Assembly: GCF_025362475.1 (NCBI RefSeq)
Contig: NZ_JANYGH010000065.1
Coordinates: 1 to 64,000 of the forward strand
Reading direction: 5' to 3'
Length of the DNA stretch: 64,000 nucleotides
Source of the DNA: Mucilaginibacter sp.
GTDB taxonomy: Bacteria; Bacteroidota; Bacteroidia; Sphingobacteriales; Sphingobacteriaceae
The position numbers and the translations under genes were made by a program. The notes beneath the pieces were generated by a model. It was not told the origin of the DNA, made no database searches, and saw only the letters and a list, made by a program, of their open reading frames with translations. Positions within the stretch are counted from its first letter, which is position 1, and each line of letters begins with the position of its first letter. This document shows positions 1 through 64,000 of the stretch, piece after piece.

Positions 1-31
1 CTATGCGGAATAAGAAAAATCACTAAGTTTA

Positions 32-718
32 TTGCACATCATACTGCTTAGTGGTGATGGAGTTTTGACTGCTCATTTACACCTTAAAACGCTGGCCCCT
101 TTTGCAGCGGAATGGTGGTATACTTTCCCCGGAATAATCACAACGACAAAAAACACGACTGATACCACTAATACTACTACCACGACAGACACCACTAAAA
201 CAACTACCCCAGTAACCCCAACACAACCTAAACCATACTCCTTGACAGAAACTTTTGAATATGGCAGTAAAATCGCTTATGCCCCTGCAAATGTTACTCT
301 TTCTTCGGGTGTTTGGAATTTTGATGAGGCTATTATTGGCAGTGCAACTGCCGATATTAAAAATGGGAAAAGCTCTGCCCGAACGAACTACGGTGATTGT
401 GCTATCACGATGATGTTTGACGTAACTGGCATCACACAATTAAGTTTTAAATATGCTTTCAATGATCCTTCTAGCTTCGACAATTACCCAACAACTTTAC
501 AACTCATGATGTCTACCAATGGCGGTGTAACCTTTAATCAGGTAGGCAACACCATTAGCACTGACAAAGCAATATTCACCTTTGTGACAGCCTCGTTTAA
601 AATTACTACGAATACTAAAGTTCGTTTCAGAATACAAAAAACAGGAAGTCCTAAAATCAACTTGGATGACATTACTTTTGAGGGCACTGGTGACCCAGGT
701 TTTACGATTACGAAATAA
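32..718 (+). CDS. Probable remnant of a secreted protein, C-terminal jelly-roll-like domain
   Basis: The open frame begins at a TTG with no ATG before the conserved part, and it shows no signal peptide. After a Thr/Asp-rich linker (residues about 40-65) comes a domain of about 150 residues beginning with the FEYG motif. It resembles the beta-sandwich domain attached to secreted nucleases and other exported proteins of Bacteroidota, where segments like NVTLSSGVWNF and NLDDI are typical. The missing secretion signal and ATG suggest that the 5' part is lost or frameshifted, so this is likely a fragment rather than an intact gene. The family assignment is from memory of similar sequences and is uncertain. 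Confidence 0.35.
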   Translation: MHIILLSGDGVLTAHLHLKTLAPFAAEWWYTFPGIITTTKNTTDTTNTTTTTDTTKTTTPVTPTQPKPYSLTETFEYGSKIAYAPANVTLSSGVWNFDEAIIGSATADIKNGKSSARTNYGDCAITMMFDVTGITQLSFKYAFNDPSSFDNYPTTLQLMMSTNGGVTFNQVGNTISTDKAIFTFVTASFKITTNTKVRFRIQKTGSPKINLDDITFEGTGDPGFTITK

Positions 719-797
719 TCATAAATCGGAATATAAATTTCTATATTAGTTCCTCCATAGCTAACATTCTTTGTTAGCATTGTGATAAGGTTTAGGT

Positions 798-836
798 TAA
801 AATCCCCAAGCAGCGAGTGTTAGGGGATTTCTTATT
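798..836. terminator. Bidirectional terminator between convergent genes
   Basis: AAATCCCC (800-807) pairs with GGGGATTT (823-830) around a 15-nt loop, with T-rich or A-rich flanks. It lies between the ends of the genes at 32-718 (+) and 836-1,336 (-), where a shared terminator is expected. A second small hairpin, GCTAACA/TGTTAGC, lies at 760-778. Confidence 0.5.
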
Positions 837-1336
837 TAAATCCAAATTTTGTAGTTATAGCTTTCTTCTGTCATCACTCGCGTTTTGTGTTGCTTTAATA
901 GATAATTAAGTAACCCGTCTTTAGTAGTGCTGTTACTGATGTTTTGAATTTTATAATCAGGTATTCTTTCAAATACGGTATTAATATAAAACTCTAATTG
1001 TGCTTTTGATAAAGACGTATCAACCAAACAATGAGCATGAATGCCTAAATTATTTATCTTAGAGCTATAAACTTTGTTTTTGGAGATAATGCCTCCATAT
1101 TCCAACACAAATAAATAGTTTAAATGATCATAGGGGTTTCGGTGAACTTTGTTGATTTTGTTAAAAAACTTATTTGTTAATTGAAAGTTCAGATTTTCAA
1201 CTTTTTTCGTTGGTATTCCATCAAGCGTTATGTGGTATAATCTATTTTTTTTTGACAGGGCAGTGAATGCTTTTGTTATATCAGATACATAGTCAGTAGT
1301 ATCTGTAGATTTCTTTAATAGTGTAATCTTACTCAT
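836..1336 (-). CDS. Putative small HUH (Rep/relaxase-like) endonuclease
   Basis: This 166-residue protein is not recognised with certainty. It shows an ordered set of motifs like those of HUH nucleases: a hydrophobic strand LYHITL near residue 33, then IHAHCLV near residue 100 (H-hydrophobic-H), then NYLLK near residue 145, which fits the YxxK catalytic tyrosine motif of rolling-circle initiators. The order and spacing agree with Rep proteins, but the protein is short and lacks an obvious helicase or primase part. It lies just downstream of a run of three small overlapping genes on the same strand within the integrated element. A role in replication, transfer or transposition of the element is an inference; a degenerate or unrelated fold is possible. 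Confidence 0.35.
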   Translation of the reverse strand: MSKITLLKKSTDTTDYVSDITKAFTALSKKNRLYHITLDGIPTKKVENLNFQLTNKFFNKINKVHRNPYDHLNYLFVLEYGGIISKNKVYSSKINNLGIHAHCLVDTSLSKAQLEFYINTVFERIPDYKIQNISNSTTKDGLLNYLLKQHKTRVMTEESYNYKIWI

Positions 1337-1436
1337 TATTAATATGTTATTTCTTTATAAGGCATAATCAACCAATTCAAAAGGAATGATTAATTAATTT
1401 CTTTGTTTCCATTTTATTCCAGAGTTGGATAACTCA

Positions 1437-1598
1437 TTATTTGTGTTGCTGTATTAGTCGTTCTCTGTTAATTTGGCCGTCTATTATTTGTAATTCAATT
1501 CTTTTTAATTTCTTCTTCCAACTGCTTGTTAATGTGTCGTTATATTCTTTTAATTTAATCCTTCGTTTATTTTGTAGATCAATTAGTTTCTTGCTCAT
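1437..1598 (-). CDS. Small basic hypothetical protein (53 aa)
   Basis: An ATG-initiated frame of 53 codons begins MSKKLIDLQNKRR and ends LIQQHK. The product is strongly basic and predicted helical. Its start overlaps the end of the preceding gene on the same strand by 20 bp, as that gene overlaps its own predecessor by 19 bp. This regular overlap pattern supports translation of all three as one coupled unit. Function is unknown. Confidence 0.35.
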   Translation of the reverse strand: MSKKLIDLQNKRRIKLKEYNDTLTSSWKKKLKRIELQIIDGQINRERLIQQHK

Positions 1599-1800
1599 TC
1601 TTTTCCAATAATGTTTCTATCAATGATTTTATACCTGATAAAGAAAACAACCTTTTATTCTGAATGGTAACAATCTCATCTTTTGGCAAAGGATAGGTTT
1701 CCAATAGTTTTTGTATTTCAGATTTATTTAATTGAAGTTCTTTTCTCAATAGATAATTGTCTAAATATTTCTTTCCATCAATTAAATAGCAGACTTCCAT
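1579..1800 (-). CDS. Small hypothetical protein, possible winged-helix DNA-binding type
   Basis: The 73-residue product has a helix-turn-helix-like stretch (residues about 18-36, with LLRKELQLNKSEIQKLL), then a short hairpin-like segment with VTIQNKRLFSLSG and a final helix. This layout recalls small winged-helix proteins such as excisionases, but no family is recognised. It overlaps its neighbours by 19 bp upstream and 20 bp downstream, so it belongs to a three-gene operon. A regulatory or excision role in the mobile element is inference only. Confidence 0.4.
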   Translation of the reverse strand: MEVCYLIDGKKYLDNYLLRKELQLNKSEIQKLLETYPLPKDEIVTIQNKRLFSLSGIKSLIETLLEKNEQETN

Positions 1801-2015
1801 AGGTAAGGGTGGTTTTTTTCTTTTTGAGCGAAATATCTTTTCATTTCAGCAACAATATCATCTTCATCATCAGTATCACTTTGTGGTTCTTCATCTTCAT
1901 CAGCCTGTGATGATTTCTTGTCATTCTTTGACTGCTCAGTATTCTTAGCATTCGGGTCTTTAGCCTCTTGGATAAAGGCTTCAAATTTTTTAATGTGTGT
2001 TGGTTTGATTTTCAT
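1782..2015 (-). CDS. Small highly acidic protein
   Basis: The 77-residue product has a basic N-terminus (MKIKPTHIKKFEAF), a central low-complexity run of Asp, Glu, Ser and Gln (residues about 30-55), and a lysine-rich, aromatic end. Such charge segregation is common in small mobile-element proteins, including some that mimic DNA, but no family is recognised. It is the first gene of a leftward operon with overlapping successors. Confidence 0.4.
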   Translation of the reverse strand: MKIKPTHIKKFEAFIQEAKDPNAKNTEQSKNDKKSSQADEDEEPQSDTDDEDDIVAEMKRYFAQKEKNHPYLWKSAI

Positions 2016-2134
2016 GGTTACATATTAATTTTATACGATACGATATATATCTAAAATCCCCCTCTCCCTTGAATTATTTTATCTGATATATGCACTTCAG
2101 TCGCGTTTTTACGAAGACCTCCCAGAACCTACGT

Positions 2135-2152
2135 ATTCAGTCAATTCAGTCA
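2135..2152. repeat. Perfect tandem 9-mer in the divergent intergenic region
   Basis: ATTCAGTCA occurs twice head to tail. It lies in the roughly 235-bp gap between divergent small-gene operons of the mobile element, where an operator or resolvase subsite could sit. No function is proven. Confidence 0.4.
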
Positions 2153-2250
2153 AATAATACTTGTATAGGTCGTAAGGTTTTGGAATAGTGAGTAGTGCCG
2201 ACTAGTTATTATATTTTTAATTATGGATTTTAAATCATTAATGTAGCCCT

Positions 2251-2496
2251 ATGACATACCTAACCTATTTAGAATCACTCCGAAAAATCGCTAGTGAAAA
2301 GCAAATCAAAGTTGTAAAAGCAGATGAAGAAATAACCAATCAAGGCAATGGCTTTGTTGATATTTCAATTTTTGGTAATTATCAAAAAGCTCACAACGAA
2401 TGGCAAATTGCCTTAAATAATATAACTGGGCTATTGAGTTTCATCTCTCAAAATGGCCTTAATCTTAATGATGAAATAGCCATACCAGAAAAATAA
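2251..2496 (+). CDS. Small hypothetical protein (81 aa)
   Basis: The product is soluble and mixed alpha/beta by inspection, without signal peptide or recognised motif. The next gene begins 2 bp after its stop, so the two are almost certainly co-transcribed and translationally coupled. Paired small genes in integrated elements are often toxin-antitoxin, immunity or anti-defence pairs, but nothing in this sequence identifies such a role. Confidence 0.45.
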   Translation: MTYLTYLESLRKIASEKQIKVVKADEEITNQGNGFVDISIFGNYQKAHNEWQIALNNITGLLSFISQNGLNLNDEIAIPEK

Positions 2497-2498
2497 TT

Positions 2499-2822
2499 AT
2501 GGGAATATCAGATTTTGATGAAGATCCAGCTTTCAGATACGAAAGTTTGGCGCGTGAAGCCTTTGACAATTGTGGTAAATGGGGTGACCCATGGGGGTAT
2601 GCAGCACAGGATGTTTACAATGAATTTATTGAAGAACCTACCACCGTTCGGGGCAAGAAAATATTGGATACTATATTAGTCGCCTTAATATTAAAACACA
2701 AAGGTGTTCCCATACTTGATAGTTTAAAAGACATTCAAAACACCATAGCAGACGCACAAAGTCAAAATGATGTGATTGTGATTGTAGATAATACGATTGA
2801 GTTATTGAGGAGTTTAGACTAA
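2499..2822 (+). CDS. Small hypothetical protein (107 aa)
   Basis: The product is acidic and soluble. It has an N-terminal part rich in aromatic residues (residues about 12-45) and a hydrophobic helical part (residues about 50-105). No family is recognised. It follows the 81-codon gene with a 2-bp gap, forming a two-gene unit within the element, next to the resolvase gene that converges on it. Confidence 0.45.
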   Translation: MGISDFDEDPAFRYESLAREAFDNCGKWGDPWGYAAQDVYNEFIEEPTTVRGKKILDTILVALILKHKGVPILDSLKDIQNTIADAQSQNDVIVIVDNTIELLRSLD

Positions 2823-2934
2823 TGTATTTTAAATATTGTATAAATTGATTGATTTAAATTTCACCTAATCAAATTCATTTTTAGCACACTCAATTAAAAG
2901 AATGGGTAGTTGTTTATCCATTCTTTTAATTCAT

Positions 2935-3537
2935 TTACTGATTTGTTATCTTTTTAATTTTCGATACGGTGTTGATATGCAGGTCGGTTATTTTGGCAAC
3001 TTCCCCAACTTTATAGCCTTTCTTTAAATAATCGAATGCTTTTTTATTTTTCTCCTTAGATAAAAAAGTAAGTAAGCTTTCTTTACTACCAATCTTTCTA
3101 CCTGTATAAGATCCTTTCAATTTTGCAATTCTTATACCCTCTAGCTGACGTTCTTTAATTTGAACACGCTCAATTTCGCCAACTACCCCCAACATTGAAA
3201 TCACCATTTTAGAAATTGGATTGGATAATCCATCTGCATTTAATGTTGTCAATCCCTGGCTAATGAATGTGATGGTAATTTTCTTTTCATTGAAATAATT
3301 TATGGTATTCAAAATGTCTAGTAAATCCCGACCAAGCCGATCAATCTGCAATACTGATAATGAGGTTAAAATGCCTTGTTCACAATACTTTTTAATCTCT
3401 AATCCACCAGGCCTAGAAAAAAAGGGTATTGACCCAGAGCATCGGTCCTCTACAACCATTTTGAAATCGTTTTCATTTACTCTTTGTCTGTCTGTCTTTT
3501 GATCCAAACTACTTACACGAACATATAATATTTTCAT
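2935..3537 (-). CDS. Small serine recombinase (resolvase/invertase family)
   Basis: The 200-residue product starts with YVRVSSLDQ, the catalytic serine segment of the resolvase/invertase family (Ser9 or Ser10 from the ATG at 3,537). The arginine-containing QIDRLGRDLLD motif follows at about residue 70, then the long E helix with a GEIERVQIKER segment, and a C-terminal helix-turn-helix (about 165-195, with GYKVGEVAKITDLHINTVSKI). Length and domain order match TnpR-type resolvases rather than large integrases. It probably resolves dimers or cointegrates of the element, or inverts a local segment. No invertible segment with clear inverted repeats was found next to it. The longer frame starting at TTG (3,546) is less likely. 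Confidence 0.85.
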   Translation of the reverse strand: MKILYVRVSSLDQKTDRQRVNENDFKMVVEDRCSGSIPFFSRPGGLEIKKYCEQGILTSLSVLQIDRLGRDLLDILNTINYFNEKKITITFISQGLTTLNADGLSNPISKMVISMLGVVGEIERVQIKERQLEGIRIAKLKGSYTGRKIGSKESLLTFLSKEKNKKAFDYLKKGYKVGEVAKITDLHINTVSKIKKITNQ

Positions 3538-3734
3538 CTTCAACAATTTTAGCTACTGACTTATTTCTCCTAAAATTAAGGAGGAAAAGCTGCTCTTCGG
3601 AGGAAATCAAAGGAAATTTACGAGGCTAATTGCCCACATTTTAACCTACACTCTAAAAATGTAGTTTTATTATTTGACCACCCTCTGGGTAAATAGTCAT
3701 AGATGTATTAAATTGCATGACTTTATAAATACAG

Positions 3735-4913
3735 ATGGATAATAAGATAGGGATTTTTTCATTTTTTGCAGGAGCTGGCTTTTTGGATTTGGGATTTGAA
3801 AAAACGGAAAAGTTTGAAACACTTTTTGTTAACGAGTATCATAAGGCCTTTATGGACATTTATAAAGGTGCGAGAACTAACATTGGAATTGAACCACCGA
3901 AATATGGCCATGAGGTGAAGGACATAACAGATTATCTCAAACCTACGGAGCTAAATGGTTTAAAGGAAATGATTTCCAATGAAAGGAAACTTTCTAGAAC
4001 AATTGGATTTATTGGTGGTCCACCTTGTCCTGATTTTTCAGTTGGAGGAAAGAATAAAGGAAAACACGGGGAAAATGGTAAGTTATCAGGAACCTACATT
4101 GAACTTATATGCACTACTAAACCTGATTTTTTCCTTTTTGAAAATGTTAAAGGACTTTATAGAACATCTAAGCATAGGGAGTTTTTTGAAAGTTTAAAAG
4201 TAAAGCTTAAAGAGGCTGGATATTTTTTAACTGAAAACCTAATAAATTCACTTGAATACGGTGCACCGCAAGATAGGCAACGAATTATTCTTATTGGATT
4301 TCATAAAAGTATCTTGAAAGGAACGGGATTAGATAAAAGTAAAGAGCAATTGTTAGATAGTTTTAAATGGGAGAACAACAAATCATTTGACGCTAAAACA
4401 ATTTTGACATCAAATTGGCCGAAAACTGATCCTTTTAAAGAGGACAGCATTAGTGAACCACCTTCTGATATTAATAAAGAATTATCTGTGCAGTATTGGT
4501 TTGATAAGAACGATGTTTTAAATCATCCAAATGGGAACCATCATTTTACTCCAAGAAATGGTATGGCAAAATTTCTGACAATTAATGAAGGGGATGATCT
4601 AAAAAAATCTTATAAAAGGTTACACCGTTGGCGTTATTCACCTACTGCAGCCTATGGGAATAATGAGGTTCATCTTCACCCGTATAAAGCAAGACGTATT
4701 TCAGTTGCCGAAGCATTAGCAATTCAATCTTTACCCAAAGATTTTGTAATTCCTTCTAGTATCACGCTTACCGATATGTTTAAGACAATTGGTAATGGTG
4801 TTCCATTTGTCGCCGCACGTGGATTGGCTTTAAACATTTATGATTTCTTATTGAATAAGAATAACATCATTAAAACAAAAGTAAAGAAGTATGCCACAGC
4901 TGACAGCGAGTAA
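3735..4913 (+). CDS. DNA (cytosine-5-)-methyltransferase
   Basis: This is the modification enzyme of a type II restriction-modification system. The 392-residue protein has the conserved C5-methyltransferase order: motif I FAGAGFLDLGFE (about residue 11), the catalytic motif IV GGPPCPDFS with Cys98, motif VI FENVKGL, motif VIII QDRQRIILIGF, and motifs IX-X near the end including TIGNGVPFVAARG. The target-recognition part (about 230-300) is short and its specificity cannot be read from sequence. The gene overlaps the downstream endonuclease gene by 23 bp, so modification is translated before restriction from the same message. Both lie in the AT-rich integrated element, which fits horizontal transfer. 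Confidence 0.93.
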   Translation: MDNKIGIFSFFAGAGFLDLGFEKTEKFETLFVNEYHKAFMDIYKGARTNIGIEPPKYGHEVKDITDYLKPTELNGLKEMISNERKLSRTIGFIGGPPCPDFSVGGKNKGKHGENGKLSGTYIELICTTKPDFFLFENVKGLYRTSKHREFFESLKVKLKEAGYFLTENLINSLEYGAPQDRQRIILIGFHKSILKGTGLDKSKEQLLDSFKWENNKSFDAKTILTSNWPKTDPFKEDSISEPPSDINKELSVQYWFDKNDVLNHPNGNHHFTPRNGMAKFLTINEGDDLKKSYKRLHRWRYSPTAAYGNNEVHLHPYKARRISVAEALAIQSLPKDFVIPSSITLTDMFKTIGNGVPFVAARGLALNIYDFLLNKNNIIKTKVKKYATADSE

Positions 4914-5979
4914 TCTAGTAAGAGAAATCAACCGACTAAACAAAAACAATGTCTATAATTATATAGATACTTCAAATACGGGTGTAATTAAAATAGAACG
5001 AATCCAATTACCGGAAGGTCCTATAATTATAAAACGTTGGAAGCCAGAAAGTGGTGAAAACGAATCCTCTGCTAAATCTGCTTCAATTTCTAAAGAACAA
5101 ATTTGGAGGCTTGCAAATGCCCTAATACCTAATCAACCTATAAATGTTGATAGATTATTTGCGGGGAGTTACAATACAAGAAGTGTATTAGAAGCTCTAT
5201 TGGCAAATACACCACAATTCCAATACTGTTACCCAGGAAGAATACAAATGACCGGTGGAAGCCCCACTATTAAACACGGGCACAAGCATATTATATGGAC
5301 ACCTGATGATACACATGCTCTTGGCGTAACCAGATTAATAAATACTGATATTGTTATCAGCGAGGCCGCCTCAGTTGACACCTATGATGCTTTAACTATT
5401 ACAGACCCTTCAGGTATTGGAGAGATTACAGGAATTGATGCTGACATAAAAAGAACGCACGCACTTATGCAAATCGCTCTTTATAATATAGGTAAGCAGT
5501 TGGATTATAGAACTTGGGTTGCTCAAAATGATAAGGGTATAATTTACAATGGCAAGCGAATAATAGAATACGATGGTATAATACAATCACTAAAAAATGA
5601 ACCTCTTTTAAAAGCACATGCCGATGCAATAAAAGCGGCCTTATTGATTGACTGCATTTGGTTTAAAAATGGAAAACTAATGCCCGCTGTGATTGAAGTT
5701 GAACATTCTACTGGTGTAACATCTGGCCTTTCAAGAATGAAAAACTTTCAAGACTTATTTCCTCCATTTCCAACTAGTTATATAATTGTAGCTCCAGACG
5801 ATGATAGAGGAAAGGTAATACAAGAGGCAAACAAGACACAATTTAAAAGCTTGAACACCAAATTTTTACCATATTCTGCTGTTAATGAACTTTACTCACT
5901 TTGTAAGCGAAGAAACATAAGAGGGATTAATCAAGAATTTTTGGACTCATTCATGGAAGCTGTTGTAATTGCCGCTTAA
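4891..5979 (+). CDS. Type II restriction endonuclease (PD-(D/E)XK-like)
   Basis: The gene begins inside the end of the cytosine methyltransferase gene, the position expected for its cognate nuclease. In the C-terminal third, Asp254 in LIDCIWF is followed by IEVEHSTG (Glu269 and Glu271), a pattern like the metal-binding strand pair of PD-(D/E)XK nucleases, where an acidic residue or other group can replace the usual lysine. The N-terminal 150 residues are rich in polar residues and may hold the target-recognition part. Its stop overlaps that of the convergent serine recombinase gene. Assignment as a restriction enzyme rests mostly on context plus this motif; the recognition sequence is unknown. 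Confidence 0.75.
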   Translation: MPQLTASNLVREINRLNKNNVYNYIDTSNTGVIKIERIQLPEGPIIIKRWKPESGENESSAKSASISKEQIWRLANALIPNQPINVDRLFAGSYNTRSVLEALLANTPQFQYCYPGRIQMTGGSPTIKHGHKHIIWTPDDTHALGVTRLINTDIVISEAASVDTYDALTITDPSGIGEITGIDADIKRTHALMQIALYNIGKQLDYRTWVAQNDKGIIYNGKRIIEYDGIIQSLKNEPLLKAHADAIKAALLIDCIWFKNGKLMPAVIEVEHSTGVTSGLSRMKNFQDLFPPFPTSYIIVAPDDDRGKVIQEANKTQFKSLNTKFLPYSAVNELYSLCKRRNIRGINQEFLDSFMEAVVIAA

Positions 5980-7658
5980 GTAGCTGTAATATAGGCTCTA
6001 GATGGGTGTAAGCCTTCAAACAAATCATTACCCCATAGTTGTCTTATTTCTAGACTATGTTTTATAAATCCTTTATTGTCAAAACGCCATCCTCTTTTTT
6101 CATATTCTATTTCTATATCTCTAGAAAGCTTGGCTTGACTTAGAGCATCTATTTTATAATCTACCATAATCCAGTGCCTTGATGTTTCAGGATTCCATGT
6201 AACATAAATACAGTCGATAAAAGCTCTAACGATTTTTTGCTTTTCGATATTAGTTATTCCTTCGGACTTAGTTGGAGAAAGAAAATCGTTTATAAATTTT
6301 AAAATATTTCCTTTTTCATCTGGTAAATGTGCTTCTTTAAGATATTTATATTTATCTTTTTGTGCTGTAGCTAAATCAACTATCAACTTGTCCATTCTCT
6401 CTTTAAACTTATCCTTCGGTATCATATTACCGAGATCAATAAGTTTATTCATTTTATCATCAGTCTCCTTTTCCTTATCTTTAGCTTGTGCTGCTTTCGC
6501 ATACGATAATTTATAACTTTCCGTTTTTATCAACCTGTTAAAAAATTGTTCTACTTGCTCAGGTAGGCTTAACACTAAATCCCATATAAGGTCATCTAAG
6601 GTCTTTATATTAATGCCTCTGTTTCCGCACCATTCTGCCTTATACCTTTGACTTACACAGGTGTATTGATGGTCTTTTAGATCAACACGTTGTCTTCCAT
6701 AAAAAGTTCCCTTACATTCTGTATTACCACATTTTACTAGCCCCTTTAATAGGAAGAAATAACCATCTTTAATATTTTTAAATTTATTTTTTTCACTAAG
6801 ATTTCTTTGAACCATGTCAAAATAATCTTCTGAAACAATTGCGGGTGCCTTTAAAATATGTTCTTTATAATGTCTTTCGCCTTTGTAAATAGGGTTCGTA
6901 AGAATATTATAAATTACGGCATCGCGCCATTTAAATATTGCTTTACTTTCTCCCCTTACTTTCAAATGAGGTTTAGGAGAATTACCTCTTTTGGTAGGTA
7001 TATTTTTTTCATTGAGTTCAAAAGCAATAATCTTTGTCCCTTTATTTTCTTCTAAACTCATGCTGTAAATCATTTTGACAACTTCCGCTTCCTTTTCGTC
7101 AATTACAAGCATTTTATCTTTGTCCTTCTTATAGCCATAAGGTTGAAATGGTCCGCCTGAAACTTTTCCGTCTAAAGCGTTTCTTTCCAATGCTCTAGAG
7201 ATACGGCTTGCCATTTTATTTCTCTCAAAATTGGCAAATACTATACTCAAATTAGATTGGAATAAATCGGTATCATCTTGAAGATTAATCTCACCTCTTA
7301 CACTAAAGATCCTTATATTATTGTCTTTTAAAAAAGTTAACAATTGACTGCCGTTAGTTACTTCTCTCGTTAACCTATCAATATCTGTTATATAAATTCC
7401 ACCTATTTCACCAAGGTTTATTTTATCAACAAGATTATTTAATCCAGGTCTTTCACGAACATTTTTCATTCCACTTATACCTGCATCCTCGAAAATTTCA
7501 AATTTCCAATTAAGATTTCTTGCTACTTCTGAACCTCTTTTTATTTGGTCTTGAATAGAAATACCAAATTCGGCTTGCTTTTCAGTCGATACTCTAACAT
7601 ATATGCCTAGGTTCTCCGGTAATACAATTGTTTTTCTATTCTTTTTTTTGGCTGACAT
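5976..7658 (-). CDS. Large serine recombinase (site-specific integrase)
   Basis: The 560-residue protein has the three parts of large serine integrases. An N-terminal catalytic domain carries YVRVSTEKQ (Ser24) and ITDIDRLTRE. A recombinase domain (about 170-290) includes GPFQPYGYKKD and the NILTNPIYKGERHY segment. A zinc-ribbon-like part (about 310-350) has Cys pairs in KCGNTEC and TCV...WCGN, followed by a coiled-coil region and a C-terminal tail. It should integrate and excise the element between att sites. Its start is about 75 bp from the break in comM, so comM is very likely its chromosomal target. Its end converges with the restriction endonuclease gene. Confidence 0.93.
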   Translation of the reverse strand: MSAKKKNRKTIVLPENLGIYVRVSTEKQAEFGISIQDQIKRGSEVARNLNWKFEIFEDAGISGMKNVRERPGLNNLVDKINLGEIGGIYITDIDRLTREVTNGSQLLTFLKDNNIRIFSVRGEINLQDDTDLFQSNLSIVFANFERNKMASRISRALERNALDGKVSGGPFQPYGYKKDKDKMLVIDEKEAEVVKMIYSMSLEENKGTKIIAFELNEKNIPTKRGNSPKPHLKVRGESKAIFKWRDAVIYNILTNPIYKGERHYKEHILKAPAIVSEDYFDMVQRNLSEKNKFKNIKDGYFFLLKGLVKCGNTECKGTFYGRQRVDLKDHQYTCVSQRYKAEWCGNRGINIKTLDDLIWDLVLSLPEQVEQFFNRLIKTESYKLSYAKAAQAKDKEKETDDKMNKLIDLGNMIPKDKFKERMDKLIVDLATAQKDKYKYLKEAHLPDEKGNILKFINDFLSPTKSEGITNIEKQKIVRAFIDCIYVTWNPETSRHWIMVDYKIDALSQAKLSRDIEIEYEKRGWRFDNKGFIKHSLEIRQLWGNDLFEGLHPSRAYITAT

Positions 7659-7703
7659 AAGAATGAATTGATTAAATATTGATATTGTTAATCATTTAAC
7701 AAT

Positions 7704-8576
7704 CTAATATACGGAAGGATACATTAACATAACGGCATCTGATATAGTGTGGTGGGGGCTCCTGAAGGGGCGTATGGTAACCAAAGCATCCGCGGCAGCA
7801 AGTTTCCCTGCTACTGAATGAATCTTGGTGGTTTCCAATGCTTCATACAAACTCAGCGGTGGCAAAATGGAAGGCAGTCTGCGGGCCAGCATGGTTTTAC
7901 CAGCCCCCGGCGGACCAATCAATATCACATTATGGCCACCCGCAGCGGCAATTTCCAAAGCACGCTTGATATTTTCCTGTCCACGTACTTCGCTAAAGTC
8001 GCTGTCGTAATTGCAAAGGCTGTCGTAGAATTCCTCGCGGGTATTTACCAGTACCGGTTCCAATTTAATATCGCCATTAAAAAAACCAGCTACTTCTTTT
8101 ATGCTTTCTACGCCATAAACTTCCAGGTCGTTCACAATGGCGGCTTCACGGGCGTTTTGTTTGGGGAGAATAAAACCTTTAAAGCCATCCTTGCGTGCCT
8201 GTATGGCAATAGGCAATGCCCCCTTTATAGGCTGCAGGCTGCCATCAAGCGAAAGTTCTCCCATGATGATATACTTATCAAGCTCCCCGGCTTCTAACTG
8301 CCCGGAGGCGGCTAAAACAGCGGTAGCAATAGTAAGATCATAAGAGGAACCTTCTTTTTTTATATCCGCAGGCGCCATGTTAACTACAACTTGCTGGCGG
8401 GGCATTTTGAAATTGCAATTTTTTAAAGCCGAATCGATGCGGAAATAGCTTTCCTTTATGGCCACATCGGGCAAGTCCACAATAAAGTATTTTGTGCCCG
8501 CCACAATATTTACCTCAACTGTTATAGTGATAGCTTGTATCCCATAAACTGCACTGCCAAAAGTTTTAACCAACAC
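7704..8576 (-). pseudogene. comM: comM (YifB, Mg-chelatase-like ATPase), 3' part displaced by insertion
   Basis: ComM is a hexameric helicase-like AAA+ protein that aids branch migration during natural transformation. The frame starts with GTG and shows the N-terminal Lon-like domain and the Walker A motif GPPGAGKT (residues 221-228). Homology continues to RPFRSPHHTISDA (ending at codon 281) and then changes abruptly to nine unrelated codons and a stop. The Walker B region, the sensor motifs and the C-terminal domain (over 200 residues in the intact family) are missing. The gene was cut by the element to its left; the rest may lie at the element's other end. The remaining protein cannot be an active ATPase. 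Confidence 0.9.
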
Positions 8577-8731
8577 TATGATAAAGTTTAATCAATGCGA
8601 AAGATAAATATTTTTAATTGTGTGGTAAAAATATGTGTGTATTAAAATAACCCGGTTGTAGGAAGCGGGCACGCATTTATTTTTTCACTTGGCTATTACT
8701 CTCTAAAATCTACAAAAAAACTGCCCAAAAA

Positions 8732-8756
8732 CAAAAAAGGCACCCTTTTGGGTGCC
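8732..8756 (-). terminator. Rho-independent terminator of the downstream (leftward) gene
   Basis: GGCACCC (8,739-8,745) and GGGTGCC (8,750-8,756) form a 7-bp stem with a TTTT loop. Read on the minus strand the stem is followed by a run of six T residues. It lies 12 bp past the stop of the gene at 8,768. Confidence 0.8.
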
Positions 8757-8767
8757 GTTGCTGTTAA

Positions 8768-9418
8768 TTATTTTTTCTTGTAGCTGTCAAAATCGCTGGC
8801 GAAATCTTTCAGGATATTATACCATGAGTGTGCCCAATAATTTCTGAAGCCAAAGCCTCGGCTGTTGCCTGTTTTATAAACAGTAAACAATACTGTTTTA
8901 TCGTTCATATTTACAAAGGTTACCCATGCACCGGCCAAATGGGTTGCTTTACTCATGCCCTCTACAATCAGCATCATGCCTAAACCCTTTTGACCCTGAA
9001 AATCGTAGTTCTTGACTACTTCAACTATATCTTTTTCTTTAAGGGTGCTAAAGTCGTTCGGGTTTTCGGTAAAAAAGTTTTTACTAAGGGCATTATTTGC
9101 TGCTTCGGTTACTTTAAAAGCAAAATGCACAGTATCGCGATGAGATGCACGCGGAACATTATAAGTTTTGGGTTCGGTTATAAACAGGTTGGCCCAGGCC
9201 GGAATGTATTTATTAACAAACTCAGAGTTTAACAGCTCGCCTGAGGCTTTATATGCGGCTTCAGACCCAATAAATCTCATTTGCGAAAAATCAATTCCCA
9301 ACCAGGTAACAGGTACCTTGGGGTTAAAAGCATCTGCTTTGGTTTGTGCGAATAGTGCTTGCGTGGTGGTGCAAATAATTAAGGCAATAAGCCAGGTAAA
9401 TTTTGTGATAATTTTCAT
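8768..9418 (-). CDS. Secreted or periplasmic protein of unknown function
   Basis: The 216-residue product begins with a typical Sec signal peptide (MKIITKFTWLIALIICTTT, cleavage probably after ALFAQ). The mature part has no recognised enzyme motif. It contains the phrase WLGIDFSQMRFIG, resembling a conserved Bacteroidota protein family of unknown role, and an aromatic-rich end. The ATG at 9,418 was preferred to the TTG at 9,433 because the signal peptide starts there. A strong terminator follows. The gap upstream contains a perfect 12-bp inverted repeat. Confidence 0.65.
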   Translation of the reverse strand: MKIITKFTWLIALIICTTTQALFAQTKADAFNPKVPVTWLGIDFSQMRFIGSEAAYKASGELLNSEFVNKYIPAWANLFITEPKTYNVPRASHRDTVHFAFKVTEAANNALSKNFFTENPNDFSTLKEKDIVEVVKNYDFQGQKGLGMMLIVEGMSKATHLAGAWVTFVNMNDKTVLFTVYKTGNSRGFGFRNYWAHSWYNILKDFASDFDSYKKK

Positions 9419-9488
9419 GGTTGTTTTATGCAATTTAACAGTATCAAATAATAGTACCGCAAAATATACAGAATTCCTTAAAATAATA

Positions 9489-9525
9489 TGCCCTTAAAAT
9501 AAACAGATGGTTAATTTTAAGGGCA
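9489..9525. repeat. Perfect 12-bp inverted repeat (possible terminator)
   Basis: TGCCCTTAAAAT (9,489-9,500) is repeated in inverse orientation at 9,514-9,525 with a 13-nt spacer. It lies between the end of the gene at 9,576-9,968 and the start of the gene at 8,768-9,418, both leftward. On the minus strand the stem is followed by TATTATTTT, so a terminator for the upstream gene is plausible; an operator is also possible. Confidence 0.5.
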
Positions 9526-9575
9526 CACGTCAATAATACTTTATAGATCAATATCTTAAATACCGTTACTGATCA

Positions 9576-9968
9576 TTATATTGTGTTAGCAAAAAGGAAA
9601 AATACGCAGGAAACCACTGCATATACCATCAACATAACCGACCATACTTTCTGGTTGTTTTTGCTCAGTTTTTCAAATGCAACATTCCATCTTTTAAACC
9701 GGCCGTTGTTAAGCAGTATAAAATAGTTAAGCAATAAAACGCCGGTAGTTGCCAAAAGCATAATGGTAGCAGTTGTAGCATTGATGTTAAACCATTTTTG
9801 ATTTAAACAAAGCTGAGTGAGCACCAGTAAATTGGTTAATAATAAGATCATCAGGAAACTTACACCAAAAAGGGAATTAAACTTAGGTAAGCCACCTTGT
9901 CCGAAATTTTTTGCACTCCATCTGTAAGCTGTTACATAAATGGATTTTGAGATTCCTGATGCGTTCAT
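9576..9968 (-). CDS. Small integral membrane protein, three or four helices
   Basis: The 130-residue product has hydrophobic segments at about residues 34-52, 63-85 and 107-128, with a basic cytoplasmic-looking stretch between the last two (GRFKRWNVAFEKLSKNNQK). No family is recognised. It is isolated between intergenic gaps that contain hairpins, so it is probably a single-gene transcript. Confidence 0.55.
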   Translation of the reverse strand: MNASGISKSIYVTAYRWSAKNFGQGGLPKFNSLFGVSFLMILLLTNLLVLTQLCLNQKWFNINATTATIMLLATTGVLLLNYFILLNNGRFKRWNVAFEKLSKNNQKVWSVMLMVYAVVSCVFFLFANTI

Positions 9969-10198
9969 AATGTTAGGGTTTTAGGGTTAATATTCAAAAC
10001 AAGTAGCCTATACTGCTCAATTGTTTGGTTAATAACGCAACATACAAAATTTTGTTGTGTAAAAATTAGCTTATTTGCAAAATTCAACTGTCATCGATTA
10101 ATATTTACGTTGTGGTAAAAAAACAATCGCATTTGTTAAAATAATAAAGCCTATCCTAAATAAGCGGCAATTAATAATACTCGTATAGTCGGTGATAC

Positions 10199-10240
10199 AA
10201 AAAAAACGGCCACTTTAAAGCGGCCGTTTTTTTTGTATTT
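10199..10240 (-). terminator. Rho-independent terminator after the esterase gene
   Basis: AAAACGGCC and GGCCGTTTT form a 9-bp stem (within about 10,203-10,230), with A and T runs on both sides. It lies about 20 bp beyond the stop of the leftward carboxylesterase gene and could work in both directions. Confidence 0.8.
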
Positions 10241-10258
10241 TGAAAATTTGCTAATTAT

Positions 10259-11884
10259 CTATTTTGCCGATGCCATTTGAAGCAATGTTGCATCATGATG
10301 GAATTTAACTTCGGGCTTATTATCAAACAACATTTCGGCCCCATTTTGGGCGGTATAAGCAGGCCAGTTAGGAAGCCCTTTGGCATTAGGATTGCCGGTA
10401 CGGGCAAAATTAACCCATGCCTGGCTCATCTTTGTGGCTAAGGCATAAGCTTCTTTACCACCACCGGTAATTTCCTCACATCGTTTAATGTTATCAAACT
10501 CAAAGCAGATATCAATACAGTGGATAGATTTGAACATGCCATCGGCAACGGGTGATTGCCAGGTGAACATATACATATAAACCGGCGCAGCCCCGGCAAT
10601 GGCCTTAGCATTTGCCTGGCGGATAACACCCGGCCTGAATGTAGCCAAGTCAATATCCAGGTAATCTGATGGCTTTACGGTTCCTGGATAGGATTTTAAA
10701 ACCTCGGCCATATAAGTATCTGTTTTATCGCCATATTTCTTTTGCAGGTTGGTTTTAACTTCATCCAGGGAATAGTTTCTTATTGCCGGGTTAATAAGCG
10801 AAGCCATAAACTCGGTTTTGGTTGAGCCTACTAGTAAGGGAATGTTTTTTGATAGTTCAATTGCTGCCGCGTCGTTAAGCTGATAGGGCAAAAACACGCC
10901 GTCATTAACCGGCTCCCAGCCTAAACCAAAGCCAGCTACCGGTTTACCCTCGGCCTTTAATTGCTGCGCAACTTTTGGCAGGGCTTTTTTTGCCGCCGCG
11001 CTCAGGCGTTCGTAAGGTATGGTTTGTAAGGAATCTACTTGTGATGGTTGCAGATTAAGTACTTCCAGCATGGCGGCGCCTATCCTTTTTGATACCTCAT
11101 TATCCATAAATTTGGATTGATAGCTGCCACTCTGTACAATTGCTTTATGGAACAAACCCTTTGCAGATGGCGCGGCCATTAAGGTAGTAACCTTACCGCC
11201 GCCGCCTGATTGACCAAAAATGGTCACATTGTCCGGGTCGCCACCAAAGCTGGCTATGTTTTGCTTAACCCATTGCAGCGCGGCAACAACATCCATCATG
11301 CCCACATTTGCCGATGATTTATATTTATCGCCATAGGCCGAAAGGTTTAAGAAACCCAATAAGTTTAACCGATGGTTGATAGATACCACTACCACATCAC
11401 CCTTTTTACTTAAGTTTTCACCATCATAGGATGGCAATTCAATAGCCGAGCCTGCAGCAAAGCCGCCACCATGCAGCCAAACCATAACCGGTCGTTTTTT
11501 TTGATCATTAAGTCCGGGTGTCCAAACATTAAGCTTAAGGCAATCTTCGTTCATATATCCCCAGTTGTGCTGAAAGCCAAACTCAATAGGATCATTAACC
11601 GTAGCGGTAGCATCAATAGGGCAAACTGCGCCATAAACTAATGATGCACGGACGCCTTGCCAGGCTGTTGGCTTTTCGGGAGCCATAAAACGTTTGGCCT
11701 GCGCGTAGGGGATACCTTTGTAATTATAGGTGCCGTTGTGAATGTAGCCCCACACCTGCCCGTTATCGGTACCGGTTACAGCTATGTTTTCACCTGCGGT
11801 AACGGCGTCGCCGCTTTGGCAATAGCCCAATACAGGCATCAGGCAAAGAGCCAGCAAAGCCCAAAATGTAGAATTTTTCTTCAT
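10259..11884 (-). CDS. Secreted carboxylesterase, type B
   Basis: The 541-residue alpha/beta hydrolase has a signal peptide (cleavage near LGYCQS), the oxyanion-hole segment WLHGGGFAAGS (about 136-146), and the nucleophile elbow FGQSGGGG with Ser226. A late histidine in the SIHCIDICFEF segment is the likely triad base. Length and motif order match the type B carboxylesterase family, which hydrolyses esters of various kinds; the substrate cannot be predicted. It is probably periplasmic or outer-membrane associated. A 15-bp palindrome about 100 bp upstream of the start is a candidate control site. Confidence 0.88.
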   Translation of the reverse strand: MKKNSTFWALLALCLMPVLGYCQSGDAVTAGENIAVTGTDNGQVWGYIHNGTYNYKGIPYAQAKRFMAPEKPTAWQGVRASLVYGAVCPIDATATVNDPIEFGFQHNWGYMNEDCLKLNVWTPGLNDQKKRPVMVWLHGGGFAAGSAIELPSYDGENLSKKGDVVVVSINHRLNLLGFLNLSAYGDKYKSSANVGMMDVVAALQWVKQNIASFGGDPDNVTIFGQSGGGGKVTTLMAAPSAKGLFHKAIVQSGSYQSKFMDNEVSKRIGAAMLEVLNLQPSQVDSLQTIPYERLSAAAKKALPKVAQQLKAEGKPVAGFGLGWEPVNDGVFLPYQLNDAAAIELSKNIPLLVGSTKTEFMASLINPAIRNYSLDEVKTNLQKKYGDKTDTYMAEVLKSYPGTVKPSDYLDIDLATFRPGVIRQANAKAIAGAAPVYMYMFTWQSPVADGMFKSIHCIDICFEFDNIKRCEEITGGGKEAYALATKMSQAWVNFARTGNPNAKGLPNWPAYTAQNGAEMLFDNKPEVKFHHDATLLQMASAK

Positions 11885-11985
11885 GGTTATCTGGTTTTAT
11901 ATAATTGGTTTATGGATTATTCGCGGGTTGAATAATTTATACCAGTACCATGAAATTGCGTAGATGATAACTAATCATTAAGCAC

Positions 11986-12020
11986 AATTATCATTGTGTA
12001 GGTATTACACAATGATAATT
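11986..12020. promoter_or_regulatory. Perfect 15-bp palindrome, candidate operator upstream of the esterase gene
   Basis: AATTATCATTGTGTA (11,986-12,000) is exactly inverted at 12,006-12,020 around a 5-nt spacer. It lies about 100 bp upstream of the esterase start and 64 bp beyond the end of the aminopeptidase gene. No T-run follows on either strand, which favours a protein-binding site over a terminator. Function is inferred. Confidence 0.5.
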
Positions 12021-12083
12021 ATAAATTTCTATTTTACAATAGCCTGAAACAACTTTATTACAAATGATTTGATTGCCAATCAG

Positions 12084-13673
12084 CTATTTAGCCAGCACAT
12101 CAAACGAAGCCAATAAATTAACATTAGGGTCGATGTTTATGGCTTGAGGCTTTGCCTTCAAAGGGATCTGCACTGTTGTTGTTATATTTTTCACAGCAAT
12201 GCTGTGAATATGGTCGTCAACAGCGATTTCCAGGGGAAATTCATATAAATAACTTTGTTTTTGCTCAATAGTAATATCAAGCATTTCTTTAGCGGCATCA
12301 TATAGCCAGGTTAACTTCAGGTCGGGGTGCCCGGCAGTTCTCAGCCATTGTTTAAAAAATGGTTTTAGGTTTTGACCGCTGGCTTGCTCCATTACCAGGC
12401 ACAGGTCCGCAGTATTGGCATTGCGCCCATTATATTTTGTGTAGTAATTGCTTACACCTTTCCAAAAGGTGGCATCGCCCAACTTTCGCCTCAGCATGTG
12501 CAACACCCAGCCTCCCTTTTGGTAGCTATTGGCATTAAGTAATTGCATGTATTGGTTTTTAACCGCAGTATCGACCACAGGTGTCATCCGTTTCTTTTCA
12601 AAATCAAAAACTGTTTTCCTGTCTGCGGCTAATCGTTTTTTTAAGGTATCTGCACCATATTTATTCTCCAGGTACAGGTTGGTCATGTAAGTAGCAAAAC
12701 CTTCGCTCAGCCACAGATGAGCAAAGGTTTTTTCGCTCGCGCCATCGCCAAACCATTGATGCGCTATCTCATGGGCCATTAACTCCTCTATGCCTTTATC
12801 GTTAACCGACTCCTCGAAATAGAATATGGCACTGGCATTCTCCATACCGCCAAATATGGTTTTTGATTGCACATTAGCCAGTTTTTCATAACTGTAAGGA
12901 CCAACCTTTTTAATGAAAAATGGTAATATCTCTTTAGCTATCGCGTAGCTTTTAAATCCTGCTTCTTTATTCTCGGGGAACACATAGGTGTAAATGGGAA
13001 TACCACTTACATCGCCGGTATGATCTATAGCAAATTCAGCTACACCAATTACCATCACCTTGGTGGGCAGGGCTACGTTTTCCTGCCAATGGGTGAGTTT
13101 TAGGTTGTTGGGCAATGCGTTTTCCTCCAATTTTAACCCGTTTGATACCACCTGGTAATGATCTGGGGCTGTTACTACAAAATCAACAGTGGCTTTGTCT
13201 GCCAGCGCATCAACGCAGGGCAGCCAGTTATGCGCCCTGTTGGGCCAGTTATCGCCAAAAAAAGTACGATGACCAAAGTTATTGGTTGATATGATCAATC
13301 CATCGGCAGGTATACCTTCATAGTTAATCACATAACTATGCCTGCTGGGTGCTACAACAGTGGTATAAATTTTAACCGCGCCGCTATCCTGTTCAAATTT
13401 CAGATTTTTACCGTTTTCTGTTATGGATGACACCGTCATCCCTTTACCTGCGGTGTTTTTCTTAACCAGGTCCAGGCTAAATGACGATGTGCTTTTCAAA
13501 AATTTTATGGCAACCGTTGCTTCGCCTTTAATGTTGTTATCAACATCATTAAGTTGCAGCGCAAAATTGTAGTGTTGTACATCAATAGGTGAACCGGGGA
13601 CCTGGGCATGAGCAGATAATGAAAAAAAGCCAACCGTGGCACTGCTTATTAAATAAATTATTTTTTTTAACAT
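12084..13673 (-). CDS. Secreted M1-family zinc aminopeptidase
   Basis: The 529-residue gluzincin has a signal peptide (cleavage near AHAQ) and the M1 signature: GGMENAS exopeptidase motif (275-281), HEIAH (His301, Glu302, His305) and the third zinc ligand Glu324 in WLSEGFATY. It lacks the long C-terminal HEAT-like domain of PepN and ends with a short beta-sandwich, as in many Bacteroidota members of the family. It should remove N-terminal residues from peptides in the periplasm. The gene begins 3 bp after the stop of the TonB-like gene upstream, so the two form an operon. Confidence 0.9.
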   Translation of the reverse strand: MLKKIIYLISSATVGFFSLSAHAQVPGSPIDVQHYNFALQLNDVDNNIKGEATVAIKFLKSTSSFSLDLVKKNTAGKGMTVSSITENGKNLKFEQDSGAVKIYTTVVAPSRHSYVINYEGIPADGLIISTNNFGHRTFFGDNWPNRAHNWLPCVDALADKATVDFVVTAPDHYQVVSNGLKLEENALPNNLKLTHWQENVALPTKVMVIGVAEFAIDHTGDVSGIPIYTYVFPENKEAGFKSYAIAKEILPFFIKKVGPYSYEKLANVQSKTIFGGMENASAIFYFEESVNDKGIEELMAHEIAHQWFGDGASEKTFAHLWLSEGFATYMTNLYLENKYGADTLKKRLAADRKTVFDFEKKRMTPVVDTAVKNQYMQLLNANSYQKGGWVLHMLRRKLGDATFWKGVSNYYTKYNGRNANTADLCLVMEQASGQNLKPFFKQWLRTAGHPDLKLTWLYDAAKEMLDITIEQKQSYLYEFPLEIAVDDHIHSIAVKNITTTVQIPLKAKPQAINIDPNVNLLASFDVLAK

Positions 13674-13676
13674 CTT

Positions 13677-14423
13677 CTAATCTTTTACAATTGTAAAACT
13701 AACGGGCAACTCATATTCTACTTTCACCGGTTCTCCCTTATATAAGCCCGGAAGCCATTCTCCCGTTATTCGCTTCACACCATTTAGTGACTCCTCGTCG
13801 CAACCAAATCCTAAACCTGATTTTACCTTGAAATTGGATGCACGGCCTAATGTATCTATCGTGAAAGCAATTATAACTATTCCCTGTATATTATGCTCCC
13901 TCGCAATTGCCGGGTATCTTAAATTATATAGATCATTCTGCATTATCTGTTCACCGTCTAAAAATAAAATGGGGCGATCAAGGCTTAAGCTTATGGTGTC
14001 AGCTCCTTTGATTACTTTATAATTTTGGCTTAAGCTGTCTGTATGTGATAATTTATAATAGCGGAGCACTTTGTTGCTATAATCGTATTTTACTTGTAAT
14101 TCATCCTTTCCATTAAAGGCGCTCCAAAACCCAAAACGTTTATCGTTTTTAAAAAAACCTGTTACAGCAACTGTACCCCTATGGGAATAGTATGTCCAGA
14201 TGCTATCCTTCAAATTATCTTTGTAATATCCATCACAAATTAATCTGTTATTAAAAAGGACATATTTTTCATATTTGCCGCTTCGTATTTGCTCATTAGA
14301 ATCAAGGACAAAATACTTTTCTAAAATATTGTGTTTTTCATCTGCCTTAATAATTTGCTTTATTTGAGCAGGCGACCTCAACGGCAGCAAAAAAACAAAT
14401 AGTAGTAGAGCCGCATTTTTCAT
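13677..14423 (-). CDS. MORN-like repeat protein with TonB C-terminal domain
   Basis: The 248-residue exported protein has a signal peptide, then repeats of the type GxYxxGxxxGxW seen in MORN/YwqK-like proteins (about residues 45-110), and a C-terminal TonB-like domain (about 165-248). The latter is shown by PAIAREHNIQGIVIIAFTID and the later WLPG and VEYELPVSF segments. In Bacteroidota such proteins are usually annotated as energy-transducer homologues. There is no N-terminal transmembrane anchor beyond the signal, so a classical TonB role is doubtful. It is the first gene of a two-gene operon with the aminopeptidase. Confidence 0.7.
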   Translation of the reverse strand: MKNAALLLFVFLLPLRSPAQIKQIIKADEKHNILEKYFVLDSNEQIRSGKYEKYVLFNNRLICDGYYKDNLKDSIWTYYSHRGTVAVTGFFKNDKRFGFWSAFNGKDELQVKYDYSNKVLRYYKLSHTDSLSQNYKVIKGADTISLSLDRPILFLDGEQIMQNDLYNLRYPAIAREHNIQGIVIIAFTIDTLGRASNFKVKSGLGFGCDEESLNGVKRITGEWLPGLYKGEPVKVEYELPVSFTIVKD

Positions 14424-14795
14424 ACCGTAAAGATATCGGGATAAAAGTATTTTTAATTAATCTGACGGCTTAAATCGAGTTTTATAAACTAAAAATTATA
14501 GTTGCGGGTAATATTCTTTAAAATCGCAAAACGTCCAAATGCTAACCTAACGAATACAAATCCTTAAAACGTCACACTCGCCCCTGCGGTAAATAAAAAA
14601 CACAAACAATTTTTTGATGTATTGCTCACATATTCAACGTGGTTAAATGGTTTAATAAGGTAGAGGATAAAAGAAATCTGCACTTTATTAATCATATAAG
14701 TAATCCGGTACTGAACCGCTAATGGCTAATAGTTTGGAATTAAAAAACAGCGCAATTTAACTCTATGCAATAAAGCGAAGGTTTTCGCTCTCAAA
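14424..14795. other. Intergenic stretch without a recognised gene
   Basis: About 370 bp between the start of the MORN/TonB gene and the terminator of ffh. It contains only short AT-rich segments and a small GCGAA/TTCGC hairpin near 14,774. No convincing small gene or RNA was seen. Confidence 0.5.
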
Positions 14796-14830
14796 CTAAA
14801 AAAGCCTTTGGCAAATGCCAAAGGCTTATT
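14796..14830 (-). terminator. Rho-independent terminator of ffh
   Basis: AGCCTTTGGC (14,803-14,812) pairs with GCCAAAGGCT (14,817-14,826) around an AAAT loop. On the minus strand it is followed by a T-rich run. It lies about 50 bp beyond the ffh stop. Confidence 0.85.
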
Positions 14831-14873
14831 TTAATATTATAAAGTGCTTCCCTTACGGGATAAAAGGCATTGT

Positions 14874-16202
14874 TTACATCTTCGGCATTCTGCGCATCAT
14901 GCTGGCCATGGCGGCAGGGTTGCTCATTTGCTTCATTACCTTTTTCATGTCATCAAACTGCTTCATGAGGCGGTTTACTTCGGTAAGATCGGTACCAGAG
15001 CCTTTTGCAATACGGTTACGGCGACTTTGATTAATGGTTTCAGGGTTTGATTTTTCGAAAGGTGTCATTGACTGGATGATAGCTTCGATAGCCTTAAATG
15101 CATTGTCATCAATCTCCACATCCTTCATCATTTTTCCCACACCCGGTATCATACCCATCAGATCCTTCATGTTACCCATTTTCTTGATCTGCTGTATCTG
15201 GCTGTAAAAATCGTTAAAATCAAACTTGTTCTTACGGATCTTCTTTTGCAGCTCGGCAGCTTCCTTTTCATCAAACTGCTGCTGGGCACGCTCAACCAGG
15301 GATATCACATCACCCATACCCAATATCCTGGATGCCATACGATCGGGGTGGAAAACGTCAAGCGCTTCCATCTTCTCGCCTGTACCAACAAATTTGATAG
15401 GCTTATTAACAACCGATTTGATAGATAACGCTGCACCACCACGGGTATCACCATCAAGCTTGGTTAAAACGACACCGGTAAAATCAAGGCGATCATTGAA
15501 CACCTTGGCAGTATTCACAGCATCCTGACCGGTCATGGAGTCAACTACAAACAGGATCTCATGCGGTTTCACAGCAGCTTTTACCTGCTCAATTTCCACC
15601 ATCATGGCTTCGTCAATAGCTAAACGGCCGGCGGTATCAATGATAACCACGTTGTTGCCATTTTGCTTTGCCAATGCAATACCCTCCAGGGCAATAGCCA
15701 CCGGATCTTTCGATTCCAGGTTGGCGTAAACCGGCACACCAATCTGCTGGCCTAATACCTGCAATTGATCAATAGCCGCGGGGCGGTATATATCATCGGC
15801 AACCAGTAATGGTTTTTTGCCCTTTTGTGTTTTTAAGTAATTGGCCAGCTTACCTGTAAAGGTGGTTTTACCGGCACCGTTTAAACCAGCAATTAATATA
15901 ATGGTTGGCGATGCTTTAAGCTCCAGTTCGGCAGTAGTGCCGCCCATGAGCTCGGTAAGCTCATCATTCATGAGCTTGGTAAGCAACTGACCCGGCGATA
16001 TGGACGTTAGTACGTTGTTACCCAATGCCTTTTGCCTTACATCATCGGTAAATGCTTTGGCGGTTTTATAGTTTACGTCGGCATCCAGAAGGGCTTTGCG
16101 AATTTCCTTCATGGTCTCTGCCACGTTTATTTCAGTAATAGTTCCTTGTCCCTTCAGTACCTTAAAGGCCCTGTCGAGTTTATCCGAAAGATTTTCAAAC
16201 AT
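14874..16202 (-). CDS. ffh: Signal recognition particle protein Ffh
   Basis: Ffh is the SRP54 GTPase that binds 4.5S RNA and signal sequences of nascent inner-membrane proteins and docks with FtsY. The 442-residue protein shows the N domain, the G domain with GLNGAGKTT (about 105-113), DTAGRL, TKLDGDTRGG and the GMGD segment, and a C-terminal methionine-rich M domain ending PAAMASMMRRMPKM. Length and motifs are complete. It is a single-gene transcript closed by a strong terminator. Confidence 0.97.
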   Translation of the reverse strand: MFENLSDKLDRAFKVLKGQGTITEINVAETMKEIRKALLDADVNYKTAKAFTDDVRQKALGNNVLTSISPGQLLTKLMNDELTELMGGTTAELELKASPTIILIAGLNGAGKTTFTGKLANYLKTQKGKKPLLVADDIYRPAAIDQLQVLGQQIGVPVYANLESKDPVAIALEGIALAKQNGNNVVIIDTAGRLAIDEAMMVEIEQVKAAVKPHEILFVVDSMTGQDAVNTAKVFNDRLDFTGVVLTKLDGDTRGGAALSIKSVVNKPIKFVGTGEKMEALDVFHPDRMASRILGMGDVISLVERAQQQFDEKEAAELQKKIRKNKFDFNDFYSQIQQIKKMGNMKDLMGMIPGVGKMMKDVEIDDNAFKAIEAIIQSMTPFEKSNPETINQSRRNRIAKGSGTDLTEVNRLMKQFDDMKKVMKQMSNPAAMASMMRRMPKM

Positions 16203-16342
16203 TATTATTATCCTAATTTTGAGCTTACAAAGGTATGATTTTTCTTGTTTGGAAAAAGGATGAATGGAGCAAGGAAAGGGACAAAAGAAAATAAAGGGTG
16301 CTGTGTCATATATTCTTATCCCAAAAACGTTGTTCTATAAAA

Positions 16343-17359
16343 TTATGGAAAACGATAAAGTATACCGAGCGCAAGCCCCTCTGTACCCTGGGCGGCGGAA
16401 GCTGTATGTCTATCGTACAGCAGCGTACCGTTAATGGTTACGTTAACGAGGCGGTTAACCCGGGCTGATAGCACGGCATCCAAACGATGGGTAATAAATT
16501 TAGGTGATTCGCCGTAGGGAATAAAGAGTGCATAACGGGCGTTAAGGTGCACGTTTTTCATCAGGTCTTTATCAAACAAACCTACTATCTGGAACGCGAG
16601 GTCGTTTTTTACTGTATGATTGGGGCCAACGCCGTAATCATTGCTTTTTCTTACACTATCATCCAACACAAATGTTTGCCTTGCGGTACCAGTACCCAAT
16701 CGCAAATCAAAATAACCTGTTGGCTTATACTCAAAACCTATCGACTCTGTTAAGTAGCCCGGCGCCATAAAATTCGAGATCTGCTGCGCGGCAAATTTGC
16801 CTCCGCCCAGGTCTGTATAGTTAAAGCCCTTATCAAACTGCGATTCAAACGTAAGTGCACCAAAAAAGTACCAGTGTTTGGATAGCTGTGATGCAAGCTT
16901 ATTATCAAAGTAAATACGATCGTTAGTTTTGCGTTTGCCCTGGCCTTTATTTTTAGCTACGCCATACGTAAGATTAAGCTCAGATACATAGCTAAAGGGA
17001 GCTTTGTTATATTCGGTATGGTAAATAAAGTTAGTACCCAGTGCTACCGAGTTTACACCACCCGCGCTGTAATTATTGGTAAATGCTGATTGGCTAAAGT
17101 TTAGCCCAAAAAGAACCGTTTTTTTCCAGTAATTTATTTTATAATCCATCAGCGTAACCGGAATTTGTTCCCGCTGTATTTGTATTGCCCTTGCCCTCGT
17201 AGGAATGGCGTTACGGCGCGAATCGATCCTGAGTTTGTTAATCTGCGCGGTATCAATTTTGATGGTGTCCTTTTTCAGCGAATCGGTTTGCTGAGCGCTT
17301 ACCGAAATACTGCAGGCTATTAATGCTAATAAAAGCAGTCCAAGTCTGGGTTTTAACAT
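16343..17359 (-). CDS. DUF3078 outer-membrane protein
   Basis: The 338-residue product has a signal peptide and alternating beta-strand pattern through to an aromatic C-terminus (LYRFP), typical of an outer-membrane barrel. The segment WKKTVLFGLNFSQSAFTNNYSAGG and the NDRIYFDNK motif identify the Bacteroidota-specific DUF3078 family, whose function is unknown. The ATG at 17,359 is preferred over the TTG at 17,368. It is separated from ffh by about 140 bp and probably has its own promoter. Confidence 0.8.
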   Translation of the reverse strand: MLKPRLGLLLLALIACSISVSAQQTDSLKKDTIKIDTAQINKLRIDSRRNAIPTRARAIQIQREQIPVTLMDYKINYWKKTVLFGLNFSQSAFTNNYSAGGVNSVALGTNFIYHTEYNKAPFSYVSELNLTYGVAKNKGQGKRKTNDRIYFDNKLASQLSKHWYFFGALTFESQFDKGFNYTDLGGGKFAAQQISNFMAPGYLTESIGFEYKPTGYFDLRLGTGTARQTFVLDDSVRKSNDYGVGPNHTVKNDLAFQIVGLFDKDLMKNVHLNARYALFIPYGESPKFITHRLDAVLSARVNRLVNVTINGTLLYDRHTASAAQGTEGLALGILYRFP

Positions 17360-17631
17360 AGTACACAAATTAAAGCAAAAATCTCCTTTATAACCGTCTT
17401 TAATTAAAAATGTTGTAAAACGATTTAATTAAAAAATGTTTTTAGCCCCCCTTGGCGGATATTAAATGCCTATTATCTGTATAAACAAAACGGCATTGTA
17501 AAAACTAAACCGAATGCATTTTAGCACTCAAAACAGTCAATTATGTTATTAAATAAGAAAAATTCCGGCATTATTTACCCACTTTTAAAACATAGCTTTA
17601 TAGCCCATTGTTATCATATAAACTTAAAATT

Positions 17632-17868
17632 ATGAATACAAAAGCTGCAGTTAGTATACTAACTATTTACCTGGCCTGTTACATAATTATATTCGCCACC
17701 GGGTATTCCATTACCTTACTTGCCGCCATGTTCCTGGTCTCGCCGTTTCTAATATGCTGGATGGTTTACAAAGTTTTAAAAGATGATAGCTTTAAATATC
17801 CGGCATTAGGCCAGAATGAAGAATGGGGTTATCTTGATAAAGATAAAAATGATCTGGGACTGTTTTAA
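17632..17868 (+). CDS. Small two-helix membrane protein
   Basis: The 78-residue product has two hydrophobic helices (residues about 7-28 and 30-50), followed by a polar tail with KDDSFKYPALGQNEEWGYLD. The ATG at 17,632 starts directly before the first helix and is preferred to an upstream in-frame codon. No family function is known. Upstream, 17,360-17,631 is AT-rich and holds the divergent promoters. Confidence 0.55.
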   Translation: MNTKAAVSILTIYLACYIIIFATGYSITLLAAMFLVSPFLICWMVYKVLKDDSFKYPALGQNEEWGYLDKDKNDLGLF

Positions 17869-17992
17869 CTATTTCAGATTTCAACTCTATTTAAACCGGT
17901 GCCTGGTGTTGCCTATCAATTAACTTTTATAAAACACTACATTTCAATTATTTGTGCATAATTTAGTAATTATAAACCATTCATTTCCGGTT

Positions 17993-19729
17993 ATGAACAA
18001 GCCCTCCATTCCATTTATTATCGCCATGACTTTTTTTATGCTTACAGGCACATTTGGCCGCGCGCAAAACAGTTTAAATAATAAGGACAGTGTTGACCGC
18101 AAATGGTGGAAAGAGGCTGTGGTATACCAGCTTTATCCGCGGAGTTTTAAAGATGATAATGGAGATGGCATTGGCGACCTGAAAGGAATAATATCTAAAC
18201 TGGATTATATAAAAAGCCTGGGAGTAGATGTGGTATGGCTAAACCCCATATACAGTTCGCCAAATGATGATAATGGTTACGATGTAAGTGACTATCGCGA
18301 CATCATGAAGGATTTTGGCACCATGGCCGATTTTGACACGCTACTAAAAGGCATGCATGCGCGGGGCATTAAACTGGTTATGGACCTGGTAGTAAATCAT
18401 AGCAGCGATGAACATGAATGGTTTAAGCAAAGCAGAAGCTCGCGCAACAACCCCTACCGCGAATATTACCACTGGTGGAATGCAGAGAAGGGAAAGCCGC
18501 CATACCGTTATAGTTTATTTGATGTTAACCATGATGCGTGGCGCTATGATTCACTTACTAATGCCTATTACCTTCACTATTTTTCGCGCAAGCAACCCGA
18601 TTTAAACTGGGAAAACTCTAAACTGCGCCAGGAGGTTTATGACATTATGAAATTTTGGGCCGATAAGGGAATTGATGGCTTTAGGCTTGATGCATTCCAG
18701 TTTGCGGCAAAGGATACAACCTTCCCGGCATTTCCGCAGGGGTTTGAAAAAAACTTTACGCAGTACTATGGCATGCAGGGAAATTTGCACGGCTATTTAC
18801 AGGAGATGAATAACCAGGTGCTTAGCAAGTATAATGTAATGAGCGTGGCAGAAGGTGCTGGCAATACATTTGAAGACGCGCACAATTTGGTTGATGCCGA
18901 TAGAAATGAATTGAACATGGCCTACGCATTTGAGGGAGTGGATATTGCCAAGCCCGAAGGATATAGTTTGCTGCACTTAAAAAGCGTGTTTAGTAAATGG
19001 GATAGCGCTTTTGCGGCCAAAGGGTGGCTGTCGGTTTTTTTAGCCAATCATGACCAGGCCAGGCTGGTAAGCAGGTTCGGCAATGATAGCCCGCAGTTTA
19101 GGGCGCTATCATCAAAAATGCTGACCACCTTTTTGATGACTATGCGCGGCACGCCCTACTATTACAATGGCGATGAGTTAGGGATGACCAATGCCGGCTT
19201 TACCAAAATTGAAGATTACCGTGATGTGCAAACGCTTAATGAATATCAGCGCCAAAAAAACCTGGGAGCCGATCTGCAAAAGTATTTACAGCGAATAAGC
19301 TTTGAAAGCCGAGATAATGGCCGCACACCCTTTCAATGGAATAGTACCGGAAATGCAGGCTTTACAAAAGGGAAGCCATGGATAACGGTAAACGCTAACT
19401 ATAAAACCATTAATGCCGCCGCCCAGGAAAAAGACCCGGCCAGTACATTAAATTATTTCAGGAGAGCTGTAAAACTGCGAAAAGATAACCTTGTGCTGGT
19501 GTATGGCAAATATAGCCTGTTGGATAAGCAAAATCCGGATACCTATGCGTTCACCCGGGAGTTAAATGGCAAAAAACTATTGGTATTGTTAAATTTCAAG
19601 GATAAAACAGCCACCGCACAAACGGATATCAACCTGAGCAATGCCGCAGTATTGTTGGGCAATTATGATAGGCCATCAAAAGACGGAACCTTAAAACCTT
19701 ATGAAGCTGTTGTATATGAGTTGAAATAA
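17993..19729 (+). CDS. Exported GH13 alpha-glucosidase
   Basis: The 578-residue protein has a signal peptide (MNKPSIPFIIAMTFFML, cleavage near RAQ) and a GH13 catalytic barrel. Conserved region I is DLVVNH, region II GFRLDAFQF with nucleophile Asp233, region III VAEG with acid/base Glu287, and region IV ANHDQ with Asp354. The QPDLNWEN segment is typical of oligo-1,6-glucosidase and alpha-glucosidase subfamilies. It should act on short alpha-glucosides in the periplasm. The ATG at 17,993 fits the signal peptide better than the upstream ATG at 17,954. The broken AraC-type regulator gene follows after 27 bp. Confidence 0.9.
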   Translation: MNKPSIPFIIAMTFFMLTGTFGRAQNSLNNKDSVDRKWWKEAVVYQLYPRSFKDDNGDGIGDLKGIISKLDYIKSLGVDVVWLNPIYSSPNDDNGYDVSDYRDIMKDFGTMADFDTLLKGMHARGIKLVMDLVVNHSSDEHEWFKQSRSSRNNPYREYYHWWNAEKGKPPYRYSLFDVNHDAWRYDSLTNAYYLHYFSRKQPDLNWENSKLRQEVYDIMKFWADKGIDGFRLDAFQFAAKDTTFPAFPQGFEKNFTQYYGMQGNLHGYLQEMNNQVLSKYNVMSVAEGAGNTFEDAHNLVDADRNELNMAYAFEGVDIAKPEGYSLLHLKSVFSKWDSAFAAKGWLSVFLANHDQARLVSRFGNDSPQFRALSSKMLTTFLMTMRGTPYYYNGDELGMTNAGFTKIEDYRDVQTLNEYQRQKNLGADLQKYLQRISFESRDNGRTPFQWNSTGNAGFTKGKPWITVNANYKTINAAAQEKDPASTLNYFRRAVKLRKDNLVLVYGKYSLLDKQNPDTYAFTRELNGKKLLVLLNFKDKTATAQTDINLSNAAVLLGNYDRPSKDGTLKPYEAVVYELK

Positions 19730-19756
19730 GTTTTAATTTTACAGCATAAGGCACCT

Positions 19757-20648
19757 ATGGAAGTAATAACGTTAGATGAATTTTACAAGCAAACCGCGGC
19801 TCTTGTTCCGGAGGGGATCAATAAAGAGATAGGCCATTTTAATGTTTTCAACATTGCTGAGCTAAGCAAAACAGGTGTAATGCCTTATAACAGGCGCACT
19901 TATTATAAAATAAGTATGATCCGCGGCCGTAACAGGGCCGAGTATGCTGATAAAGTGATCGACATTGAAAAAAACGCCCTGCTATTTGCCACCCCCAGGA
20001 TTCCTTATAACTGGCAGCCGCTGGATGATGATCAGCATGGCCATTTCTGCATTTTTACCGACGAGTTCCTGGTTCAGGCCAAAAGCGGGGGTTGTGCTCG
20101 ATGATCTGCCTATCTTTCAACCAGGGGGCTATCCCATCTTTCAGCTTAGCGATGATGACACCATCGCGATAACCGCCATATTTAGCAAAATGCACCAGGA
20201 GCTATCATCAAACTATGCCTACAAGTATGATTTGATACGCAATTACATTTTGGAACTTATACACCAGGGTCAAAAGCTGCAGCCTGCTTCCGCTCTTTAC
20301 CCTGGTCATACTGCCTCGGCAAGGGTGTCATCCCTGTTTATGGAGTTGCTTGAGCGGCAGTTCCCTATCGAATCGCCCAGTCAAAAGCTCAAACTGCGCA
20401 CAGCCAAGGATTATGCTGATCGTCTTGCCGTACATGTAAATCATCTTAATAAGGTACTAAAAGAAAATACCGGTAAAACTACTACCCATATCATCAGCGG
20501 CCGCGTTATCCAGGAGGCCAAGATCCTGCTTAAACAAACCGACTGGAACATATCCGAAATCTCCTACTCCCTGGGTTTTGAGCAGGTGGCTCATTTTTCA
20601 AACTTCTTTAAAAAGCAAACGTCATTAGCGCCAATGGCGTTCAGGTAG
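19757..20648 (+). pseudogene. AraC-family transcriptional regulator, frameshifted
   Basis: Two overlapping frames together give one AraC-type regulator of about 296 residues. The first (from 19,757) ends as ...VQAKSGGCAR; the second continues in the +1 frame as ...KAGVVLDDLP and ends with the two helix-turn-helix motifs (TAKDYADRLAVHVNHLNKVLKE and WNISEISYSLGFEQVAHFSNFFKK). The break is a run of five G at 20,087-20,091; four G would restore a KSGVVLDDLP reading. The N-terminal part is a cupin-like sensor domain. Either the gene is inactivated by one inserted base or this is a sequencing error. It sits next to a GH13 glucosidase it might once have regulated. Confidence 0.85.
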
Positions 20649-20677
20649 TAAATTTCATTTTAAACGCAACTTGTTAT

Positions 20678-20704
20678 CCCCGATAAATAATTCGGGTTTT
20701 TTTG
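20678..20704 (+). terminator. Terminator after the AraC-type gene
   Basis: CCCGA (20,679-20,683) pairs with TCGGG (20,692-20,696), followed directly by a run of seven T. The stem is short, so strength is uncertain. Confidence 0.55.
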
Positions 20705-20905
20705 TTTTGACTTTCGTTTACCCAACAAGTTCAGCAGCCGGCAAATAAAGCGGTCATGTTATTTTTAAAGGATAAAACTAAACAACAGGAGACTACGTAA
20801 AAAGAATACTCCTGTTTTGATACCCAGGTTTAAAACCCTGATTGCCTAAATTGCACCATTAATGATCAGCCAATCAGTAAATGATTTTAATATAGATTTG
20901 ATATT

Positions 20906-22231
20906 TTGAAAAATCACGCAGCTTTTGAATTTTGGAATAGATTAGTTGGCCATAGATCAAATGTTTCTCTCGAGGGTCGAATTTTTCATTCCGTTTGTAT
21001 AGTTATATTAGTTGTACTTGGCGTTAATATCCCATTCAATTATTTAATTGGCCTTCCTCAGCTGGCCATCCTAATGGCGATAATTTCCTTCGTCGTCGCC
21101 TTCGTATACTATAATTCCAGAATTAAAGACAGGCTCAATAGCAGTATTACTATTTTCCTGATAACCAACAACCTGTTACTTATTGCCAACTACTATTACA
21201 ATTCGGGCATTAATGGGCCCGGGTACGTTATTTTTATACTGTCGTTTTTTACCACGGTAGCCATCATTCCGCAAAAACAATACAAAATCTGGCTTCCACT
21301 TAACGTAGGCATTATTTTAAGTTTGCTATTTATAGAAAACGCACATCCAGACCTGATCGAGAATACCTACAACAGCAGAACAAGCCGTTTTATTGATTTT
21401 GGCTACAGCTATATTGCAACGGTTTCACTTATACTGGTAGTTACGGTTCATATCCGCACTGCCTATAAAAAAGAGCGAAGAGTTGTAGAGCAGAAGGCAA
21501 AGGCACTTGAACTGACAAATACCACCAAAAACAAACTCCTCTCCATACTGGCTCATGACCTTAAAGAGCCGCTATCATCATTACAGGGTTTCCTGGAGTT
21601 GCTTACCGAATACAACCTGGACGAAGCTGAAAGAGTAAACATTGAAAAGGAACTATTAAGACGCACGCAAGACACTTCCTATATGCTAACCAATGTACTT
21701 TCCTGGACCAAAAGCCAAATGGAATCTGTTCAGGTAAAGCTAATCCCTTTAAACTTGCTGCAAACATTAGATAATACACTCCGAATTTTAAAAAGCATTG
21801 CCAAAGAAAAATCTATTGAGCTTAATGATGATTTAGCAAGCCATATTTGGGTAATAGGTGATAGGGATATGTTGCAATTGGTTATTAGAAACTTAGTTAT
21901 AAATGCCATTAAGTTTACCTATCCCGGCGGCAAAGTAACGGTAAGCGCCGAAGTTGTAGAAAACAATTGCATCATTAAGGTAGCCGATACCGGTCAGGGC
22001 ATTCCTCTTGCACAGCAAGCCAGCTTATTTTCACTTTCGGCCCAGTCCACATTCGGAACGGGAAAAGAAAAAGGCGCAGGATTGGGCCTGGTACTTTGCC
22101 AGGAATTTGCAGCCTTGCAAGGGGGCAAAATATGGTTTACAAGTGAGCAAAATGTGGGTAGTACCTTTTTTGTAAGTTTTGAGTTTTACTCCTTAGCCAA
22201 ACATGGGGAGTTGTCAAAACTGTCTTCATAA
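20906..22231 (+). CDS. Membrane sensor histidine kinase
   Basis: The 441-residue protein has about six N-terminal membrane helices (residues 27-185), then a dimerisation and phosphoacceptor part with LLSILAHDLKEPLSSL (His217), and a C-terminal HATPase domain with NLVINAIKFTYPGG (N box), VADTGQGIP (G1) and GAGLGLVLCQ (G2). It begins with TTG; no ATG fits before the first helix. No response regulator lies beside it, so it is probably an orphan kinase. The membrane part resembles 7TM-like sensor modules of Bacteroidota kinases; the ligand is unknown. Confidence 0.88.
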   Translation: MKNHAAFEFWNRLVGHRSNVSLEGRIFHSVCIVILVVLGVNIPFNYLIGLPQLAILMAIISFVVAFVYYNSRIKDRLNSSITIFLITNNLLLIANYYYNSGINGPGYVIFILSFFTTVAIIPQKQYKIWLPLNVGIILSLLFIENAHPDLIENTYNSRTSRFIDFGYSYIATVSLILVVTVHIRTAYKKERRVVEQKAKALELTNTTKNKLLSILAHDLKEPLSSLQGFLELLTEYNLDEAERVNIEKELLRRTQDTSYMLTNVLSWTKSQMESVQVKLIPLNLLQTLDNTLRILKSIAKEKSIELNDDLASHIWVIGDRDMLQLVIRNLVINAIKFTYPGGKVTVSAEVVENNCIIKVADTGQGIPLAQQASLFSLSAQSTFGTGKEKGAGLGLVLCQEFAALQGGKIWFTSEQNVGSTFFVSFEFYSLAKHGELSKLSS

Positions 22232-22483
22232 AAGTACTGCAATCAAAGATCTTTGCTACTTACTCAAAAACAAATGGCTTGCGGGCTAAGCACAGGATTA
22301 CACAATAACCGTGCATGTACAACTTACAGGCAAATATTCTTTAGCTCTTACACCGCACTTTATTTATTTATCGTTAAATTTATCAATAACAATATAGGCA
22401 TGCTTTAATTGGCTCATTTATTGATTATATAAAAGAACAAAATCAAACCTTCAACCGTTCATGCTAAAGATCAATTTATCACT

Positions 22484-22714
22484 ATGGAAAATTTCGACAT
22501 ACATTATGCGGCCAACAACAGGGAGTTCGATCTGCATATTTTAGCTAAAAAAAACTCTATCAAGGGTGTTTACTATTCGGTTTATGACCATGGGGTGTGG
22601 CTTGCAAATATCTGCAAAAAAGGCAGAAATAAATACAAGGCACTATCATACACCGGGGCCTTTCCGCAAAACGATTTGGATATTATAGGGCAGCAGATTG
22701 ATTTAATCAATTAA
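22484..22714 (+). CDS. Small conserved-looking hypothetical protein (76 aa)
   Basis: The soluble product (beginning MENFDIHYAANNREFDL) has a beta-rich pattern and is similar in style to small single-domain proteins common in Sphingobacteriaceae, but no family is recognised. The start is a clear ATG after an AT-rich leader. It is separate from the pigment cluster, which begins downstream on the opposite strand. Confidence 0.45.
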   Translation: MENFDIHYAANNREFDLHILAKKNSIKGVYYSVYDHGVWLANICKKGRNKYKALSYTGAFPQNDLDIIGQQIDLIN

Positions 22715-22774
22715 GCTTTTATCAACGGAGGTTAACAAAGGGCTTAATAATGCGCTGCAATTTGCTTTATGAAA

Positions 22775-24451
22775 TTATTTTAGCTTTTCCACACATTTGT
22801 TAAGTTGTATTTTAACATGGTCCTCTTCCTTTTTAGTAGCTATAACTTTTGTTAAAGCAGCCTGGTAATATCCCAAAGCTTTTTTGTACTCGTCATGCTT
22901 AAACGAATAATCGCCGGCTATTACGTAGGCATGGTAGTATTGAGGATTGGTAGCTACCAGGCTATCGGTATTTATAGTTTCGCCATCAAGCACACGCTGC
23001 TTCATTTTACGGAAGCTCACAAAATCCTGGTATTGCGCGGTTGAAAGAAAAGTATCTGCCGGTACCGTGAGCTCCTGCTCGTTAATTTCCTGATCTTTTT
23101 TCATATCCCGCAAGCCAAACACTTTCTTCAGGTCATAGGCCACATATTCGCCCAGTTGCCACGGCGAAGTGCTTACCCAAACCAACAGTTTCTTAGGCTC
23201 AAAAACAATGCTGTGGTGCGACATTAGCTGGTTGATGGCTTTCTCGTTACCCATGCCAATATCTGCTCCATGCATACCTTTCTGATCGCGCAATATCGCT
23301 ATGGTTTTTTGTACTGTATTTTTGCCATTGGCATTCAGCAATTCCATGAGGCGGTTATACCGGTATGGCGATGCACTCTCGGCCACCTGGATCTTATTTT
23401 CTTTTGAATGAATGAGGCCCTTGCTCTGGAAATGGTTGGCACAAACAATGTAATCCTGGTGCGGATCGTACATATCCAGCGTATCGGGGGTTTTCTCAAT
23501 CACAACAGCTTTGTTATCGGCAGCAGAGGCAACCAGGAAGGCTTCAGATACAAACATCTTACGCTTTTTAGCAATAGCATATGCTTCCTGTGTGTTTTTA
23601 GCATACTGCAATATCTCGCGTGCTACCAATGATACCGGCGTAGCCGCTCCTGTAGGAATATTAGTTTTATCGGCATTGATGGTTACACTCACACCTTTTT
23701 CATTCATTCCGGATACTGCGCCAATAAACCCCCCCCAGGTAACAGTCATAAATTTATACCCTTCGGTGGGATTAAAAAATGCCACGATCTTATCCTGCGC
23801 AAATTTATCGCCCACGTAAAAATCAAAATTACGACCAATGATCATCGTGCTATCCTCAGATTTTACACCCCAGGTGCCAAACGATGTACAGCCCACCAAA
23901 GCCATACTTTGCAGCGCATGGCCAATATCATGCGCGGCATGGTAGTTCAATATTCGCTGGTAGTTGGAACCAATGTACTGGTACTTATCTGATGCCGATT
24001 TAGAGATCCCGTAGATCTCTTCCTTGTATTCCTCCGTAACATTTTTATCCAGGTTGCGGTTAAACCAGGCGATAAAGTATTTTAAAAAATGCTGGTAAAA
24101 TTTAGAGGGCACTATCCTGCCTATCTGCTCTACAAAGTGGTCTTCCTGTGCCACAACCAGTTCCTGGCTCAGTTTGCCGTTAATAACGCCACGTTCAAAG
24201 GGTTTCCCCTCTACATACATTTCAAATAAACCACTTTTACTTTTGCGAAACCAGTCATTTTTAATGGTGTAAAAACCTTTGGAAGGCTCAGCCCGCTGTA
24301 GTTCCAGGCTGCTCAAATCTTTAGGCTCGGGCGGGTAATCAATTGCTACCGCATACAGGTAAACCATGCCAATAACAATCAGCAGCACAAAACCCAGGAA
24401 AACATACAGTATCCTTTTCCCAAACTTTTTCCAGCTGAATTTCTTATGCAT
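22775..24451 (-). CDS. C45-family peptidase / acyl-CoA:6-APA acyltransferase-like protein
   Basis: The 558-residue protein has one N-terminal membrane helix (about 14-35), then an Ntn-hydrolase domain of the C45/AAT type. The key segment LVGCTSFGTWG puts the likely nucleophile at Cys188, followed by IIGRNFDF and the VTWGGFIGAVSGMNEKGVSV core. A TPR-like end (about 500-558, with AGDYSFKHDEYKKALGYYQAA) follows. Family members hydrolyse or transfer acyl groups. It overlaps the phytoene-desaturase-like gene by 8 bp and lies at the left edge of the flexirubin-type cluster, so a role in pigment assembly or turnover is likely but unproven. Confidence 0.8.
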   Translation of the reverse strand: MHKKFSWKKFGKRILYVFLGFVLLIVIGMVYLYAVAIDYPPEPKDLSSLELQRAEPSKGFYTIKNDWFRKSKSGLFEMYVEGKPFERGVINGKLSQELVVAQEDHFVEQIGRIVPSKFYQHFLKYFIAWFNRNLDKNVTEEYKEEIYGISKSASDKYQYIGSNYQRILNYHAAHDIGHALQSMALVGCTSFGTWGVKSEDSTMIIGRNFDFYVGDKFAQDKIVAFFNPTEGYKFMTVTWGGFIGAVSGMNEKGVSVTINADKTNIPTGAATPVSLVAREILQYAKNTQEAYAIAKKRKMFVSEAFLVASAADNKAVVIEKTPDTLDMYDPHQDYIVCANHFQSKGLIHSKENKIQVAESASPYRYNRLMELLNANGKNTVQKTIAILRDQKGMHGADIGMGNEKAINQLMSHHSIVFEPKKLLVWVSTSPWQLGEYVAYDLKKVFGLRDMKKDQEINEQELTVPADTFLSTAQYQDFVSFRKMKQRVLDGETINTDSLVATNPQYYHAYVIAGDYSFKHDEYKKALGYYQAALTKVIATKKEEDHVKIQLNKCVEKLK

Positions 24452-25952
24452 TCCGTATTTTCCCTATTATGGCATCGTTGCCCAGTAAAGTAGTACAGGT
24501 AACTATAGCACTCATGGCTGTACCTAAAATACCATGTAAGTTAAGGTTTTGCCCGGTAAGATACAGGTTAGGTATTTTAGTGCGCGGTGATATAAATGTT
24601 TTTAGCGTGTGTTTATAATCTTTCACGATGCCGTAAAGTGAACCATCGCCGTTACCAATATAATCGCGGTAGGAGAGTGGCGTTGCCGAGTAATAGGATT
24701 TGATATGGCTCCTGAAATCCGGGAATTTCTTCTCCACCATGTCAAGCAATTTCTCACTTTTACGAATCTTGAACTCCTCATAAGTTTCGCCCCGTTCGTT
24801 AACGTTTGATACCGTATTAAAGGTGTCCTCCCAGGGTTTCATCTCCTCAAAGCGCATATAGGTGAGTATAGATGCACCATCGGCAAATTTGGCCGACCTG
24901 GAAGATGGAGCCATAAAATAGGCGTAACCAAGCGGCCAGTTCTCTTCGTTGTAATCGGCAATATCCCAAACGTGGCCATCCTTGCCAATGTAGTAGTTGG
25001 TGTTAAAATAAGGGAAGCTGTCCTTTTTAAAAACCACATTCAGCGTGAACGATGATACCGAGTTTTCCAGCCCTTTCAGGCGGTTGCGATAAGCCGGTTT
25101 AATCACATCAGAATCTGTCATTTCCAGCGTTTGCACCGGGTGCATGTTGCTGATAAACTGCCTGCCATAGATATTTACGCCATTGGCAGTTTCCACATGC
25201 GATACCTTTCCATCTTCCACAACAATCCGTTTCACCTCGCAATGGCGCTTGATAACTCCACCCCTTGATCGGATGTTTTTGGCAATATACTTTGCTATCT
25301 GCGATCCGCCGTCCACACATTTATAGGAACTTTCAATATAGCTGTTCAGGATGAGCGCGTGTACATAAAACGGGGTTTTATCTGCCTGTCCGGCATACAA
25401 GGCGTTATTACCCGCCAGTACAGCCTGCAGGCGCGGATTATCGGTTATAGATTCTATAAAACCTTTAGTGTCAATTTCCAGCACGGCCGACTTTTCGTTG
25501 AAATCATCGCCGCTTTTTAAGTTATACAAAGAGAATTTACTGCAAACCTCTTTGATCTTATCGCAATAGGTATTAAGCGCCGCTTCCTCGCCGGGGAAAT
25601 GTTTTAATATATGACTAATGAAATTATCGTAGCCCTGGGCATATTCGTATTCAGTTTCTTCGCCGTAAATACCAATCTTATCAAAAACAACATCCTGTTT
25701 TTGCAGCTTCAGCTTATCCATCAGGTTAAGGTATTTGAATATCTGGTACAGGTTTTGGCCTTCATCAAGCCCGCCAAGGTAATGCACGCCCGAGTCAAAG
25801 ATCACTTTATCGCGCACATAGGTTTGCAGCGAACCGCCAATCTGCTTGTTTTTTTCTATCACGCAAACCTTAAATCCTTCCCTGCTCAGTAAATCGGCGC
25901 TCACCAATCCCCCCATACCGCTGCCGATAATTACGGCATCATAAATCTCCAT
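24444..25952 (-). CDS. FAD-dependent oxidoreductase, phytoene-desaturase (CrtI)-like
   Basis: The 502-residue enzyme starts with a dinucleotide-binding motif (DAVIIGSGMGGLVSA, followed by an acidic residue in CVIEKNKQIGGS) and ends with the typical LTGQNLNLHGILGTAMSA segment. It is closest in style to carotenoid desaturase/isomerase and amine-oxidase-like enzymes. In flexirubin clusters such enzymes accompany polyene formation; whether it desaturates, isomerises or hydroxylates is unknown. It overlaps the C45 gene and is separated from the fusion gene upstream by a palindromic repeat. Confidence 0.82.
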   Translation of the reverse strand: MEIYDAVIIGSGMGGLVSADLLSREGFKVCVIEKNKQIGGSLQTYVRDKVIFDSGVHYLGGLDEGQNLYQIFKYLNLMDKLKLQKQDVVFDKIGIYGEETEYEYAQGYDNFISHILKHFPGEEAALNTYCDKIKEVCSKFSLYNLKSGDDFNEKSAVLEIDTKGFIESITDNPRLQAVLAGNNALYAGQADKTPFYVHALILNSYIESSYKCVDGGSQIAKYIAKNIRSRGGVIKRHCEVKRIVVEDGKVSHVETANGVNIYGRQFISNMHPVQTLEMTDSDVIKPAYRNRLKGLENSVSSFTLNVVFKKDSFPYFNTNYYIGKDGHVWDIADYNEENWPLGYAYFMAPSSRSAKFADGASILTYMRFEEMKPWEDTFNTVSNVNERGETYEEFKIRKSEKLLDMVEKKFPDFRSHIKSYYSATPLSYRDYIGNGDGSLYGIVKDYKHTLKTFISPRTKIPNLYLTGQNLNLHGILGTAMSAIVTCTTLLGNDAIIGKIRNA

Positions 25953-26023
25953 TTATCTAATTCCCTGTTTTATATTATAGTTTATAAACCTTTATTGGGG
26001 TTTAAAGTTGGCCCGTGCGGTGG

Positions 26024-26118
26024 AATCCCCTCTTGAGAGGGGCAGGGGTGTGTTATCGCGCGTTTAACACACCCCTGCCATTTCGCTATCCCGGCCCGCC
26101 CCCTCTCAAGAGGGGATT
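26024..26118. repeat. Nested palindromic repeat element
   Basis: Outer arms AATCCCCTCTTGAGAGGGG (from 26,024) and its inverse (ending 26,118) enclose inner arms GGCAGGGGTGTGTTA (26,041-26,055) and TAACACACCCCTGCC (26,065-26,079). The whole can fold as a two-level hairpin. Similar dispersed units are common in intergenic gaps of Sphingobacteriaceae genomes. It separates two co-oriented cluster genes. Confidence 0.8.
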
Positions 26119-26130
26119 GTAAACCCGCTA

Positions 26131-29100
26131 TTATTTTTTTATTACAAAAGTAATATTTGAAGTGTACTTTGTTTCATCAATTATATGGCAGTCCATATTA
26201 TTGGCAGCCGCAATGTCCTCAACCAGTCGAGCTGATAAAAACGACAAGCCCTTGCTTGCCTTATTGAATTTCACAAACCTGGTTGAAAAAAACTCCGTAA
26301 GCTCGGTCCCCCGGTGCTTTTCTTTCAGGTCTTTATTGCCATCACGGATAATCATCATCCCGCCGGCATTCAGGCTGTTGATGCAGCGTTGCACAATCAG
26401 TTTTTGCTCATCGGGCTGCATATAATGCAGCATATCGGCAATAATAATGGCATCGTATTTTTCAAACTCAAAGTTGAGCACATCCGCATGTTCAAAATTG
26501 ATAAGCGCGTCTTTATTAAAGTTGTTATTGGCTAGTTCTATTTTATCCTCATCATAATCTATCCCGGTAAACTCACGTTGCGGGGCAGCAAAGTGTAACA
26601 TATAAGGCATAAAACCATAGCCGCAGCCAATATCAAGCATTTTACCTTTTATAGGCAGCAGGTTATGAAATTGTTGGTAGTTTTTTTCTAATCTTACCTT
26701 AACCCTCATATACCACTCCAAAACCGGGCCCTTATAAAGGTAATTATATATCAGCTGCTCGCGGTAATAGCCCGGTTGCTGCACACCTGCGCACAGTTGT
26801 TTGTATTCGGCCTTAAAATATTTACTAATGGCTTTGGTGCGTTCATAATAACCTGTTCCAAAAGCACTGTCGCCCGGTTTTATACGGGGCAGGTATTTGA
26901 GGGTGATCTTGCCGTTCTTTAAAAGAAAATCACCCTTGGTCATACAATAGCCGGTGCCGTGGATGAGTATCGGCTGAATATCCATATTCAATTGTTCGGC
27001 CAGGTAAAACGCCCCTTTGTGAAAACGCTTAATATCCCCGTCAACAGAGCGGGTACCTTCGGGGAAGATCACGATAGAGTAACCTTGCTGTACCCTGCCA
27101 GCCAGCAAATCGATATTAGCTTCGGTACCCTGGGCTACCGGGAAATAATCGGCCATGCGCACCACCGCGCCAAATACCGGCGAGTTCCATACCCAGTTAT
27201 TGGTGAACAGGATGAGCTTCGGGTTAAGCATCACCAATATCAAAATATCCAAAAACGATTGGTGGTTGGCAATGATCACCGATGGCTTATTAAAATCGGC
27301 AAGCTGCCTGTTAATGATCTCCTTTTTCACATTCCCCATGATATAGATCATTGACCAGGAAAACCGCGCGAGGATAGCATGATAAACCAATTTTCCTTTT
27401 TCCTTGCTGAACGGATTCAGCCTGAATAAAAAGCCTAATGCCGATAGGATTAAACAGCCCGTTACAAAATAAGTGAACGCGAAAACACTGATCACAAAGC
27501 CGCTGATGGTCCAGGGGAATTGCTTTTTCTGTGTGCGGTTTTTAATGAGGATATTGAACAAGAAAGGGATCAGTATCTGCGACATGATGACCACACAGCA
27601 GATCCCGATGATGGAAATAAAAGCTATCGACCGCAAAGCGGGGTGTTTGGCAAATATCAATACCCCCAAACCGGTAATGGTAGTTATAGCCGATAAAAAG
27701 ATGGATGATTTATAAGATGATAATACCTTTTTGCCTGTTTTGTATTCTTGCAGCAGGCCATCCATAATGTACAGGCTATAATCATCACCCAAACCAAATA
27801 TCAGGGCCGATATAATGATGTTCACTATATTAAAGCCAATGCCGAAAATCCCCATCAGCCCTAAGATCCAGATCCATGAAATAGCCATCGGGATAAAGGA
27901 GACCAGCGCCAATTCCATACGGCCGTAGGTTAACAGCAGCACCACAAAAACCAGCAGGGATGACATGACCGCTATTTTGGTAAAATCGGCATTAATGATC
28001 TCCACCAGTTTATTGGTAAGGTATTGTTTATCTATAACGGTAACATTAGGGTCGTTTTCAAAGGCTTTGTAAATGGCGGCTTTTTTATCAGCCGATGTTT
28101 GCACCAGCGTTACTACTGTAGAATGGCTGGGGTACTCGTTAATAAAATTATCCAGGAAACTCTTCCTGATCCCGGCTACATCACCTTCATTTATGTTCGA
28201 AAAATCTTTGTTGAGCAGCGTTTTAAATTTATCAAAGGCCGCGGCACTGAAACCTTGTAATTGGCCTTCCTTATCCAGGGTGGCAAACAGTTGCTGTTTC
28301 TTTCCGGGAGTCCAGTAAGTATTCCAGCGGGCGATCCGTGCTTTTTGCAGGGAATCGGAAAGGATAAATGACGATACATCTGAGGATTTTTTTACGATAC
28401 CCTGCGCCTTTAGCTTTTCAATTTGGGCCGCCAGCTTTTCATTATTCACCAAAGCCCTGTCCAACGTTTTCCCTTCGGATACCAGGTACACCGATTGCAG
28501 CGCGTACTGATTGATCTTGTTGAGCTTATTTTGCGATTGCTGCAGCTGCAAAGGCATGTAGTTCATTTTGGCAACATCAAACTCAAAGGTTACATCATTG
28601 GCCTTGTAAAAAAACACACCGGTAAGCAGTATAATACCGGTAACAATGAACTTATTATACTCGGGATTAAAAGAGGCCAGCTTATCTATCCACGAAAGCA
28701 GGATCACCTGGTGGTTTTCCTGTTCTTTTTTGGTCGATATAAACTGCGGCAAAAATACCAGCGAGCAAATGGATGCACCTATCAAACTAAAGGCGGCAAA
28801 AAGGCCCAGGTCTTTCAGCATTTCCGATTCTACAAACTCCAGGCACAGGAAACCGCCAATGGTGGTAAAGCTGCCAACGGTAAGGGGCATTACCAAATCT
28901 TTAAGTACCTGCTCCACACTTTTGGTATGCCGGTAATGGTTAAATACATGCAGTGAATAATTGATAGCGATGCCCAGCACCACCGAACCCGTGCCCAAAG
29001 CGATAACCGAGATGCTACCCTTTAAAAAGTAAATGGCCGTTAATGAAAACAGTGAGCCAAACAGCACCGGGATTAAAATAATTATGGGTGCCCGCTTTTT

Positions 29101-29976
29101 TCTGAAATATAAACCTAAAAACAAAATAAGGGCCAGCACTGTGATGCCTTGCGTAAGCGCGGTATCTTTCCGTAGTTGTAAAGCGTTGCCGTAATATACT
29201 GCCGCCGAGCCAAAATAGGTGGCCGTAACAATTCCTTTAGGCTTATTGCTCAGGCTATCTATCAGCTGGTTTAAGCCTTTTATTAAAACGCCGTTCTTCC
29301 CGGTATTATTTGGCGGGTAGGCCGGGGTGATAAACATGAGCAGGGTTTGATGATCTTTAGTGACCACATAGTTATCATACAGTTCAAAATTTTTATCGTA
29401 CTGCAATTGCTGTAACTTTTTTAGTCCGATGAAGGAGATACCAACGGGATCGTTACTGATGATGCTTTTTAGGGCTATACTTGCCGGCGATGCAAGCGTG
29501 CGGTAATCGTATTGAAGGGTTTGTTTTACTTTTGCCGGGGTAATAAGGGTATCAATGGTTTGGTAATCCTTCTCCGTTAAATAAACAGGCAGCCTTTGGG
29601 TAATGGCGCCAAACAGCTTCATCACTACATCATCATCAACCTTAAAATTGGCTTTGCCTATATAGGGTTTAAATTGGGGTTCAGCGGTAGCCGCAAATTC
29701 ATCGGCAAATGCTACAAGGCTATCCGGGTTTGCAATAGCGGTGCTGTCTTTTAGCGATACCATGATCACCAACTTATCCAAAAATTTGGAGTTCTGGAAA
29801 ACCTCGTTCAGTTTGTTGATCTTTTTATCCTTCGGGATAACCTTGCTGATATCTTCCTCAAACTTTACCTGCGAAGCAAAATACCCCATGAACAAAAAGC
29901 ATGTGGCAAATACAGTATAAAAAACAGCCCTGTTCCTGGCAAAATAATGGTATATGAGGATAAGGCCTTTTTCCAT
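26131..29976 (-). CDS. Trifunctional MMPL exporter / lysophospholipid acyltransferase / SAM methyltransferase
   Basis: This single 1,281-residue protein joins three domains. Residues 1 to about 815 form an RND/MMPL exporter with two sets of membrane helices (around 275-410 and 665-810). Residues about 860-1,060 form a PlsC-type acyltransferase with NHQSFLD (His905, Asp910) and FPEGTR (971-976). Residues about 1,100-1,281 are a class I methyltransferase with MLDIGCGYG (1,113-1,121). In arylpolyene clusters the equivalent functions are separate genes. The fusion suggests that lipid or polyene acylation, methylation and export occur at one membrane site. It follows the glycosyltransferase gene by 12 bp in the same operon. 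Confidence 0.93.
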   Translation of the reverse strand: MEKGLILIYHYFARNRAVFYTVFATCFLFMGYFASQVKFEEDISKVIPKDKKINKLNEVFQNSKFLDKLVIMVSLKDSTAIANPDSLVAFADEFAATAEPQFKPYIGKANFKVDDDVVMKLFGAITQRLPVYLTEKDYQTIDTLITPAKVKQTLQYDYRTLASPASIALKSIISNDPVGISFIGLKKLQQLQYDKNFELYDNYVVTKDHQTLLMFITPAYPPNNTGKNGVLIKGLNQLIDSLSNKPKGIVTATYFGSAAVYYGNALQLRKDTALTQGITVLALILFLGLYFRKKRAPIIILIPVLFGSLFSLTAIYFLKGSISVIALGTGSVVLGIAINYSLHVFNHYRHTKSVEQVLKDLVMPLTVGSFTTIGGFLCLEFVESEMLKDLGLFAAFSLIGASICSLVFLPQFISTKKEQENHQVILLSWIDKLASFNPEYNKFIVTGIILLTGVFFYKANDVTFEFDVAKMNYMPLQLQQSQNKLNKINQYALQSVYLVSEGKTLDRALVNNEKLAAQIEKLKAQGIVKKSSDVSSFILSDSLQKARIARWNTYWTPGKKQQLFATLDKEGQLQGFSAAAFDKFKTLLNKDFSNINEGDVAGIRKSFLDNFINEYPSHSTVVTLVQTSADKKAAIYKAFENDPNVTVIDKQYLTNKLVEIINADFTKIAVMSSLLVFVVLLLTYGRMELALVSFIPMAISWIWILGLMGIFGIGFNIVNIIISALIFGLGDDYSLYIMDGLLQEYKTGKKVLSSYKSSIFLSAITTITGLGVLIFAKHPALRSIAFISIIGICCVVIMSQILIPFLFNILIKNRTQKKQFPWTISGFVISVFAFTYFVTGCLILSALGFLFRLNPFSKEKGKLVYHAILARFSWSMIYIMGNVKKEIINRQLADFNKPSVIIANHQSFLDILILVMLNPKLILFTNNWVWNSPVFGAVVRMADYFPVAQGTEANIDLLAGRVQQGYSIVIFPEGTRSVDGDIKRFHKGAFYLAEQLNMDIQPILIHGTGYCMTKGDFLLKNGKITLKYLPRIKPGDSAFGTGYYERTKAISKYFKAEYKQLCAGVQQPGYYREQLIYNYLYKGPVLEWYMRVKVRLEKNYQQFHNLLPIKGKMLDIGCGYGFMPYMLHFAAPQREFTGIDYDEDKIELANNNFNKDALINFEHADVLNFEFEKYDAIIIADMLHYMQPDEQKLIVQRCINSLNAGGMMIIRDGNKDLKEKHRGTELTEFFSTRFVKFNKASKGLSFLSARLVEDIAAANNMDCHIIDETKYTSNITFVIKK

Positions 29977-29988
29977 TTAATGGCTTAC

Positions 29989-31179
29989 TTAGATAGCAGC
30001 AGGAGCTTTTTTCAATAATTTAAGCAAGGCATACGTTATCAGCCCAACCGTAAGGGATGCAACAACAGCCAGTGTAAGACTGCCATAAATATATTGCTCC
30101 ATGTGCTCGCCAATGGTTTTGAAAGATATTTTTGAGCTGAACGCCATGTTGGTCACTTTATCGCCCATCCAGTACTCGCCGGCTTTATAGCTTAAAAATA
30201 TAACCACAGGAATCATAGGCGGGATACTGATGTGTGCCGAGAATACCACCAGCGCCTTATTGAGTTTAAATATGATAGATAAAAATATGGCTACCGCGAG
30301 TTGAAAACCCCAGATAGGTACTATCCCCATAAAAATACCCAAGGCAATTGATAAGGCCTTTACCTCGTCGGTATCGTTAGGGTTATACAGGGTGGCTATT
30401 ATCTTTTTACGTCCTTTTTTTTTTGATAAATCGAGAAAAAAGTTGCGCGGTTTGATCCAAACAAAGGCAATAACTACCAGGAAGGCATTCAATACGCCAA
30501 CCCTTGAAAAATCGGTAAAGGGCCGAAAGTGCGATACTCTCGTTTCTTTGGGTGCATAATAAACGCTTACCGGTACCGAATCCATGTGCACACCCCGCCA
30601 GGAGGCCCTAACTATCACCTCAATTTCAAATTCATATTTGCGGGTATAAAACTTCATCCCCTCTAACAGGTATAGCGGATAAAGCCGGAAGCCGGATTGT
30701 GTATCAGGGCAATGAATGCCTGTTTCCACCCAAAACCAAAAATTGGAGAATTTATGCCCGAAACTACTTTTACCAGGCACCGCCGCTTGTTCCATATTGC
30801 GGGAGCCTATGATGATAGCGTCCTGAACCTGTTCAAGCCTATTTAAAAAAGCGGGGATATCTTTAGCAAAATGCTGCCCGTCGGAGTCAATAGTGATGGC
30901 GTATTTGTAGCCTTTTTGCATGGCATAGGCAAATGCCTGGCGTAATCCCCAGCCCTTGCCTACATTATCAGGGTAACTAATAAGCTGTACATGAGGAAAT
31001 GTTTTTACAATAGCTTCGGTATCATCGGTTGAGCCATCATTAACAACAATGACCTGGCTGCTGTATGCAGATACATCGGCAATTACACTACCTAAAGTAA
31101 GGTGATTGTTATAGGTGGGAATAATAACACATACCTGCAGTTCATCAAACCGCTTACTTACTAAACCCTCAAATTCCAT
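29989..31179 (-). CDS. Family 2 glycosyltransferase fused to DUF2062 membrane domain
   Basis: The 396-residue protein starts with a GT-A domain (VIIPTYNNHLTLGSV, VVNDGSTDDT, then the metal-binding TIDSDGQH near residue 100) like polyprenyl-phosphate sugar transferases. Its C-terminal third is a DUF2062 membrane domain (about 270-390, with IALGIFMGIVPIWGFQLA). Arylpolyene clusters also contain a GT2-like gene of this sort, though pure flexirubins are not known to be glycosylated. It is the first gene of the leftward four-gene operon and is divergent from the tyrosine ammonia-lyase gene. Confidence 0.85.
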   Translation of the reverse strand: MEFEGLVSKRFDELQVCVIIPTYNNHLTLGSVIADVSAYSSQVIVVNDGSTDDTEAIVKTFPHVQLISYPDNVGKGWGLRQAFAYAMQKGYKYAITIDSDGQHFAKDIPAFLNRLEQVQDAIIIGSRNMEQAAVPGKSSFGHKFSNFWFWVETGIHCPDTQSGFRLYPLYLLEGMKFYTRKYEFEIEVIVRASWRGVHMDSVPVSVYYAPKETRVSHFRPFTDFSRVGVLNAFLVVIAFVWIKPRNFFLDLSKKKGRKKIIATLYNPNDTDEVKALSIALGIFMGIVPIWGFQLAVAIFLSIIFKLNKALVVFSAHISIPPMIPVVIFLSYKAGEYWMGDKVTNMAFSSKISFKTIGEHMEQYIYGSLTLAVVASLTVGLITYALLKLLKKAPAAI

Positions 31180-31519
31180 TAATTACCCTTGATATATAAT
31201 AAATTGAAAACAACATTTTTCTACATAACAAAATTAGCGTTAATGATGATATAGCGGCTAAATAGTTTTAAATTAATAAATGCGCGTTACTTACAGCAAT
31301 CCACCTGCACGTGTAACGTTTTCAATATTTATCTCGTCTGCGTATTTACATTTAATAATATACAAAATCGCTAAACATTTATGGTGCTAATTACAGCCAA
31401 ACCTTTATCAACAAAGAAGGCGAAAAATATCATATCTGAAATATTTATCCTATTTTCGGACGTTTTTTGTGTGAATTTTTTTGAAGTTTTACATTTTTCA
31501 TTTTAATAATATTTAGTTC
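31180..31519. promoter_or_regulatory. Divergent promoter region between the glycosyltransferase and ammonia-lyase genes
   Basis: This 340-bp AT-rich gap must hold promoters for both arms of the left half of the cluster. No clear match to the Bacteroidota TTTG / TAnnTTTG pair at correct spacing was found; a near match TATTTTCG lies at 31,451-31,458. No gene is seen. Confidence 0.5.
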
Positions 31520-33088
31520 ATGATACATATAGGGGGGCGGTACATTACTGCTGATGATTTTTCCAAAATCCTGTTTGATGATGAGGAAATTGGATTAGAT
31601 ACATCGGCTGTAAAGAATGTGGAGGTTAACTACCAGTTTTTGCAGGGCTTTTCATCAAATAAACTCATATACGGCATTAATACCGGTTTTGGCCCAATGG
31701 CGCAATACAAGGTTAGCGAAGAAAACCTGTTGCAATTGCAATATAACCTTATCCGCAGCCATGCTTCGGGCGGTGGTAATTTAATGCAGCCTTTATTGGT
31801 AAAAGCATTAATGATTGCCCGGTTAAACAGCTTTATGCAGGCCCGCTCCGGTGTTCATACCGATCTTCCCGAACTGCTTGTTGAATTAATAAATAAGGGC
31901 GTAGCACCCAATGTTTACGAACATGGGGGTGTAGGTGCATCCGGCGACTTGGTACAGTTAGCTCATTTAGCGCTGGTATTAATTGGCGAAGGAGAATCAA
32001 GCTACAATGGCGAGCAGCACTCTACCGAAGAGTTGTTTAAAGAAATTGGAATAACTCCTCTCTCTATCAAGATACGGGAAGGATTGGCCATCATCAATGG
32101 CACATCGGCCATGACCGGTATTGGCATGGTAAACATCATCCAGGCTAAAAAATTGCTGGAATGGTCTATCGTGCTATCATCCATGATTAACGAAGTGGTA
32201 CAGGCTTTTGATGATCATTACTCCTACGAGCTGAACATCGTTAAACACCACAAAGGGCAAAACGAGGTGGCCGCCATTATGCGCGATGTATTAACGGGCA
32301 GCAAAATGATCCGCGACCGCTCTGAGCATTTGTACAATCCCGATAACCTAAACCAGGAAGTATTTTTAGATAAAGTACAGGAATACTATTCCCTGCGTTG
32401 CGTAACGCAAGTATTGGGCCCTATCTATGATACCATTTTTGAGGTTGAAAGGGTAGTGACCGATGAGTTGAACTCGGTGAATGACAACCCGGTAATTGAC
32501 CACGATAGCAAGAACATTTTCCACGGTGGCAATTTCCATGGCGACTATGTATCCCTGGCGATGGATAAGCTCAAGATAGCTATCACCAAACTGTGCATGC
32601 TATCTGAAAGACAGCTGAACTACCTGCTGAATGAAAAATTGAACCAAAAATTCCCGCCGTTTGTTAACCTGGGCGTTTTAGGCTTTAATTTTGGAATGCA
32701 GGGTATGCAGTTTACGGCAACATCAACCACTGCCGAAAACCAAACACTATCATACCCCATGTACCTGCACAGCATTCCTAACAATAATGACAACCAGGAT
32801 ATTGTAAGCATGGGCTGTAATGCCGCGCTAATGACCAAACGGGTTATCGATAACACATTTGAAGTGCTGGCTATACAAATGATGGCTATTTTACAGGCTA
32901 TTGATCACCTGGATTGCAGCGAAAAACTATCGCCAACAACCCATACTGTTTACACCGACCTGCGGGCCATATTCCCTAAGTTTGTGGAAGACAAACCTAA
33001 ATACAAGGATATGGTAAACGTAAAGCAGTATTTTGAAAAGGCAGAACATGTGCACCTGATAAAAAACAGAAGCTCGCATATTTTATAA
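31520..33088 (+). CDS. Aromatic amino acid ammonia-lyase, probable tyrosine ammonia-lyase
   Basis: The enzyme removes ammonia from an aromatic amino acid using the MIO group formed from Ala140-Ser141-Gly142 (in GVGASGDLVQLAHL). Tyr51 in YGINTGFGP is the expected catalytic base. Length (522) is normal. The selectivity pair is Ser80-His81 in LIRSHASG, which looks like histidine ammonia-lyase. However, the characterised tyrosine enzyme of Flavobacterium johnsoniae has the same pair and very similar flanks as I recall it. In Chitinophaga pinensis a tyrosine ammonia-lyase starts flexirubin synthesis by making 4-coumarate. Cluster context therefore favours tyrosine. The ketoreductase gene follows after 44 bp. 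Confidence 0.88.
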   Translation: MIHIGGRYITADDFSKILFDDEEIGLDTSAVKNVEVNYQFLQGFSSNKLIYGINTGFGPMAQYKVSEENLLQLQYNLIRSHASGGGNLMQPLLVKALMIARLNSFMQARSGVHTDLPELLVELINKGVAPNVYEHGGVGASGDLVQLAHLALVLIGEGESSYNGEQHSTEELFKEIGITPLSIKIREGLAIINGTSAMTGIGMVNIIQAKKLLEWSIVLSSMINEVVQAFDDHYSYELNIVKHHKGQNEVAAIMRDVLTGSKMIRDRSEHLYNPDNLNQEVFLDKVQEYYSLRCVTQVLGPIYDTIFEVERVVTDELNSVNDNPVIDHDSKNIFHGGNFHGDYVSLAMDKLKIAITKLCMLSERQLNYLLNEKLNQKFPPFVNLGVLGFNFGMQGMQFTATSTTAENQTLSYPMYLHSIPNNNDNQDIVSMGCNAALMTKRVIDNTFEVLAIQMMAILQAIDHLDCSEKLSPTTHTVYTDLRAIFPKFVEDKPKYKDMVNVKQYFEKAEHVHLIKNRSSHIL

Positions 33089-33132
33089 CAACAAGGCAAA
33101 TATTTCAGTAAAACAATTTAACAGATCAGCAA

Positions 33133-33861
33133 ATGAAATGTGCATTAGTAACCGGCGGATCAAGAGGAATAGGCAGGGCCGTTTGTTATAAATTGGCTTT
33201 AATGGGCTACTACGTACTGGTGAATTATAAAAGCAACGAAACCGAAGCGCTGCATACCTTATCAACCATAAAAGAAAACGGAGGCGATGGCGAGATCATC
33301 CGGTTTGATGTGGCCGAAAAGGAAGATATAAGGGCAGTATTAGGTACCTGGATTGAAACCAATACCGAAAAATATATTGAGGTGCTCGTAAATAACGCGG
33401 GCATTAAGGATGATACCCTGATGATGTGGATGAAGGATGAGCAGTGGGACAGCGTTTTAAAAACCAGTTTAGATGGTTTCTTTTACGTTACACAAATGGT
33501 TTTAAATGGCATGTTGGTTAAAAAATATGGCCGCATTATCAACGTGGTATCACTATCAGGCTTAAAAGGATTGCCAGGCCAGGTAAATTACTCGGCTGCT
33601 AAAGCCGGTGTAATTGGCGCAACCAAGGCTTTGGCGCAGGAGATAGCCCGTCGTGGGGTTACGGTGAATGCTGTGGCGCCAGGGTTTATTAAAACCGATA
33701 TGACCGAAGGCCTTGATGAAAAAGAACTAAAATCAATGATCCCTATAAAGCGGTTTGGAACCGCTGAAGAAGTTGCCCACGCGGTAGGCTTTTTGGCTTC
33801 GCCGGAGGCATCATATATTACGGCAGAAGTACTTTCAGTTAATGGAGGATTGTATTCTTAA
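33133..33861 (+). CDS. 3-oxoacyl-ACP reductase (FabG-like)
   Basis: The 242-residue short-chain dehydrogenase has TGGSRGIGRAV (7-17) for NADPH binding, NNAG (87-90), and the catalytic Ser140/Ser142, Tyr153 and Lys157 in VNYSAAKAG. The enzyme should reduce the beta-keto group after each condensation of the polyene chain. It stands between the ammonia-lyase and a ketosynthase gene in a rightward run of pigment genes. Confidence 0.92.
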   Translation: MKCALVTGGSRGIGRAVCYKLALMGYYVLVNYKSNETEALHTLSTIKENGGDGEIIRFDVAEKEDIRAVLGTWIETNTEKYIEVLVNNAGIKDDTLMMWMKDEQWDSVLKTSLDGFFYVTQMVLNGMLVKKYGRIINVVSLSGLKGLPGQVNYSAAKAGVIGATKALAQEIARRGVTVNAVAPGFIKTDMTEGLDEKELKSMIPIKRFGTAEEVAHAVGFLASPEASYITAEVLSVNGGLYS

Positions 33862-33964
33862 TTAATCATTTGTTCACAAAAGCATCATTTTAATATTTTA
33901 GTGATTAAGTATTTTTATTTAGTTTTAAAGGTATTTGTAAATTGATTAAGCCGGTTTTAGTGTT

Positions 33965-35182
33965 ATGAACAGAGTTGTGATTACGGGGATGGGTATTTAC
34001 TCCTGTATAGGGAAAAATCTTAACGATGTTAGGGATTCGCTATTCCAGGGTAAATCGGGAATAATGCTTGATACTATGCGCAAAGAATTCGGTTACCGAT
34101 CTGGCTTAACCGGCTTTGTGGACAGACCAAATTTAAAAGAAAAACTTGACAGAAGATCACGTATCATGCTGCCCGAACAGGGAGAATATGCCTACATGGC
34201 CACTATTGAAGCCCTGGAACAAGCCGGTATTGATATGGATTACCTCGATCAAAACGAAATAGGTATTCTATACGGCAATGATAGCTCTGCTAAACCGGTG
34301 ATTGATTGTACCGATATTATCCGTTTAAAAAAAGATACCATGCTGGTAGGGTCGGGCGCGGTTTTCCAAACCATGAACTCCACCGTGAGCATGAACCTGG
34401 CCACCATTTTTAAACTTAAGGGGATCAACCTTACCGTAAGCGCGGCCTGCGCAAGCGGATCACATGCCATTGGCCTGGGCTATCACCTCATCAAAAGCGG
34501 ATTACAGGAAGGCATCATCTGCGGCGGTGCCCAGGAGCTTAACCATTTTTCGATGGGGAGCTTTGATGCGCTTTCGGCCTTTTCAATTTTAGAAGCAACA
34601 CCAACAAAAGCGTCCCGCCCGTTTGACCGCAGCAGGGATGGCCTTGTACCAAGCGGGGGCGCGGCAACCGTAATACTGGAGAGCCTGGAATCGGCCCAAC
34701 GCAGGGGCGCAAATATATTAGGCGAGGTTATTGGCTACGGCTTTTCATCAAATGGGGGCCATATCTCTAACCCAACGGTTGGTGGCCCGGTACGCTCTTT
34801 GGCTATGGCCCTAAGGGATGCAGGTATGGGCGCTGCCGATATTGATTATATCAACGCTCATGCAACCTCAACACCGGCCGGCGATGCCAGCGAGGCAAAA
34901 GCCATTCACGAAGTTTTTGGATCAAGCAAACCGCTGGTGAGCTCAACCAAATCAATGACCGGGCATGAGTGCTGGATGGCCGGCGCAAGTGAAATCGTGT
35001 ACTCTATGCTGATGATGCAAAATTCATTCATCGCACCAAACATTAACTTTGAAACCCCAGACGAGGATTCAATTAAGTTAAACATAGCAACAACCACCAT
35101 CGAGAAAGATTTTAACGTGTTTCTGTCAAACTCTTTTGGTTTTGGAGGTACAAATTCGTCCCTGATTATTAAAAAATACTGA
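33965..35182 (+). CDS. Beta-ketoacyl-ACP synthase (FabF-like)
   Basis: The 405-residue elongating ketosynthase has the full Cys-His-His triad: Cys162 in SAACASGSHA, His299 in INAHATSTPAGD and His334 in SMTGHECWMAG. It should extend the arylpolyene chain by malonyl units. It is followed 13 bp later by an ACP gene, making a compact KS-ACP unit after the ketoreductase. Confidence 0.93.
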   Translation: MNRVVITGMGIYSCIGKNLNDVRDSLFQGKSGIMLDTMRKEFGYRSGLTGFVDRPNLKEKLDRRSRIMLPEQGEYAYMATIEALEQAGIDMDYLDQNEIGILYGNDSSAKPVIDCTDIIRLKKDTMLVGSGAVFQTMNSTVSMNLATIFKLKGINLTVSAACASGSHAIGLGYHLIKSGLQEGIICGGAQELNHFSMGSFDALSAFSILEATPTKASRPFDRSRDGLVPSGGAATVILESLESAQRRGANILGEVIGYGFSSNGGHISNPTVGGPVRSLAMALRDAGMGAADIDYINAHATSTPAGDASEAKAIHEVFGSSKPLVSSTKSMTGHECWMAGASEIVYSMLMMQNSFIAPNINFETPDEDSIKLNIATTTIEKDFNVFLSNSFGFGGTNSSLIIKKY

Positions 35183-35195
35183 TTAACCTAACCTT

Positions 35196-35453
35196 ATGCA
35201 ATTTTTAGAGATCATAGAAAAAACAAACGCTTTTTTAGCCGAAGAGTTTGAGATCGACATAGAAAAGATCACTCCTGAAGCAAACCTTAAGGATACCCTT
35301 GAGCTGGATAGCCTGGATTATATAGACCTTGTGGTGGTAATTGAAAGCAATTTCAACTTTAAGGTACAGCCCGAAGATTTTGTGGGCATTGTTAACTTCC
35401 AGGATTTTTACGAGTACGTAGATACCAAAGTAAACGCTAAAGAGCTGGCGTAA
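35196..35453 (+). CDS. Acyl carrier protein
   Basis: The 85-residue carrier has the phosphopantetheine site LELDSLDYIDLV with Ser39. It closely resembles the second ACP at 43,647 (same length, same FKVQPEDF segment near residue 60), so the two are paralogues from a duplication. It probably carries the growing polyene chain. Confidence 0.94.
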   Translation: MQFLEIIEKTNAFLAEEFEIDIEKITPEANLKDTLELDSLDYIDLVVVIESNFNFKVQPEDFVGIVNFQDFYEYVDTKVNAKELA

Positions 35454-35498
35454 ACGCCATCACTATTGAGGTAATTAAAGAATTTACGCCCTGCTTCT

Positions 35499-35921
35499 AT
35501 GTTTGTACAGCCGTCAAATACACCGGACCTTATACCACAAAAATTCCCTTTCGTGATGATTGATCATTTGATCTACAGCGATGAGACAAGCAGCCGTACC
35601 CAATTTTGTGTAAAAGCCGACAATATTTTGGTTGAGGATGGTGAGTTTAGCGCAGGCGGCCTGGTTGAAAACATAGCACAAACTGCCGCGGCAAGGGCCG
35701 GCTATGTTGCCCAAAACGGAGATAAACCAGATGCCATTGGCTATATAGGGGCAATTAAAAACCTTGAAGTATTCTCGTTGCCTAAAATAAATGATATCTT
35801 AGAAACAGAAATCATCATTGATAATCAAATATTTGATGTTACGCTGATATCCGGAAAGGTAAAATGCGGAGATGAATTACTGGCGCAATGCCAAATGAAA
35901 GTGTTTATAATTAAACCATAA
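35499..35921 (+). CDS. Hotdog-fold 3-hydroxyacyl-ACP dehydratase, ApeP-like
   Basis: The 140-residue protein has the hotdog pattern with PQKFPFVMIDHL (about 13-24) and GGLVENIAQTAAARAGY (about 53-69), a form found in arylpolyene clusters and distinct from ordinary FabZ. The standard FabZ histidine motif is not present in usual form, so activity may depend on a partner or on a different residue. It lies 45 bp after the ACP gene and before the thioesterase. Confidence 0.75.
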   Translation: MFVQPSNTPDLIPQKFPFVMIDHLIYSDETSSRTQFCVKADNILVEDGEFSAGGLVENIAQTAAARAGYVAQNGDKPDAIGYIGAIKNLEVFSLPKINDILETEIIIDNQIFDVTLISGKVKCGDELLAQCQMKVFIIKP

Positions 35922-35973
35922 TCTTAATTAACAATACCTGCAAAAACAGGTTTCGATCACAAAAAAACAGAAA

Positions 35974-36399
35974 TTGCAAAAAACACTGAAACATGTCACC
36001 GAGATAAGTGTAAAGTTTAGCGAAGTAGACTCGCTGGGCATTGTGTGGCATGGGCACTATGTGCGTTATTTTGAGGATGGCCGGGAAGCTTTCGGAAAAG
36101 CCTTCGGAATAGATTACCTCACCGTGTACAACAACCAATACGTTACACCAATTGTAAAGATTGATTGTAATTATAAACAAGTTTTGCGCTATGGCGATAG
36201 TGTAATTATTGAAACGGAATATATACCCAGCGAAGCCGCGCGCCTGAATTTTAACTATCGTCTGTTAAACGCAGCTACCGGCGAGGTTGTGGTAACAGGC
36301 TCAACCGTACAGGTATTTTTAAACCGGGATAGTTTTGTGCTTCAATTAACAAATCCTCCATTTTTTGAGGAGTGGAAAAAGAAACATTCGCTGGCCTGA
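35974..36399 (+). CDS. Acyl-CoA/ACP thioesterase, 4-hydroxybenzoyl-CoA thioesterase-like
   Basis: The 141-residue hotdog protein has the segment VDSLGIVWHGHYVRYFEDGR (about 15-34), the typical catalytic helix entry of YbgC-like thioesterases. Translation starts at TTG; the only nearby ATG is out of frame. Arylpolyene clusters carry a thioesterase of this type, thought to release or proofread acyl-ACP. It belongs to the rightward run between the dehydratase and the flavoenzyme. Confidence 0.82.
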   Translation: MQKTLKHVTEISVKFSEVDSLGIVWHGHYVRYFEDGREAFGKAFGIDYLTVYNNQYVTPIVKIDCNYKQVLRYGDSVIIETEYIPSEAARLNFNYRLLNAATGEVVVTGSTVQVFLNRDSFVLQLTNPPFFEEWKKKHSLA

Positions 36400-36454
36400 T
36401 GGGTATGATTTTCTTTAGAACATTTTACCAATTTGATACTTTTATAAACAACAT

Positions 36455-36515
36455 AAACGCTAAAGGCTTTAATTAATAAACCCGCGGCAATACTAACAAT
36501 AAACAAACGCTAAAG
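36455..36515. repeat. Direct 11-mer repeat in the leader of the flavoenzyme gene
   Basis: AAACGCTAAAG occurs at 36,455-36,465 and again at 36,505-36,515, exactly 50 bp apart, in the 127-bp gap before the flavin monooxygenase/halogenase-like gene. It could be a duplicated leader or a regulatory site; no function is shown. Confidence 0.45.
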
Positions 36516-36526
36516 AATTTAAATAG

Positions 36527-37777
36527 ATGAATACGGAAAAAGTTGATGTGTTGGTAATTGGCGCTGGTCCGGCGGGTACTGTGGCCGCTTCTATCGTGAA
36601 TAAAGCCGGTTTTAAAGTTAAAATTGTTGAAAAGCAAAAATTCCCCCGTTTTGTAATAGGCGAAAGCCTGTTGCCCCGTTGTATGGAAGCATTAACCGAA
36701 GCCGGTTTTGTTGAAGCTGTGGAAGCAAAGGGTTTTCAGAAAAAATTTGGAGCAAAGTTTGTAAAGAATGGCGTAATCTGCGACTATTATTTTTCGGACC
36801 AGTTTACTGATGGCTGGAACTGGACCTGGCAGGCACCCCGTGCCGAATTTGATAAAACTCTGGCCGATACCGTGGAAGCCATGGGTGTGCCGGTTCATTA
36901 TGAAACCACCGTTACCGGTATTACATTTAACGGATCAGATTCTGTTACAACTGTTGAAGACATTGACGGCAATCAAACACAGATAGAAGCTCGCTTTATT
37001 ATTGATGGCAGCGGATACGGTCGTGTGATCCCCCGGTTGTTCAACCTGGATAAACCATCTAACATGTCTGAGCGAAAGGCGTTGTTTGCGCATACCAATG
37101 ATGTTAAACGCCATTTAGGCGATGAGCCAAACCGCATAACGATAGTTGTACATAAACCCGGAGTTTGGGTATGGGTTATTCCTTTTTCAAACGGAGTTAC
37201 TTCATTGGGTTTTGTAGGCAACCCGGAGTTTTTTAACCAATACGAGGGCAATAACGATGAAGAAAAGCTGCGAAGCCTTATTGCGTCTGAGCCCTATTTA
37301 AGTGAAAGGTTTGAGGATGTTGAATTTGTTTTCGACCCTAAAATATTACAGGCCTGGAGCAGTACTACCGATACCTTTCATGGTGAAGGCTTTGTACTTA
37401 CTGGCAATGTTACCGAGTTTTTAGATCCCATATTTTCATCGGGAGTAACGCTGGCTACTGTATCCAGTCAAAATGCTGCACATTTAGTTATCCGCACCCT
37501 AAACGGCGAAACGGTTAACTGGGAAAAGGAATATACTGAAAAGGTAATGCAGGGAGTGGATGTTTTTCGCTCCTATGTTAATGCCTGGTATGATGGCACG
37601 TTGGATACCATCTTTTTTGCCGGATCATTTGTGCCCGAAATAAAAAATATGATTTGCTCTGTTCTGGCTGGATATGTTTGGGATTTAGATAACCCATATG
37701 TTAAAAACCATAACAAAGCGTTAAATAAATTAGCAAGAATTATTCAGCTAAGTGATCGGATAGATCAAAATGTATAA
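36527..37777 (+). CDS. FAD-dependent monooxygenase, flavin-halogenase-like
   Basis: The 416-residue enzyme has an N-terminal FAD site (VIGAGPAGTVAAS), the GESLLP motif (45-50), and WVWVIP (214-219), which matches the WxWxIP signature of flavin-dependent halogenases. FQKKFGAKF (70-78) aligns with the halogenase segment carrying the catalytic lysine, here Lys73. Some flexirubins are chlorinated, so ring halogenation is possible. The same fold also includes geranylgeranyl reductases and hydroxylases, and many flexirubin clusters contain such a gene without known chlorination. A flavin reductase partner is not seen nearby. An ACP gene follows after 6 bp, so the substrate may be ACP-bound. Confidence 0.8.
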   Translation: MNTEKVDVLVIGAGPAGTVAASIVNKAGFKVKIVEKQKFPRFVIGESLLPRCMEALTEAGFVEAVEAKGFQKKFGAKFVKNGVICDYYFSDQFTDGWNWTWQAPRAEFDKTLADTVEAMGVPVHYETTVTGITFNGSDSVTTVEDIDGNQTQIEARFIIDGSGYGRVIPRLFNLDKPSNMSERKALFAHTNDVKRHLGDEPNRITIVVHKPGVWVWVIPFSNGVTSLGFVGNPEFFNQYEGNNDEEKLRSLIASEPYLSERFEDVEFVFDPKILQAWSSTTDTFHGEGFVLTGNVTEFLDPIFSSGVTLATVSSQNAAHLVIRTLNGETVNWEKEYTEKVMQGVDVFRSYVNAWYDGTLDTIFFAGSFVPEIKNMICSVLAGYVWDLDNPYVKNHNKALNKLARIIQLSDRIDQNV

Positions 37778-37783
37778 AATAAA

Positions 37784-38041
37784 ATGGACAAATTAATTAA
37801 TGATCTAAAAGTACAGATCATAGACCAATTGAACTTACAGGACCTTAAACCAACAGACATTGGCGATGATGAATCGTTATTTGCAGATGGCTTAGGCCTC
37901 GACTCTATAGATGTTTTGGAGCTCATCGTTTTAATGCAAACGAACTATAAAATTAAGCTTTCAAAAGCCGAAGATGGCCCAAAAGTATTCCAGTCGGTAC
38001 GTACCATGGCCGAGTATATAACAGAAAATCAGGCCGCTTAG
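37784..38041 (+). CDS. Acyl carrier protein, second type
   Basis: The 85-residue carrier has GLGLDSIDVLELIVLM with Ser41 and belongs to the same subtype as the ACP at 51,919, differing from the 35,196/43,647 subtype. It begins 6 bp after the flavoenzyme gene, which suggests it presents the substrate to that enzyme or the next synthase. Confidence 0.93.
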   Translation: MDKLINDLKVQIIDQLNLQDLKPTDIGDDESLFADGLGLDSIDVLELIVLMQTNYKIKLSKAEDGPKVFQSVRTMAEYITENQAA

Positions 38042-38103
38042 GTGAGGGGGCAATGTGAGAACGATTAAAGCACGGCAACGTTAAAAAGGGCATCAAAAAA
38101 ATT

Positions 38104-38213
38104 CGTCATTGCGAGGCACGAAGCAATCTCCGTGCTGTACAGGGCCAACAGAAAGGCAAAGCATACATCCTTGTTGTGCTTGTGTAGAGATTGCTTCGTA
38201 CCTCGCAATGACG
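38104..38213. repeat. Dispersed inverted-repeat element (CGTCATTGCGAGG type)
   Basis: Two 27-nt arms (38,104-38,130 and 38,187-38,213) are inverted copies with one mismatch, around a 56-nt spacer. The CGTCATTGCGAGG/CAATGACG sequence is a family widespread in intergenic DNA of Bacteroidota. It fills most of the gap between the ACP and the LolA-like gene. Confidence 0.85.
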
Positions 38214-38302
38214 GTAAGGTTTTAATTGGTCAACCGCGCTATTCCTCTTCAAACCTTTTGGCGCAATCAATGTCTATTTGGTAATATAAATTCGATTTAA
38301 TT

Positions 38303-38944
38303 GTGAAAATCAATAAAGTACTCCTAACGCTTTTCATACTTTCTGCTGCTTTTACATCAAGGGCGCAGCATGCCGGCTATACCCAGCTTACCGATCTATC
38401 GAAATTTAAAGAACAGTTTACCGCTACGGCTCAAAAAACAAACAGCATTAAAAGTGACTTTGTGCAGGAGAAAAACCTGAGCATGTTAGCCGAAAAGATC
38501 ACATCAAAAGGGAAGTTCTGGTTTAAAAAAGACAATATGGTGCGGATGGAATATACCCAGCCCTCCAAATACCTGATGATCATCAACAAGGATAATATCC
38601 TGGTGAAAGATGAGCAAAAGGAGAATAAGATCAACACCCGGTCGAACAAGCTTTTTCAGCAGATCAATAAAATAATTGTTGATTGCGTGCAGGGTTCTAT
38701 CCTTAGCAACCCCGATTTTAAGGTTAAGGTATTTGAAAATAAAAGCAATTACCTGGTGGAGCTTTCACCATTATCAAAAGGGATCAAAGACTTTTTTAAA
38801 AGCATCAATATCTCTGTTGATAAAAAAGATAATTCGGTAAGTAATATCGATATGCAGGAGCCATCGGGCGATAATACCACCATTCATTTTATAAATAAAG
38901 AGATAAATGCCAGCCTCCCGGATGCGCTTTTTGCTGCTAAGTAG
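38303..38944 (+). CDS. LolA-like outer-membrane lipoprotein carrier
   Basis: The 213-residue protein has a signal peptide (cleavage near SRAQH) and the LolA fold pattern, with SDFVQEKNLSMLAEKITSKGKFWFKKDNMVRMEY (segments read separately around residues 50-85). Translation starts at GTG (38,303). LolA carries hydrophobic cargo across the periplasm; arylpolyene clusters include a LolA-like gene presumed to move the pigment to the outer membrane. Its end overlaps the lipoprotein gene. Confidence 0.85.
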   Translation: MKINKVLLTLFILSAAFTSRAQHAGYTQLTDLSKFKEQFTATAQKTNSIKSDFVQEKNLSMLAEKITSKGKFWFKKDNMVRMEYTQPSKYLMIINKDNILVKDEQKENKINTRSNKLFQQINKIIVDCVQGSILSNPDFKVKVFENKSNYLVELSPLSKGIKDFFKSINISVDKKDNSVSNIDMQEPSGDNTTIHFINKEINASLPDALFAAK

Positions 38945-39539
38945 CTGCCTGCTCTTGTTGGCCGGCTGCTCTTCGGTTTATAAAAACCTACAGCCTGCAA
39001 CTGGCAATTTTAACCACATCTACAAATTCAGGCCGCAATTTTCTGTTGTGCTTTATAATGCGGAGATCAATGTTACCAGCCATCATTTAAGCGGCTTGTT
39101 ATTAATGAAAATAATGCCCGATAGCAGTACCCGTATTGTATTCTCCAGCGAGATGGGGGTTAAGTTTTTCGACTTTGCTTTTTTAAAAGATGGCAGCTTT
39201 AAGGTGTATTACATTATCCCCCAAATGAATAAAGGACCTGTGATAAAAACCCTGATGAAGGATTTCGATCTGGTACTCATGCGCCAGCAGGGCAGTCATG
39301 AGCATTATATACTGAAGGATAGTGCGCACCTATATTATGTATTGCCCCAGCAAAAGGGCGCCAACTACTACATCACCAACATGGCCGGCGACTCCCTGCT
39401 ACGGATGGAAAAATCATCAAAAAGGAAACCGGTGGCCGTGGCAACCATGATGAACTATAAAAATGGCCTGCCTGATACCATCGGTATTGACCACAAAAAC
39501 TTTAAATTTACCATCGGTTTAAAAAAGATAGAACGATAG
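38922..39539 (+). CDS. Lipoprotein of unknown function in the pigment cluster
   Basis: The 205-residue product begins MRFLLLSSCLLLLAGC, a lipoprotein signal with lipobox LAGC (Cys16). The rest is beta-rich without a recognised motif. It overlaps the LolA-like gene by 23 bp, which points to a joint role in outer-membrane delivery of pigment or lipid. The ATG at 38,922 was chosen because the signal peptide begins there. Confidence 0.75.
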   Translation: MRFLLLSSCLLLLAGCSSVYKNLQPATGNFNHIYKFRPQFSVVLYNAEINVTSHHLSGLLLMKIMPDSSTRIVFSSEMGVKFFDFAFLKDGSFKVYYIIPQMNKGPVIKTLMKDFDLVLMRQQGSHEHYILKDSAHLYYVLPQQKGANYYITNMAGDSLLRMEKSSKRKPVAVATMMNYKNGLPDTIGIDHKNFKFTIGLKKIER

Positions 39540-39545
39540 CAGGAA

Positions 39546-39656
39546 GCTGAAGGCCGAAGGCTGAAAGCTTTAGTAAAAAAATATTGACGACATAAGAAGC
39601 TCGAAGTCGAGATCTGAAGGTTCAAAGCTTTCAGGTTTCAGCTTTCGGCTTTCAGC
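39546..39656. repeat. Imperfect inverted repeat (GCTGAAAGCC type)
   Basis: The left arm (39,546-39,571, GCTGAAGGCCGAAGGCTG then AAAGCTTT) and the right arm (39,624-39,656) are imperfect inverse copies with internal tandem purine-rich words. The unit occupies the whole gap between the lipoprotein and the dehydratase genes and is another dispersed repeat family of this genome type. Confidence 0.75.
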
Positions 39657-39668
39657 AAAAAAATTCGT

Positions 39669-40034
39669 ATGCTCCAGGAATCCTTTTTTCAGTTTACTAC
39701 ACCGCAAACCGAGGGGAATACCTCAAAAACTACCATTACCCTGAATGCGGCTCACCAGATATTTGAAGGGCATTTTCCCGGGCAACCGGTTGTGCCGGGC
39801 GTTTGTATGATGCAAATGGTTAAGGAGGTTCTGGAACACCTTATCGGTACAAAAACCAAGCTGGTAAAAGCAGGGGATATGAAGTTTTTGGCGATATTAA
39901 ACCCACAGGTAAACAGCACTGCCGATTTGCAGATAACCTACACTGCCGCAGACGGTGATACGTTAAAGGTAGATGCCATGATTCAACATGAGGCCTCCAC
40001 TTTTTTTAAATTTAAAGGCGTATTTAAAAGATGA
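39669..40034 (+). CDS. 3-hydroxyacyl-ACP dehydratase, FabZ/ApeI-like
   Basis: The 121-residue hotdog protein has the catalytic pattern HQIFEGHFPGQPVVPGV (28-44), with the histidine and following motif of FabA/FabZ enzymes. It should dehydrate 3-hydroxyacyl-ACP to form each double bond of the polyene. Its stop overlaps the start of the antiporter gene (ATGA). Confidence 0.88.
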   Translation: MLQESFFQFTTPQTEGNTSKTTITLNAAHQIFEGHFPGQPVVPGVCMMQMVKEVLEHLIGTKTKLVKAGDMKFLAILNPQVNSTADLQITYTAADGDTLKVDAMIQHEASTFFKFKGVFKR

Positions 40035-41491
40035 AGAAATTCAGAAACATATTTTTTTATATCATCCTCATCGGCGGATTTTCCTTTTTAATTTACCTGG
40101 CATTAACCGCCGGTAACGAGCTTGAACAAGGGCGGCACATAGTTAAACTGGCGGCAAGCAACAAAAGCTCCATGCATCAGTTTACCGATGGATTGGTAAA
40201 AAACCAAACCGGGCCGCTGGCTACCTTGCTGGCACAAATAGCGGTTATTATTGTAGCCGGCAATATAGCAGGATGGGTTTGTAAAAAACTTGGTCAACCG
40301 CGTGTTATCGGCGAAATTTTTGCGGGCATAGCCTTAGGCCCTTCGCTTGTCGGCCGGTTTTTCCCGGCATTTTCGCATGCCATTTTCCCTGCTCAATCAT
40401 TAGGGCCACTGCAGTTTTTAAGCCAGATTGGTTTGATCATATTCATGTTTGTAATAGGGATGGAGCTTGATCTGCGCGCCATCAAAAACAAAAGTAAAGA
40501 TGCCATCGTCATCAGCCATGCCAGTATCATCGTTCCGTTTACCTTAGGTATCGGGCTGGCTTATTTCATTTACCAATCCTTAGCACCTGCGGGTATACCG
40601 TTCTTTTCGTTTGGCTTGTTCATGGGTATTTCTATGAGTATCACCGCCTTCCCTGTTTTGGCCCGCATTTGCCAGGAACGGGGTATTAACAAAACACGCC
40701 TTGGCGCTTTGGTAATTACTTGCGCGGCTGCCGATGACATTACGGCCTGGTGCCTGCTTACAGTTGTTATAGCGGTAGTGAAGGCAGGTTCTGTAATGAG
40801 TTTTGTTTATACCGCAATAATGGCTATAGTATATGTAGTAATTATGCTAAAGGGTGTAAAACCACTTTTAAAGCTCATTTACAGCCGCAACATCAGGCCG
40901 GGCTACGTGGGCATGCCGGTAGCTATGTTTTTTTTGACGTTGATCATTTCATCTTACGCCACCGAATCTATTGGCATCCATGCCCTGTTTGGTGCTTTTA
41001 TGGCCGGCATTGTGATGCCCGATAATATTACCTTCAGAGGGGTGTTTGTGGAACGGATAAAGGATGTAGCCCTGTTTTTATTACTGCCCCTATTTTTTGT
41101 ATTTACCGGGCTGCACACACAAATAGGCTTACTAACCGATGCTTACTTGTGGGGCATTTGTGCAATAACTATATTGGTAGCCGTTACAGGTAAGTTTGTT
41201 GGCAGTGCGTCAGCGGCCAAATTTGTTGGGCAAAGCTGGAAGGATAGCCTATCAATAGGCGCGTTAATGAACACCCGCGGCCTGGTTGAACTAATTGTAT
41301 TAAACATTGGTTACGACCTTGGCGTACTGAATAAAGAGGTGTTTGCCATACTGGTTATTATGGCACTGGTAACCACATTTATGACGGTGCCTATATTAAA
41401 CCTGCTGGATAAGATCTTCGGCAAATCACCATCAGAAGAAGAACTCCCGGATGAATTGCCCGAAGATATTTTTATTTCCGGCGATCAATAA
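40031..41491 (+). CDS. Cation:proton antiporter (CPA2/KefB-like)
   Basis: The 486-residue membrane protein has about 12 helices. The CPA2 features include GEIFAGIALGPSLVG (near 96-110), ITCAAADDITAW (the Asp-Asp ion-binding pair) and the late MNTRGLVELIVLNIG. No cytoplasmic TrkA-N domain is present. It is translationally coupled (ATGA overlap) to the dehydratase, so co-expression with the pigment is deliberate. Its purpose there is unclear; it may support a proton-driven exporter or adjust ion balance at the pigmented membrane. Confidence 0.88.
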   Translation: MKKFRNIFFYIILIGGFSFLIYLALTAGNELEQGRHIVKLAASNKSSMHQFTDGLVKNQTGPLATLLAQIAVIIVAGNIAGWVCKKLGQPRVIGEIFAGIALGPSLVGRFFPAFSHAIFPAQSLGPLQFLSQIGLIIFMFVIGMELDLRAIKNKSKDAIVISHASIIVPFTLGIGLAYFIYQSLAPAGIPFFSFGLFMGISMSITAFPVLARICQERGINKTRLGALVITCAAADDITAWCLLTVVIAVVKAGSVMSFVYTAIMAIVYVVIMLKGVKPLLKLIYSRNIRPGYVGMPVAMFFLTLIISSYATESIGIHALFGAFMAGIVMPDNITFRGVFVERIKDVALFLLLPLFFVFTGLHTQIGLLTDAYLWGICAITILVAVTGKFVGSASAAKFVGQSWKDSLSIGALMNTRGLVELIVLNIGYDLGVLNKEVFAILVIMALVTTFMTVPILNLLDKIFGKSPSEEELPDELPEDIFISGDQ

Positions 41492-42773
41492 ATTTAAACG
41501 GTTTTCTGCCCGATTCCTTATACTGCATCTTCTGAATCTCGTCATACTGTACATAGGTAACATACGGACTAACCCTCAACCTGGCCTGTAAGTTGGCCCT
41601 GATCTTACGGTCGCACTCATCGGTATAATTGATGGGCAGGATATGCAGCAACACCTCATCCATGCCAATCTCGTTGGAGTAAACCTCGGCTACAAAATCC
41701 AAAATCTCTTCCATCCCGTTCAGCAGGTCAAAAAGCGAAGGGGGATAAAGTGTAGTTCCCTTAAACTTAATCATCTGCTTTTTACGGCCAATTATAGATG
41801 ATAGGCGCAGGGTTGTTCTTCCACATTCGCAGGGCTCGTCATAATATTGGCAAATATCGCCGGTTTTGTAGCGCAGCAGGGGCATACCTTCTACACCAAG
41901 GGTGGTGATGGTTACCTCTCCCGGTTCGCCGGGGGCTACTTGCTGGTTATGCTCATCAAGCAGTTCAACAATCAGCAATTCGGGCTGGTGGTGGCCTCCT
42001 TTTCCATGTCCGCACTCTGTAAAAGCTGTTTGCATTTCGGTTGAGGCATATGTAGAGTAGAGTTTGATATCCCAGGCATCCGTAATTTTTTTACCAAGGA
42101 TGTTGAGCGAAAAATCTGTATTGCGAATATTCTCGCCAATACAAATTGCTTTTTTTACCGTGCTTGAATTAATATCAATATGATGCTCGGTAGCATACTG
42201 AATCAGTTTGTGGATGAATGATGGTACAGCAACAATCGCGGTCGGCTTTAACCTTAAAATGGTATCCCACTGCAATGAAGGCACGCCCGGACCAAGGCGA
42301 ATAATACCCGCGCCAATCATCCGGATGCCCGAATAATAAGCCAGGCCGGCCATAAACTGCCTGTCGAGCGTAAGCATCAGCTGGTACACATCATCGGGGC
42401 TGCCATCGGCACAAATAAATGAGCTGTATTCGTTATAGGTAAGTCGCTGCAGGTCATTCTCGGTAAGCGCGATAGTAACCGGGCTGCCCAATGTGCCCGA
42501 TGTGGAACTGTATTCAATAATCTTATCGCGGCCTACGCACATAAAATCATCATTCCGCGTCTGCAGGTCTTCTTTAACGGTAGTCGGGATGCGTTTCAGA
42601 TCATCCAGCGTTTTAATATCGGCAATATCGATATTGTTAGCCGCAAACAATTCTTTATAAAACGGCGAATTTTGGTTAAGATAGGCCAGTAATTGCTGCA
42701 GTTTTTGTTCCTGCATAGCTACTATCTCTTCTCTTGACTGGTATATTGGTGTATGTGTTAATGGAGTAGTCAC
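41472..42773 (-). CDS. AMP-dependent ligase, PaaK-like; probable coumarate-activating acyl-ACP ligase
   Basis: The 433-residue adenylating enzyme has the P-loop YSSTSGTLGSP (88-98), YASTEMQ (adenine pocket) and the RYKTGDIC and GRKKQMIKFKG segments of phenylacetate-CoA ligases. In Chitinophaga flexirubin synthesis an AMP ligase loads 4-hydroxycinnamate onto a carrier protein, and this is the only such enzyme in the window. It starts at GTG, overlapping the AcpS stop, and converges with the antiporter gene with a 20-bp overlap. The start could also be the ATG 19 codons later. Confidence 0.88.
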   Translation of the reverse strand: MTTPLTHTPIYQSREEIVAMQEQKLQQLLAYLNQNSPFYKELFAANNIDIADIKTLDDLKRIPTTVKEDLQTRNDDFMCVGRDKIIEYSSTSGTLGSPVTIALTENDLQRLTYNEYSSFICADGSPDDVYQLMLTLDRQFMAGLAYYSGIRMIGAGIIRLGPGVPSLQWDTILRLKPTAIVAVPSFIHKLIQYATEHHIDINSSTVKKAICIGENIRNTDFSLNILGKKITDAWDIKLYSTYASTEMQTAFTECGHGKGGHHQPELLIVELLDEHNQQVAPGEPGEVTITTLGVEGMPLLRYKTGDICQYYDEPCECGRTTLRLSSIIGRKKQMIKFKGTTLYPPSLFDLLNGMEEILDFVAEVYSNEIGMDEVLLHILPINYTDECDRKIRANLQARLRVSPYVTYVQYDEIQKMQYKESGRKPFKFIDRRK

Positions 42774-43144
42774 TTTTCTATAATTACGATGGCGGATGCT
42801 ATTGTTTTAAGATGGGTTATTGATACTGAAATTTTCAATGGTCCTTGTTCTTTTAGCAATTCGGCAGTTTGCCCAATAAGTGTAAGTTCGGGTTTTCCGT
42901 CGGCATTATTGCTAATCTCAACCTCATTAAATGCGGTTCCCTTTAGCCAACCTGTGCCAAGCGCTTTAAAGAATGCCTCTTTTGCGGCAAAGCGGGCAGC
43001 GTAATGCTGGTACTTATCGGCCATAGCCTCACAGTAACTGATCTCCACCGGCGAAAATACCAACTCCCGGAAACCCATATCCTTCCCAATTTTGCTGGCC
43101 ACACGGTCAACTTCTATCATATCTATCCCAACACCGGTAACCAC
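42770..43144 (-). CDS. acpS: Holo-ACP synthase (AcpS-type phosphopantetheinyl transferase)
   Basis: The 124-residue enzyme has GVGIDMIEVDRV at the N-terminus and FAAKEAFFKALGTG (about 52-65), the metal and CoA-binding motifs of AcpS. It adds phosphopantetheine to ACP. It starts with GTG and overlaps the AMP ligase gene by 4 bp. As the window has a second, Sfp-like transferase at 61,344, the two may serve different ACP subtypes. Whether this is the only AcpS of the genome cannot be told. Confidence 0.92.
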   Translation of the reverse strand: MVTGVGIDMIEVDRVASKIGKDMGFRELVFSPVEISYCEAMADKYQHYAARFAAKEAFFKALGTGWLKGTAFNEVEISNNADGKPELTLIGQTAELLKEQGPLKISVSITHLKTIASAIVIIEK

Positions 43145-43646
43145 CTATCAGTTTTTTTTAAGTTTAAGTTTTTTTAAGATCCCTTGTGACCTTTTTTCAC
43201 GCTTAAGCGTCTTTTACAAAAATAATATTTGATTTATCTTTTGGAGTATGTAATTGCAGCTATGATTAACTGTTTAAACATTTTATTTGGCTATACACAA
43301 AAGATGAACAAATGTTTTTATTATTTTGTATTTTTGCGGCGTTATTGAATTATTTTTTTAATTACGTGTTATAGTATTTTCCTAAATGTAGAGGCTGGGC
43401 GCAGGAGGAGTAAGGATTAGGGATTTAAAAAAAGTTCATGAGGTTGTCTTGCTACCCGTAAGCCAACAAAATACCTAAATCGTTCTTTACACTGTTAACA
43501 AAATCAACAAATTTCAGAATACTTTTAATTGGTATATAAACAGCCCAATTAAATAACATATTTTAAACTTTTACAACCTATTACACTAACGTTTGGATGT
43601 ACCCTGATTCAACCCAAATGTTGGCCTAATTAATTTAAACAAGATC
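43145..43646. promoter_or_regulatory. 500-bp divergent intergenic region with candidate promoter elements
   Basis: This gap separates the leftward acpS-ligase pair from the long rightward KS operon. TATTTTTG, a match to the Bacteroidota -7 pattern TAnnTTTG, occurs on the minus strand at 43,217-43,224 (73 bp before acpS) and on the plus strand at 43,329-43,336. No TTTG -33 element at the right distance was seen, so both are weak. No gene was found. Confidence 0.35.
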
Positions 43647-43904
43647 ATGCAAATTGAAGAGATCATTGCGAAAATAAATTCTTTCCTGTCTGAAGAATTC
43701 GAGGTAGATCAAGATACAATTACACCCGATGCAGTTTTAAAAGATACCCTTGGGCTGGATAGCCTTGACTATATTGACCTTGTAGTGGTAATAGAAACCA
43801 ACTTTTCATTTAAAGTACAGCCCGAAGATTTCGCCGGCATTATTACTTTCCAGGATTTTTACAATTACGTGGTAGCTAAAGTACAGCCGAAGGAGCTTGT
43901 ATAA
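43647..43904 (+). CDS. Acyl carrier protein, paralogue of the first
   Basis: The 85-residue carrier has LGLDSLDYIDLV with Ser39 and is nearly collinear with the ACP at 35,196. It is the first gene of a rightward operon that contains an acyltransferase and KS genes. The stop and next start share one base (TAATG). Confidence 0.94.
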   Translation: MQIEEIIAKINSFLSEEFEVDQDTITPDAVLKDTLGLDSLDYIDLVVVIETNFSFKVQPEDFAGIITFQDFYNYVVAKVQPKELV

Positions 43905-44782
43905 TGTCGTCCTGGAAAGGAAAATCTAAAGGGAAACCCTGGGGGTATTCTATTTTTCTGGCTATCTTAAAATGGGCAGGAGTTACTCCTGCTTACTTTC
44001 TTTTAAGGTTTGTTTCCTTTTATTATGTCGTTTTCTCCTATCAGTCGTCAAAAAGTATCTATTACTATTTCCATCAGCGACTGGGCTACAGCCGCCTGAA
44101 ATCGTTGCTTAAAGTTTACCAAAACTATTACATTTTTGGCCAAAGCATTATCGATAAGGTAGTTGTAATGGCCGGCATCCCCAATAAATTCACCTTCGAA
44201 TTTGATGGCAAGCATAACCTGCACCAGATAGCAGCCATGAATAAAGGCGGCCTGCTGTTAAGCGCGCATATAGGCAGCTGGGAAATTGCCGGCAACCTGC
44301 TTAACACCATCAACACACGCATTAACATTGTAATGTATGATGGGGAAGACCAGCAGATAAAAGCCTTTATGGAAAAAGTAACGGGCAAATACAGCGTTAA
44401 CATCATCGTGATTAAAGACGATATTTCGCATATATTTAAAATAAACGAAGCTTTTCAGAATAACGAACTGGTATGTATGCATGCCGACAGGTACCTGGAA
44501 GGCAATAAAACCATTACCAAAAACTTTTTGGGCGAGGATGCCAAATTTCCGTTAGGGCCATTTGTTTTGGCGGCCAAATTTAAAGTGCCTGTGGCCTATG
44601 TATTTGCCATGAAAGAAACTAAGTTTCATTACCATTTTTACGCCAGTACAATAAAGGAATATTTACATTTGGGCAAAGATGCCGGGATGGAACAAATGAC
44701 CAATGATTTTGTGGGCGAGATGGAGAAGTACGTAAAAAAGTACCCCGAGCAATGGTATAATTATTATAACTTTTGGCAATAA
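43904..44782 (+). CDS. LpxL/HtrB-like lysophospholipid acyltransferase
   Basis: The 292-residue protein has an N-terminal membrane segment and the catalytic HIGSWE motif (about residue 122, H-x4-E) in LLLSAHIGSWEIAGN, followed by MHADRYLEGNKTI. Such acyltransferases move acyl groups from ACP to lipid acceptors. In arylpolyene clusters an acyltransferase of this type attaches the chain to a lipid-like anchor; here it is one of four candidates for making the flexirubin ester. It is translationally coupled to the preceding ACP (TAATG), which suggests an ACP-bound donor. Confidence 0.88.
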   Translation: MSSWKGKSKGKPWGYSIFLAILKWAGVTPAYFLLRFVSFYYVVFSYQSSKSIYYYFHQRLGYSRLKSLLKVYQNYYIFGQSIIDKVVVMAGIPNKFTFEFDGKHNLHQIAAMNKGGLLLSAHIGSWEIAGNLLNTINTRINIVMYDGEDQQIKAFMEKVTGKYSVNIIVIKDDISHIFKINEAFQNNELVCMHADRYLEGNKTITKNFLGEDAKFPLGPFVLAAKFKVPVAYVFAMKETKFHYHFYASTIKEYLHLGKDAGMEQMTNDFVGEMEKYVKKYPEQWYNYYNFWQ

Positions 44783-44816
44783 AAACAACTTGATGAGAGG
44801 AACTGTTCAATAAGCG

Positions 44817-45944
44817 ATGAAATCTGTTTTTATTGTTGCCGATAATATCCTGTCGCCGGTTGGCGGCACCTCTGCCGAAAACTTCGATAGGCTTACCCAA
44901 AACATTTCGGGTGTTAAGCAACACGCAGGTGGTACGCGCTCCGATGTGCCTTTCTATGCCTCGTTATTTAATGACGACCAACAATTTGTAGCAGACCAAA
45001 ATAATCACACAAAATTTGAGCAACTGCTTATCGCCTCCATTAGCGACGCGTTAAAAGATAGTGAGATTGACTGCGCAGATAAAAAAACGATCCTCATCAT
45101 ATCTACCACAAAAGGCAATATCAGCATGCTGGAAACGGCGGCCGATGATCCCGAACTAAACAATCGGATTGCGCTTAGCACTTCGGCAACGTTGGTTGCC
45201 GGGCATTTTGGTTTTGTAAATCAGCCTTTAATTGTTTCGCATGCCTGTATCTCGGGCCTGGTAGCACTTATTACCGGGATGCGCCTATTGCAAACCGGCC
45301 AGTATGAAAACGCGGTTGTTGTTGGGGCCGATGTGATCACCAAATTTGTGTTGTCGGGCTTTCAATCATTCCAGGCCATCAGTGCGGCGCCATGCAAGCC
45401 ATTTGATGCCACCCGCGACGGCATTAATTTAGGCGAAGGCGCGGGTACGGTGATCCTTTCATCAAACCCTAAATATGCCAATGGCATAAAACTGGCAGGT
45501 GGCTCCATCAGCAACGATGCCAATCACATTTCGGGCCCATCAAAAACCGGCGAAGAGCTTTTTTATGCCATAAAGGGTGCATTAAAAAGCGCGGGCATTG
45601 AGCCGGAAGCGATAGACTTTATCTCAGCCCATGGCACCGCCACCATTTATAACGACGAAATGGAGGCAAAGGCTATCAACCTGGCAGGCATGGAAACTAT
45701 CCCGGTTAATAGTCTTAAAGGATATTTTGGCCACACCTTAGGTGCATCGGGCATCATTGAAACCATTATAGCCGCCCACTCCTTGCAACAAAACGTGATT
45801 ATCCCCACAAAGGGCTTTAATAAATTGGGACTAAGCCAATCCATAAATGTGAGCCATGAACTACAATATCTACCTTTAACCAATTGCCTTAAAACAGCAT
45901 CGGGTTTTGGGGGATGTAACGCGGCAATTGTACTTACTAAATAG
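44817..45944 (+). CDS. Beta-ketoacyl-ACP synthase, divergent but with a full triad
   Basis: The 375-residue enzyme is shorter than FabF but keeps Cys144 in VSHACISGL, His272 in ISAHGTATIYND and His306 in YFGHTLGASG. It should be catalytically active. It precedes a half-length synthase-like gene, with which it may form a heterodimer in the way KS and chain-length partners do. Confidence 0.88.
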   Translation: MKSVFIVADNILSPVGGTSAENFDRLTQNISGVKQHAGGTRSDVPFYASLFNDDQQFVADQNNHTKFEQLLIASISDALKDSEIDCADKKTILIISTTKGNISMLETAADDPELNNRIALSTSATLVAGHFGFVNQPLIVSHACISGLVALITGMRLLQTGQYENAVVVGADVITKFVLSGFQSFQAISAAPCKPFDATRDGINLGEGAGTVILSSNPKYANGIKLAGGSISNDANHISGPSKTGEELFYAIKGALKSAGIEPEAIDFISAHGTATIYNDEMEAKAINLAGMETIPVNSLKGYFGHTLGASGIIETIIAAHSLQQNVIIPTKGFNKLGLSQSINVSHELQYLPLTNCLKTASGFGGCNAAIVLTK

Positions 45945-45979
45945 AGCCGAAAGCAATTAAATATAAATAGCAACAAATA

Positions 45980-46630
45980 TTGACAGCAACTAACCATATC
46001 ACTTCCCATTGCGTAATCAGCAATAATGTTGTTTACAGCAATGGCCTGCCTGTATTTGAAAATAAAGACGCCGACGCCGGGGCTTTCCTGCTTTCTGTTT
46101 ACCAGTTCCTGGAGGTAAAATATCCTAAGTTTTACAAAATGGATAACCTGTCAAAAATGGGTTTACTGGCCGCAGAAGTTTTACTGAAAAACAACCCCAT
46201 TAGCGAACTATATGAGGAGAACGAAATCGGCATTGTATTAACCAATGCCAACTCCAGCCTGGATGCCGATATTAAATACTATGAAGGGGCAAAAACGGTT
46301 GCCAGTCCGGCGTTGTTTGTTTACACCTTACCCAACATTGTTATTGGCGAAATCAGCATTAAAAACAAGTTTAAGGGCGAGAACGCGTTTTTTGTTTTTG
46401 AAACTTTTGATGCCGCTTTTGTAGCGCAATACGTGGCATATTTATTAAATAACAATATATTGCAGGCCTGCATTTGTGGCTGGGTTGATCTGCTGAAAGA
46501 AGATTACAAAGCGGTTTTGTACCTGGTAGAAAAACGCGAAAGCGATGTATCAGTACCGTTCACTGTAGAAAATATAAACAAAGTTTACCTGTCGGATACA
46601 GAAAAACCCGGCAATGATATTGGAGCATAA
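45980..46630 (+). CDS. Half-length ketosynthase-like protein lacking the active cysteine
   Basis: The 216-residue product matches only the N-terminal half of a ketosynthase. The region that should carry the nucleophile (FFVFETFDAAFVAQYVAYLL, around residues 138-157) has no cysteine, and the two histidine motifs are absent. The start is TTG with no good ATG. It lies directly between two active KS genes. Possible roles are a structural partner or chain-length aid; it may also be a decaying copy, but the intact frame and tight spacing argue for function. Confidence 0.65.
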   Translation: MTATNHITSHCVISNNVVYSNGLPVFENKDADAGAFLLSVYQFLEVKYPKFYKMDNLSKMGLLAAEVLLKNNPISELYEENEIGIVLTNANSSLDADIKYYEGAKTVASPALFVYTLPNIVIGEISIKNKFKGENAFFVFETFDAAFVAQYVAYLLNNNILQACICGWVDLLKEDYKAVLYLVEKRESDVSVPFTVENINKVYLSDTEKPGNDIGA

Positions 46631-46631
46631 G

Positions 46632-47837
46632 ATGAGTCAAACTGTTTTTGTTGCGGGAGTAGGCGTAATTTCGGGCATTGGCAATAACACCGCCAAATGC
46701 CTTAGCGCGCTCGAAAACAGCCGGGCGGGTATTGATAAAATCAGGTATTTAGATACGGTTCATAAGGATACATTCCCTGTTGCCGAGGTTAAATTAAGCA
46801 ATGATGAGCTGGCCGCACTTTCGGACTTTGCCCCGGGTATCAGCCGCACGGCCATGCTGAGTTTGATAGCCGCACGGGAAGCATTGCATAGCGCCAAAAT
46901 AGAAAATTTCTCCTCCTGGCGTACAGGTTTCATATCGGCTAACACCGTTGGCGGGATGGATAAAACGGAAGATTTTTTCACTCAATTTATGGCTAACCCT
47001 AAAGCCGGTCGCCTAAGGAATGTTGTAAACCACGAATGCGGTAAGATTACCGAACTGGTAGCAGATCAACTCGGAATAAAAAACTACGTAAGCACTATCA
47101 GCACGGCTTGCTCGTCATCGGCAAATGCCATTATGTACGGCGCAAGGTTAATCAAAAACAATATACTTGATGTAGTTATCGCCGGCGGTACGGATGCGCT
47201 AACCCGGTTTACCCTAAACGGGTTCAACACCCTTATGATTCTGGATAGCGAATACTGCCAGCCCTTTGATGCCAATCGCCGGGGTTTAAACCTGGGTGAG
47301 GGTGCCGGTTATGTTACTTTGGTATCTGAGCGCGTGGCCGCATCGCTTAAAACATCGCCATACTGTGCGCTTAGCGGCTATTGCAACGCCAACGATGCCT
47401 ATCACCAAACAGCTTCATCGCCCGATGGAACAGGCTCTTATATGGCCATGCAGGGCGCTTTAAAAATGAGCAGTTTAAACCCCGGAGATATCGGTTACAT
47501 TAACCTGCATGGTACCGGCACACAAAACAATGATAATTCCGAAGGGACAGCTATAAAAAGATTATTTGAGCCGCATTACCCTAAAATGAGTTCAACCAAA
47601 TCATTCACCGGGCATACGCTGGGGGCAAGCGCGGGCATCGAAGCTGTATTTTCGGCATTATCTGTTCAGCAGGGACTGATCTATCCAAACCTGAGATTTA
47701 AAACCCGGATAGAGGATCTGCCCTTTGCGCCCGAGACAAGCTTTACCAGGCAACCCGAATTGAAACATGTACTCTCCAACTCCTTTGGCTTTGGCGGTAA
47801 TTGTTCATCACTCATATTTTCAAAACTGCAGGATTGA
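46632..47837 (+). CDS. Beta-ketoacyl-ACP synthase, KS-alpha type (pair 1)
   Basis: The 401-residue enzyme has Cys160 in ISTACSSSANA, His293 in INLHGTGTQNND and His328 in SFTGHTLGASAG. The ATG at 46,632 begins right after the preceding stop and fits the N-terminus MSQTVFVAGVGVIS. The next gene, 1 bp later, is a non-catalytic partner, so the two probably form a KS/chain-length-factor heterodimer as in type II polyketide synthases. Confidence 0.92.
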   Translation: MSQTVFVAGVGVISGIGNNTAKCLSALENSRAGIDKIRYLDTVHKDTFPVAEVKLSNDELAALSDFAPGISRTAMLSLIAAREALHSAKIENFSSWRTGFISANTVGGMDKTEDFFTQFMANPKAGRLRNVVNHECGKITELVADQLGIKNYVSTISTACSSSANAIMYGARLIKNNILDVVIAGGTDALTRFTLNGFNTLMILDSEYCQPFDANRRGLNLGEGAGYVTLVSERVAASLKTSPYCALSGYCNANDAYHQTASSPDGTGSYMAMQGALKMSSLNPGDIGYINLHGTGTQNNDNSEGTAIKRLFEPHYPKMSSTKSFTGHTLGASAGIEAVFSALSVQQGLIYPNLRFKTRIEDLPFAPETSFTRQPELKHVLSNSFGFGGNCSSLIFSKLQD

Positions 47838-47838
47838 T

Positions 47839-48882
47839 ATGTATATACGTGCAACAGGAAACATATCGCCACAAAAAACATTTGGTAACGCACCGTTCCC
47901 GGGAGAAGTTGTTGCCTATGAGGGCAACCGCTTAACCTGCATTACGCCGGATTATAAAGAGCTTATTGATCCTAAGCTCATCCGCCGCATGAGCCGGGTG
48001 ATCAAGATGGGTGTAGCATCGGCCATGGCCTGTTTAAAAGAGGCCGGGGTAACTCCGCCCGATGCCATTATCACCGGTACAGCCTATGGTTGCCTGGAAG
48101 ATACCGGCATATTCCTGAGCAAAATGATTGAGCGGGGCGAAGAATTGCTTACGCCAACATCTTTCATACAATCAACCCATAACACAATTGGGGCGCAGGT
48201 GGCGCTGTTGCTCCATTGCCATGAATACAATAACACGTTTGTAAACGGCGGTTCATCTTTTGAGTGTTCATTACTGGATGCACAAATGCTGCTACAGGAG
48301 GGCGAAGCTAAAAATGTATTGGTAGGAGGGATAGATGAAATTACCGATATCAGCCACGGGATACTAAGCCGGTTTGGTTTGTACAAACAAGGATCAGTAT
48401 CAAACCTCGATTTATATAATACTCCCTCAAAAGGTACCATCGCAGGTGAAGGTTCTGCGTTTTTCCTGTTGACTAATGAGGCTTCAGAAAATGCCCTGGC
48501 GAAGCTGGATGCCATAACAACCTTCTATAAACCGGGAAGCTTTGGAGAAGTTGAACAACAGATCTCTTCTTTTTTATCGGCACAAAATATCAGTGTTGAC
48601 GATATTGATCTGATCATAACCGGTAAAAATGGCGATGCTAAAAATGACGAAGTTTACCAGTATTTAGGCAAAACCCTGTTTAATAAAAATACCGCTATTA
48701 ACTACAAGCATCTGTGTGGTGAGTATCCAACATCATCTGCTTTTGCATTGTGGTATGCTGCCCATATTATCAAAACAAACATGATTCCGGGTAAGGCACA
48801 AGTCGCCCCGCTTAAAAAAGTGCTCATTTATAACCACTACCAAAACACCTATCATTCCCTAATGTTGCTATCGGCGTGCTGA
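47839..48882 (+). CDS. Catalytically inactive ketosynthase, chain-length-factor-like (pair 1)
   Basis: The 347-residue protein is homologous to ketosynthases but has GGSSFE (137-142) where the nucleophile TACSS should be, NGD in place of the HGTG motif, and HLCGEY in place of GH. All three catalytic residues are therefore lost. It follows the active KS with a 1-bp gap. By analogy with chain-length factors and the KS partners in arylpolyene synthases, it should set chain length or dimerise with the active KS. The ATG at 47,839 replaces a longer frame overlapping the previous gene. Confidence 0.85.
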   Translation: MYIRATGNISPQKTFGNAPFPGEVVAYEGNRLTCITPDYKELIDPKLIRRMSRVIKMGVASAMACLKEAGVTPPDAIITGTAYGCLEDTGIFLSKMIERGEELLTPTSFIQSTHNTIGAQVALLLHCHEYNNTFVNGGSSFECSLLDAQMLLQEGEAKNVLVGGIDEITDISHGILSRFGLYKQGSVSNLDLYNTPSKGTIAGEGSAFFLLTNEASENALAKLDAITTFYKPGSFGEVEQQISSFLSAQNISVDDIDLIITGKNGDAKNDEVYQYLGKTLFNKNTAINYKHLCGEYPTSSAFALWYAAHIIKTNMIPGKAQVAPLKKVLIYNHYQNTYHSLMLLSAC

Positions 48883-49649
48883 CATTCAAAAACACCAATA
48901 TTGCATTGATTGTATTGCTGGCGCTAACCATTGCGGCCGATAAAATGCATGGTGTAAGCTGGCTGGTTTATGTAGCAGTTATATTGGTTTATTCGCTCAT
49001 TGTTGCATACGGCTGCTACTTTGTTAATTCCAACTTTTTTATGCCGATATATTGCTCGGCAAAAATTACAGAGAAAGTGATCTCCATTACCTTTGATGAT
49101 GGTCCGGTAGCGGATGGAACGCCTGAACTTTTACAGATACTAAAGAACGCTAACGTTGAAGCCGCTTTTTTTTGCATCGGCAACCGGATAGCGGGGAATG
49201 AAGAGATCATTAAACAACTGGATACCGAAGGGCATATCATAGGCAACCACAGCTTTACACATGCTGCTTTATTTGATATGTACCCGGCAAAAAAGATGCT
49301 TGCAGAAATGCGGCAGACGGATAGTGCGCTATACCCTGTAACTGGCAAAAAGCCGAGACTCTTTCGCCCGCCCTATGGCGTGATGAACCCCAATTTAAAA
49401 AACGCCATAGTTGAGGGCAATTATTTACCTATAGGCTGGAATGTACGTTCATATGATACCATGAGTAAGGATGCTGATCAATTGTTTAACAAAGTAAGTG
49501 CTAAAATTAAACCCGGCGCGATATTCCTTTTTCATGATACCTGCAAAAACACCGTCGCCATACTGCCCCGGTTTATTGAATTTGCCAAATCCAAAGGCTA
49601 TAAAATTATAAGGGTGGATAAAATGCTGGGACTGCCGGCCTATGCCTGA
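48876..49649 (+). CDS. NodB-type polysaccharide deacetylase with membrane anchor
   Basis: The 257-residue protein has two N-terminal membrane helices (about 8-50) and a carbohydrate esterase family 4 domain. Metal and catalytic motifs are ITFDDGP (Asp74-Asp75), GNHSFTHA (His125 and His129) and FRPPYGV, with the late LFHDT. It starts at GTG inside the end of the inactive KS gene. A sugar deacetylase is not required for a flexirubin; it may act on a peptidoglycan or glycan coupled with the pigment, or on an acetylated pigment intermediate. That role is unknown. Confidence 0.87.
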   Translation: MLTFKNTNIALIVLLALTIAADKMHGVSWLVYVAVILVYSLIVAYGCYFVNSNFFMPIYCSAKITEKVISITFDDGPVADGTPELLQILKNANVEAAFFCIGNRIAGNEEIIKQLDTEGHIIGNHSFTHAALFDMYPAKKMLAEMRQTDSALYPVTGKKPRLFRPPYGVMNPNLKNAIVEGNYLPIGWNVRSYDTMSKDADQLFNKVSAKIKPGAIFLFHDTCKNTVAILPRFIEFAKSKGYKIIRVDKMLGLPAYA

Positions 49650-49670
49650 TTAACAAAATACCTCAATAGC

Positions 49671-50720
49671 TTAGGGTATACTTACCAGCATGCAGCTATG
49701 CTGAGCAGTTTTATGCGTATTATAGATCAATATGTTTTTAAGGGCGGAAACTTTAGCAGCCTTTTTAAGCATGTGTTCAGGAACAGTTGCCTGCCCGCTT
49801 ACAAAATTACAGGCCAGCCAAAGCGCAAATGACGATGCAGTAGGATATTCGCCGCACAGGTGTTTAAAACGGGCAACGGGCGTTCCACTATCCAGCAATT
49901 GTTCACAGAATGTATAATAATGCAAGGCACGCTTATCGCCGTTTTCTCCGCTTAAAAGCAGATCAATTTTTTCGCCCTGCGGCAAATTTTGCAACAGGAA
50001 ATTTCTGATGTGCTCTTTTACAACATCAACATCTGTATTGTGAATGGTAGTAATGGCCTTCAATTGCGCTAAGGCGTTTGTTTTATTGTTACTCACATAA
50101 AACATCGCGGCACCTTCGCCAGATAAACTTCCATTTGTATTTGATTTATAGAGATCATTATTGGCGCAATCTTCTTTTTTAAACCAGTCGGCAAGGGTAT
50201 CCAACGTGTGATTATTGGCACATATCTCATCAACCCCACCTAACAAATAGGTGCTTTGAGGGCTTTCATTCAGTAACATCGCGGTATCTATCACGGCGTT
50301 TTCAAAGGCCAGCCCCCGATGTACATGCGTAATATTATAGTTTTTATTATTGCTGATCAGCGCAATTTGCGATGATATGGTATTTGGCGTACCCTGTACA
50401 AAATTGCCCGGCGTAAGCATATCCTCATCATACTCGATGATCTGGTTCAAAAACTTACCGTTCTCTTCCATCCCGCTTACCTGGGTACCAATAATAATTC
50501 CATCGGGTTGGGTACTATCAGCAAGTAAGGGAAGTGCCGCTCCGCACCCCATCCTCGTGCTCTTGCTCATACGGCGTATGGCATTAGCCGTAAAAGCAGG
50601 GTAGGGAGGTTCTAAAACTTTTAATTTATTATCAACGGATGCATGCAACTGTTCAATATCGATATCCCCAAAGGTTTGTTGGGGCGATATGCAATTGGTT
50701 TTGTTTATATAGAACATCAT
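49671..50720 (-). CDS. Catalytically inactive ketosynthase, chain-length-factor-like (pair 2)
   Basis: The 349-residue protein is a paralogue of the inactive synthase at 47,839 (shared MSKSTRMG, TPGNFVQGTPNTI and HLCGEYPTASSFALW phrases). The nucleophile position reads RGLAFE (135-140) without cysteine, and both histidine motifs are lost. Its start overlaps the end of the active KS gene at 50,717 by 4 bp (ATGATGA), matching the KS-partner arrangement of pair 1 but on the opposite strand. Confidence 0.85.
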   Translation of the reverse strand: MMFYINKTNCISPQQTFGDIDIEQLHASVDNKLKVLEPPYPAFTANAIRRMSKSTRMGCGAALPLLADSTQPDGIIIGTQVSGMEENGKFLNQIIEYDEDMLTPGNFVQGTPNTISSQIALISNNKNYNITHVHRGLAFENAVIDTAMLLNESPQSTYLLGGVDEICANNHTLDTLADWFKKEDCANNDLYKSNTNGSLSGEGAAMFYVSNNKTNALAQLKAITTIHNTDVDVVKEHIRNFLLQNLPQGEKIDLLLSGENGDKRALHYYTFCEQLLDSGTPVARFKHLCGEYPTASSFALWLACNFVSGQATVPEHMLKKAAKVSALKNILIYNTHKTAQHSCMLVSIP

Positions 50721-51907
50721 GCTTTTGAAAAAATTAATGATGTACAGTTACCACCAAAACCAAACGAGTTGGACATGACGTGATTTATCTTCGCCGGCTT
50801 ATAAGCCACAACCGGCTGCACTCCAATACCAGTTATGGGCTGCTTAAAATTCAGATTAGGATATAACTCCTGCCTGTCAATATTCAAGATACTATACACG
50901 GCCTCAATAGCGCTGGCCGCCCCAAGCGTGTGCCCGGTAAAACCTTTTGTAGATGCAAAATTGGGCAGGGCGCCAAATAGGTTTAACATAGCACGGCTTT
51001 CTACCTCGTCATTATTTTCGGTACCGGTGCCATGGGCGTTTATGAAATCAATATCAGCAGGGGTTAAGTTAGCATTGCTTAAAGCACTCTTCATCGCCAA
51101 ATATGGACCATCGCCCCCTGGCGATAATGATGAAGGATGATAAGCATCATTGGCATTACCATAACCGCTCACTGCCGCGTATACTTTTTTATCGCCGGCA
51201 TCGGCTTCTTTTTCCAATACCAAAAACGCCGCGCCTTCGCCTAAATTAAGCCCCTTTCGGTTTTCATCAAATGGTGTACAGGCTTCATCGGATAGGATGC
51301 GAAGTGCGTTAAAGCCATTAACAGTAAATTTTGCGAGGCTATCTGTCCCGCCAACAATTACGCGCCGGGCCAATCCATTCTTTATCAACCGGCAACCGTA
51401 CATAATAGCGTTTGCCGATGAAGAACAGGCCGTATTCATGGTGTTAACCACCCCAGTCATTTTATAGTGAGACTGTATAAACAAGTTTACCGACGCGTAA
51501 TCATATGATCCCACATATTCAATATTTTCATGATCACCATGCGTATTAGCATAAAGTTCATCGGTAAGGCACATGCCGCCAACTGTGGTTGCGCCTACCA
51601 ACGCGGTATCATCGGCAGTTAGTTGCGCATCGGTCAACCCTGCATTAGCAATGGCTTCATTAAAAGCATGAAGTGCCATCAGGGTAGTGCGGGTAACACC
51701 GGGCTCCGTAACATGAAGCCTGGCTCTCAAATCCGCGGTACTCATCAAAACCTCGGCAAATGGCAGGATACCCGCATACCGAGAAGGAAAATTACCTCCA
51801 CCTTTTATTATACCGGTTTTACCATTTACCAGTGCAATATGATTCTCATCTACGGAGTTACCAATAGCACTGATCACTCCCATACCGGTTACCAGGATCC
51901 TGTCCAA
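50717..51907 (-). CDS. Beta-ketoacyl-ACP synthase, KS-alpha type (pair 2)
   Basis: The 396-residue enzyme has Cys161 in NTACSSSANA, His292 in INAHGTGTENND and His326 in GFTGHTLGAA. It begins with TTG, 11 bp after the ACP gene's stop. It is clearly related to the pair-1 KS (same phrases around the active site), and with the following inactive synthase forms a second heterodimer in mirror orientation. Confidence 0.92.
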   Translation of the reverse strand: MDRILVTGMGVISAIGNSVDENHIALVNGKTGIIKGGGNFPSRYAGILPFAEVLMSTADLRARLHVTEPGVTRTTLMALHAFNEAIANAGLTDAQLTADDTALVGATTVGGMCLTDELYANTHGDHENIEYVGSYDYASVNLFIQSHYKMTGVVNTMNTACSSSANAIMYGCRLIKNGLARRVIVGGTDSLAKFTVNGFNALRILSDEACTPFDENRKGLNLGEGAAFLVLEKEADAGDKKVYAAVSGYGNANDAYHPSSLSPGGDGPYLAMKSALSNANLTPADIDFINAHGTGTENNDEVESRAMLNLFGALPNFASTKGFTGHTLGAASAIEAVYSILNIDRQELYPNLNFKQPITGIGVQPVVAYKPAKINHVMSNSFGFGGNCTSLIFSKA

Positions 51908-51918
51908 TGTTTTAAGCT

Positions 51919-52185
51919 TTATTTTTCTCTGTGTTGTTCAATATATGCAGCCATCGTGTTAACATCAATCAATACTTTACGACCCTCTTTAGGATCTTGT
52001 ATATTGATGCCGTACTCCCGTTTCAAAAGCACAATCAGTTCCAGCGAATCGATGGAATCAAGGCCCAGGCCATCACCAAATAACGGCTCATCGTTTTTAA
52101 TGTCTGCCGGCGTAAGGTCGGTTAAGTTAAGGAATTGGATGATCTGAACCTTTAACTTTTCCTTTAATTCTGCTATTTCCATCAT
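51919..52185 (-). CDS. Acyl carrier protein, same subtype as the one at 37,784
   Basis: The 88-residue carrier has GLGLDSIDSLELIVLL with Ser44. It precedes KS pair 2 in the leftward operon and follows the ABC permease gene by 3 bp. The likely role is to hold the chain made by that pair. Confidence 0.93.
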   Translation of the reverse strand: MMEIAELKEKLKVQIIQFLNLTDLTPADIKNDEPLFGDGLGLDSIDSLELIVLLKREYGINIQDPKEGRKVLIDVNTMAAYIEQHREK

Positions 52186-52188
52186 TAT

Positions 52189-53472
52189 CTATATTAAATT
52201 TTTTCTTTTTAAACCAAGGTACGTTACCGCCTGGAACGCTATGGTAATAGCCACCAGCGGTATTATACTAATCATTACATCCTTTAAGCCCGCACCCTCT
52301 AAAAATAAGCCATAATATGCTTGTATACACCAATGTAATGGCGATAACTGACTAATTGTTTTTAAAGCGCCCGGCATTACAAAAGATGGCACCATTAAAC
52401 CGCCAATGGCAGCTAATATTACAATAGATACCGCCCCAAAACCGTTGGCCTGTTCCTGGGTATTTGCAAAAACGCCAATGCAAATGGCATAGCTTACCGC
52501 ACAATACCCACAGGCCAAAGTAACAATAAACAGGCCGAAAATATCTGCCGGTAAATTCAGGGCCGGTAAATTAATATACGGAAAAAACCACAACCCCAGT
52601 GAAAATATCACCAAAGCCTGGAACATGGTAACACCCAAATAAGTTATTTGCTTTGATAGCAAACCCACCGCGTAATTAGTTGGCAATGTTTTTAGCCTGA
52701 TAAAACTGCCGCTTACCTTTTCCCTTACCACGCTACCGCTTAACGACATGATGATGAAGAACATGGCAAATATTGTCCATGCCGGTACATTATGCTGTGT
52801 TGCGTTTGGCGCTTTTAAGCTGCCGTTTTTTGAAACAGGAACCTGGTTAATCTCGGCCTTACCATTCAGCATTTCGTTTTCCAGTTGCTGCGGCATCTCC
52901 TTTTCGTTAATGGCAAAGTAAAGTGTGCGCAAGGTTTCACGGCTCTCTACAATTTGCAGGGCACTTGCCAGGGCACCATTTACCGAAAACCGTATTGATT
53001 CTGGTATCGATGGGTTGTAATATAATATAAGCGGCGTGGCGCCTGTTAACTTTACTTCTTTGGCAGAATCGGCCTGCAAGCCAAAACTTTTCAATGCTTT
53101 GTTTGATGAGCTGTTGGCTTTGGCTTCTATTTTAGCCGAAAAATCCGAAGGAATGGTCACGGCCAGCATGGCATCGTTAGCGTGCATTCCATCGGCAATT
53201 TGCTGCGCGTTTAGCTTTTTATCAACCTGCGCCACTTTAAACATCCCTATCTTATTGATGGTAGCTATCAACTGTGTACTTAACTTTCCGGCATCTTTAT
53301 TACAAACCACTACTGTAAGCTTGTTTTTATTCATGAGCTGAAAAGTGCTGTTCTGTATGGTGGTTACTACAATAACCAAAATCACAGGCATAATAAACAT
53401 AAGTGAAATGCCCACCTTATCGCGCAGCAAAACCCTTACATCTTTTACTATGGAAGCCCAGAGTTTAAACAT
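52189..53472 (-). CDS. ABC-2 type transporter permease
   Basis: The 427-residue membrane protein has one N-terminal helix (about 22-42), a large periplasmic domain (about 45-225) and five C-terminal helices (about 233-425), the layout of DrrB/YhgE-like permeases. It forms an exporter with the ATPase encoded immediately upstream; the genes touch at one base. A lipid or pigment intermediate is the likely cargo. Confidence 0.9.
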   Translation of the reverse strand: MFKLWASIVKDVRVLLRDKVGISLMFIMPVILVIVVTTIQNSTFQLMNKNKLTVVVCNKDAGKLSTQLIATINKIGMFKVAQVDKKLNAQQIADGMHANDAMLAVTIPSDFSAKIEAKANSSSNKALKSFGLQADSAKEVKLTGATPLILYYNPSIPESIRFSVNGALASALQIVESRETLRTLYFAINEKEMPQQLENEMLNGKAEINQVPVSKNGSLKAPNATQHNVPAWTIFAMFFIIMSLSGSVVREKVSGSFIRLKTLPTNYAVGLLSKQITYLGVTMFQALVIFSLGLWFFPYINLPALNLPADIFGLFIVTLACGYCAVSYAICIGVFANTQEQANGFGAVSIVILAAIGGLMVPSFVMPGALKTISQLSPLHWCIQAYYGLFLEGAGLKDVMISIIPLVAITIAFQAVTYLGLKRKNLI

Positions 53473-54227
53473 TAGTTTCTGAAATCCTTTCCGGTTAAAT
53501 TTAAAAATAGATCTTCTAAATTCTGATGGTCATATTCTTCCAACAGCTTATCTAAATTACCTTCGCGTACAATTCTGCCGTTATCAATTAAGGCTATCCG
53601 CTCGCACAAACCCTCTGCCTCACTTAACTGGTGCGATGTGTATATTAACGTGGTGCCATTGTCATTTAACTCTTTTAAATAATTGATGATAGCGTGCCGG
53701 GTTTGCACATCAACCCCTACGGTTGGTTCATCTAAAAAAAGTATCTTGGGGTTATGGATCACGCCGATAGCCAGGTTAATCCGTCTTTTCATACCGCCAC
53801 TAAAATTCTGAACAGGTTTATCGCTTACGTGTGATAAGCCCAGAATTTCCAACAACTCTTTAGTGCGTTGCGCTATCTGTTTGCTGTTTAAGCCATACCA
53901 GGCGCCAAAAAACTCCAGGTTCTCTACCGGGCTTAACTCCTGGTAAAAAGAAAAATCTTGTGGTACAAAACCAAACAGCTTATTTACCGCCTTGCTTTTT
54001 GTACCGATGCTGTGCCCCAGCAGTTCTATCTTTCCTGTATCAGCAACCAGCAAGCCGGTCATCAAATTCATTAACGTGGTTTTGCCGGCTCCGTTGGGAC
54101 CAAATAAGCCAAAACGTTCGCCTTCGGCTATTTTTAAATTAAGGCCGTCATAAGTAATTCCGGAATTACCAGGATAATGAAACCCCAGGTTTTCGATATT
54201 TACAGCTAAGGAGCTCATGACTGCCAT
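53472..54227 (-). CDS. ABC transporter ATP-binding protein
   Basis: The 251-residue ATPase has Walker A GPNGAGKTT (about 39-47), the signature NFSGGMKRR and Walker B ILFLDEPTVGVD, followed by the YTSHQLSEAE switch histidine. It powers the ABC-2 permease that follows. Its start overlaps the end of the BtrH-like gene by 13 bp. Confidence 0.95.
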   Translation of the reverse strand: MAVMSSLAVNIENLGFHYPGNSGITYDGLNLKIAEGERFGLFGPNGAGKTTLMNLMTGLLVADTGKIELLGHSIGTKSKAVNKLFGFVPQDFSFYQELSPVENLEFFGAWYGLNSKQIAQRTKELLEILGLSHVSDKPVQNFSGGMKRRINLAIGVIHNPKILFLDEPTVGVDVQTRHAIINYLKELNDNGTTLIYTSHQLSEAEGLCERIALIDNGRIVREGNLDKLLEEYDHQNLEDLFLNLTGKDFRN

Positions 54228-55237
54228 TTTATATTTTTGAGAACCGTAAAGGCCTTCTTTTCTATTTCGGCTATCTCAAACAAGTAATCGCCCATTACAT
54301 TAAAATCAGCCTGACTGCCAATACGCCCCTTGTATATGCCTGCTGCCTGCACCGCGGCTGTACGCCACAGATCACCGGCCTGGGTAAACATTTCTGATGC
54401 CCGAAGCAAGGTATCATTTGGTAAATAATCATTTGCCTGTTGTAAAAACGCGGCATATATATACCTGAAACCACCGCCACCGGTGCCAATTTCCTCCTGC
54501 ATCCGTACCAATTGGGCCAGGTAAAGACCGGCATCATGCAATCCTAATTTATCGCGCCAGCCTTTAATTTTATTACCGGTATATTTTATACCATTTACAC
54601 CAGCAAACCAACCGGGAATGGATAACATATTAAACACATTTTTTTTGATGCCGCTTTTGATGGCGCTCCTTATTTGCTCATCAGTAATTTCATTTTGATT
54701 GCCCGGATAATACAATTGGCCCCTGGGTGCTAATGCTCCTTTGGCAAAACGCACACGCTCCAACTCATAGCTGGTTAGGGTTGTGGCATGTTCCATAATT
54801 GGATCGCTGATGAGGTAGTTATCATCTTCCTTACCAAAAACAATCAGGTTATGGGCGTTAAAATGAAACCGGTATTCCTTTGGAAAGTACGACAGGTAGT
54901 AAACCCCCACCTGGCAACCCACCGGGTTGCCAGCGTTAAGGCTCTCCAATAAAAAAGATTTCGCACGCTCTTTTGAGCTGAACTTTTTCTGCACCACCGG
55001 TACACCCAATGATTTACATGTGCGGTTAAATATAAAACCAGGCATCGACCTAAAGGCGATGGCCGGCCCGTTGTTCACCTTTATCAGGGGCACGTATACA
55101 AAAAACAAACCTGCACCAATGCCAAAAGCCAGTGGCTCGGTTATTTTACCGTTTGATATTTTCTTTAATAAATTACTGGTAACCCCCGATTCGCAATGTG
55201 CCGCCTGTCCGTGTTCAAAATCAATCTTCATGCACAT
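54215..55237 (-). CDS. BtrH-like acyltransferase/peptidase-fold protein
   Basis: The 340-residue protein starts with a BtrH_N domain: HCESGV puts a likely catalytic cysteine at about residue 15, NAHNLIVFG the histidine and YLISDP the acid. The C-terminal half (about 190-340) resembles DUF4872. BtrH from butirosin synthesis transfers an acyl group from ACP to an amine, using a papain-like triad. Here it could move the polyene acyl chain from ACP to the DAR hydroxyl. This is inference; no flexirubin ester-forming enzyme can be named with certainty from the sequence. It overlaps the next small gene by 17 bp. Confidence 0.82.
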   Translation of the reverse strand: MCMKIDFEHGQAAHCESGVTSNLLKKISNGKITEPLAFGIGAGLFFVYVPLIKVNNGPAIAFRSMPGFIFNRTCKSLGVPVVQKKFSSKERAKSFLLESLNAGNPVGCQVGVYYLSYFPKEYRFHFNAHNLIVFGKEDDNYLISDPIMEHATTLTSYELERVRFAKGALAPRGQLYYPGNQNEITDEQIRSAIKSGIKKNVFNMLSIPGWFAGVNGIKYTGNKIKGWRDKLGLHDAGLYLAQLVRMQEEIGTGGGGFRYIYAAFLQQANDYLPNDTLLRASEMFTQAGDLWRTAAVQAAGIYKGRIGSQADFNVMGDYLFEIAEIEKKAFTVLKNIKWQS

Positions 55238-55628
55238 CCATACTTTTTAGCTCGTCGACCTTTACATTAAAGGCCGCGGCATATTTTTTCAATTTTGTTT
55301 CTGATAGTTTATTAAATACTTCGGGTTTTAAATGGCGCTTTATCTGCCATTTCCAAAACCCGGTATAATCGGCTAAAATACTAAAGTCCATCAGTCTTAA
55401 CTCCATAAAAAACAGGAGCGGACTGGCCTCATTATTTAAAACCTGTTGCTTTGCTTTAGCAATGCGCCCATCAATCTCCTCCCAGGCTACATCAAGCGCT
55501 TTTATTTTAACATCCCAGCCGTTGCTCAGCTGGGTAACATACTTTCCTGTACTATCGGTTGCGTAGCATACTTCCCTGGTTATTTTTCCAAGCGAACTCA
55601 GGTCCTGGGGTACGTTTTCTTTTTTCAT
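55221..55628 (-). CDS. Small conserved-type protein of the DAR operon, unknown function
   Basis: The 135-residue soluble, lysine-rich helical protein (starting MKKENVPQDLSSLGK) has no recognised motif. The ATG at 55,628 was chosen because the longer frame runs into darB. It lies between darB and the BtrH-like gene and overlaps the latter, so it is translated in the same operon and probably helps ester or DAR formation. Confidence 0.65.
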   Translation of the reverse strand: MKKENVPQDLSSLGKITREVCYATDSTGKYVTQLSNGWDVKIKALDVAWEEIDGRIAKAKQQVLNNEASPLLFFMELRLMDFSILADYTGFWKWQIKRHLKPEVFNKLSETKLKKYAAAFNVKVDELKSMDVHED

Positions 55629-55647
55629 GGTATATACACCTTTCCGC

Positions 55648-56796
55648 TTAACATACGGTAAGCATCGCATACATATACGAGAATCTTGAACTCTCGGGTA
55701 CCAAAAGCAGGATCTTTTCACCCACCTTTAGCTTACCGCTATGAAACAACTCGTTAATCATGAGGTAAACCGATGCTGCCCCAACGTTACCTACGGTAAA
55801 CAGGTTCATGAACCATTTTTCATAAGGGATGCCACCGCCGTATACCTCAACCATTTCATAAATTTTCGGCCTGAAAAAATCGCTGGAGATATGTGGCAAA
55901 AAGTAATCAATATCCTGGGTTGTTAACCCTCTTCTTTCAAAGATCTCTTTAATTTTCTGCCCTCCAAGCGGAACGATATTGTCGCTCAGTAAGCTAATAT
56001 CCTGCTTCACGCTAAAGATAGATTTGTTCTTGATCTCTTCGGGTGTAAAATCCATAAAACCCTTAAGGCTGCCATCGTCCTGCTTTTCGGCGCCCATGTA
56101 CATGCAGGCATCCATTTGGTTGGCGTATGATACACCTTCAATCCATTCTACCCGCAGGCTCAGGCCTGTTTCATTAGGTTTATCGGTCATTAAAAATGCC
56201 GAAGCACCATCAGATAGCATCCACCTTAAAAAATCTTTTTGAAACGCTATGTATGGATTCTCCGTAAGCTCCTTCAATTTTTGAGCTTCTTCCTCAAATA
56301 CATCAGAAACCAATAAGCCCGAAAATTTTTCAGATCCGGTTGCTACCGCCTGCTTAACCTCGCCCGATTTGATGGCCAGGTAGGCATATTTTAAAGCGTG
56401 CATTCCTGCGCAGCAAACACCAGATGGCGACACTACTTCAATAGCACCAGCCTCTGGCAACCAGCCATGTGTCATTACACCGTGGCTCGGCATCATTTGG
56501 TCTGGCGATGAGGTGCCGCATGATAGTAATTCCGTTTCTTCTATTTTGGCTTCGGTATTTTTAAATAGTTCCCTTACCGCCAGGGCTGTCATTTCCGCAT
56601 TGGTATGGGTAGATTTTTTATTTTTATCTAAAGCGTAATACCTGGTTTTAATGCCATTGTTACGCAGTACAATTTTTTTTGATTTTGATGGTTTGTTGTC
56701 AATATAACCCAAATACAGTTCCATATCATCACTCGCGACAGGCTCGTTAGGAAGAAAAGCAGATGTAGTATTTATATAAACCTGATTAAAAGACAT
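55648..56796 (-). CDS. darB: DarB-like ketosynthase III for dialkylresorcinol formation
   Basis: The 382-residue FabH-type enzyme has Cys129 in SGVCCAGMHA, His302 in LPHISSDFF and Asn337 in VGNVGAAS, a complete KAS III triad. DarB joins two fatty-acyl-type intermediates to a diketone-like product that DarA cyclises and aromatises to a 2,5-dialkylresorcinol. The gene follows darA by 7 bp, the normal order in flexirubin clusters. It is not a simple housekeeping FabH because of this context and the longer N-terminus. Confidence 0.85.
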   Translation of the reverse strand: MSFNQVYINTTSAFLPNEPVASDDMELYLGYIDNKPSKSKKIVLRNNGIKTRYYALDKNKKSTHTNAEMTALAVRELFKNTEAKIEETELLSCGTSSPDQMMPSHGVMTHGWLPEAGAIEVVSPSGVCCAGMHALKYAYLAIKSGEVKQAVATGSEKFSGLLVSDVFEEEAQKLKELTENPYIAFQKDFLRWMLSDGASAFLMTDKPNETGLSLRVEWIEGVSYANQMDACMYMGAEKQDDGSLKGFMDFTPEEIKNKSIFSVKQDISLLSDNIVPLGGQKIKEIFERRGLTTQDIDYFLPHISSDFFRPKIYEMVEVYGGGIPYEKWFMNLFTVGNVGAASVYLMINELFHSGKLKVGEKILLLVPESSRFSYMYAMLTVC

Positions 56797-56803
56797 GTAA
56801 GTA

Positions 56804-57703
56804 TTAATTTAGTTGTAAATAGTAGTTCTTTCTGGCTTCGATCCTATCACCAAAAAATGGTCGTATAAAAATCATATCCAGAATTAATAATATAGGTGCA
56901 CCAATAAACAAGGCAATAAAAAGATAATATTTAAATGCCGCAATCCAGGGCTCCTTTTTTTTGCGTTTGGCAATAAATTTTGCCCATACTGCAAAAATGA
57001 TTTTCGCCTTTCCCTCAATAAACATCAGCGGGTATTTTATGTGAACCGCTTCAAGGTTCATGAGTTCGTATTGCAGGCTTTCCCAGTATTCCATAGTGAT
57101 CCTGAAGGCTATCGCCCGCCCAAATTTAGCGGTATCTAATATTTCCTGCTCATCAATACCGGGCTTAGGGAATATATTAAGATAACGTTCTTTTTTACCG
57201 GTTAGCATCCAGTAAAAAATGGTAACAAAACTTATGGGGTTAGGATTTCTATCAACCAGGGCTATATTGCCTACCAGTTTAGCCCCTGCATCCTGGAGAG
57301 ATTTGCGAACCCGTTCAAAAGCATTTAACCACATGTTGCGCGCGGCGCTGATGGTAACAACCGGGGTACCTTTTAACACTTTTAAAAAATCCGGGTGATT
57401 AAGCAAGGAATTTGAAGGAATACTTGGTGATAAAAACCAGGGCTGATAACCCAAAATAATCAGATCGTACTTTGTTTCTTTTAAGGTAAAAGGCTGAATT
57501 TGGGCCGGCACACTTAAAACACAATCGGGCATCACATTAAAAAAACTGGATCCTGTCCATGGAAAAGGATAATTATCCACCATTTTTATAACAACCTTTT
57601 CAACCGAAAAGCCTTCATCAATAATCGGCTGGGTAAATGAGTCGATGATTTCGCCCATCTGTCCGGATTGGGTATAGTAAATAACTAAAACTTTTTTATC
57701 CAT
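56804..57703 (-). CDS. darA: DarA-like dialkylresorcinol condensing/cyclising enzyme
   Basis: The 299-residue protein starts with a flavodoxin-like fold (KVLVIYYTQSGQMGEI for FMN or related binding) and ends with a membrane-associated helix (about 266-283, YYLFIALFIGAPILLILDM). Homologues beside darB are annotated as the DAR condensing enzyme, required with DarB for ring formation. The flavodoxin-like start suggests a redox step in aromatisation. The upstream gene's stop overlaps its start. Confidence 0.75.
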   Translation of the reverse strand: MDKKVLVIYYTQSGQMGEIIDSFTQPIIDEGFSVEKVVIKMVDNYPFPWTGSSFFNVMPDCVLSVPAQIQPFTLKETKYDLIILGYQPWFLSPSIPSNSLLNHPDFLKVLKGTPVVTISAARNMWLNAFERVRKSLQDAGAKLVGNIALVDRNPNPISFVTIFYWMLTGKKERYLNIFPKPGIDEQEILDTAKFGRAIAFRITMEYWESLQYELMNLEAVHIKYPLMFIEGKAKIIFAVWAKFIAKRKKKEPWIAAFKYYLFIALFIGAPILLILDMIFIRPFFGDRIEARKNYYLQLN

Positions 57704-58215
57704 TACGCTGCCGGTTTAAGGTCTTCTGTGTGCAATACCTTTGAGGTTTTGCTATAGTCAACTACCGCACGTTGTACAACAGGCGATAGGCTGTTAAAGT
57801 TTTTTACCACCATATTTCTATCGTTTTCAATATCTGCACGGTAATGAACAATTTTGGGGGCCTTTTCCTGGATCACCAATCTAAGGAAATGCAGATCGGT
57901 ATTATCCGGATCGGCAAGCAAGGCTGTTTCCAGCTTTATGCGTCCGGCTTTAAAAAAGCGTAGTTTATCTTTAGGCTTACCAACCAGGCTGGCTTTTTTC
58001 ATTAATAAAGCACCTTCGTACCCCTCTTTCAGGTCGGTACCTGCATCGGTAAAAACGGATAGCTCCTGGTTTATTTCATCCACATTATCAGATGCCATTG
58101 CTTTATAAAAAGCGGCTTTCTCCAGTTTTTGCGCCCAGCCCTTTGTACTTCCGGCAAGCAAAACCGCCAGGAATAAACAAACAAAAGTAATGGGCCTTTT
58201 TATATAACTCTTCAT
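57703..58215 (-). CDS. Exported protein of unknown function upstream of darA
   Basis: The 170-residue product has a signal peptide (MKSYIKRPITFVCLFLAVLL, cleavage near GWAQ). The mature part is helical and polar. The ATG at 58,215 fits the signal. Its stop touches the darA start, so it is the first gene of the leftward DAR operon. No family is recognised. Confidence 0.7.
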   Translation of the reverse strand: MKSYIKRPITFVCLFLAVLLAGSTKGWAQKLEKAAFYKAMASDNVDEINQELSVFTDAGTDLKEGYEGALLMKKASLVGKPKDKLRFFKAGRIKLETALLADPDNTDLHFLRLVIQEKAPKIVHYRADIENDRNMVVKNFNSLSPVVQRAVVDYSKTSKVLHTEDLKPAA

Positions 58216-58531
58216 AAACCTAACCAAATGTAATAAATAATACGTGCAGCACAAACCAACTGTTGCTTTACGGATATAGTAGTATGCCCAACCTTTTAAC
58301 CGGCAATTAGTTTTAAATTTTTACCGCCGGCTAAATTAAAGCAACACGATATAAGATGTTTTATATTGATAATGGTTTAACCTATAGCCTAATAAATAGC
58401 ATTTGGACCATTAAAAATCGGTTTTCTTTCGCTTACTTTGGGGTTTGAATTTTTTTGAGGAACTTAATAGCATAAATATTTAACAGTATCTTCCCAAGCA
58501 TAAAGTATGACATTAGCAATAAGCGGTTTAC
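58216..58531. promoter_or_regulatory. Divergent promoter region of the DAR operons
   Basis: This 316-bp gap separates the leftward darA/darB operon from the rightward reductase-dehydratase-KS-ACP run. It is AT-rich and must hold promoters for both. No motif pair at correct spacing and no gene were identified. Confidence 0.45.
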
Positions 58532-59338
58532 ATGGATAAAACTCAACAGTTTGCTGGCTCATGGGCGGTAATTTTAGGCGGATCAAGTGGCTTTGGCTTT
58601 GCCGCTTTGCAAAAATTAGCCGCACATGGCATGAACATTGCCCTTTTATACCGGGAAACTGCTATTACAGAAAAACCGCTTAAAGAACAACTAACTCAAA
58701 TAGCAGCAGAACACAGCGTAACCATTTTACCTTTTAATATAAACGCTCTTGAACAAACCGGTCGCGATTTATTTTTAAAACAATTTGCCCAGCTTGCTGT
58801 ACATAAACATTGTGTTAAGTTATTGCTGCATTCCATAGCCCGTGGTAATTTAAAACCATTGGCAGCAGGAGCCAATAACGACCCCGTTCTTTCAATTGAA
58901 GATATACAGGCAACAACCTACGCCATGAGTAACAGTTTATTGGACTGGACAAGACTGCTGTTGGAGGCTGAACTTTTTAACCCTGATGCCCGGGTGATTG
59001 GTTTAACCAGCGATGGTGTTCATAAATACTGGGAAAGCTACGCGGCGGTATCCATTGCAAAGGCATCATTGGAGAGCCTTACCAGGTATATGGCAGTTGA
59101 GTTTAGCCGTTACGGATTAAAAACAAACCTGATACAGGCGGGGGTTACCGAAACGCCATCCTTAAAAAGGATTCCGGGCAGCGATAAATTGATAACACTG
59201 GCCGCGGCTAATAACCCAATGGGGCGCATAACTGTGCCAACAGATGTGGCAAATGTAATTTACATGCTTTGTACCGATGAAGCATTTTGGATAAATGGTT
59301 CATTAATTCATGTAGACGGGGGTGAACATTGTTTGTAA
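58532..59338 (+). CDS. Enoyl-ACP reductase-like SDR (FabI type)
   Basis: The 268-residue short-chain dehydrogenase has GGSSGFGFAA for cofactor binding. Its active site reads SYAAVSIAK, a Tyr170-x6-Lys177 spacing as in FabI, not the Tyr-x3-Lys of FabG ketoreductases. An enoyl reductase is needed to saturate the alkyl chains of a dialkylresorcinol but not for a polyene, so it belongs to the DAR arm. The dehydratase gene follows after 17 bp. Confidence 0.82.
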   Translation: MDKTQQFAGSWAVILGGSSGFGFAALQKLAAHGMNIALLYRETAITEKPLKEQLTQIAAEHSVTILPFNINALEQTGRDLFLKQFAQLAVHKHCVKLLLHSIARGNLKPLAAGANNDPVLSIEDIQATTYAMSNSLLDWTRLLLEAELFNPDARVIGLTSDGVHKYWESYAAVSIAKASLESLTRYMAVEFSRYGLKTNLIQAGVTETPSLKRIPGSDKLITLAAANNPMGRITVPTDVANVIYMLCTDEAFWINGSLIHVDGGEHCL

Positions 59339-59355
59339 ATATTAGTTTTTGATAC

Positions 59356-59817
59356 ATGATGAATAACCATATACTTAATCATTTACCCTATAAATCAACG
59401 TTTCGCTTTATTGATAACATTACATCGTTGAATGAGGATGGTGTTACGGGCGATTTCACGTTGAAGCAGGATGCCTTTTTTTACGAAGACCATTTTGAGG
59501 GCAACCCGGTTACACCCGGTGTTATCATTACAGAAATTATGGCCCAGATTGGATTGGTGGTACTGGGTATATTTTTAATATTGAAGGAGCCAGGGAACGA
59601 TTTTACCAGCGACTCTTCCTTATATCCTGTACTTACCTCAACCGATGTTTCTTTTTATAAAATGGTATTACCCGGTCAAAAAGTTACCGTTATTTCCAAA
59701 AAACAGTATTTCCGTTTTGGAAAACTGAAGTGTACTGTGGAGATGCTGGACAGCTCAAAGGAGATTGTAGCAAGAGGAACATTTGCCGGCATTATTAAAC
59801 ATATTGACTTAAAATGA
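59356..59817 (+). CDS. 3-hydroxyacyl-ACP dehydratase (FabZ-like), DAR arm
   Basis: The 153-residue hotdog protein has FYEDHFEGNPVTPGVI (about 42-57), the FabZ active-site segment with its histidine, and the start LPYKSTFRFID, a variant of the usual LPHRYPFLLVD. It should dehydrate intermediates before the FabI-type reductase. Its end overlaps the KS gene (ATGA). Confidence 0.88.
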   Translation: MMNNHILNHLPYKSTFRFIDNITSLNEDGVTGDFTLKQDAFFYEDHFEGNPVTPGVIITEIMAQIGLVVLGIFLILKEPGNDFTSDSSLYPVLTSTDVSFYKMVLPGQKVTVISKKQYFRFGKLKCTVEMLDSSKEIVARGTFAGIIKHIDLK

Positions 59818-61115
59818 GCAGGCGTGTTGTAGTTACAGGAATGGGCGTTGTATCGCCAAACGGAATAGGCATCAGCGCTTTTTTAAATGCCATACAAAAT
59901 GGCATATCGGGCATAAAATTTATGCCGCTTTACGAAGAATTAAAGTTTAGCTGCCAGGTTGCGGGCAAACCCAGCTTTGTATTAGAAGATCTTAAAAATA
60001 AAAATTACATATCCGAAGTTACTTTTCATGGTTTAAAAGGCACCAACATCGGCTATGGCTTAATGGCCGCCCTTGATGCCTGGACAGATGCCGGCTTAAC
60101 CTATGATACCGATGAGCCCCGCTGGGAAACCGGATGCATTTTTGGAAACAGCGTTTCTGATACGGAGGCCATGAAAAATGTAATTACCCGGGTTGATAAC
60201 AAAGAGGTGAAAAAATTAGGCTCGCGCGTGGTTGAACAAGCCATGAACAGCGGTGTAACCTCCTATATATCGGGCAGGCTGGGCCTGGGCAATAAGGTGA
60301 TCACCAATTCGGCAGCCTGCGCAACGGGTACACAGGCCATTTTAATGGGCTACGAAACCATTAAAGATGGCTATGCCAAACGGATGCTGGTTGGCAGCAG
60401 CGAATATGTGGATACCTATGTATTCGGTTCGTTTGATTCTATGCGGGTACTATCCCGTAAGTTTAACCATGAGCCAGAAAAGGCATCACGTCCCATGAGC
60501 ATAACGGCCGGCGGCTTTGTTCCCGGATCGGGCGCAGCCGCATTGGTTTTAGAAGACCTTGAATTTGCCCTTGCACGCGGCGCAACAATTTATGCCGAAG
60601 TTTTAGGCGGATCAGCCAACAGCGGCGGCCAGCGCACAGGCGGATCAATGACGGCAGCCAATCCGCTGGGTGTAATAAGATGTATAGAGGAAGCCATGGC
60701 CAATTCCCAAATCACGGGGCAGCAAGTTGATCTCATCAGCGGCCACCTTACTGCCACAAATGCCGATATGCAGGAAATTCAAAACTGGTGTAAGGCCCTG
60801 AACAGATCAGGAGATGATTTTCCGTTGATGAATTCCCTCAAATCAATGATCGGTCATTGCTTAAGCGCGGCTGGGTCTATTGAATCTGTGGCATCAATAT
60901 TGCAAATTGTACATGGGTTTGCACATCCAAACATTAACCTTGATGACCCTAATCCGGAAATAAGTAAACATATCAACTTAAACCGTTTGCCTACTTCTGT
61001 AGTCAATAAAGATATAAATATAGTTGCTAAGGCCAACTTTGGCTTTGGCGACGTAAATACCTGCTTAATATTTTCTAAATTTAACCCTGATGACACGACA
61101 AGAAATTTTAATTGA
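59814..61115 (+). CDS. Beta-ketoacyl-ACP synthase (FabF-like), DAR arm
   Basis: The 433-residue synthase has Cys169 in NSAACATGTQ, His311 in ISGHLTATNADM and His348 in SMIGHCLSAAGS. The HGTAT motif is altered to HLTAT, but the catalytic histidine is kept. It is coupled to the dehydratase before it and overlaps the ACP after it by 26 bp, making a complete elongation set with the reductase. Confidence 0.9.
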   Translation: MSRRVVVTGMGVVSPNGIGISAFLNAIQNGISGIKFMPLYEELKFSCQVAGKPSFVLEDLKNKNYISEVTFHGLKGTNIGYGLMAALDAWTDAGLTYDTDEPRWETGCIFGNSVSDTEAMKNVITRVDNKEVKKLGSRVVEQAMNSGVTSYISGRLGLGNKVITNSAACATGTQAILMGYETIKDGYAKRMLVGSSEYVDTYVFGSFDSMRVLSRKFNHEPEKASRPMSITAGGFVPGSGAAALVLEDLEFALARGATIYAEVLGGSANSGGQRTGGSMTAANPLGVIRCIEEAMANSQITGQQVDLISGHLTATNADMQEIQNWCKALNRSGDDFPLMNSLKSMIGHCLSAAGSIESVASILQIVHGFAHPNINLDDPNPEISKHINLNRLPTSVVNKDINIVAKANFGFGDVNTCLIFSKFNPDDTTRNFN

Positions 61116-61347
61116 ACTAAGAAAAGTTTTATCGCCATATACCCTTGATAAAGAAACACTGGCTAACATTGATGAAGGCACCAACCTTATTACAGACTTG
61201 AAAATAAACTCGGCCAATCTTGTTGATATCATTATTGACGCCGAAACCAAATACAACATTGAAATAGATTACGACGCTGCCGATAAAATGGTAAATGTGG
61301 GCGGCTGTATTGATGTAATAGAAGAAAAGACAAACCAGCAAATATGA
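61090..61347 (+). CDS. Atypical acyl carrier protein, DAR arm
   Basis: The 85-residue protein has the carrier fold pattern but its attachment site reads LKINSANLVDIII, with Ser41, instead of LGLDSIDL. The changed Asp before serine and the altered following residues should alter recognition by transferases. The Sfp-type transferase encoded next, overlapping by 4 bp, may be its dedicated activator. Confidence 0.82.
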   Translation: MTRQEILIELRKVLSPYTLDKETLANIDEGTNLITDLKINSANLVDIIIDAETKYNIEIDYDAADKMVNVGGCIDVIEEKTNQQI

Positions 61348-62015
61348 TCATAAGTGCCGGTAATGATATTGTAGACCTTGGTACAATTAACGCTACGCGT
61401 ACAAAAGAACCAAGGTTTTATACAAAATTTATTACCGGTACCGAAACGGCATTACACAACCAGCCCCACCTGGCCGATATGCCGTTCGAATATTTTGTAT
61501 GGATGCTTTGGTCGGTTAAAGAATCTGTTTACAAATTCATACAAAGGCACCATCCCGGCCTTGTTTTTTCTCCCTCAAAAATTACTATTGAACAAATTGA
61601 ATTGCAACGGGAGGCTTCCATCCCGGCAATAACCCAAGCCCAAATTGAAGCTAAAGGCTTTGCCGGGCTAACTACTTATAACGCCATCATTGCCTTTGGT
61701 ACAGATAACTTTTATTCGAGATCGATAGTCAATTCAAATTATATAGCTTCAACTGTAAACAACAGCAAGGATTTTGAAAATATATACTGGGGCATTAAAC
61801 ATATTGACCAAACCGAGCCTGAAAATCAATCAAGAGCGGTAAGGCAATTCCTTTTAAAAAAGCTGGCTTCTGTTTTTGACACGGATGATTTACATATTAT
61901 TAAAAACAGTTCCGGATGCCCGGTTTTATTCAATGGAGATAATAGGGCAGATATCCCGGTTTCATTGGCTCATCATGGTCATTATGTAGCTTATGCTTTT
62001 CCTAATCTCCAATAA
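61344..62015 (+). CDS. Sfp-type 4'-phosphopantetheinyl transferase
   Basis: The 223-residue enzyme has GNDIVDL (7-13) and the WSVKESVYKFI motif (about 56-66), the Mg and CoA-binding pair of this superfamily. It is larger than AcpS (124 residues, at 42,770), as Sfp-type enzymes are. It overlaps the atypical ACP gene by 4 bp. It is the last gene of the pigment cluster on this side. Confidence 0.87.
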   Translation: MIISAGNDIVDLGTINATRTKEPRFYTKFITGTETALHNQPHLADMPFEYFVWMLWSVKESVYKFIQRHHPGLVFSPSKITIEQIELQREASIPAITQAQIEAKGFAGLTTYNAIIAFGTDNFYSRSIVNSNYIASTVNNSKDFENIYWGIKHIDQTEPENQSRAVRQFLLKKLASVFDTDDLHIIKNSSGCPVLFNGDNRADIPVSLAHHGHYVAYAFPNLQ

Positions 62016-62174
62016 CAATACTATATAGCTCCAGGAGTTTTCTGTAAGTTTATATCCTCCAATCAGCAACATTTAGCGCCCCGATACGTAAAACCCTACC
62101 TGATTATCTGTTTGTTTACGAAACCCAAACCATGCTGTTTGTTTAAGCGTAAAACGCGCAACGACATCTATTAT

Positions 62175-63041
62175 ATGAAAAGATCTGTTAAGTTAGTGCT
62201 GTTAGCTGTAGCCTTTGTTGCTGTAGGGCTGGGGTATTATTTTAACAAGCGATATGCCTTAGAGAAAAGATATGCACCGGTACCCGAAAAACGGCACAAG
62301 AACAATATTTTACGGATAGGGATCATCGGCGATAGCTGGGCAACCGGCATTTCATTGGATACCATCATAAGCGATGAGTTTTTAAGGCGCGGTATAAAAA
62401 CGGAGGTCATTTCCTTTGGCGAGCCGGAGGCAAAAACGAAAGATATTTATGACAATTTATACGCCGGACCGGGTACACCTTATTCAAGCAGTGAGATACT
62501 GCATCATAACCTTGATTACTGTATAATTTTGGCCGGAACAAGTGATGCAGCGGGTGAAATGGGTGCAAAGTTTTATGCCTATTACAGTTCGCTTATCATT
62601 GGCGATTTGGCAAAAAACAATATTGAGCCTGTTTTTGTAACCATGCCCGATTTTGGGTTTAAGGAGGTTACCGATAGTTTAGGAATATTAAAAAAAGTGC
62701 GTAATGAGGTAAGCTCATTAATTATTGATAACGGCAGCACCGGAAATTTGGATGATTACCGCAAGCAGGTAAGTGAAGTTTTAAAAGACACCCACCTGCA
62801 GGATTCTGCCATTGTGGTTCCCTTTAACCTGGTATGCGATAACTATCAAAAACATAAGATATTGTATCGCAACAACAGCCATCTTTCAACTGCCGGGAAG
62901 CAAAAAATGGGAAGAATTATAGTGCAGTATATTTTAAATAAAATAAATCAGGGCAATTTGCATTCGCCACCAGCCGGAATAGGAGCACCCAATATTGCCA
63001 GTTCAAAACCGCTGGCCAATATACGCCGCTCAGGAAGTTAA
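62175..63041 (+). CDS. SGNH-like hydrolase, membrane anchored
   Basis: The 288-residue protein has an N-terminal membrane anchor or signal (MKRSVKLVLLAVAFVAVGLG), IIGDSWATGIS with a GDSxx block I nucleophile, an AGTSDAA segment in the position of the block III asparagine, and NNSHLSTAGK with the late histidine. Such proteins hydrolyse esters or glycan acetyl groups. The ATG at 62,175 was preferred as it begins the anchor. It is outside the coupled pigment genes but in the same direction, 159 bp away; a link is uncertain. Confidence 0.72.
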   Translation: MKRSVKLVLLAVAFVAVGLGYYFNKRYALEKRYAPVPEKRHKNNILRIGIIGDSWATGISLDTIISDEFLRRGIKTEVISFGEPEAKTKDIYDNLYAGPGTPYSSSEILHHNLDYCIILAGTSDAAGEMGAKFYAYYSSLIIGDLAKNNIEPVFVTMPDFGFKEVTDSLGILKKVRNEVSSLIIDNGSTGNLDDYRKQVSEVLKDTHLQDSAIVVPFNLVCDNYQKHKILYRNNSHLSTAGKQKMGRIIVQYILNKINQGNLHSPPAGIGAPNIASSKPLANIRRSGS

Positions 63042-63515
63042 GGCCGCTATCTTTTTAATATCGCGATAACAGATATACAGCGGAATAAAACCAAAGATGC
63101 CGAAACAGCAATCGATACAACGCCAGTAAATGGGGATTCCCCGGATTGGTCCGGCAATGAATGCCAGCGGGAACACCATAACACAGGCTATCATCCCGAA
63201 CTGGATTATCCAGATATTTTTAACCGGATCTTTTAACGGACCAATAAACACTGTGGCAATAACAAGGTGACCAAATGCCAGCCAATCGGTACCATAACTC
63301 AAATAGGGATAGTTTTCGTTGGTTGTTTTTACCGCCAGGTAAACCTTTATTAACCAATCATGCATAAAGGAGGGAAATATATTGGCGTGTGCTGCAAAAA
63401 ACGCCAGTTCGCTTTCAATTGGGAAAGCCGTAACGCCACTTAATACCAAACCGATGATGAATACAATAACCCAGGTTTTTACTTTTTTGCGCAGTTGCAG
63501 TTCGGTTTGTATCAT
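63030..63515 (-). CDS. Four-helix membrane protein of unknown function
   Basis: The 161-residue product has hydrophobic segments at about residues 14-31, 76-92, 103-121 and 132-150. It resembles a conserved uncharacterised membrane family common in Bacteroidota. Its end overlaps the end of the SGNH-like gene by 12 bp on the opposite strand. Confidence 0.65.
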   Translation of the reverse strand: MIQTELQLRKKVKTWVIVFIIGLVLSGVTAFPIESELAFFAAHANIFPSFMHDWLIKVYLAVKTTNENYPYLSYGTDWLAFGHLVIATVFIGPLKDPVKNIWIIQFGMIACVMVFPLAFIAGPIRGIPIYWRCIDCCFGIFGFIPLYICYRDIKKIAALTS

Positions 63516-63615
63516 GGGCTGAAATTAAAGATTATTTCGAGCTTGTATAAAACTTTCTGTGGTGCCCGCGCAGATTTATACAGAAACCAATTCAATAGTT
63601 TTTTCTATATTTGTT

Positions 63616-63843
63616 TTAAGGAAATGGTGTCTTCCTATTTAACCGCCCTAAAAAGCTGATGGCGCCTACAATAATTAACCCGTGGAATTTATTCCGCGCT
63701 AATTTTTTGTAGGTGAAAAAATTGCTGATCAAATCCATTTTAAAGACATCCCGCCGTTTAATACAGCGCGTTTTTCCTTTCTCCCATTCAATATCATTTA
63801 AGGTATGCGGCATCAATATTTCTGTATTGAAGTTTCTCTGCAT
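63616..63843 (-). CDS. Small basic hypothetical protein
   Basis: The 75-residue product (starting MQRNFNTEILMPHTL) is basic, with one hydrophobic stretch near the end (LIIVGAISFLG). The start could also be the internal ATG of MPHTLNDIEW. It is divergent from the chloride-channel gene with a 46-bp gap. Support is weak; no family is recognised. Confidence 0.4.
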   Translation of the reverse strand: MQRNFNTEILMPHTLNDIEWEKGKTRCIKRRDVFKMDLISNFFTYKKLARNKFHGLIIVGAISFLGRLNRKTPFP

Positions 63844-63889
63844 CGCTAACAACCAATCAATTTTAAAACTAAATTAGCATCGCCATAAA

Positions 63890-64000
63890 ATGAACGATAA
63901 AGCATTCCTGTCAGAGCATTTTTCGATAGTGAAAAACCTGTTGAGGTGGACACTCCTCATCATTCCCATTGCAATTGCCATTGGCAGCATGGTGGCCTTG
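63890..64000 (+). CDS. Start of a probable ClC-family chloride channel (partial)
   Basis: The first 37 codons read as MNDKAFLSEHFSIVKNLLRW followed by a hydrophobic helix. This resembles the N-terminus of voltage-gated ClC channels in related Bacteroidota as I recall them. The gene continues beyond the window, so the call rests on a short match. Confidence 0.45.
   Translation, partial: MNDKAFLSEHFSIVKNLLRWTLLIIPIAIAIGSMVAL

Follow-up and report, generated by a model that had tools for sequence, protein, structure and literature searches.

A flexirubin-type gene cluster in Mucilaginibacter and DarH as a candidate for joining the pigment halves

Flexirubin is an orange pigment common among the Bacteroidetes, an aryl polyene in ester linkage with a dialkylresorcinol that changes colour in KOH. 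Flavobacterium johnsoniae carries darA and darB inside a 37-kb cluster with other genes, and Chitinophaga pinensis keeps its arms in two loci, flxA-flxY and a separate dar locus (PMC3992019). The activities assigned to FlxA and FlxY come from literature on C. pinensis, and the roles of DarA and DarB are likewise taken from the literature. The arcuflavin genes of Azoarcus sp. BH72 lie in three separate loci without FlxA, and the starter there is hydroxybenzoate made from chorismate (XanB2 type), according to the consulted parts of PMC3949708. For the step that joins the two halves a ligase-like protein, FlxW, has been suggested (PMC3992019). The consulted parts of PMC3949708 name no enzyme for joining halves of the flexirubin type, and our literature search, in a corpus with subscription journals largely outside it, found no paper naming one.

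We analysed a window of 64,000 nucleotides from Mucilaginibacter sp. (contig NZ_JANYGH010000065.1). Going by sequence, positions 22775-62015 very probably hold a complete-looking flexirubin cluster of 40 genes, every one an open frame without stops (Table 1). Seven proteins pass curated NCBI cut-offs: FlxA, FlxY, LolA2, LolB2, DarB, DarG and DarH. Of ten FlxA neighbourhoods retrieved from other genomes seven had long gene sets, and these seven well-covered neighbourhoods are our comparison clusters. The class is well supported because the dedicated family models and the neighbours in other genomes point the same way. The cluster holds a type II set of ketosynthases, ketoreductase, dehydratases and ACPs for polyene extension, with the active-site Cys retained in all five ketosynthases (KS1-KS5), and an export and outer-membrane set in which LolA2 and LolB2 exceed their cut-offs and MMPL, GT2 and NodB are recognized by Pfam. 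A first-pass annotation had described a flexirubin-type cluster with the polyene and dialkylresorcinol (DAR) arms in one locus, and both family models and neighbours agree with it. Profile searches found every gene type that it named at the coordinates given (DarA by position alone), as well as its five ACPs and two phosphopantetheinyl transferases; its KS pairs are KS3/CLF1 and KS4/CLF2.

Table 1. The 40 genes of the cluster, with positions in the window and the evidence for each.
Gene	Position	Strand	Evidence
C45-family autoproteolytic acyltransferase/hydrolase (AAT-like)	22775..24451	-	NCBIfam NF040521 231 bits, cut-off 85; 7/7 comparison clusters
FAD oxidoreductase, CrtD/carotenoid-isomerase-like	24444..25952	-	Pfam; NCBIfam below cut-offs; 6/7 comparison clusters
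Fused MMPL exporter + acyltransferase + SAM methyltransferase	26131..29976	-	Pfam domains in that order
GT2 glycosyltransferase with DUF2062	29989..31179	-	Pfam; 7/7 comparison clusters
FlxA tyrosine ammonia-lyase	31520..33088	+	NF053541 837 bits, cut-off 700; ASG motif present
Ketoreductase (SDR)	33133..33861	+	Pfam
Ketosynthase KS1 (FabB/F-like)	33965..35182	+	Pfam; active-site Cys motif
ACP1	35196..35453	+	PF00550
FabZ-like dehydratase	35499..35921	+	weak NCBIfam FabZ match, 23 bits
4HBT thioesterase	35974..36399	+	PF13279
FAD-dependent halogenase-like flavoprotein	36527..37777	+	PF04820; PDB 3nix 599 bits; CmlS 138 bits
ACP2	37784..38041	+	PF00550
LolA2	38303..38944	+	NF053544 (LolA2_flexi) 223 bits, cut-off 125
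LolB2	38907..39539	+	NF053540 125 bits, cut-off 60
FabA/PKS-DH-like dehydratase	39669..40034	+	PF07977 27 bits, cut-off 23
Na+/H+ antiporter-like membrane protein	40031..41491	+	PF00999; in FT3.2 cluster at 87%
FlxY 4-coumarate-CoA ligase (AMP ligase)	41472..42773	-	NF053551 671 bits, cut-off 520
AcpS-type phosphopantetheinyl transferase	42770..43144	-	PF01648 66 bits
ACP3	43647..43904	+	PF00550; 73% identity to ACP1
LpxL-like acyltransferase	43904..44782	+	PF03279; 7/7 comparison clusters
Ketosynthase KS2	44817..45944	+	Pfam; Cys + two His motifs
Short KS-like subunit	45980..46630	+	weak KS matches under cut-offs; His motifs absent
KS3, polyene-arm ketosynthase	46614..47837	+	falls in NodB-side group
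CLF1, chain-length-factor-like KS3 partner	47767..48882	+	PDB 6qsp_B E 0.0013
NodB-type polysaccharide deacetylase	48876..49649	+	PF01522 112 bits; 7/7 comparison clusters
CLF2	49671..50720	-	Azoarcus darK position (position only; darK annotated hypothetical)
KS4, DAR-arm ketosynthase	50717..51907	-	Azoarcus darJ position; ABC-side group; PDB 6qsp_A 185 bits
ACP4	51919..52185	-	PF00550; Azoarcus darC position; 57/81 DarB loci
ABC transporter permease	52189..53472	-	PF12698
ABC transporter ATPase	53472..54227	-	PF00005
DarH (NCBIfam name; Azoarcus darE), BtrH-like cysteine acyltransferase	54215..55237	-	NF053550 443 bits, cut-off 300
DarG (NCBIfam name; Azoarcus darD by position)	55221..55628	-	NF053545 195 bits, cut-off 170
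DarB	55648..56796	-	NF053539 624 bits, cut-off 550
DarA by position; flavodoxin-like start	56804..57703	-	adjoins DarB; found in 72/81 DarB loci
183-aa conserved protein	57703..58254	-	58/81 DarB loci
FabI-type SDR	58532..59338	+	top NCBIfam = FabL 118 bits, under cut-off
FabZ-like dehydratase DH3	59356..59817	+	PF07977 49 bits
Ketosynthase KS5	59814..61115	+	Pfam; active-site Cys motif
ACP5	61090..61347	+	NCBIfam ACP models up to 38 bits, below cut-offs; no Pfam match
Second phosphopantetheinyl transferase	61344..62015	+	PF01648 31 bits, cut-off 25

The nearest named relative found is Mucilaginibacter sp. FT3.2 (NZ_JACHCR010000011.1), whose DarB is 92% identical. It has all 40 genes and the next open reading frame (62112), including the antiporter, KS4/CLF2 and the FabI module, at 77-94% identity for 38 genes (phosphopantetheinyl transferase 58%, NodB 73%), but its DAR block is inverted relative to the polyene block. 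Decay or silencing of the locus, with no pigment made, is very improbable. In its favour, two genomes of the same genus in our 296-genome sample (G214 and G261) have neither FlxA over the cut-off nor DarH; against this stand the 40 stop-free frames, 58-94% identical to FT3.2 and at least 77% in 38 of 40.

The F. johnsoniae cluster, as described, likewise unites both arms at a single site and is of similar size, so the single-locus arrangement is not new (PMC3992019). With C. pinensis flxA-flxY, going by the text of the same paper, it shares FlxA, FlxY, the KS set, deacetylase, LolA, glycosyltransferase and exporter. Table 1 of PMC3949708 lists annotated counterparts of the Na/H antiporter, deacetylase, halogenase, LolA and exporter for Azoarcus, and by the annotation in the consulted parts of that paper the window genes 49671-57703 keep the dar order darK-J-C-I-F-E-D-B-A. 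The Azoarcus operon differs in having two added genes between darI and darF, labelled PilT and Prevent-host-death. Its gene letters differ as well; the BtrH-like darE there is the DarH of NCBIfam. Two other same-class clusters (G170 and G206) have both arms, with one KS3/KS4-type ketosynthase each within 40 kb of FlxA, and the FabI module and antiporter are absent from that same range.

The first-pass annotation had gone further and argued that an antiporter, a NodB deacetylase and duplicated KS pairs may define a variant product. Its class assignment stood, on the family models and neighbours, and the variant product was not supported, since each extra has precedents elsewhere. The deacetylase occurs in 7/7 comparison clusters, is named within flxP-flxU of C. 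pinensis (PMC3992019) and is annotated as arcN in the consulted parts of PMC3949708, which also annotate arcG as an antiporter. The second KS pair with its ACP has positional precedent in Azoarcus darK-darJ-darC, as set out in the same parts. The two KS types are separated by one branch (support 100/100; 0/500 shuffles), and on this sequence comparison the two KS/CLF pairs represent an old divergence between polyene and DAR arms. The active-site Cys motif was found in neither CLF1 nor CLF2. We think it unlikely that the antiporter, the second KS pair and the FabI module make a distinct pigment not yet described, with another DAR chain pattern or polyene length. The case for one is that these elements are uneven in distribution. 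The FabI-DH-KS-ACP module adjoining the dar operon is confined to 22/62 informative DarB loci, KS4/CLF2 is missing from 12/13 other Mucilaginibacter genomes, and an antiporter of at least 50% identity is found no more than 10 kb from DarB in 2/81 loci (L085 and L096), and in 0/7 comparison clusters; among 22 named genomes the two antiporter matches ranking next to FT3.2 (61-63%) do not share a contig with FlxA. However, every one of these elements recurs at other flexirubin or DAR loci, and the consulted parts of PMC3949708 place counterparts of the KS pair and antiporter, by position or annotation, at the arcuflavin loci. Chain length, methylation and chlorination of flexirubins are known to vary (PMC3992019), and a new scaffold is not predictable from gene content alone. 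The cluster is an ordinary representative of the known flexirubin class.

The locus adds one more likely flexirubin producer to a genus in whose public genomes such clusters are already common. That the comparison ties each KS/CLF pair to one arm is of modest use. The main use of the cluster is that it singles out one gene, DarH, whose product is likely to form the bond between the pigment halves. Among the enzymes of the locus DarH is the strongest candidate for making the ester. It matches PF14399 (156 bits) and PF16169 (184 bits), and Cys15, His129 and Asp145 are invariant in 72/72 sequences, as are His9, His14 and His125; the choice of His129 leans on the numbering of CtaG (C11/H128/D144), a correspondence judged from PDB titles. 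The predicted structure has a pLDDT of 90.5 and best Foldseek rows at E about 1e-9. In a VIA comparison CtaG, CcbD and AziU2-U3 align with the model over 292-307 residues at Z 22-24, the next rows standing at 13.5. In the model DarH shares the CtaG/CcbD fold over its whole length, and the candidate Cys, His and acid residues stand at similarly numbered positions. Identity is 11-15%, and CtaG and CcbD are described as amide-forming. In the parts consulted, CcbD works as a Cys-His-Glu ping-pong acyltransferase that depends on a carrier protein and accepts fatty acyl groups (PMC12945683), and CtaG is predicted to move hydroxybenzoate off its carrier protein and onto a chain borne by a second one (PMC6772006). 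By analogy, the balance tips slightly towards DarH building the aryl polyene-DAR ester by the same type of ping-pong, with Cys15, an ACP-bound polyene as donor and a phenol as acceptor. An ester to a phenol would be an extension beyond these amide-forming structural relatives. If true, DarH would represent an O-acylating branch within a family in which the members of known structure are described as amide-makers. To the same slight degree we favour excluding C45, the LpxL-like (lipid-A-like) acyltransferase and the ligase as the ester maker.

The distribution of DarH bears on this choice. DarH exceeds its cut-off in 23/296 Bacteroidota genomes, the window's own included, and all 23 have FlxA over the cut-off and DarB at 518 bits or more. 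We hold it less probable, but a serious alternative, that C45, the LpxL-like protein, the exporter fusion through its acyltransferase domain, or FlxW makes the ester, and that DarH is otherwise occupied, for example in DAR maturation. Every one of these candidates is plausible and conserved, with C45 and the LpxL-like protein in 7/7 comparison clusters, and FlxW has been proposed for C. pinensis (PMC3992019). DarH, however, does follow the DAR arm in the 296-genome sample, and C45 and the LpxL-like protein do not in the one genome that bears on them: G118 has a polyene cluster with both, but DarH and a DarB over the cut-off are missing from it (best DarB match E 1.1e-6). The exporter fusion is matched across 88-100% of its length in 6/7 comparison clusters, and in G118 the match is restricted to residues 8-813, the MMPL part, so its acyltransferase domain may follow the DAR arm too. 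In G238, where a polyene cluster occurs with a DarB-like protein (499 bits, under the 550 cut-off) and DarH is absent, the fusion is nearly full-length. The lack of DarH in G238 also counts against DarH as ester maker. FlxW itself has no identified counterpart within the window. DarH as ester maker is still the reading we prefer. FlxA was absent at E 1e-130 from 5/50 named DarB genomes checked, and DarH lies near DarB in 4/5 of these loci (L098, L111, L112 and L138, all MAG records, the L112 copy truncated by the end of the locus). Because four of the five keep it, DarH is not strictly FlxA-dependent, unless the assemblies are incomplete.

A pathway can be proposed on this basis. FlxA would deaminate tyrosine to 4-coumarate and FlxY would activate it, after which KS3/CLF1 and the other ketosynthases, the ketoreductase and the dehydratases would extend ACP-bound chains to an aryl polyene. 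By homology, ring methylation probably falls to the methyltransferase domain of the exporter fusion. GxGxxG and WxWxIP are diagnostic motifs of flavin-dependent halogenases; the halogenase-like flavoprotein has both, as GAGPAG and WVWVIP, and may chlorinate the ring. DarB would join two fatty-acid intermediates by condensation and DarA would aromatise the product to a dialkylresorcinol, with acyl precursors probably provided by KS4/CLF2/ACP4 and the FabI-DH3-KS5-ACP5-PPTase module. DarH would then take the polyenoyl chain from its ACP onto Cys15 and transfer it to a dialkylresorcinol phenol to give the ester, and the MMPL protein, ABC transporter and LolA2/LolB2 would carry the pigment to the outer membrane.

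Pfam and NCBIfam gave no family model for DarA, which has a weak PDB match (E 0.037), and neither matched the 183-aa protein. Inspection by eye shows Y(x)6K spacing in the FabI-type SDR. The C-terminus of DarG is a predicted Cro/XRE-type helix-turn-helix, from a structure model and fold search.

The cluster of about 39 kb proposed in the first-pass annotation is real. Open reading frames and Pfam domains give a set of 40 genes, and FlxA, FlxY, LolA2, LolB2, DarB, DarG and DarH all exceed the curated cut-offs of dedicated NCBI models. The five ACPs and two PPTases it had listed are also there, though for the fifth ACP the NCBIfam ACP matches fall short of the model cut-offs. The active-site Cys motif is kept in five ketosynthases, and a motif search did not find it in the two CLF-like partners. 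DarA is placed by its position beside DarB and by a start that resembles flavodoxins, the PDB match being weak (E 0.037); no family model matched it in profile searches. The assignment to the flexirubin class was right, and what has to be decided is whether the supposedly extra genes point to a variant product and which protein joins the polyene half to the dialkylresorcinol (DAR) half.

Coordinates of the features discussed in the text
Feature	Coordinates	Strand	Content
Flexirubin-type cluster	22775-62015		40 genes
C45 protein	22775-24451	-	AAT-like protein
dar run	49671-57703		CLF2, KS4, ACP4, ABC permease, ABC ATPase, DarH, DarG, DarB, DarA
DarH	54215-55237	-	BtrH-like protein
DarG	55221-55628		Small protein of the dar run
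Protein adjoining DarA	57703-58254	-	183 aa
ORF at the end of the DAR block	62112-63041	+	309 aa
Window left end	3735-7658		C-5 cytosine DNA methylase, large serine recombinase

The host genome is 6.45 Mb in 79 contigs. A DarB-alignment scan of named species genomes, which may omit the record of the window itself or a very close one, puts Mucilaginibacter sp. FT3.2 at the top (92%), followed by Mucilaginibacter or related records at 78-84%. FT3.2 has a FlxA 94% identical to the window's, and one of its contigs carries all 40 cluster genes; compared with the window, the DAR block there is turned round with respect to the polyene genes. The viral_contigs scan added one contig with a 43% DarB. 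This makes 81 DarB loci with the 80 from named genomes; several are short, so absence from such a locus is not absence from the genome. In our sample of 296 Bacteroidota genomes FlxA exceeds its cut-off in 25, the window's included, and two others of the same genus (G214 and G261) give only weaker FlxA matches.

We fetched ten FlxA neighbourhoods with 40 kb on each side. Seven are well covered and hold long runs (G253, G170, G238, G012, G118, G226 and G206); of the others, G099 stops at a contig end, G269 has strong matches to FlxA and a ketoreductase only, and in G017 FlxA is the only strong match. NodB is present in all seven long runs, which rules it out as an extra gene, and so are the C45 protein (no match to PDB sequences at E 0.01), the exporter, GT2, LolA, FlxY and the LpxL-like protein. 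Six of the runs have the CrtD-like protein, six the halogenase-like protein and five LolB2. The MMPL-AT-MT fusion is no oddity either, since 88-100% of its length is matched in six comparison clusters; in the seventh, G118, the exporter match is limited to the MMPL part. The antiporter is absent from all seven, yet its reading as an extra gene is weakened: it lies inside the cluster in FT3.2 and within 10 kb of DarB in loci L085 and L096, and Azoarcus arcG is annotated as a Na/H antiporter in Table 1 of PMC3949708. G253 has an antiporter about 23 kb outside its cluster, and in a set of 22 named genomes the matches ranking next to that of FT3.2 reach 61-63% and lie on contigs other than that of FlxA.

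KS3- and KS4-type proteins split by neighbourhood across a single branch, so the two KS pairs are old and, by position, specific to one arm each. The tree holds 70 proteins (best query KS3 or KS4, coverage above 85%, FT3.2 entered twice), and that branch separates 31 NodB-side from 39 ABC-side proteins with support of 100/100, a result reached in 0 of 500 shuffles of the labels; its rooting is unsure owing to a very long KS2 outgroup branch. This one old split rules out local duplication as evidence for a new product, as does the lack of the second pair in other Mucilaginibacter genomes: with KS4 as query, 12 of 13, some of the 13 being MAGs, give KS3-level matches only (46-47%). FT3.2 has both KS3 and KS4, and of the 63 loci that reach 6 kb or more downstream of DarB, 35 have KS4. 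With NodB universal in the comparison clusters, the KS pairs old and the antiporter found at other loci, the claim of a variant product is unsupported. Judged by its genes, we believe that the cluster is an ordinary flexirubin cluster.

The dar run has the order darK-darJ-darC-darI-darF-darE-darD-darB-darA that PMC3949708 gives for Azoarcus, except that the Azoarcus order includes two genes, between darI and darF, that have no counterpart in it. The names differ: NCBIfam DarH is Azoarcus DarE, and NCBIfam DarG stands at the darD position. A table in the same paper lists a 'BtrH-like peptidase', and a passage of PMC3992019 proposes the ligase-like FlxW as the ester-forming enzyme. Across the 296-genome sample DarH follows FlxA and DarB. 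It exceeds its cut-off in 23 of the 296 genomes, every one among the 25 with FlxA, and the 22 genomes with DarB over its cut-off all fall among those 23; the remaining one, G017, has a DarB of 519 bits. Four further DarH relatives score below the cut-off (152-186 bits), and G254 and G280 lack DarH but have DarB-like proteins that score 380-405 bits. DarH lies near DarB in 77 of the 81 loci; the three named genomes that lack it there comprise two with DarH at another place and one with a distant relative only.

Of the 25 genomes with FlxA, only G118 and G238 lack DarH. G118 has no DarB over the cut-off (best E 1.1e-6) and retains the C45 and LpxL-like proteins, so these need no DAR partner. This one genome counts against the C45 or LpxL-like protein as the maker of the ester. 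That another acyltransferase of the locus, or the proposed FlxW, makes the ester in place of DarH is an alternative that we regard as possible but doubtful. In G238 a long polyene cluster goes with a DarB-like protein of 499 bits, encoded on a different contig, and DarH is missing; its product may be a flexirubin-like pigment whose halves are joined by a different enzyme, or a free dialkylresorcinol. FlxA was looked up in two sets drawn from the 80 named genomes, one of 50 and one of 22; L101, L107, L115 and L126 belong to both sets and 12 genomes to neither. Among the 50 it is found at E 1e-130 in 45 and over its cut-off in 43. Four of the five without it at E 1e-130 (L098, L111, L112 and L138, all MAG records) still have DarH near DarB, which counts against a strict link between DarH and FlxA; the lack of FlxA may be a gap in the assembly, or the DAR pigment may use a different starter. 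Six further loci (L136, L140 and L142-L145) show DarB-DarG-DarH with no DarA or ABC genes within the fetched stretch. Their genomes do have FlxA, and their pathway genes seem scattered or diverged.

We aligned DarH from the window and from 71 of the 77 loci, dropping those with coverage below 85%, on the minus strand or with a stop. Cys15, His129 and Asp145 are invariant in all 72 rows, as are His9, His14 and His125. An AlphaFold2 model built from 62 of the rows (pLDDT 90.5, pTM 0.89) resembles CtaG, CcbD and AziU2-U3 over almost its whole length, with Foldseek E values of about 1e-9 for the best rows and VIA Z scores of 22-24 against 13.5 for the next rows. PDB titles name the CtaG variants C11A, H128A and D144N, whose numbering is close to that of Cys15, His129 and Asp145. 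CcbD is described in a passage of PMC12945683 as having a Cys-His-Glu triad and a carrier-protein-dependent ping-pong mechanism that takes fatty acyl groups. A DarH profile gave only weak matches to PDB sequences (E 0.0012 and above, chains named sc-apCC), and we found no literature linking CcbD with BtrH. Taken together, the co-occurrence, the invariant residues, the predicted fold and the chemistry of CcbD mark DarH as the leading candidate for an ester synthase that would join the halves, and we lean modestly towards that reading.

DarG is present in 78 of the 81 loci, all aligned with the window's copy, and 63 of the 79 rows went into structure prediction. In the model (pLDDT 88) the C-terminal 60 or so residues resemble Cro/XRE helix-turn-helix domains: the best Foldseek E is 0.03, none reaching 0.001, with probability near 1 and an rmsd of about 1-2 A for several. 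Pfam HTH_26 matches below threshold (E 0.13). As a lead, DarG may be a small regulator or may put the helix-turn-helix fold to structural use.

Divergent from the dar operon lie a FabI-type SDR, DH3, KS5, ACP5 and a PPTase. Of the 62 loci that extend 6 kb or more upstream of DarB, 22 have the first four together; these come from Mucilaginibacter, from certain Chitinophagaceae and, in a few cases, from unassigned Bacteroidetes records. The SDR has FabL as its top NCBIfam match, under the FabL cut-off, and has no match to PDB sequences at E 1e-22. We infer that this module would be a dedicated supply of precursor for DarB. The 309-aa ORF has a sub-threshold SGNH match and is found in one of the 81 loci; the FT3.2 copy is 76% identical and occupies the corresponding end of the DAR block, of which the ORF is possibly part. 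The protein adjoining DarA has no Pfam or NCBIfam match and occurs in 58 of the 81 loci. The methylase and recombinase stretch has a G+C of 33-35%, against 39-45% in the cluster, and is possibly a mobile island.
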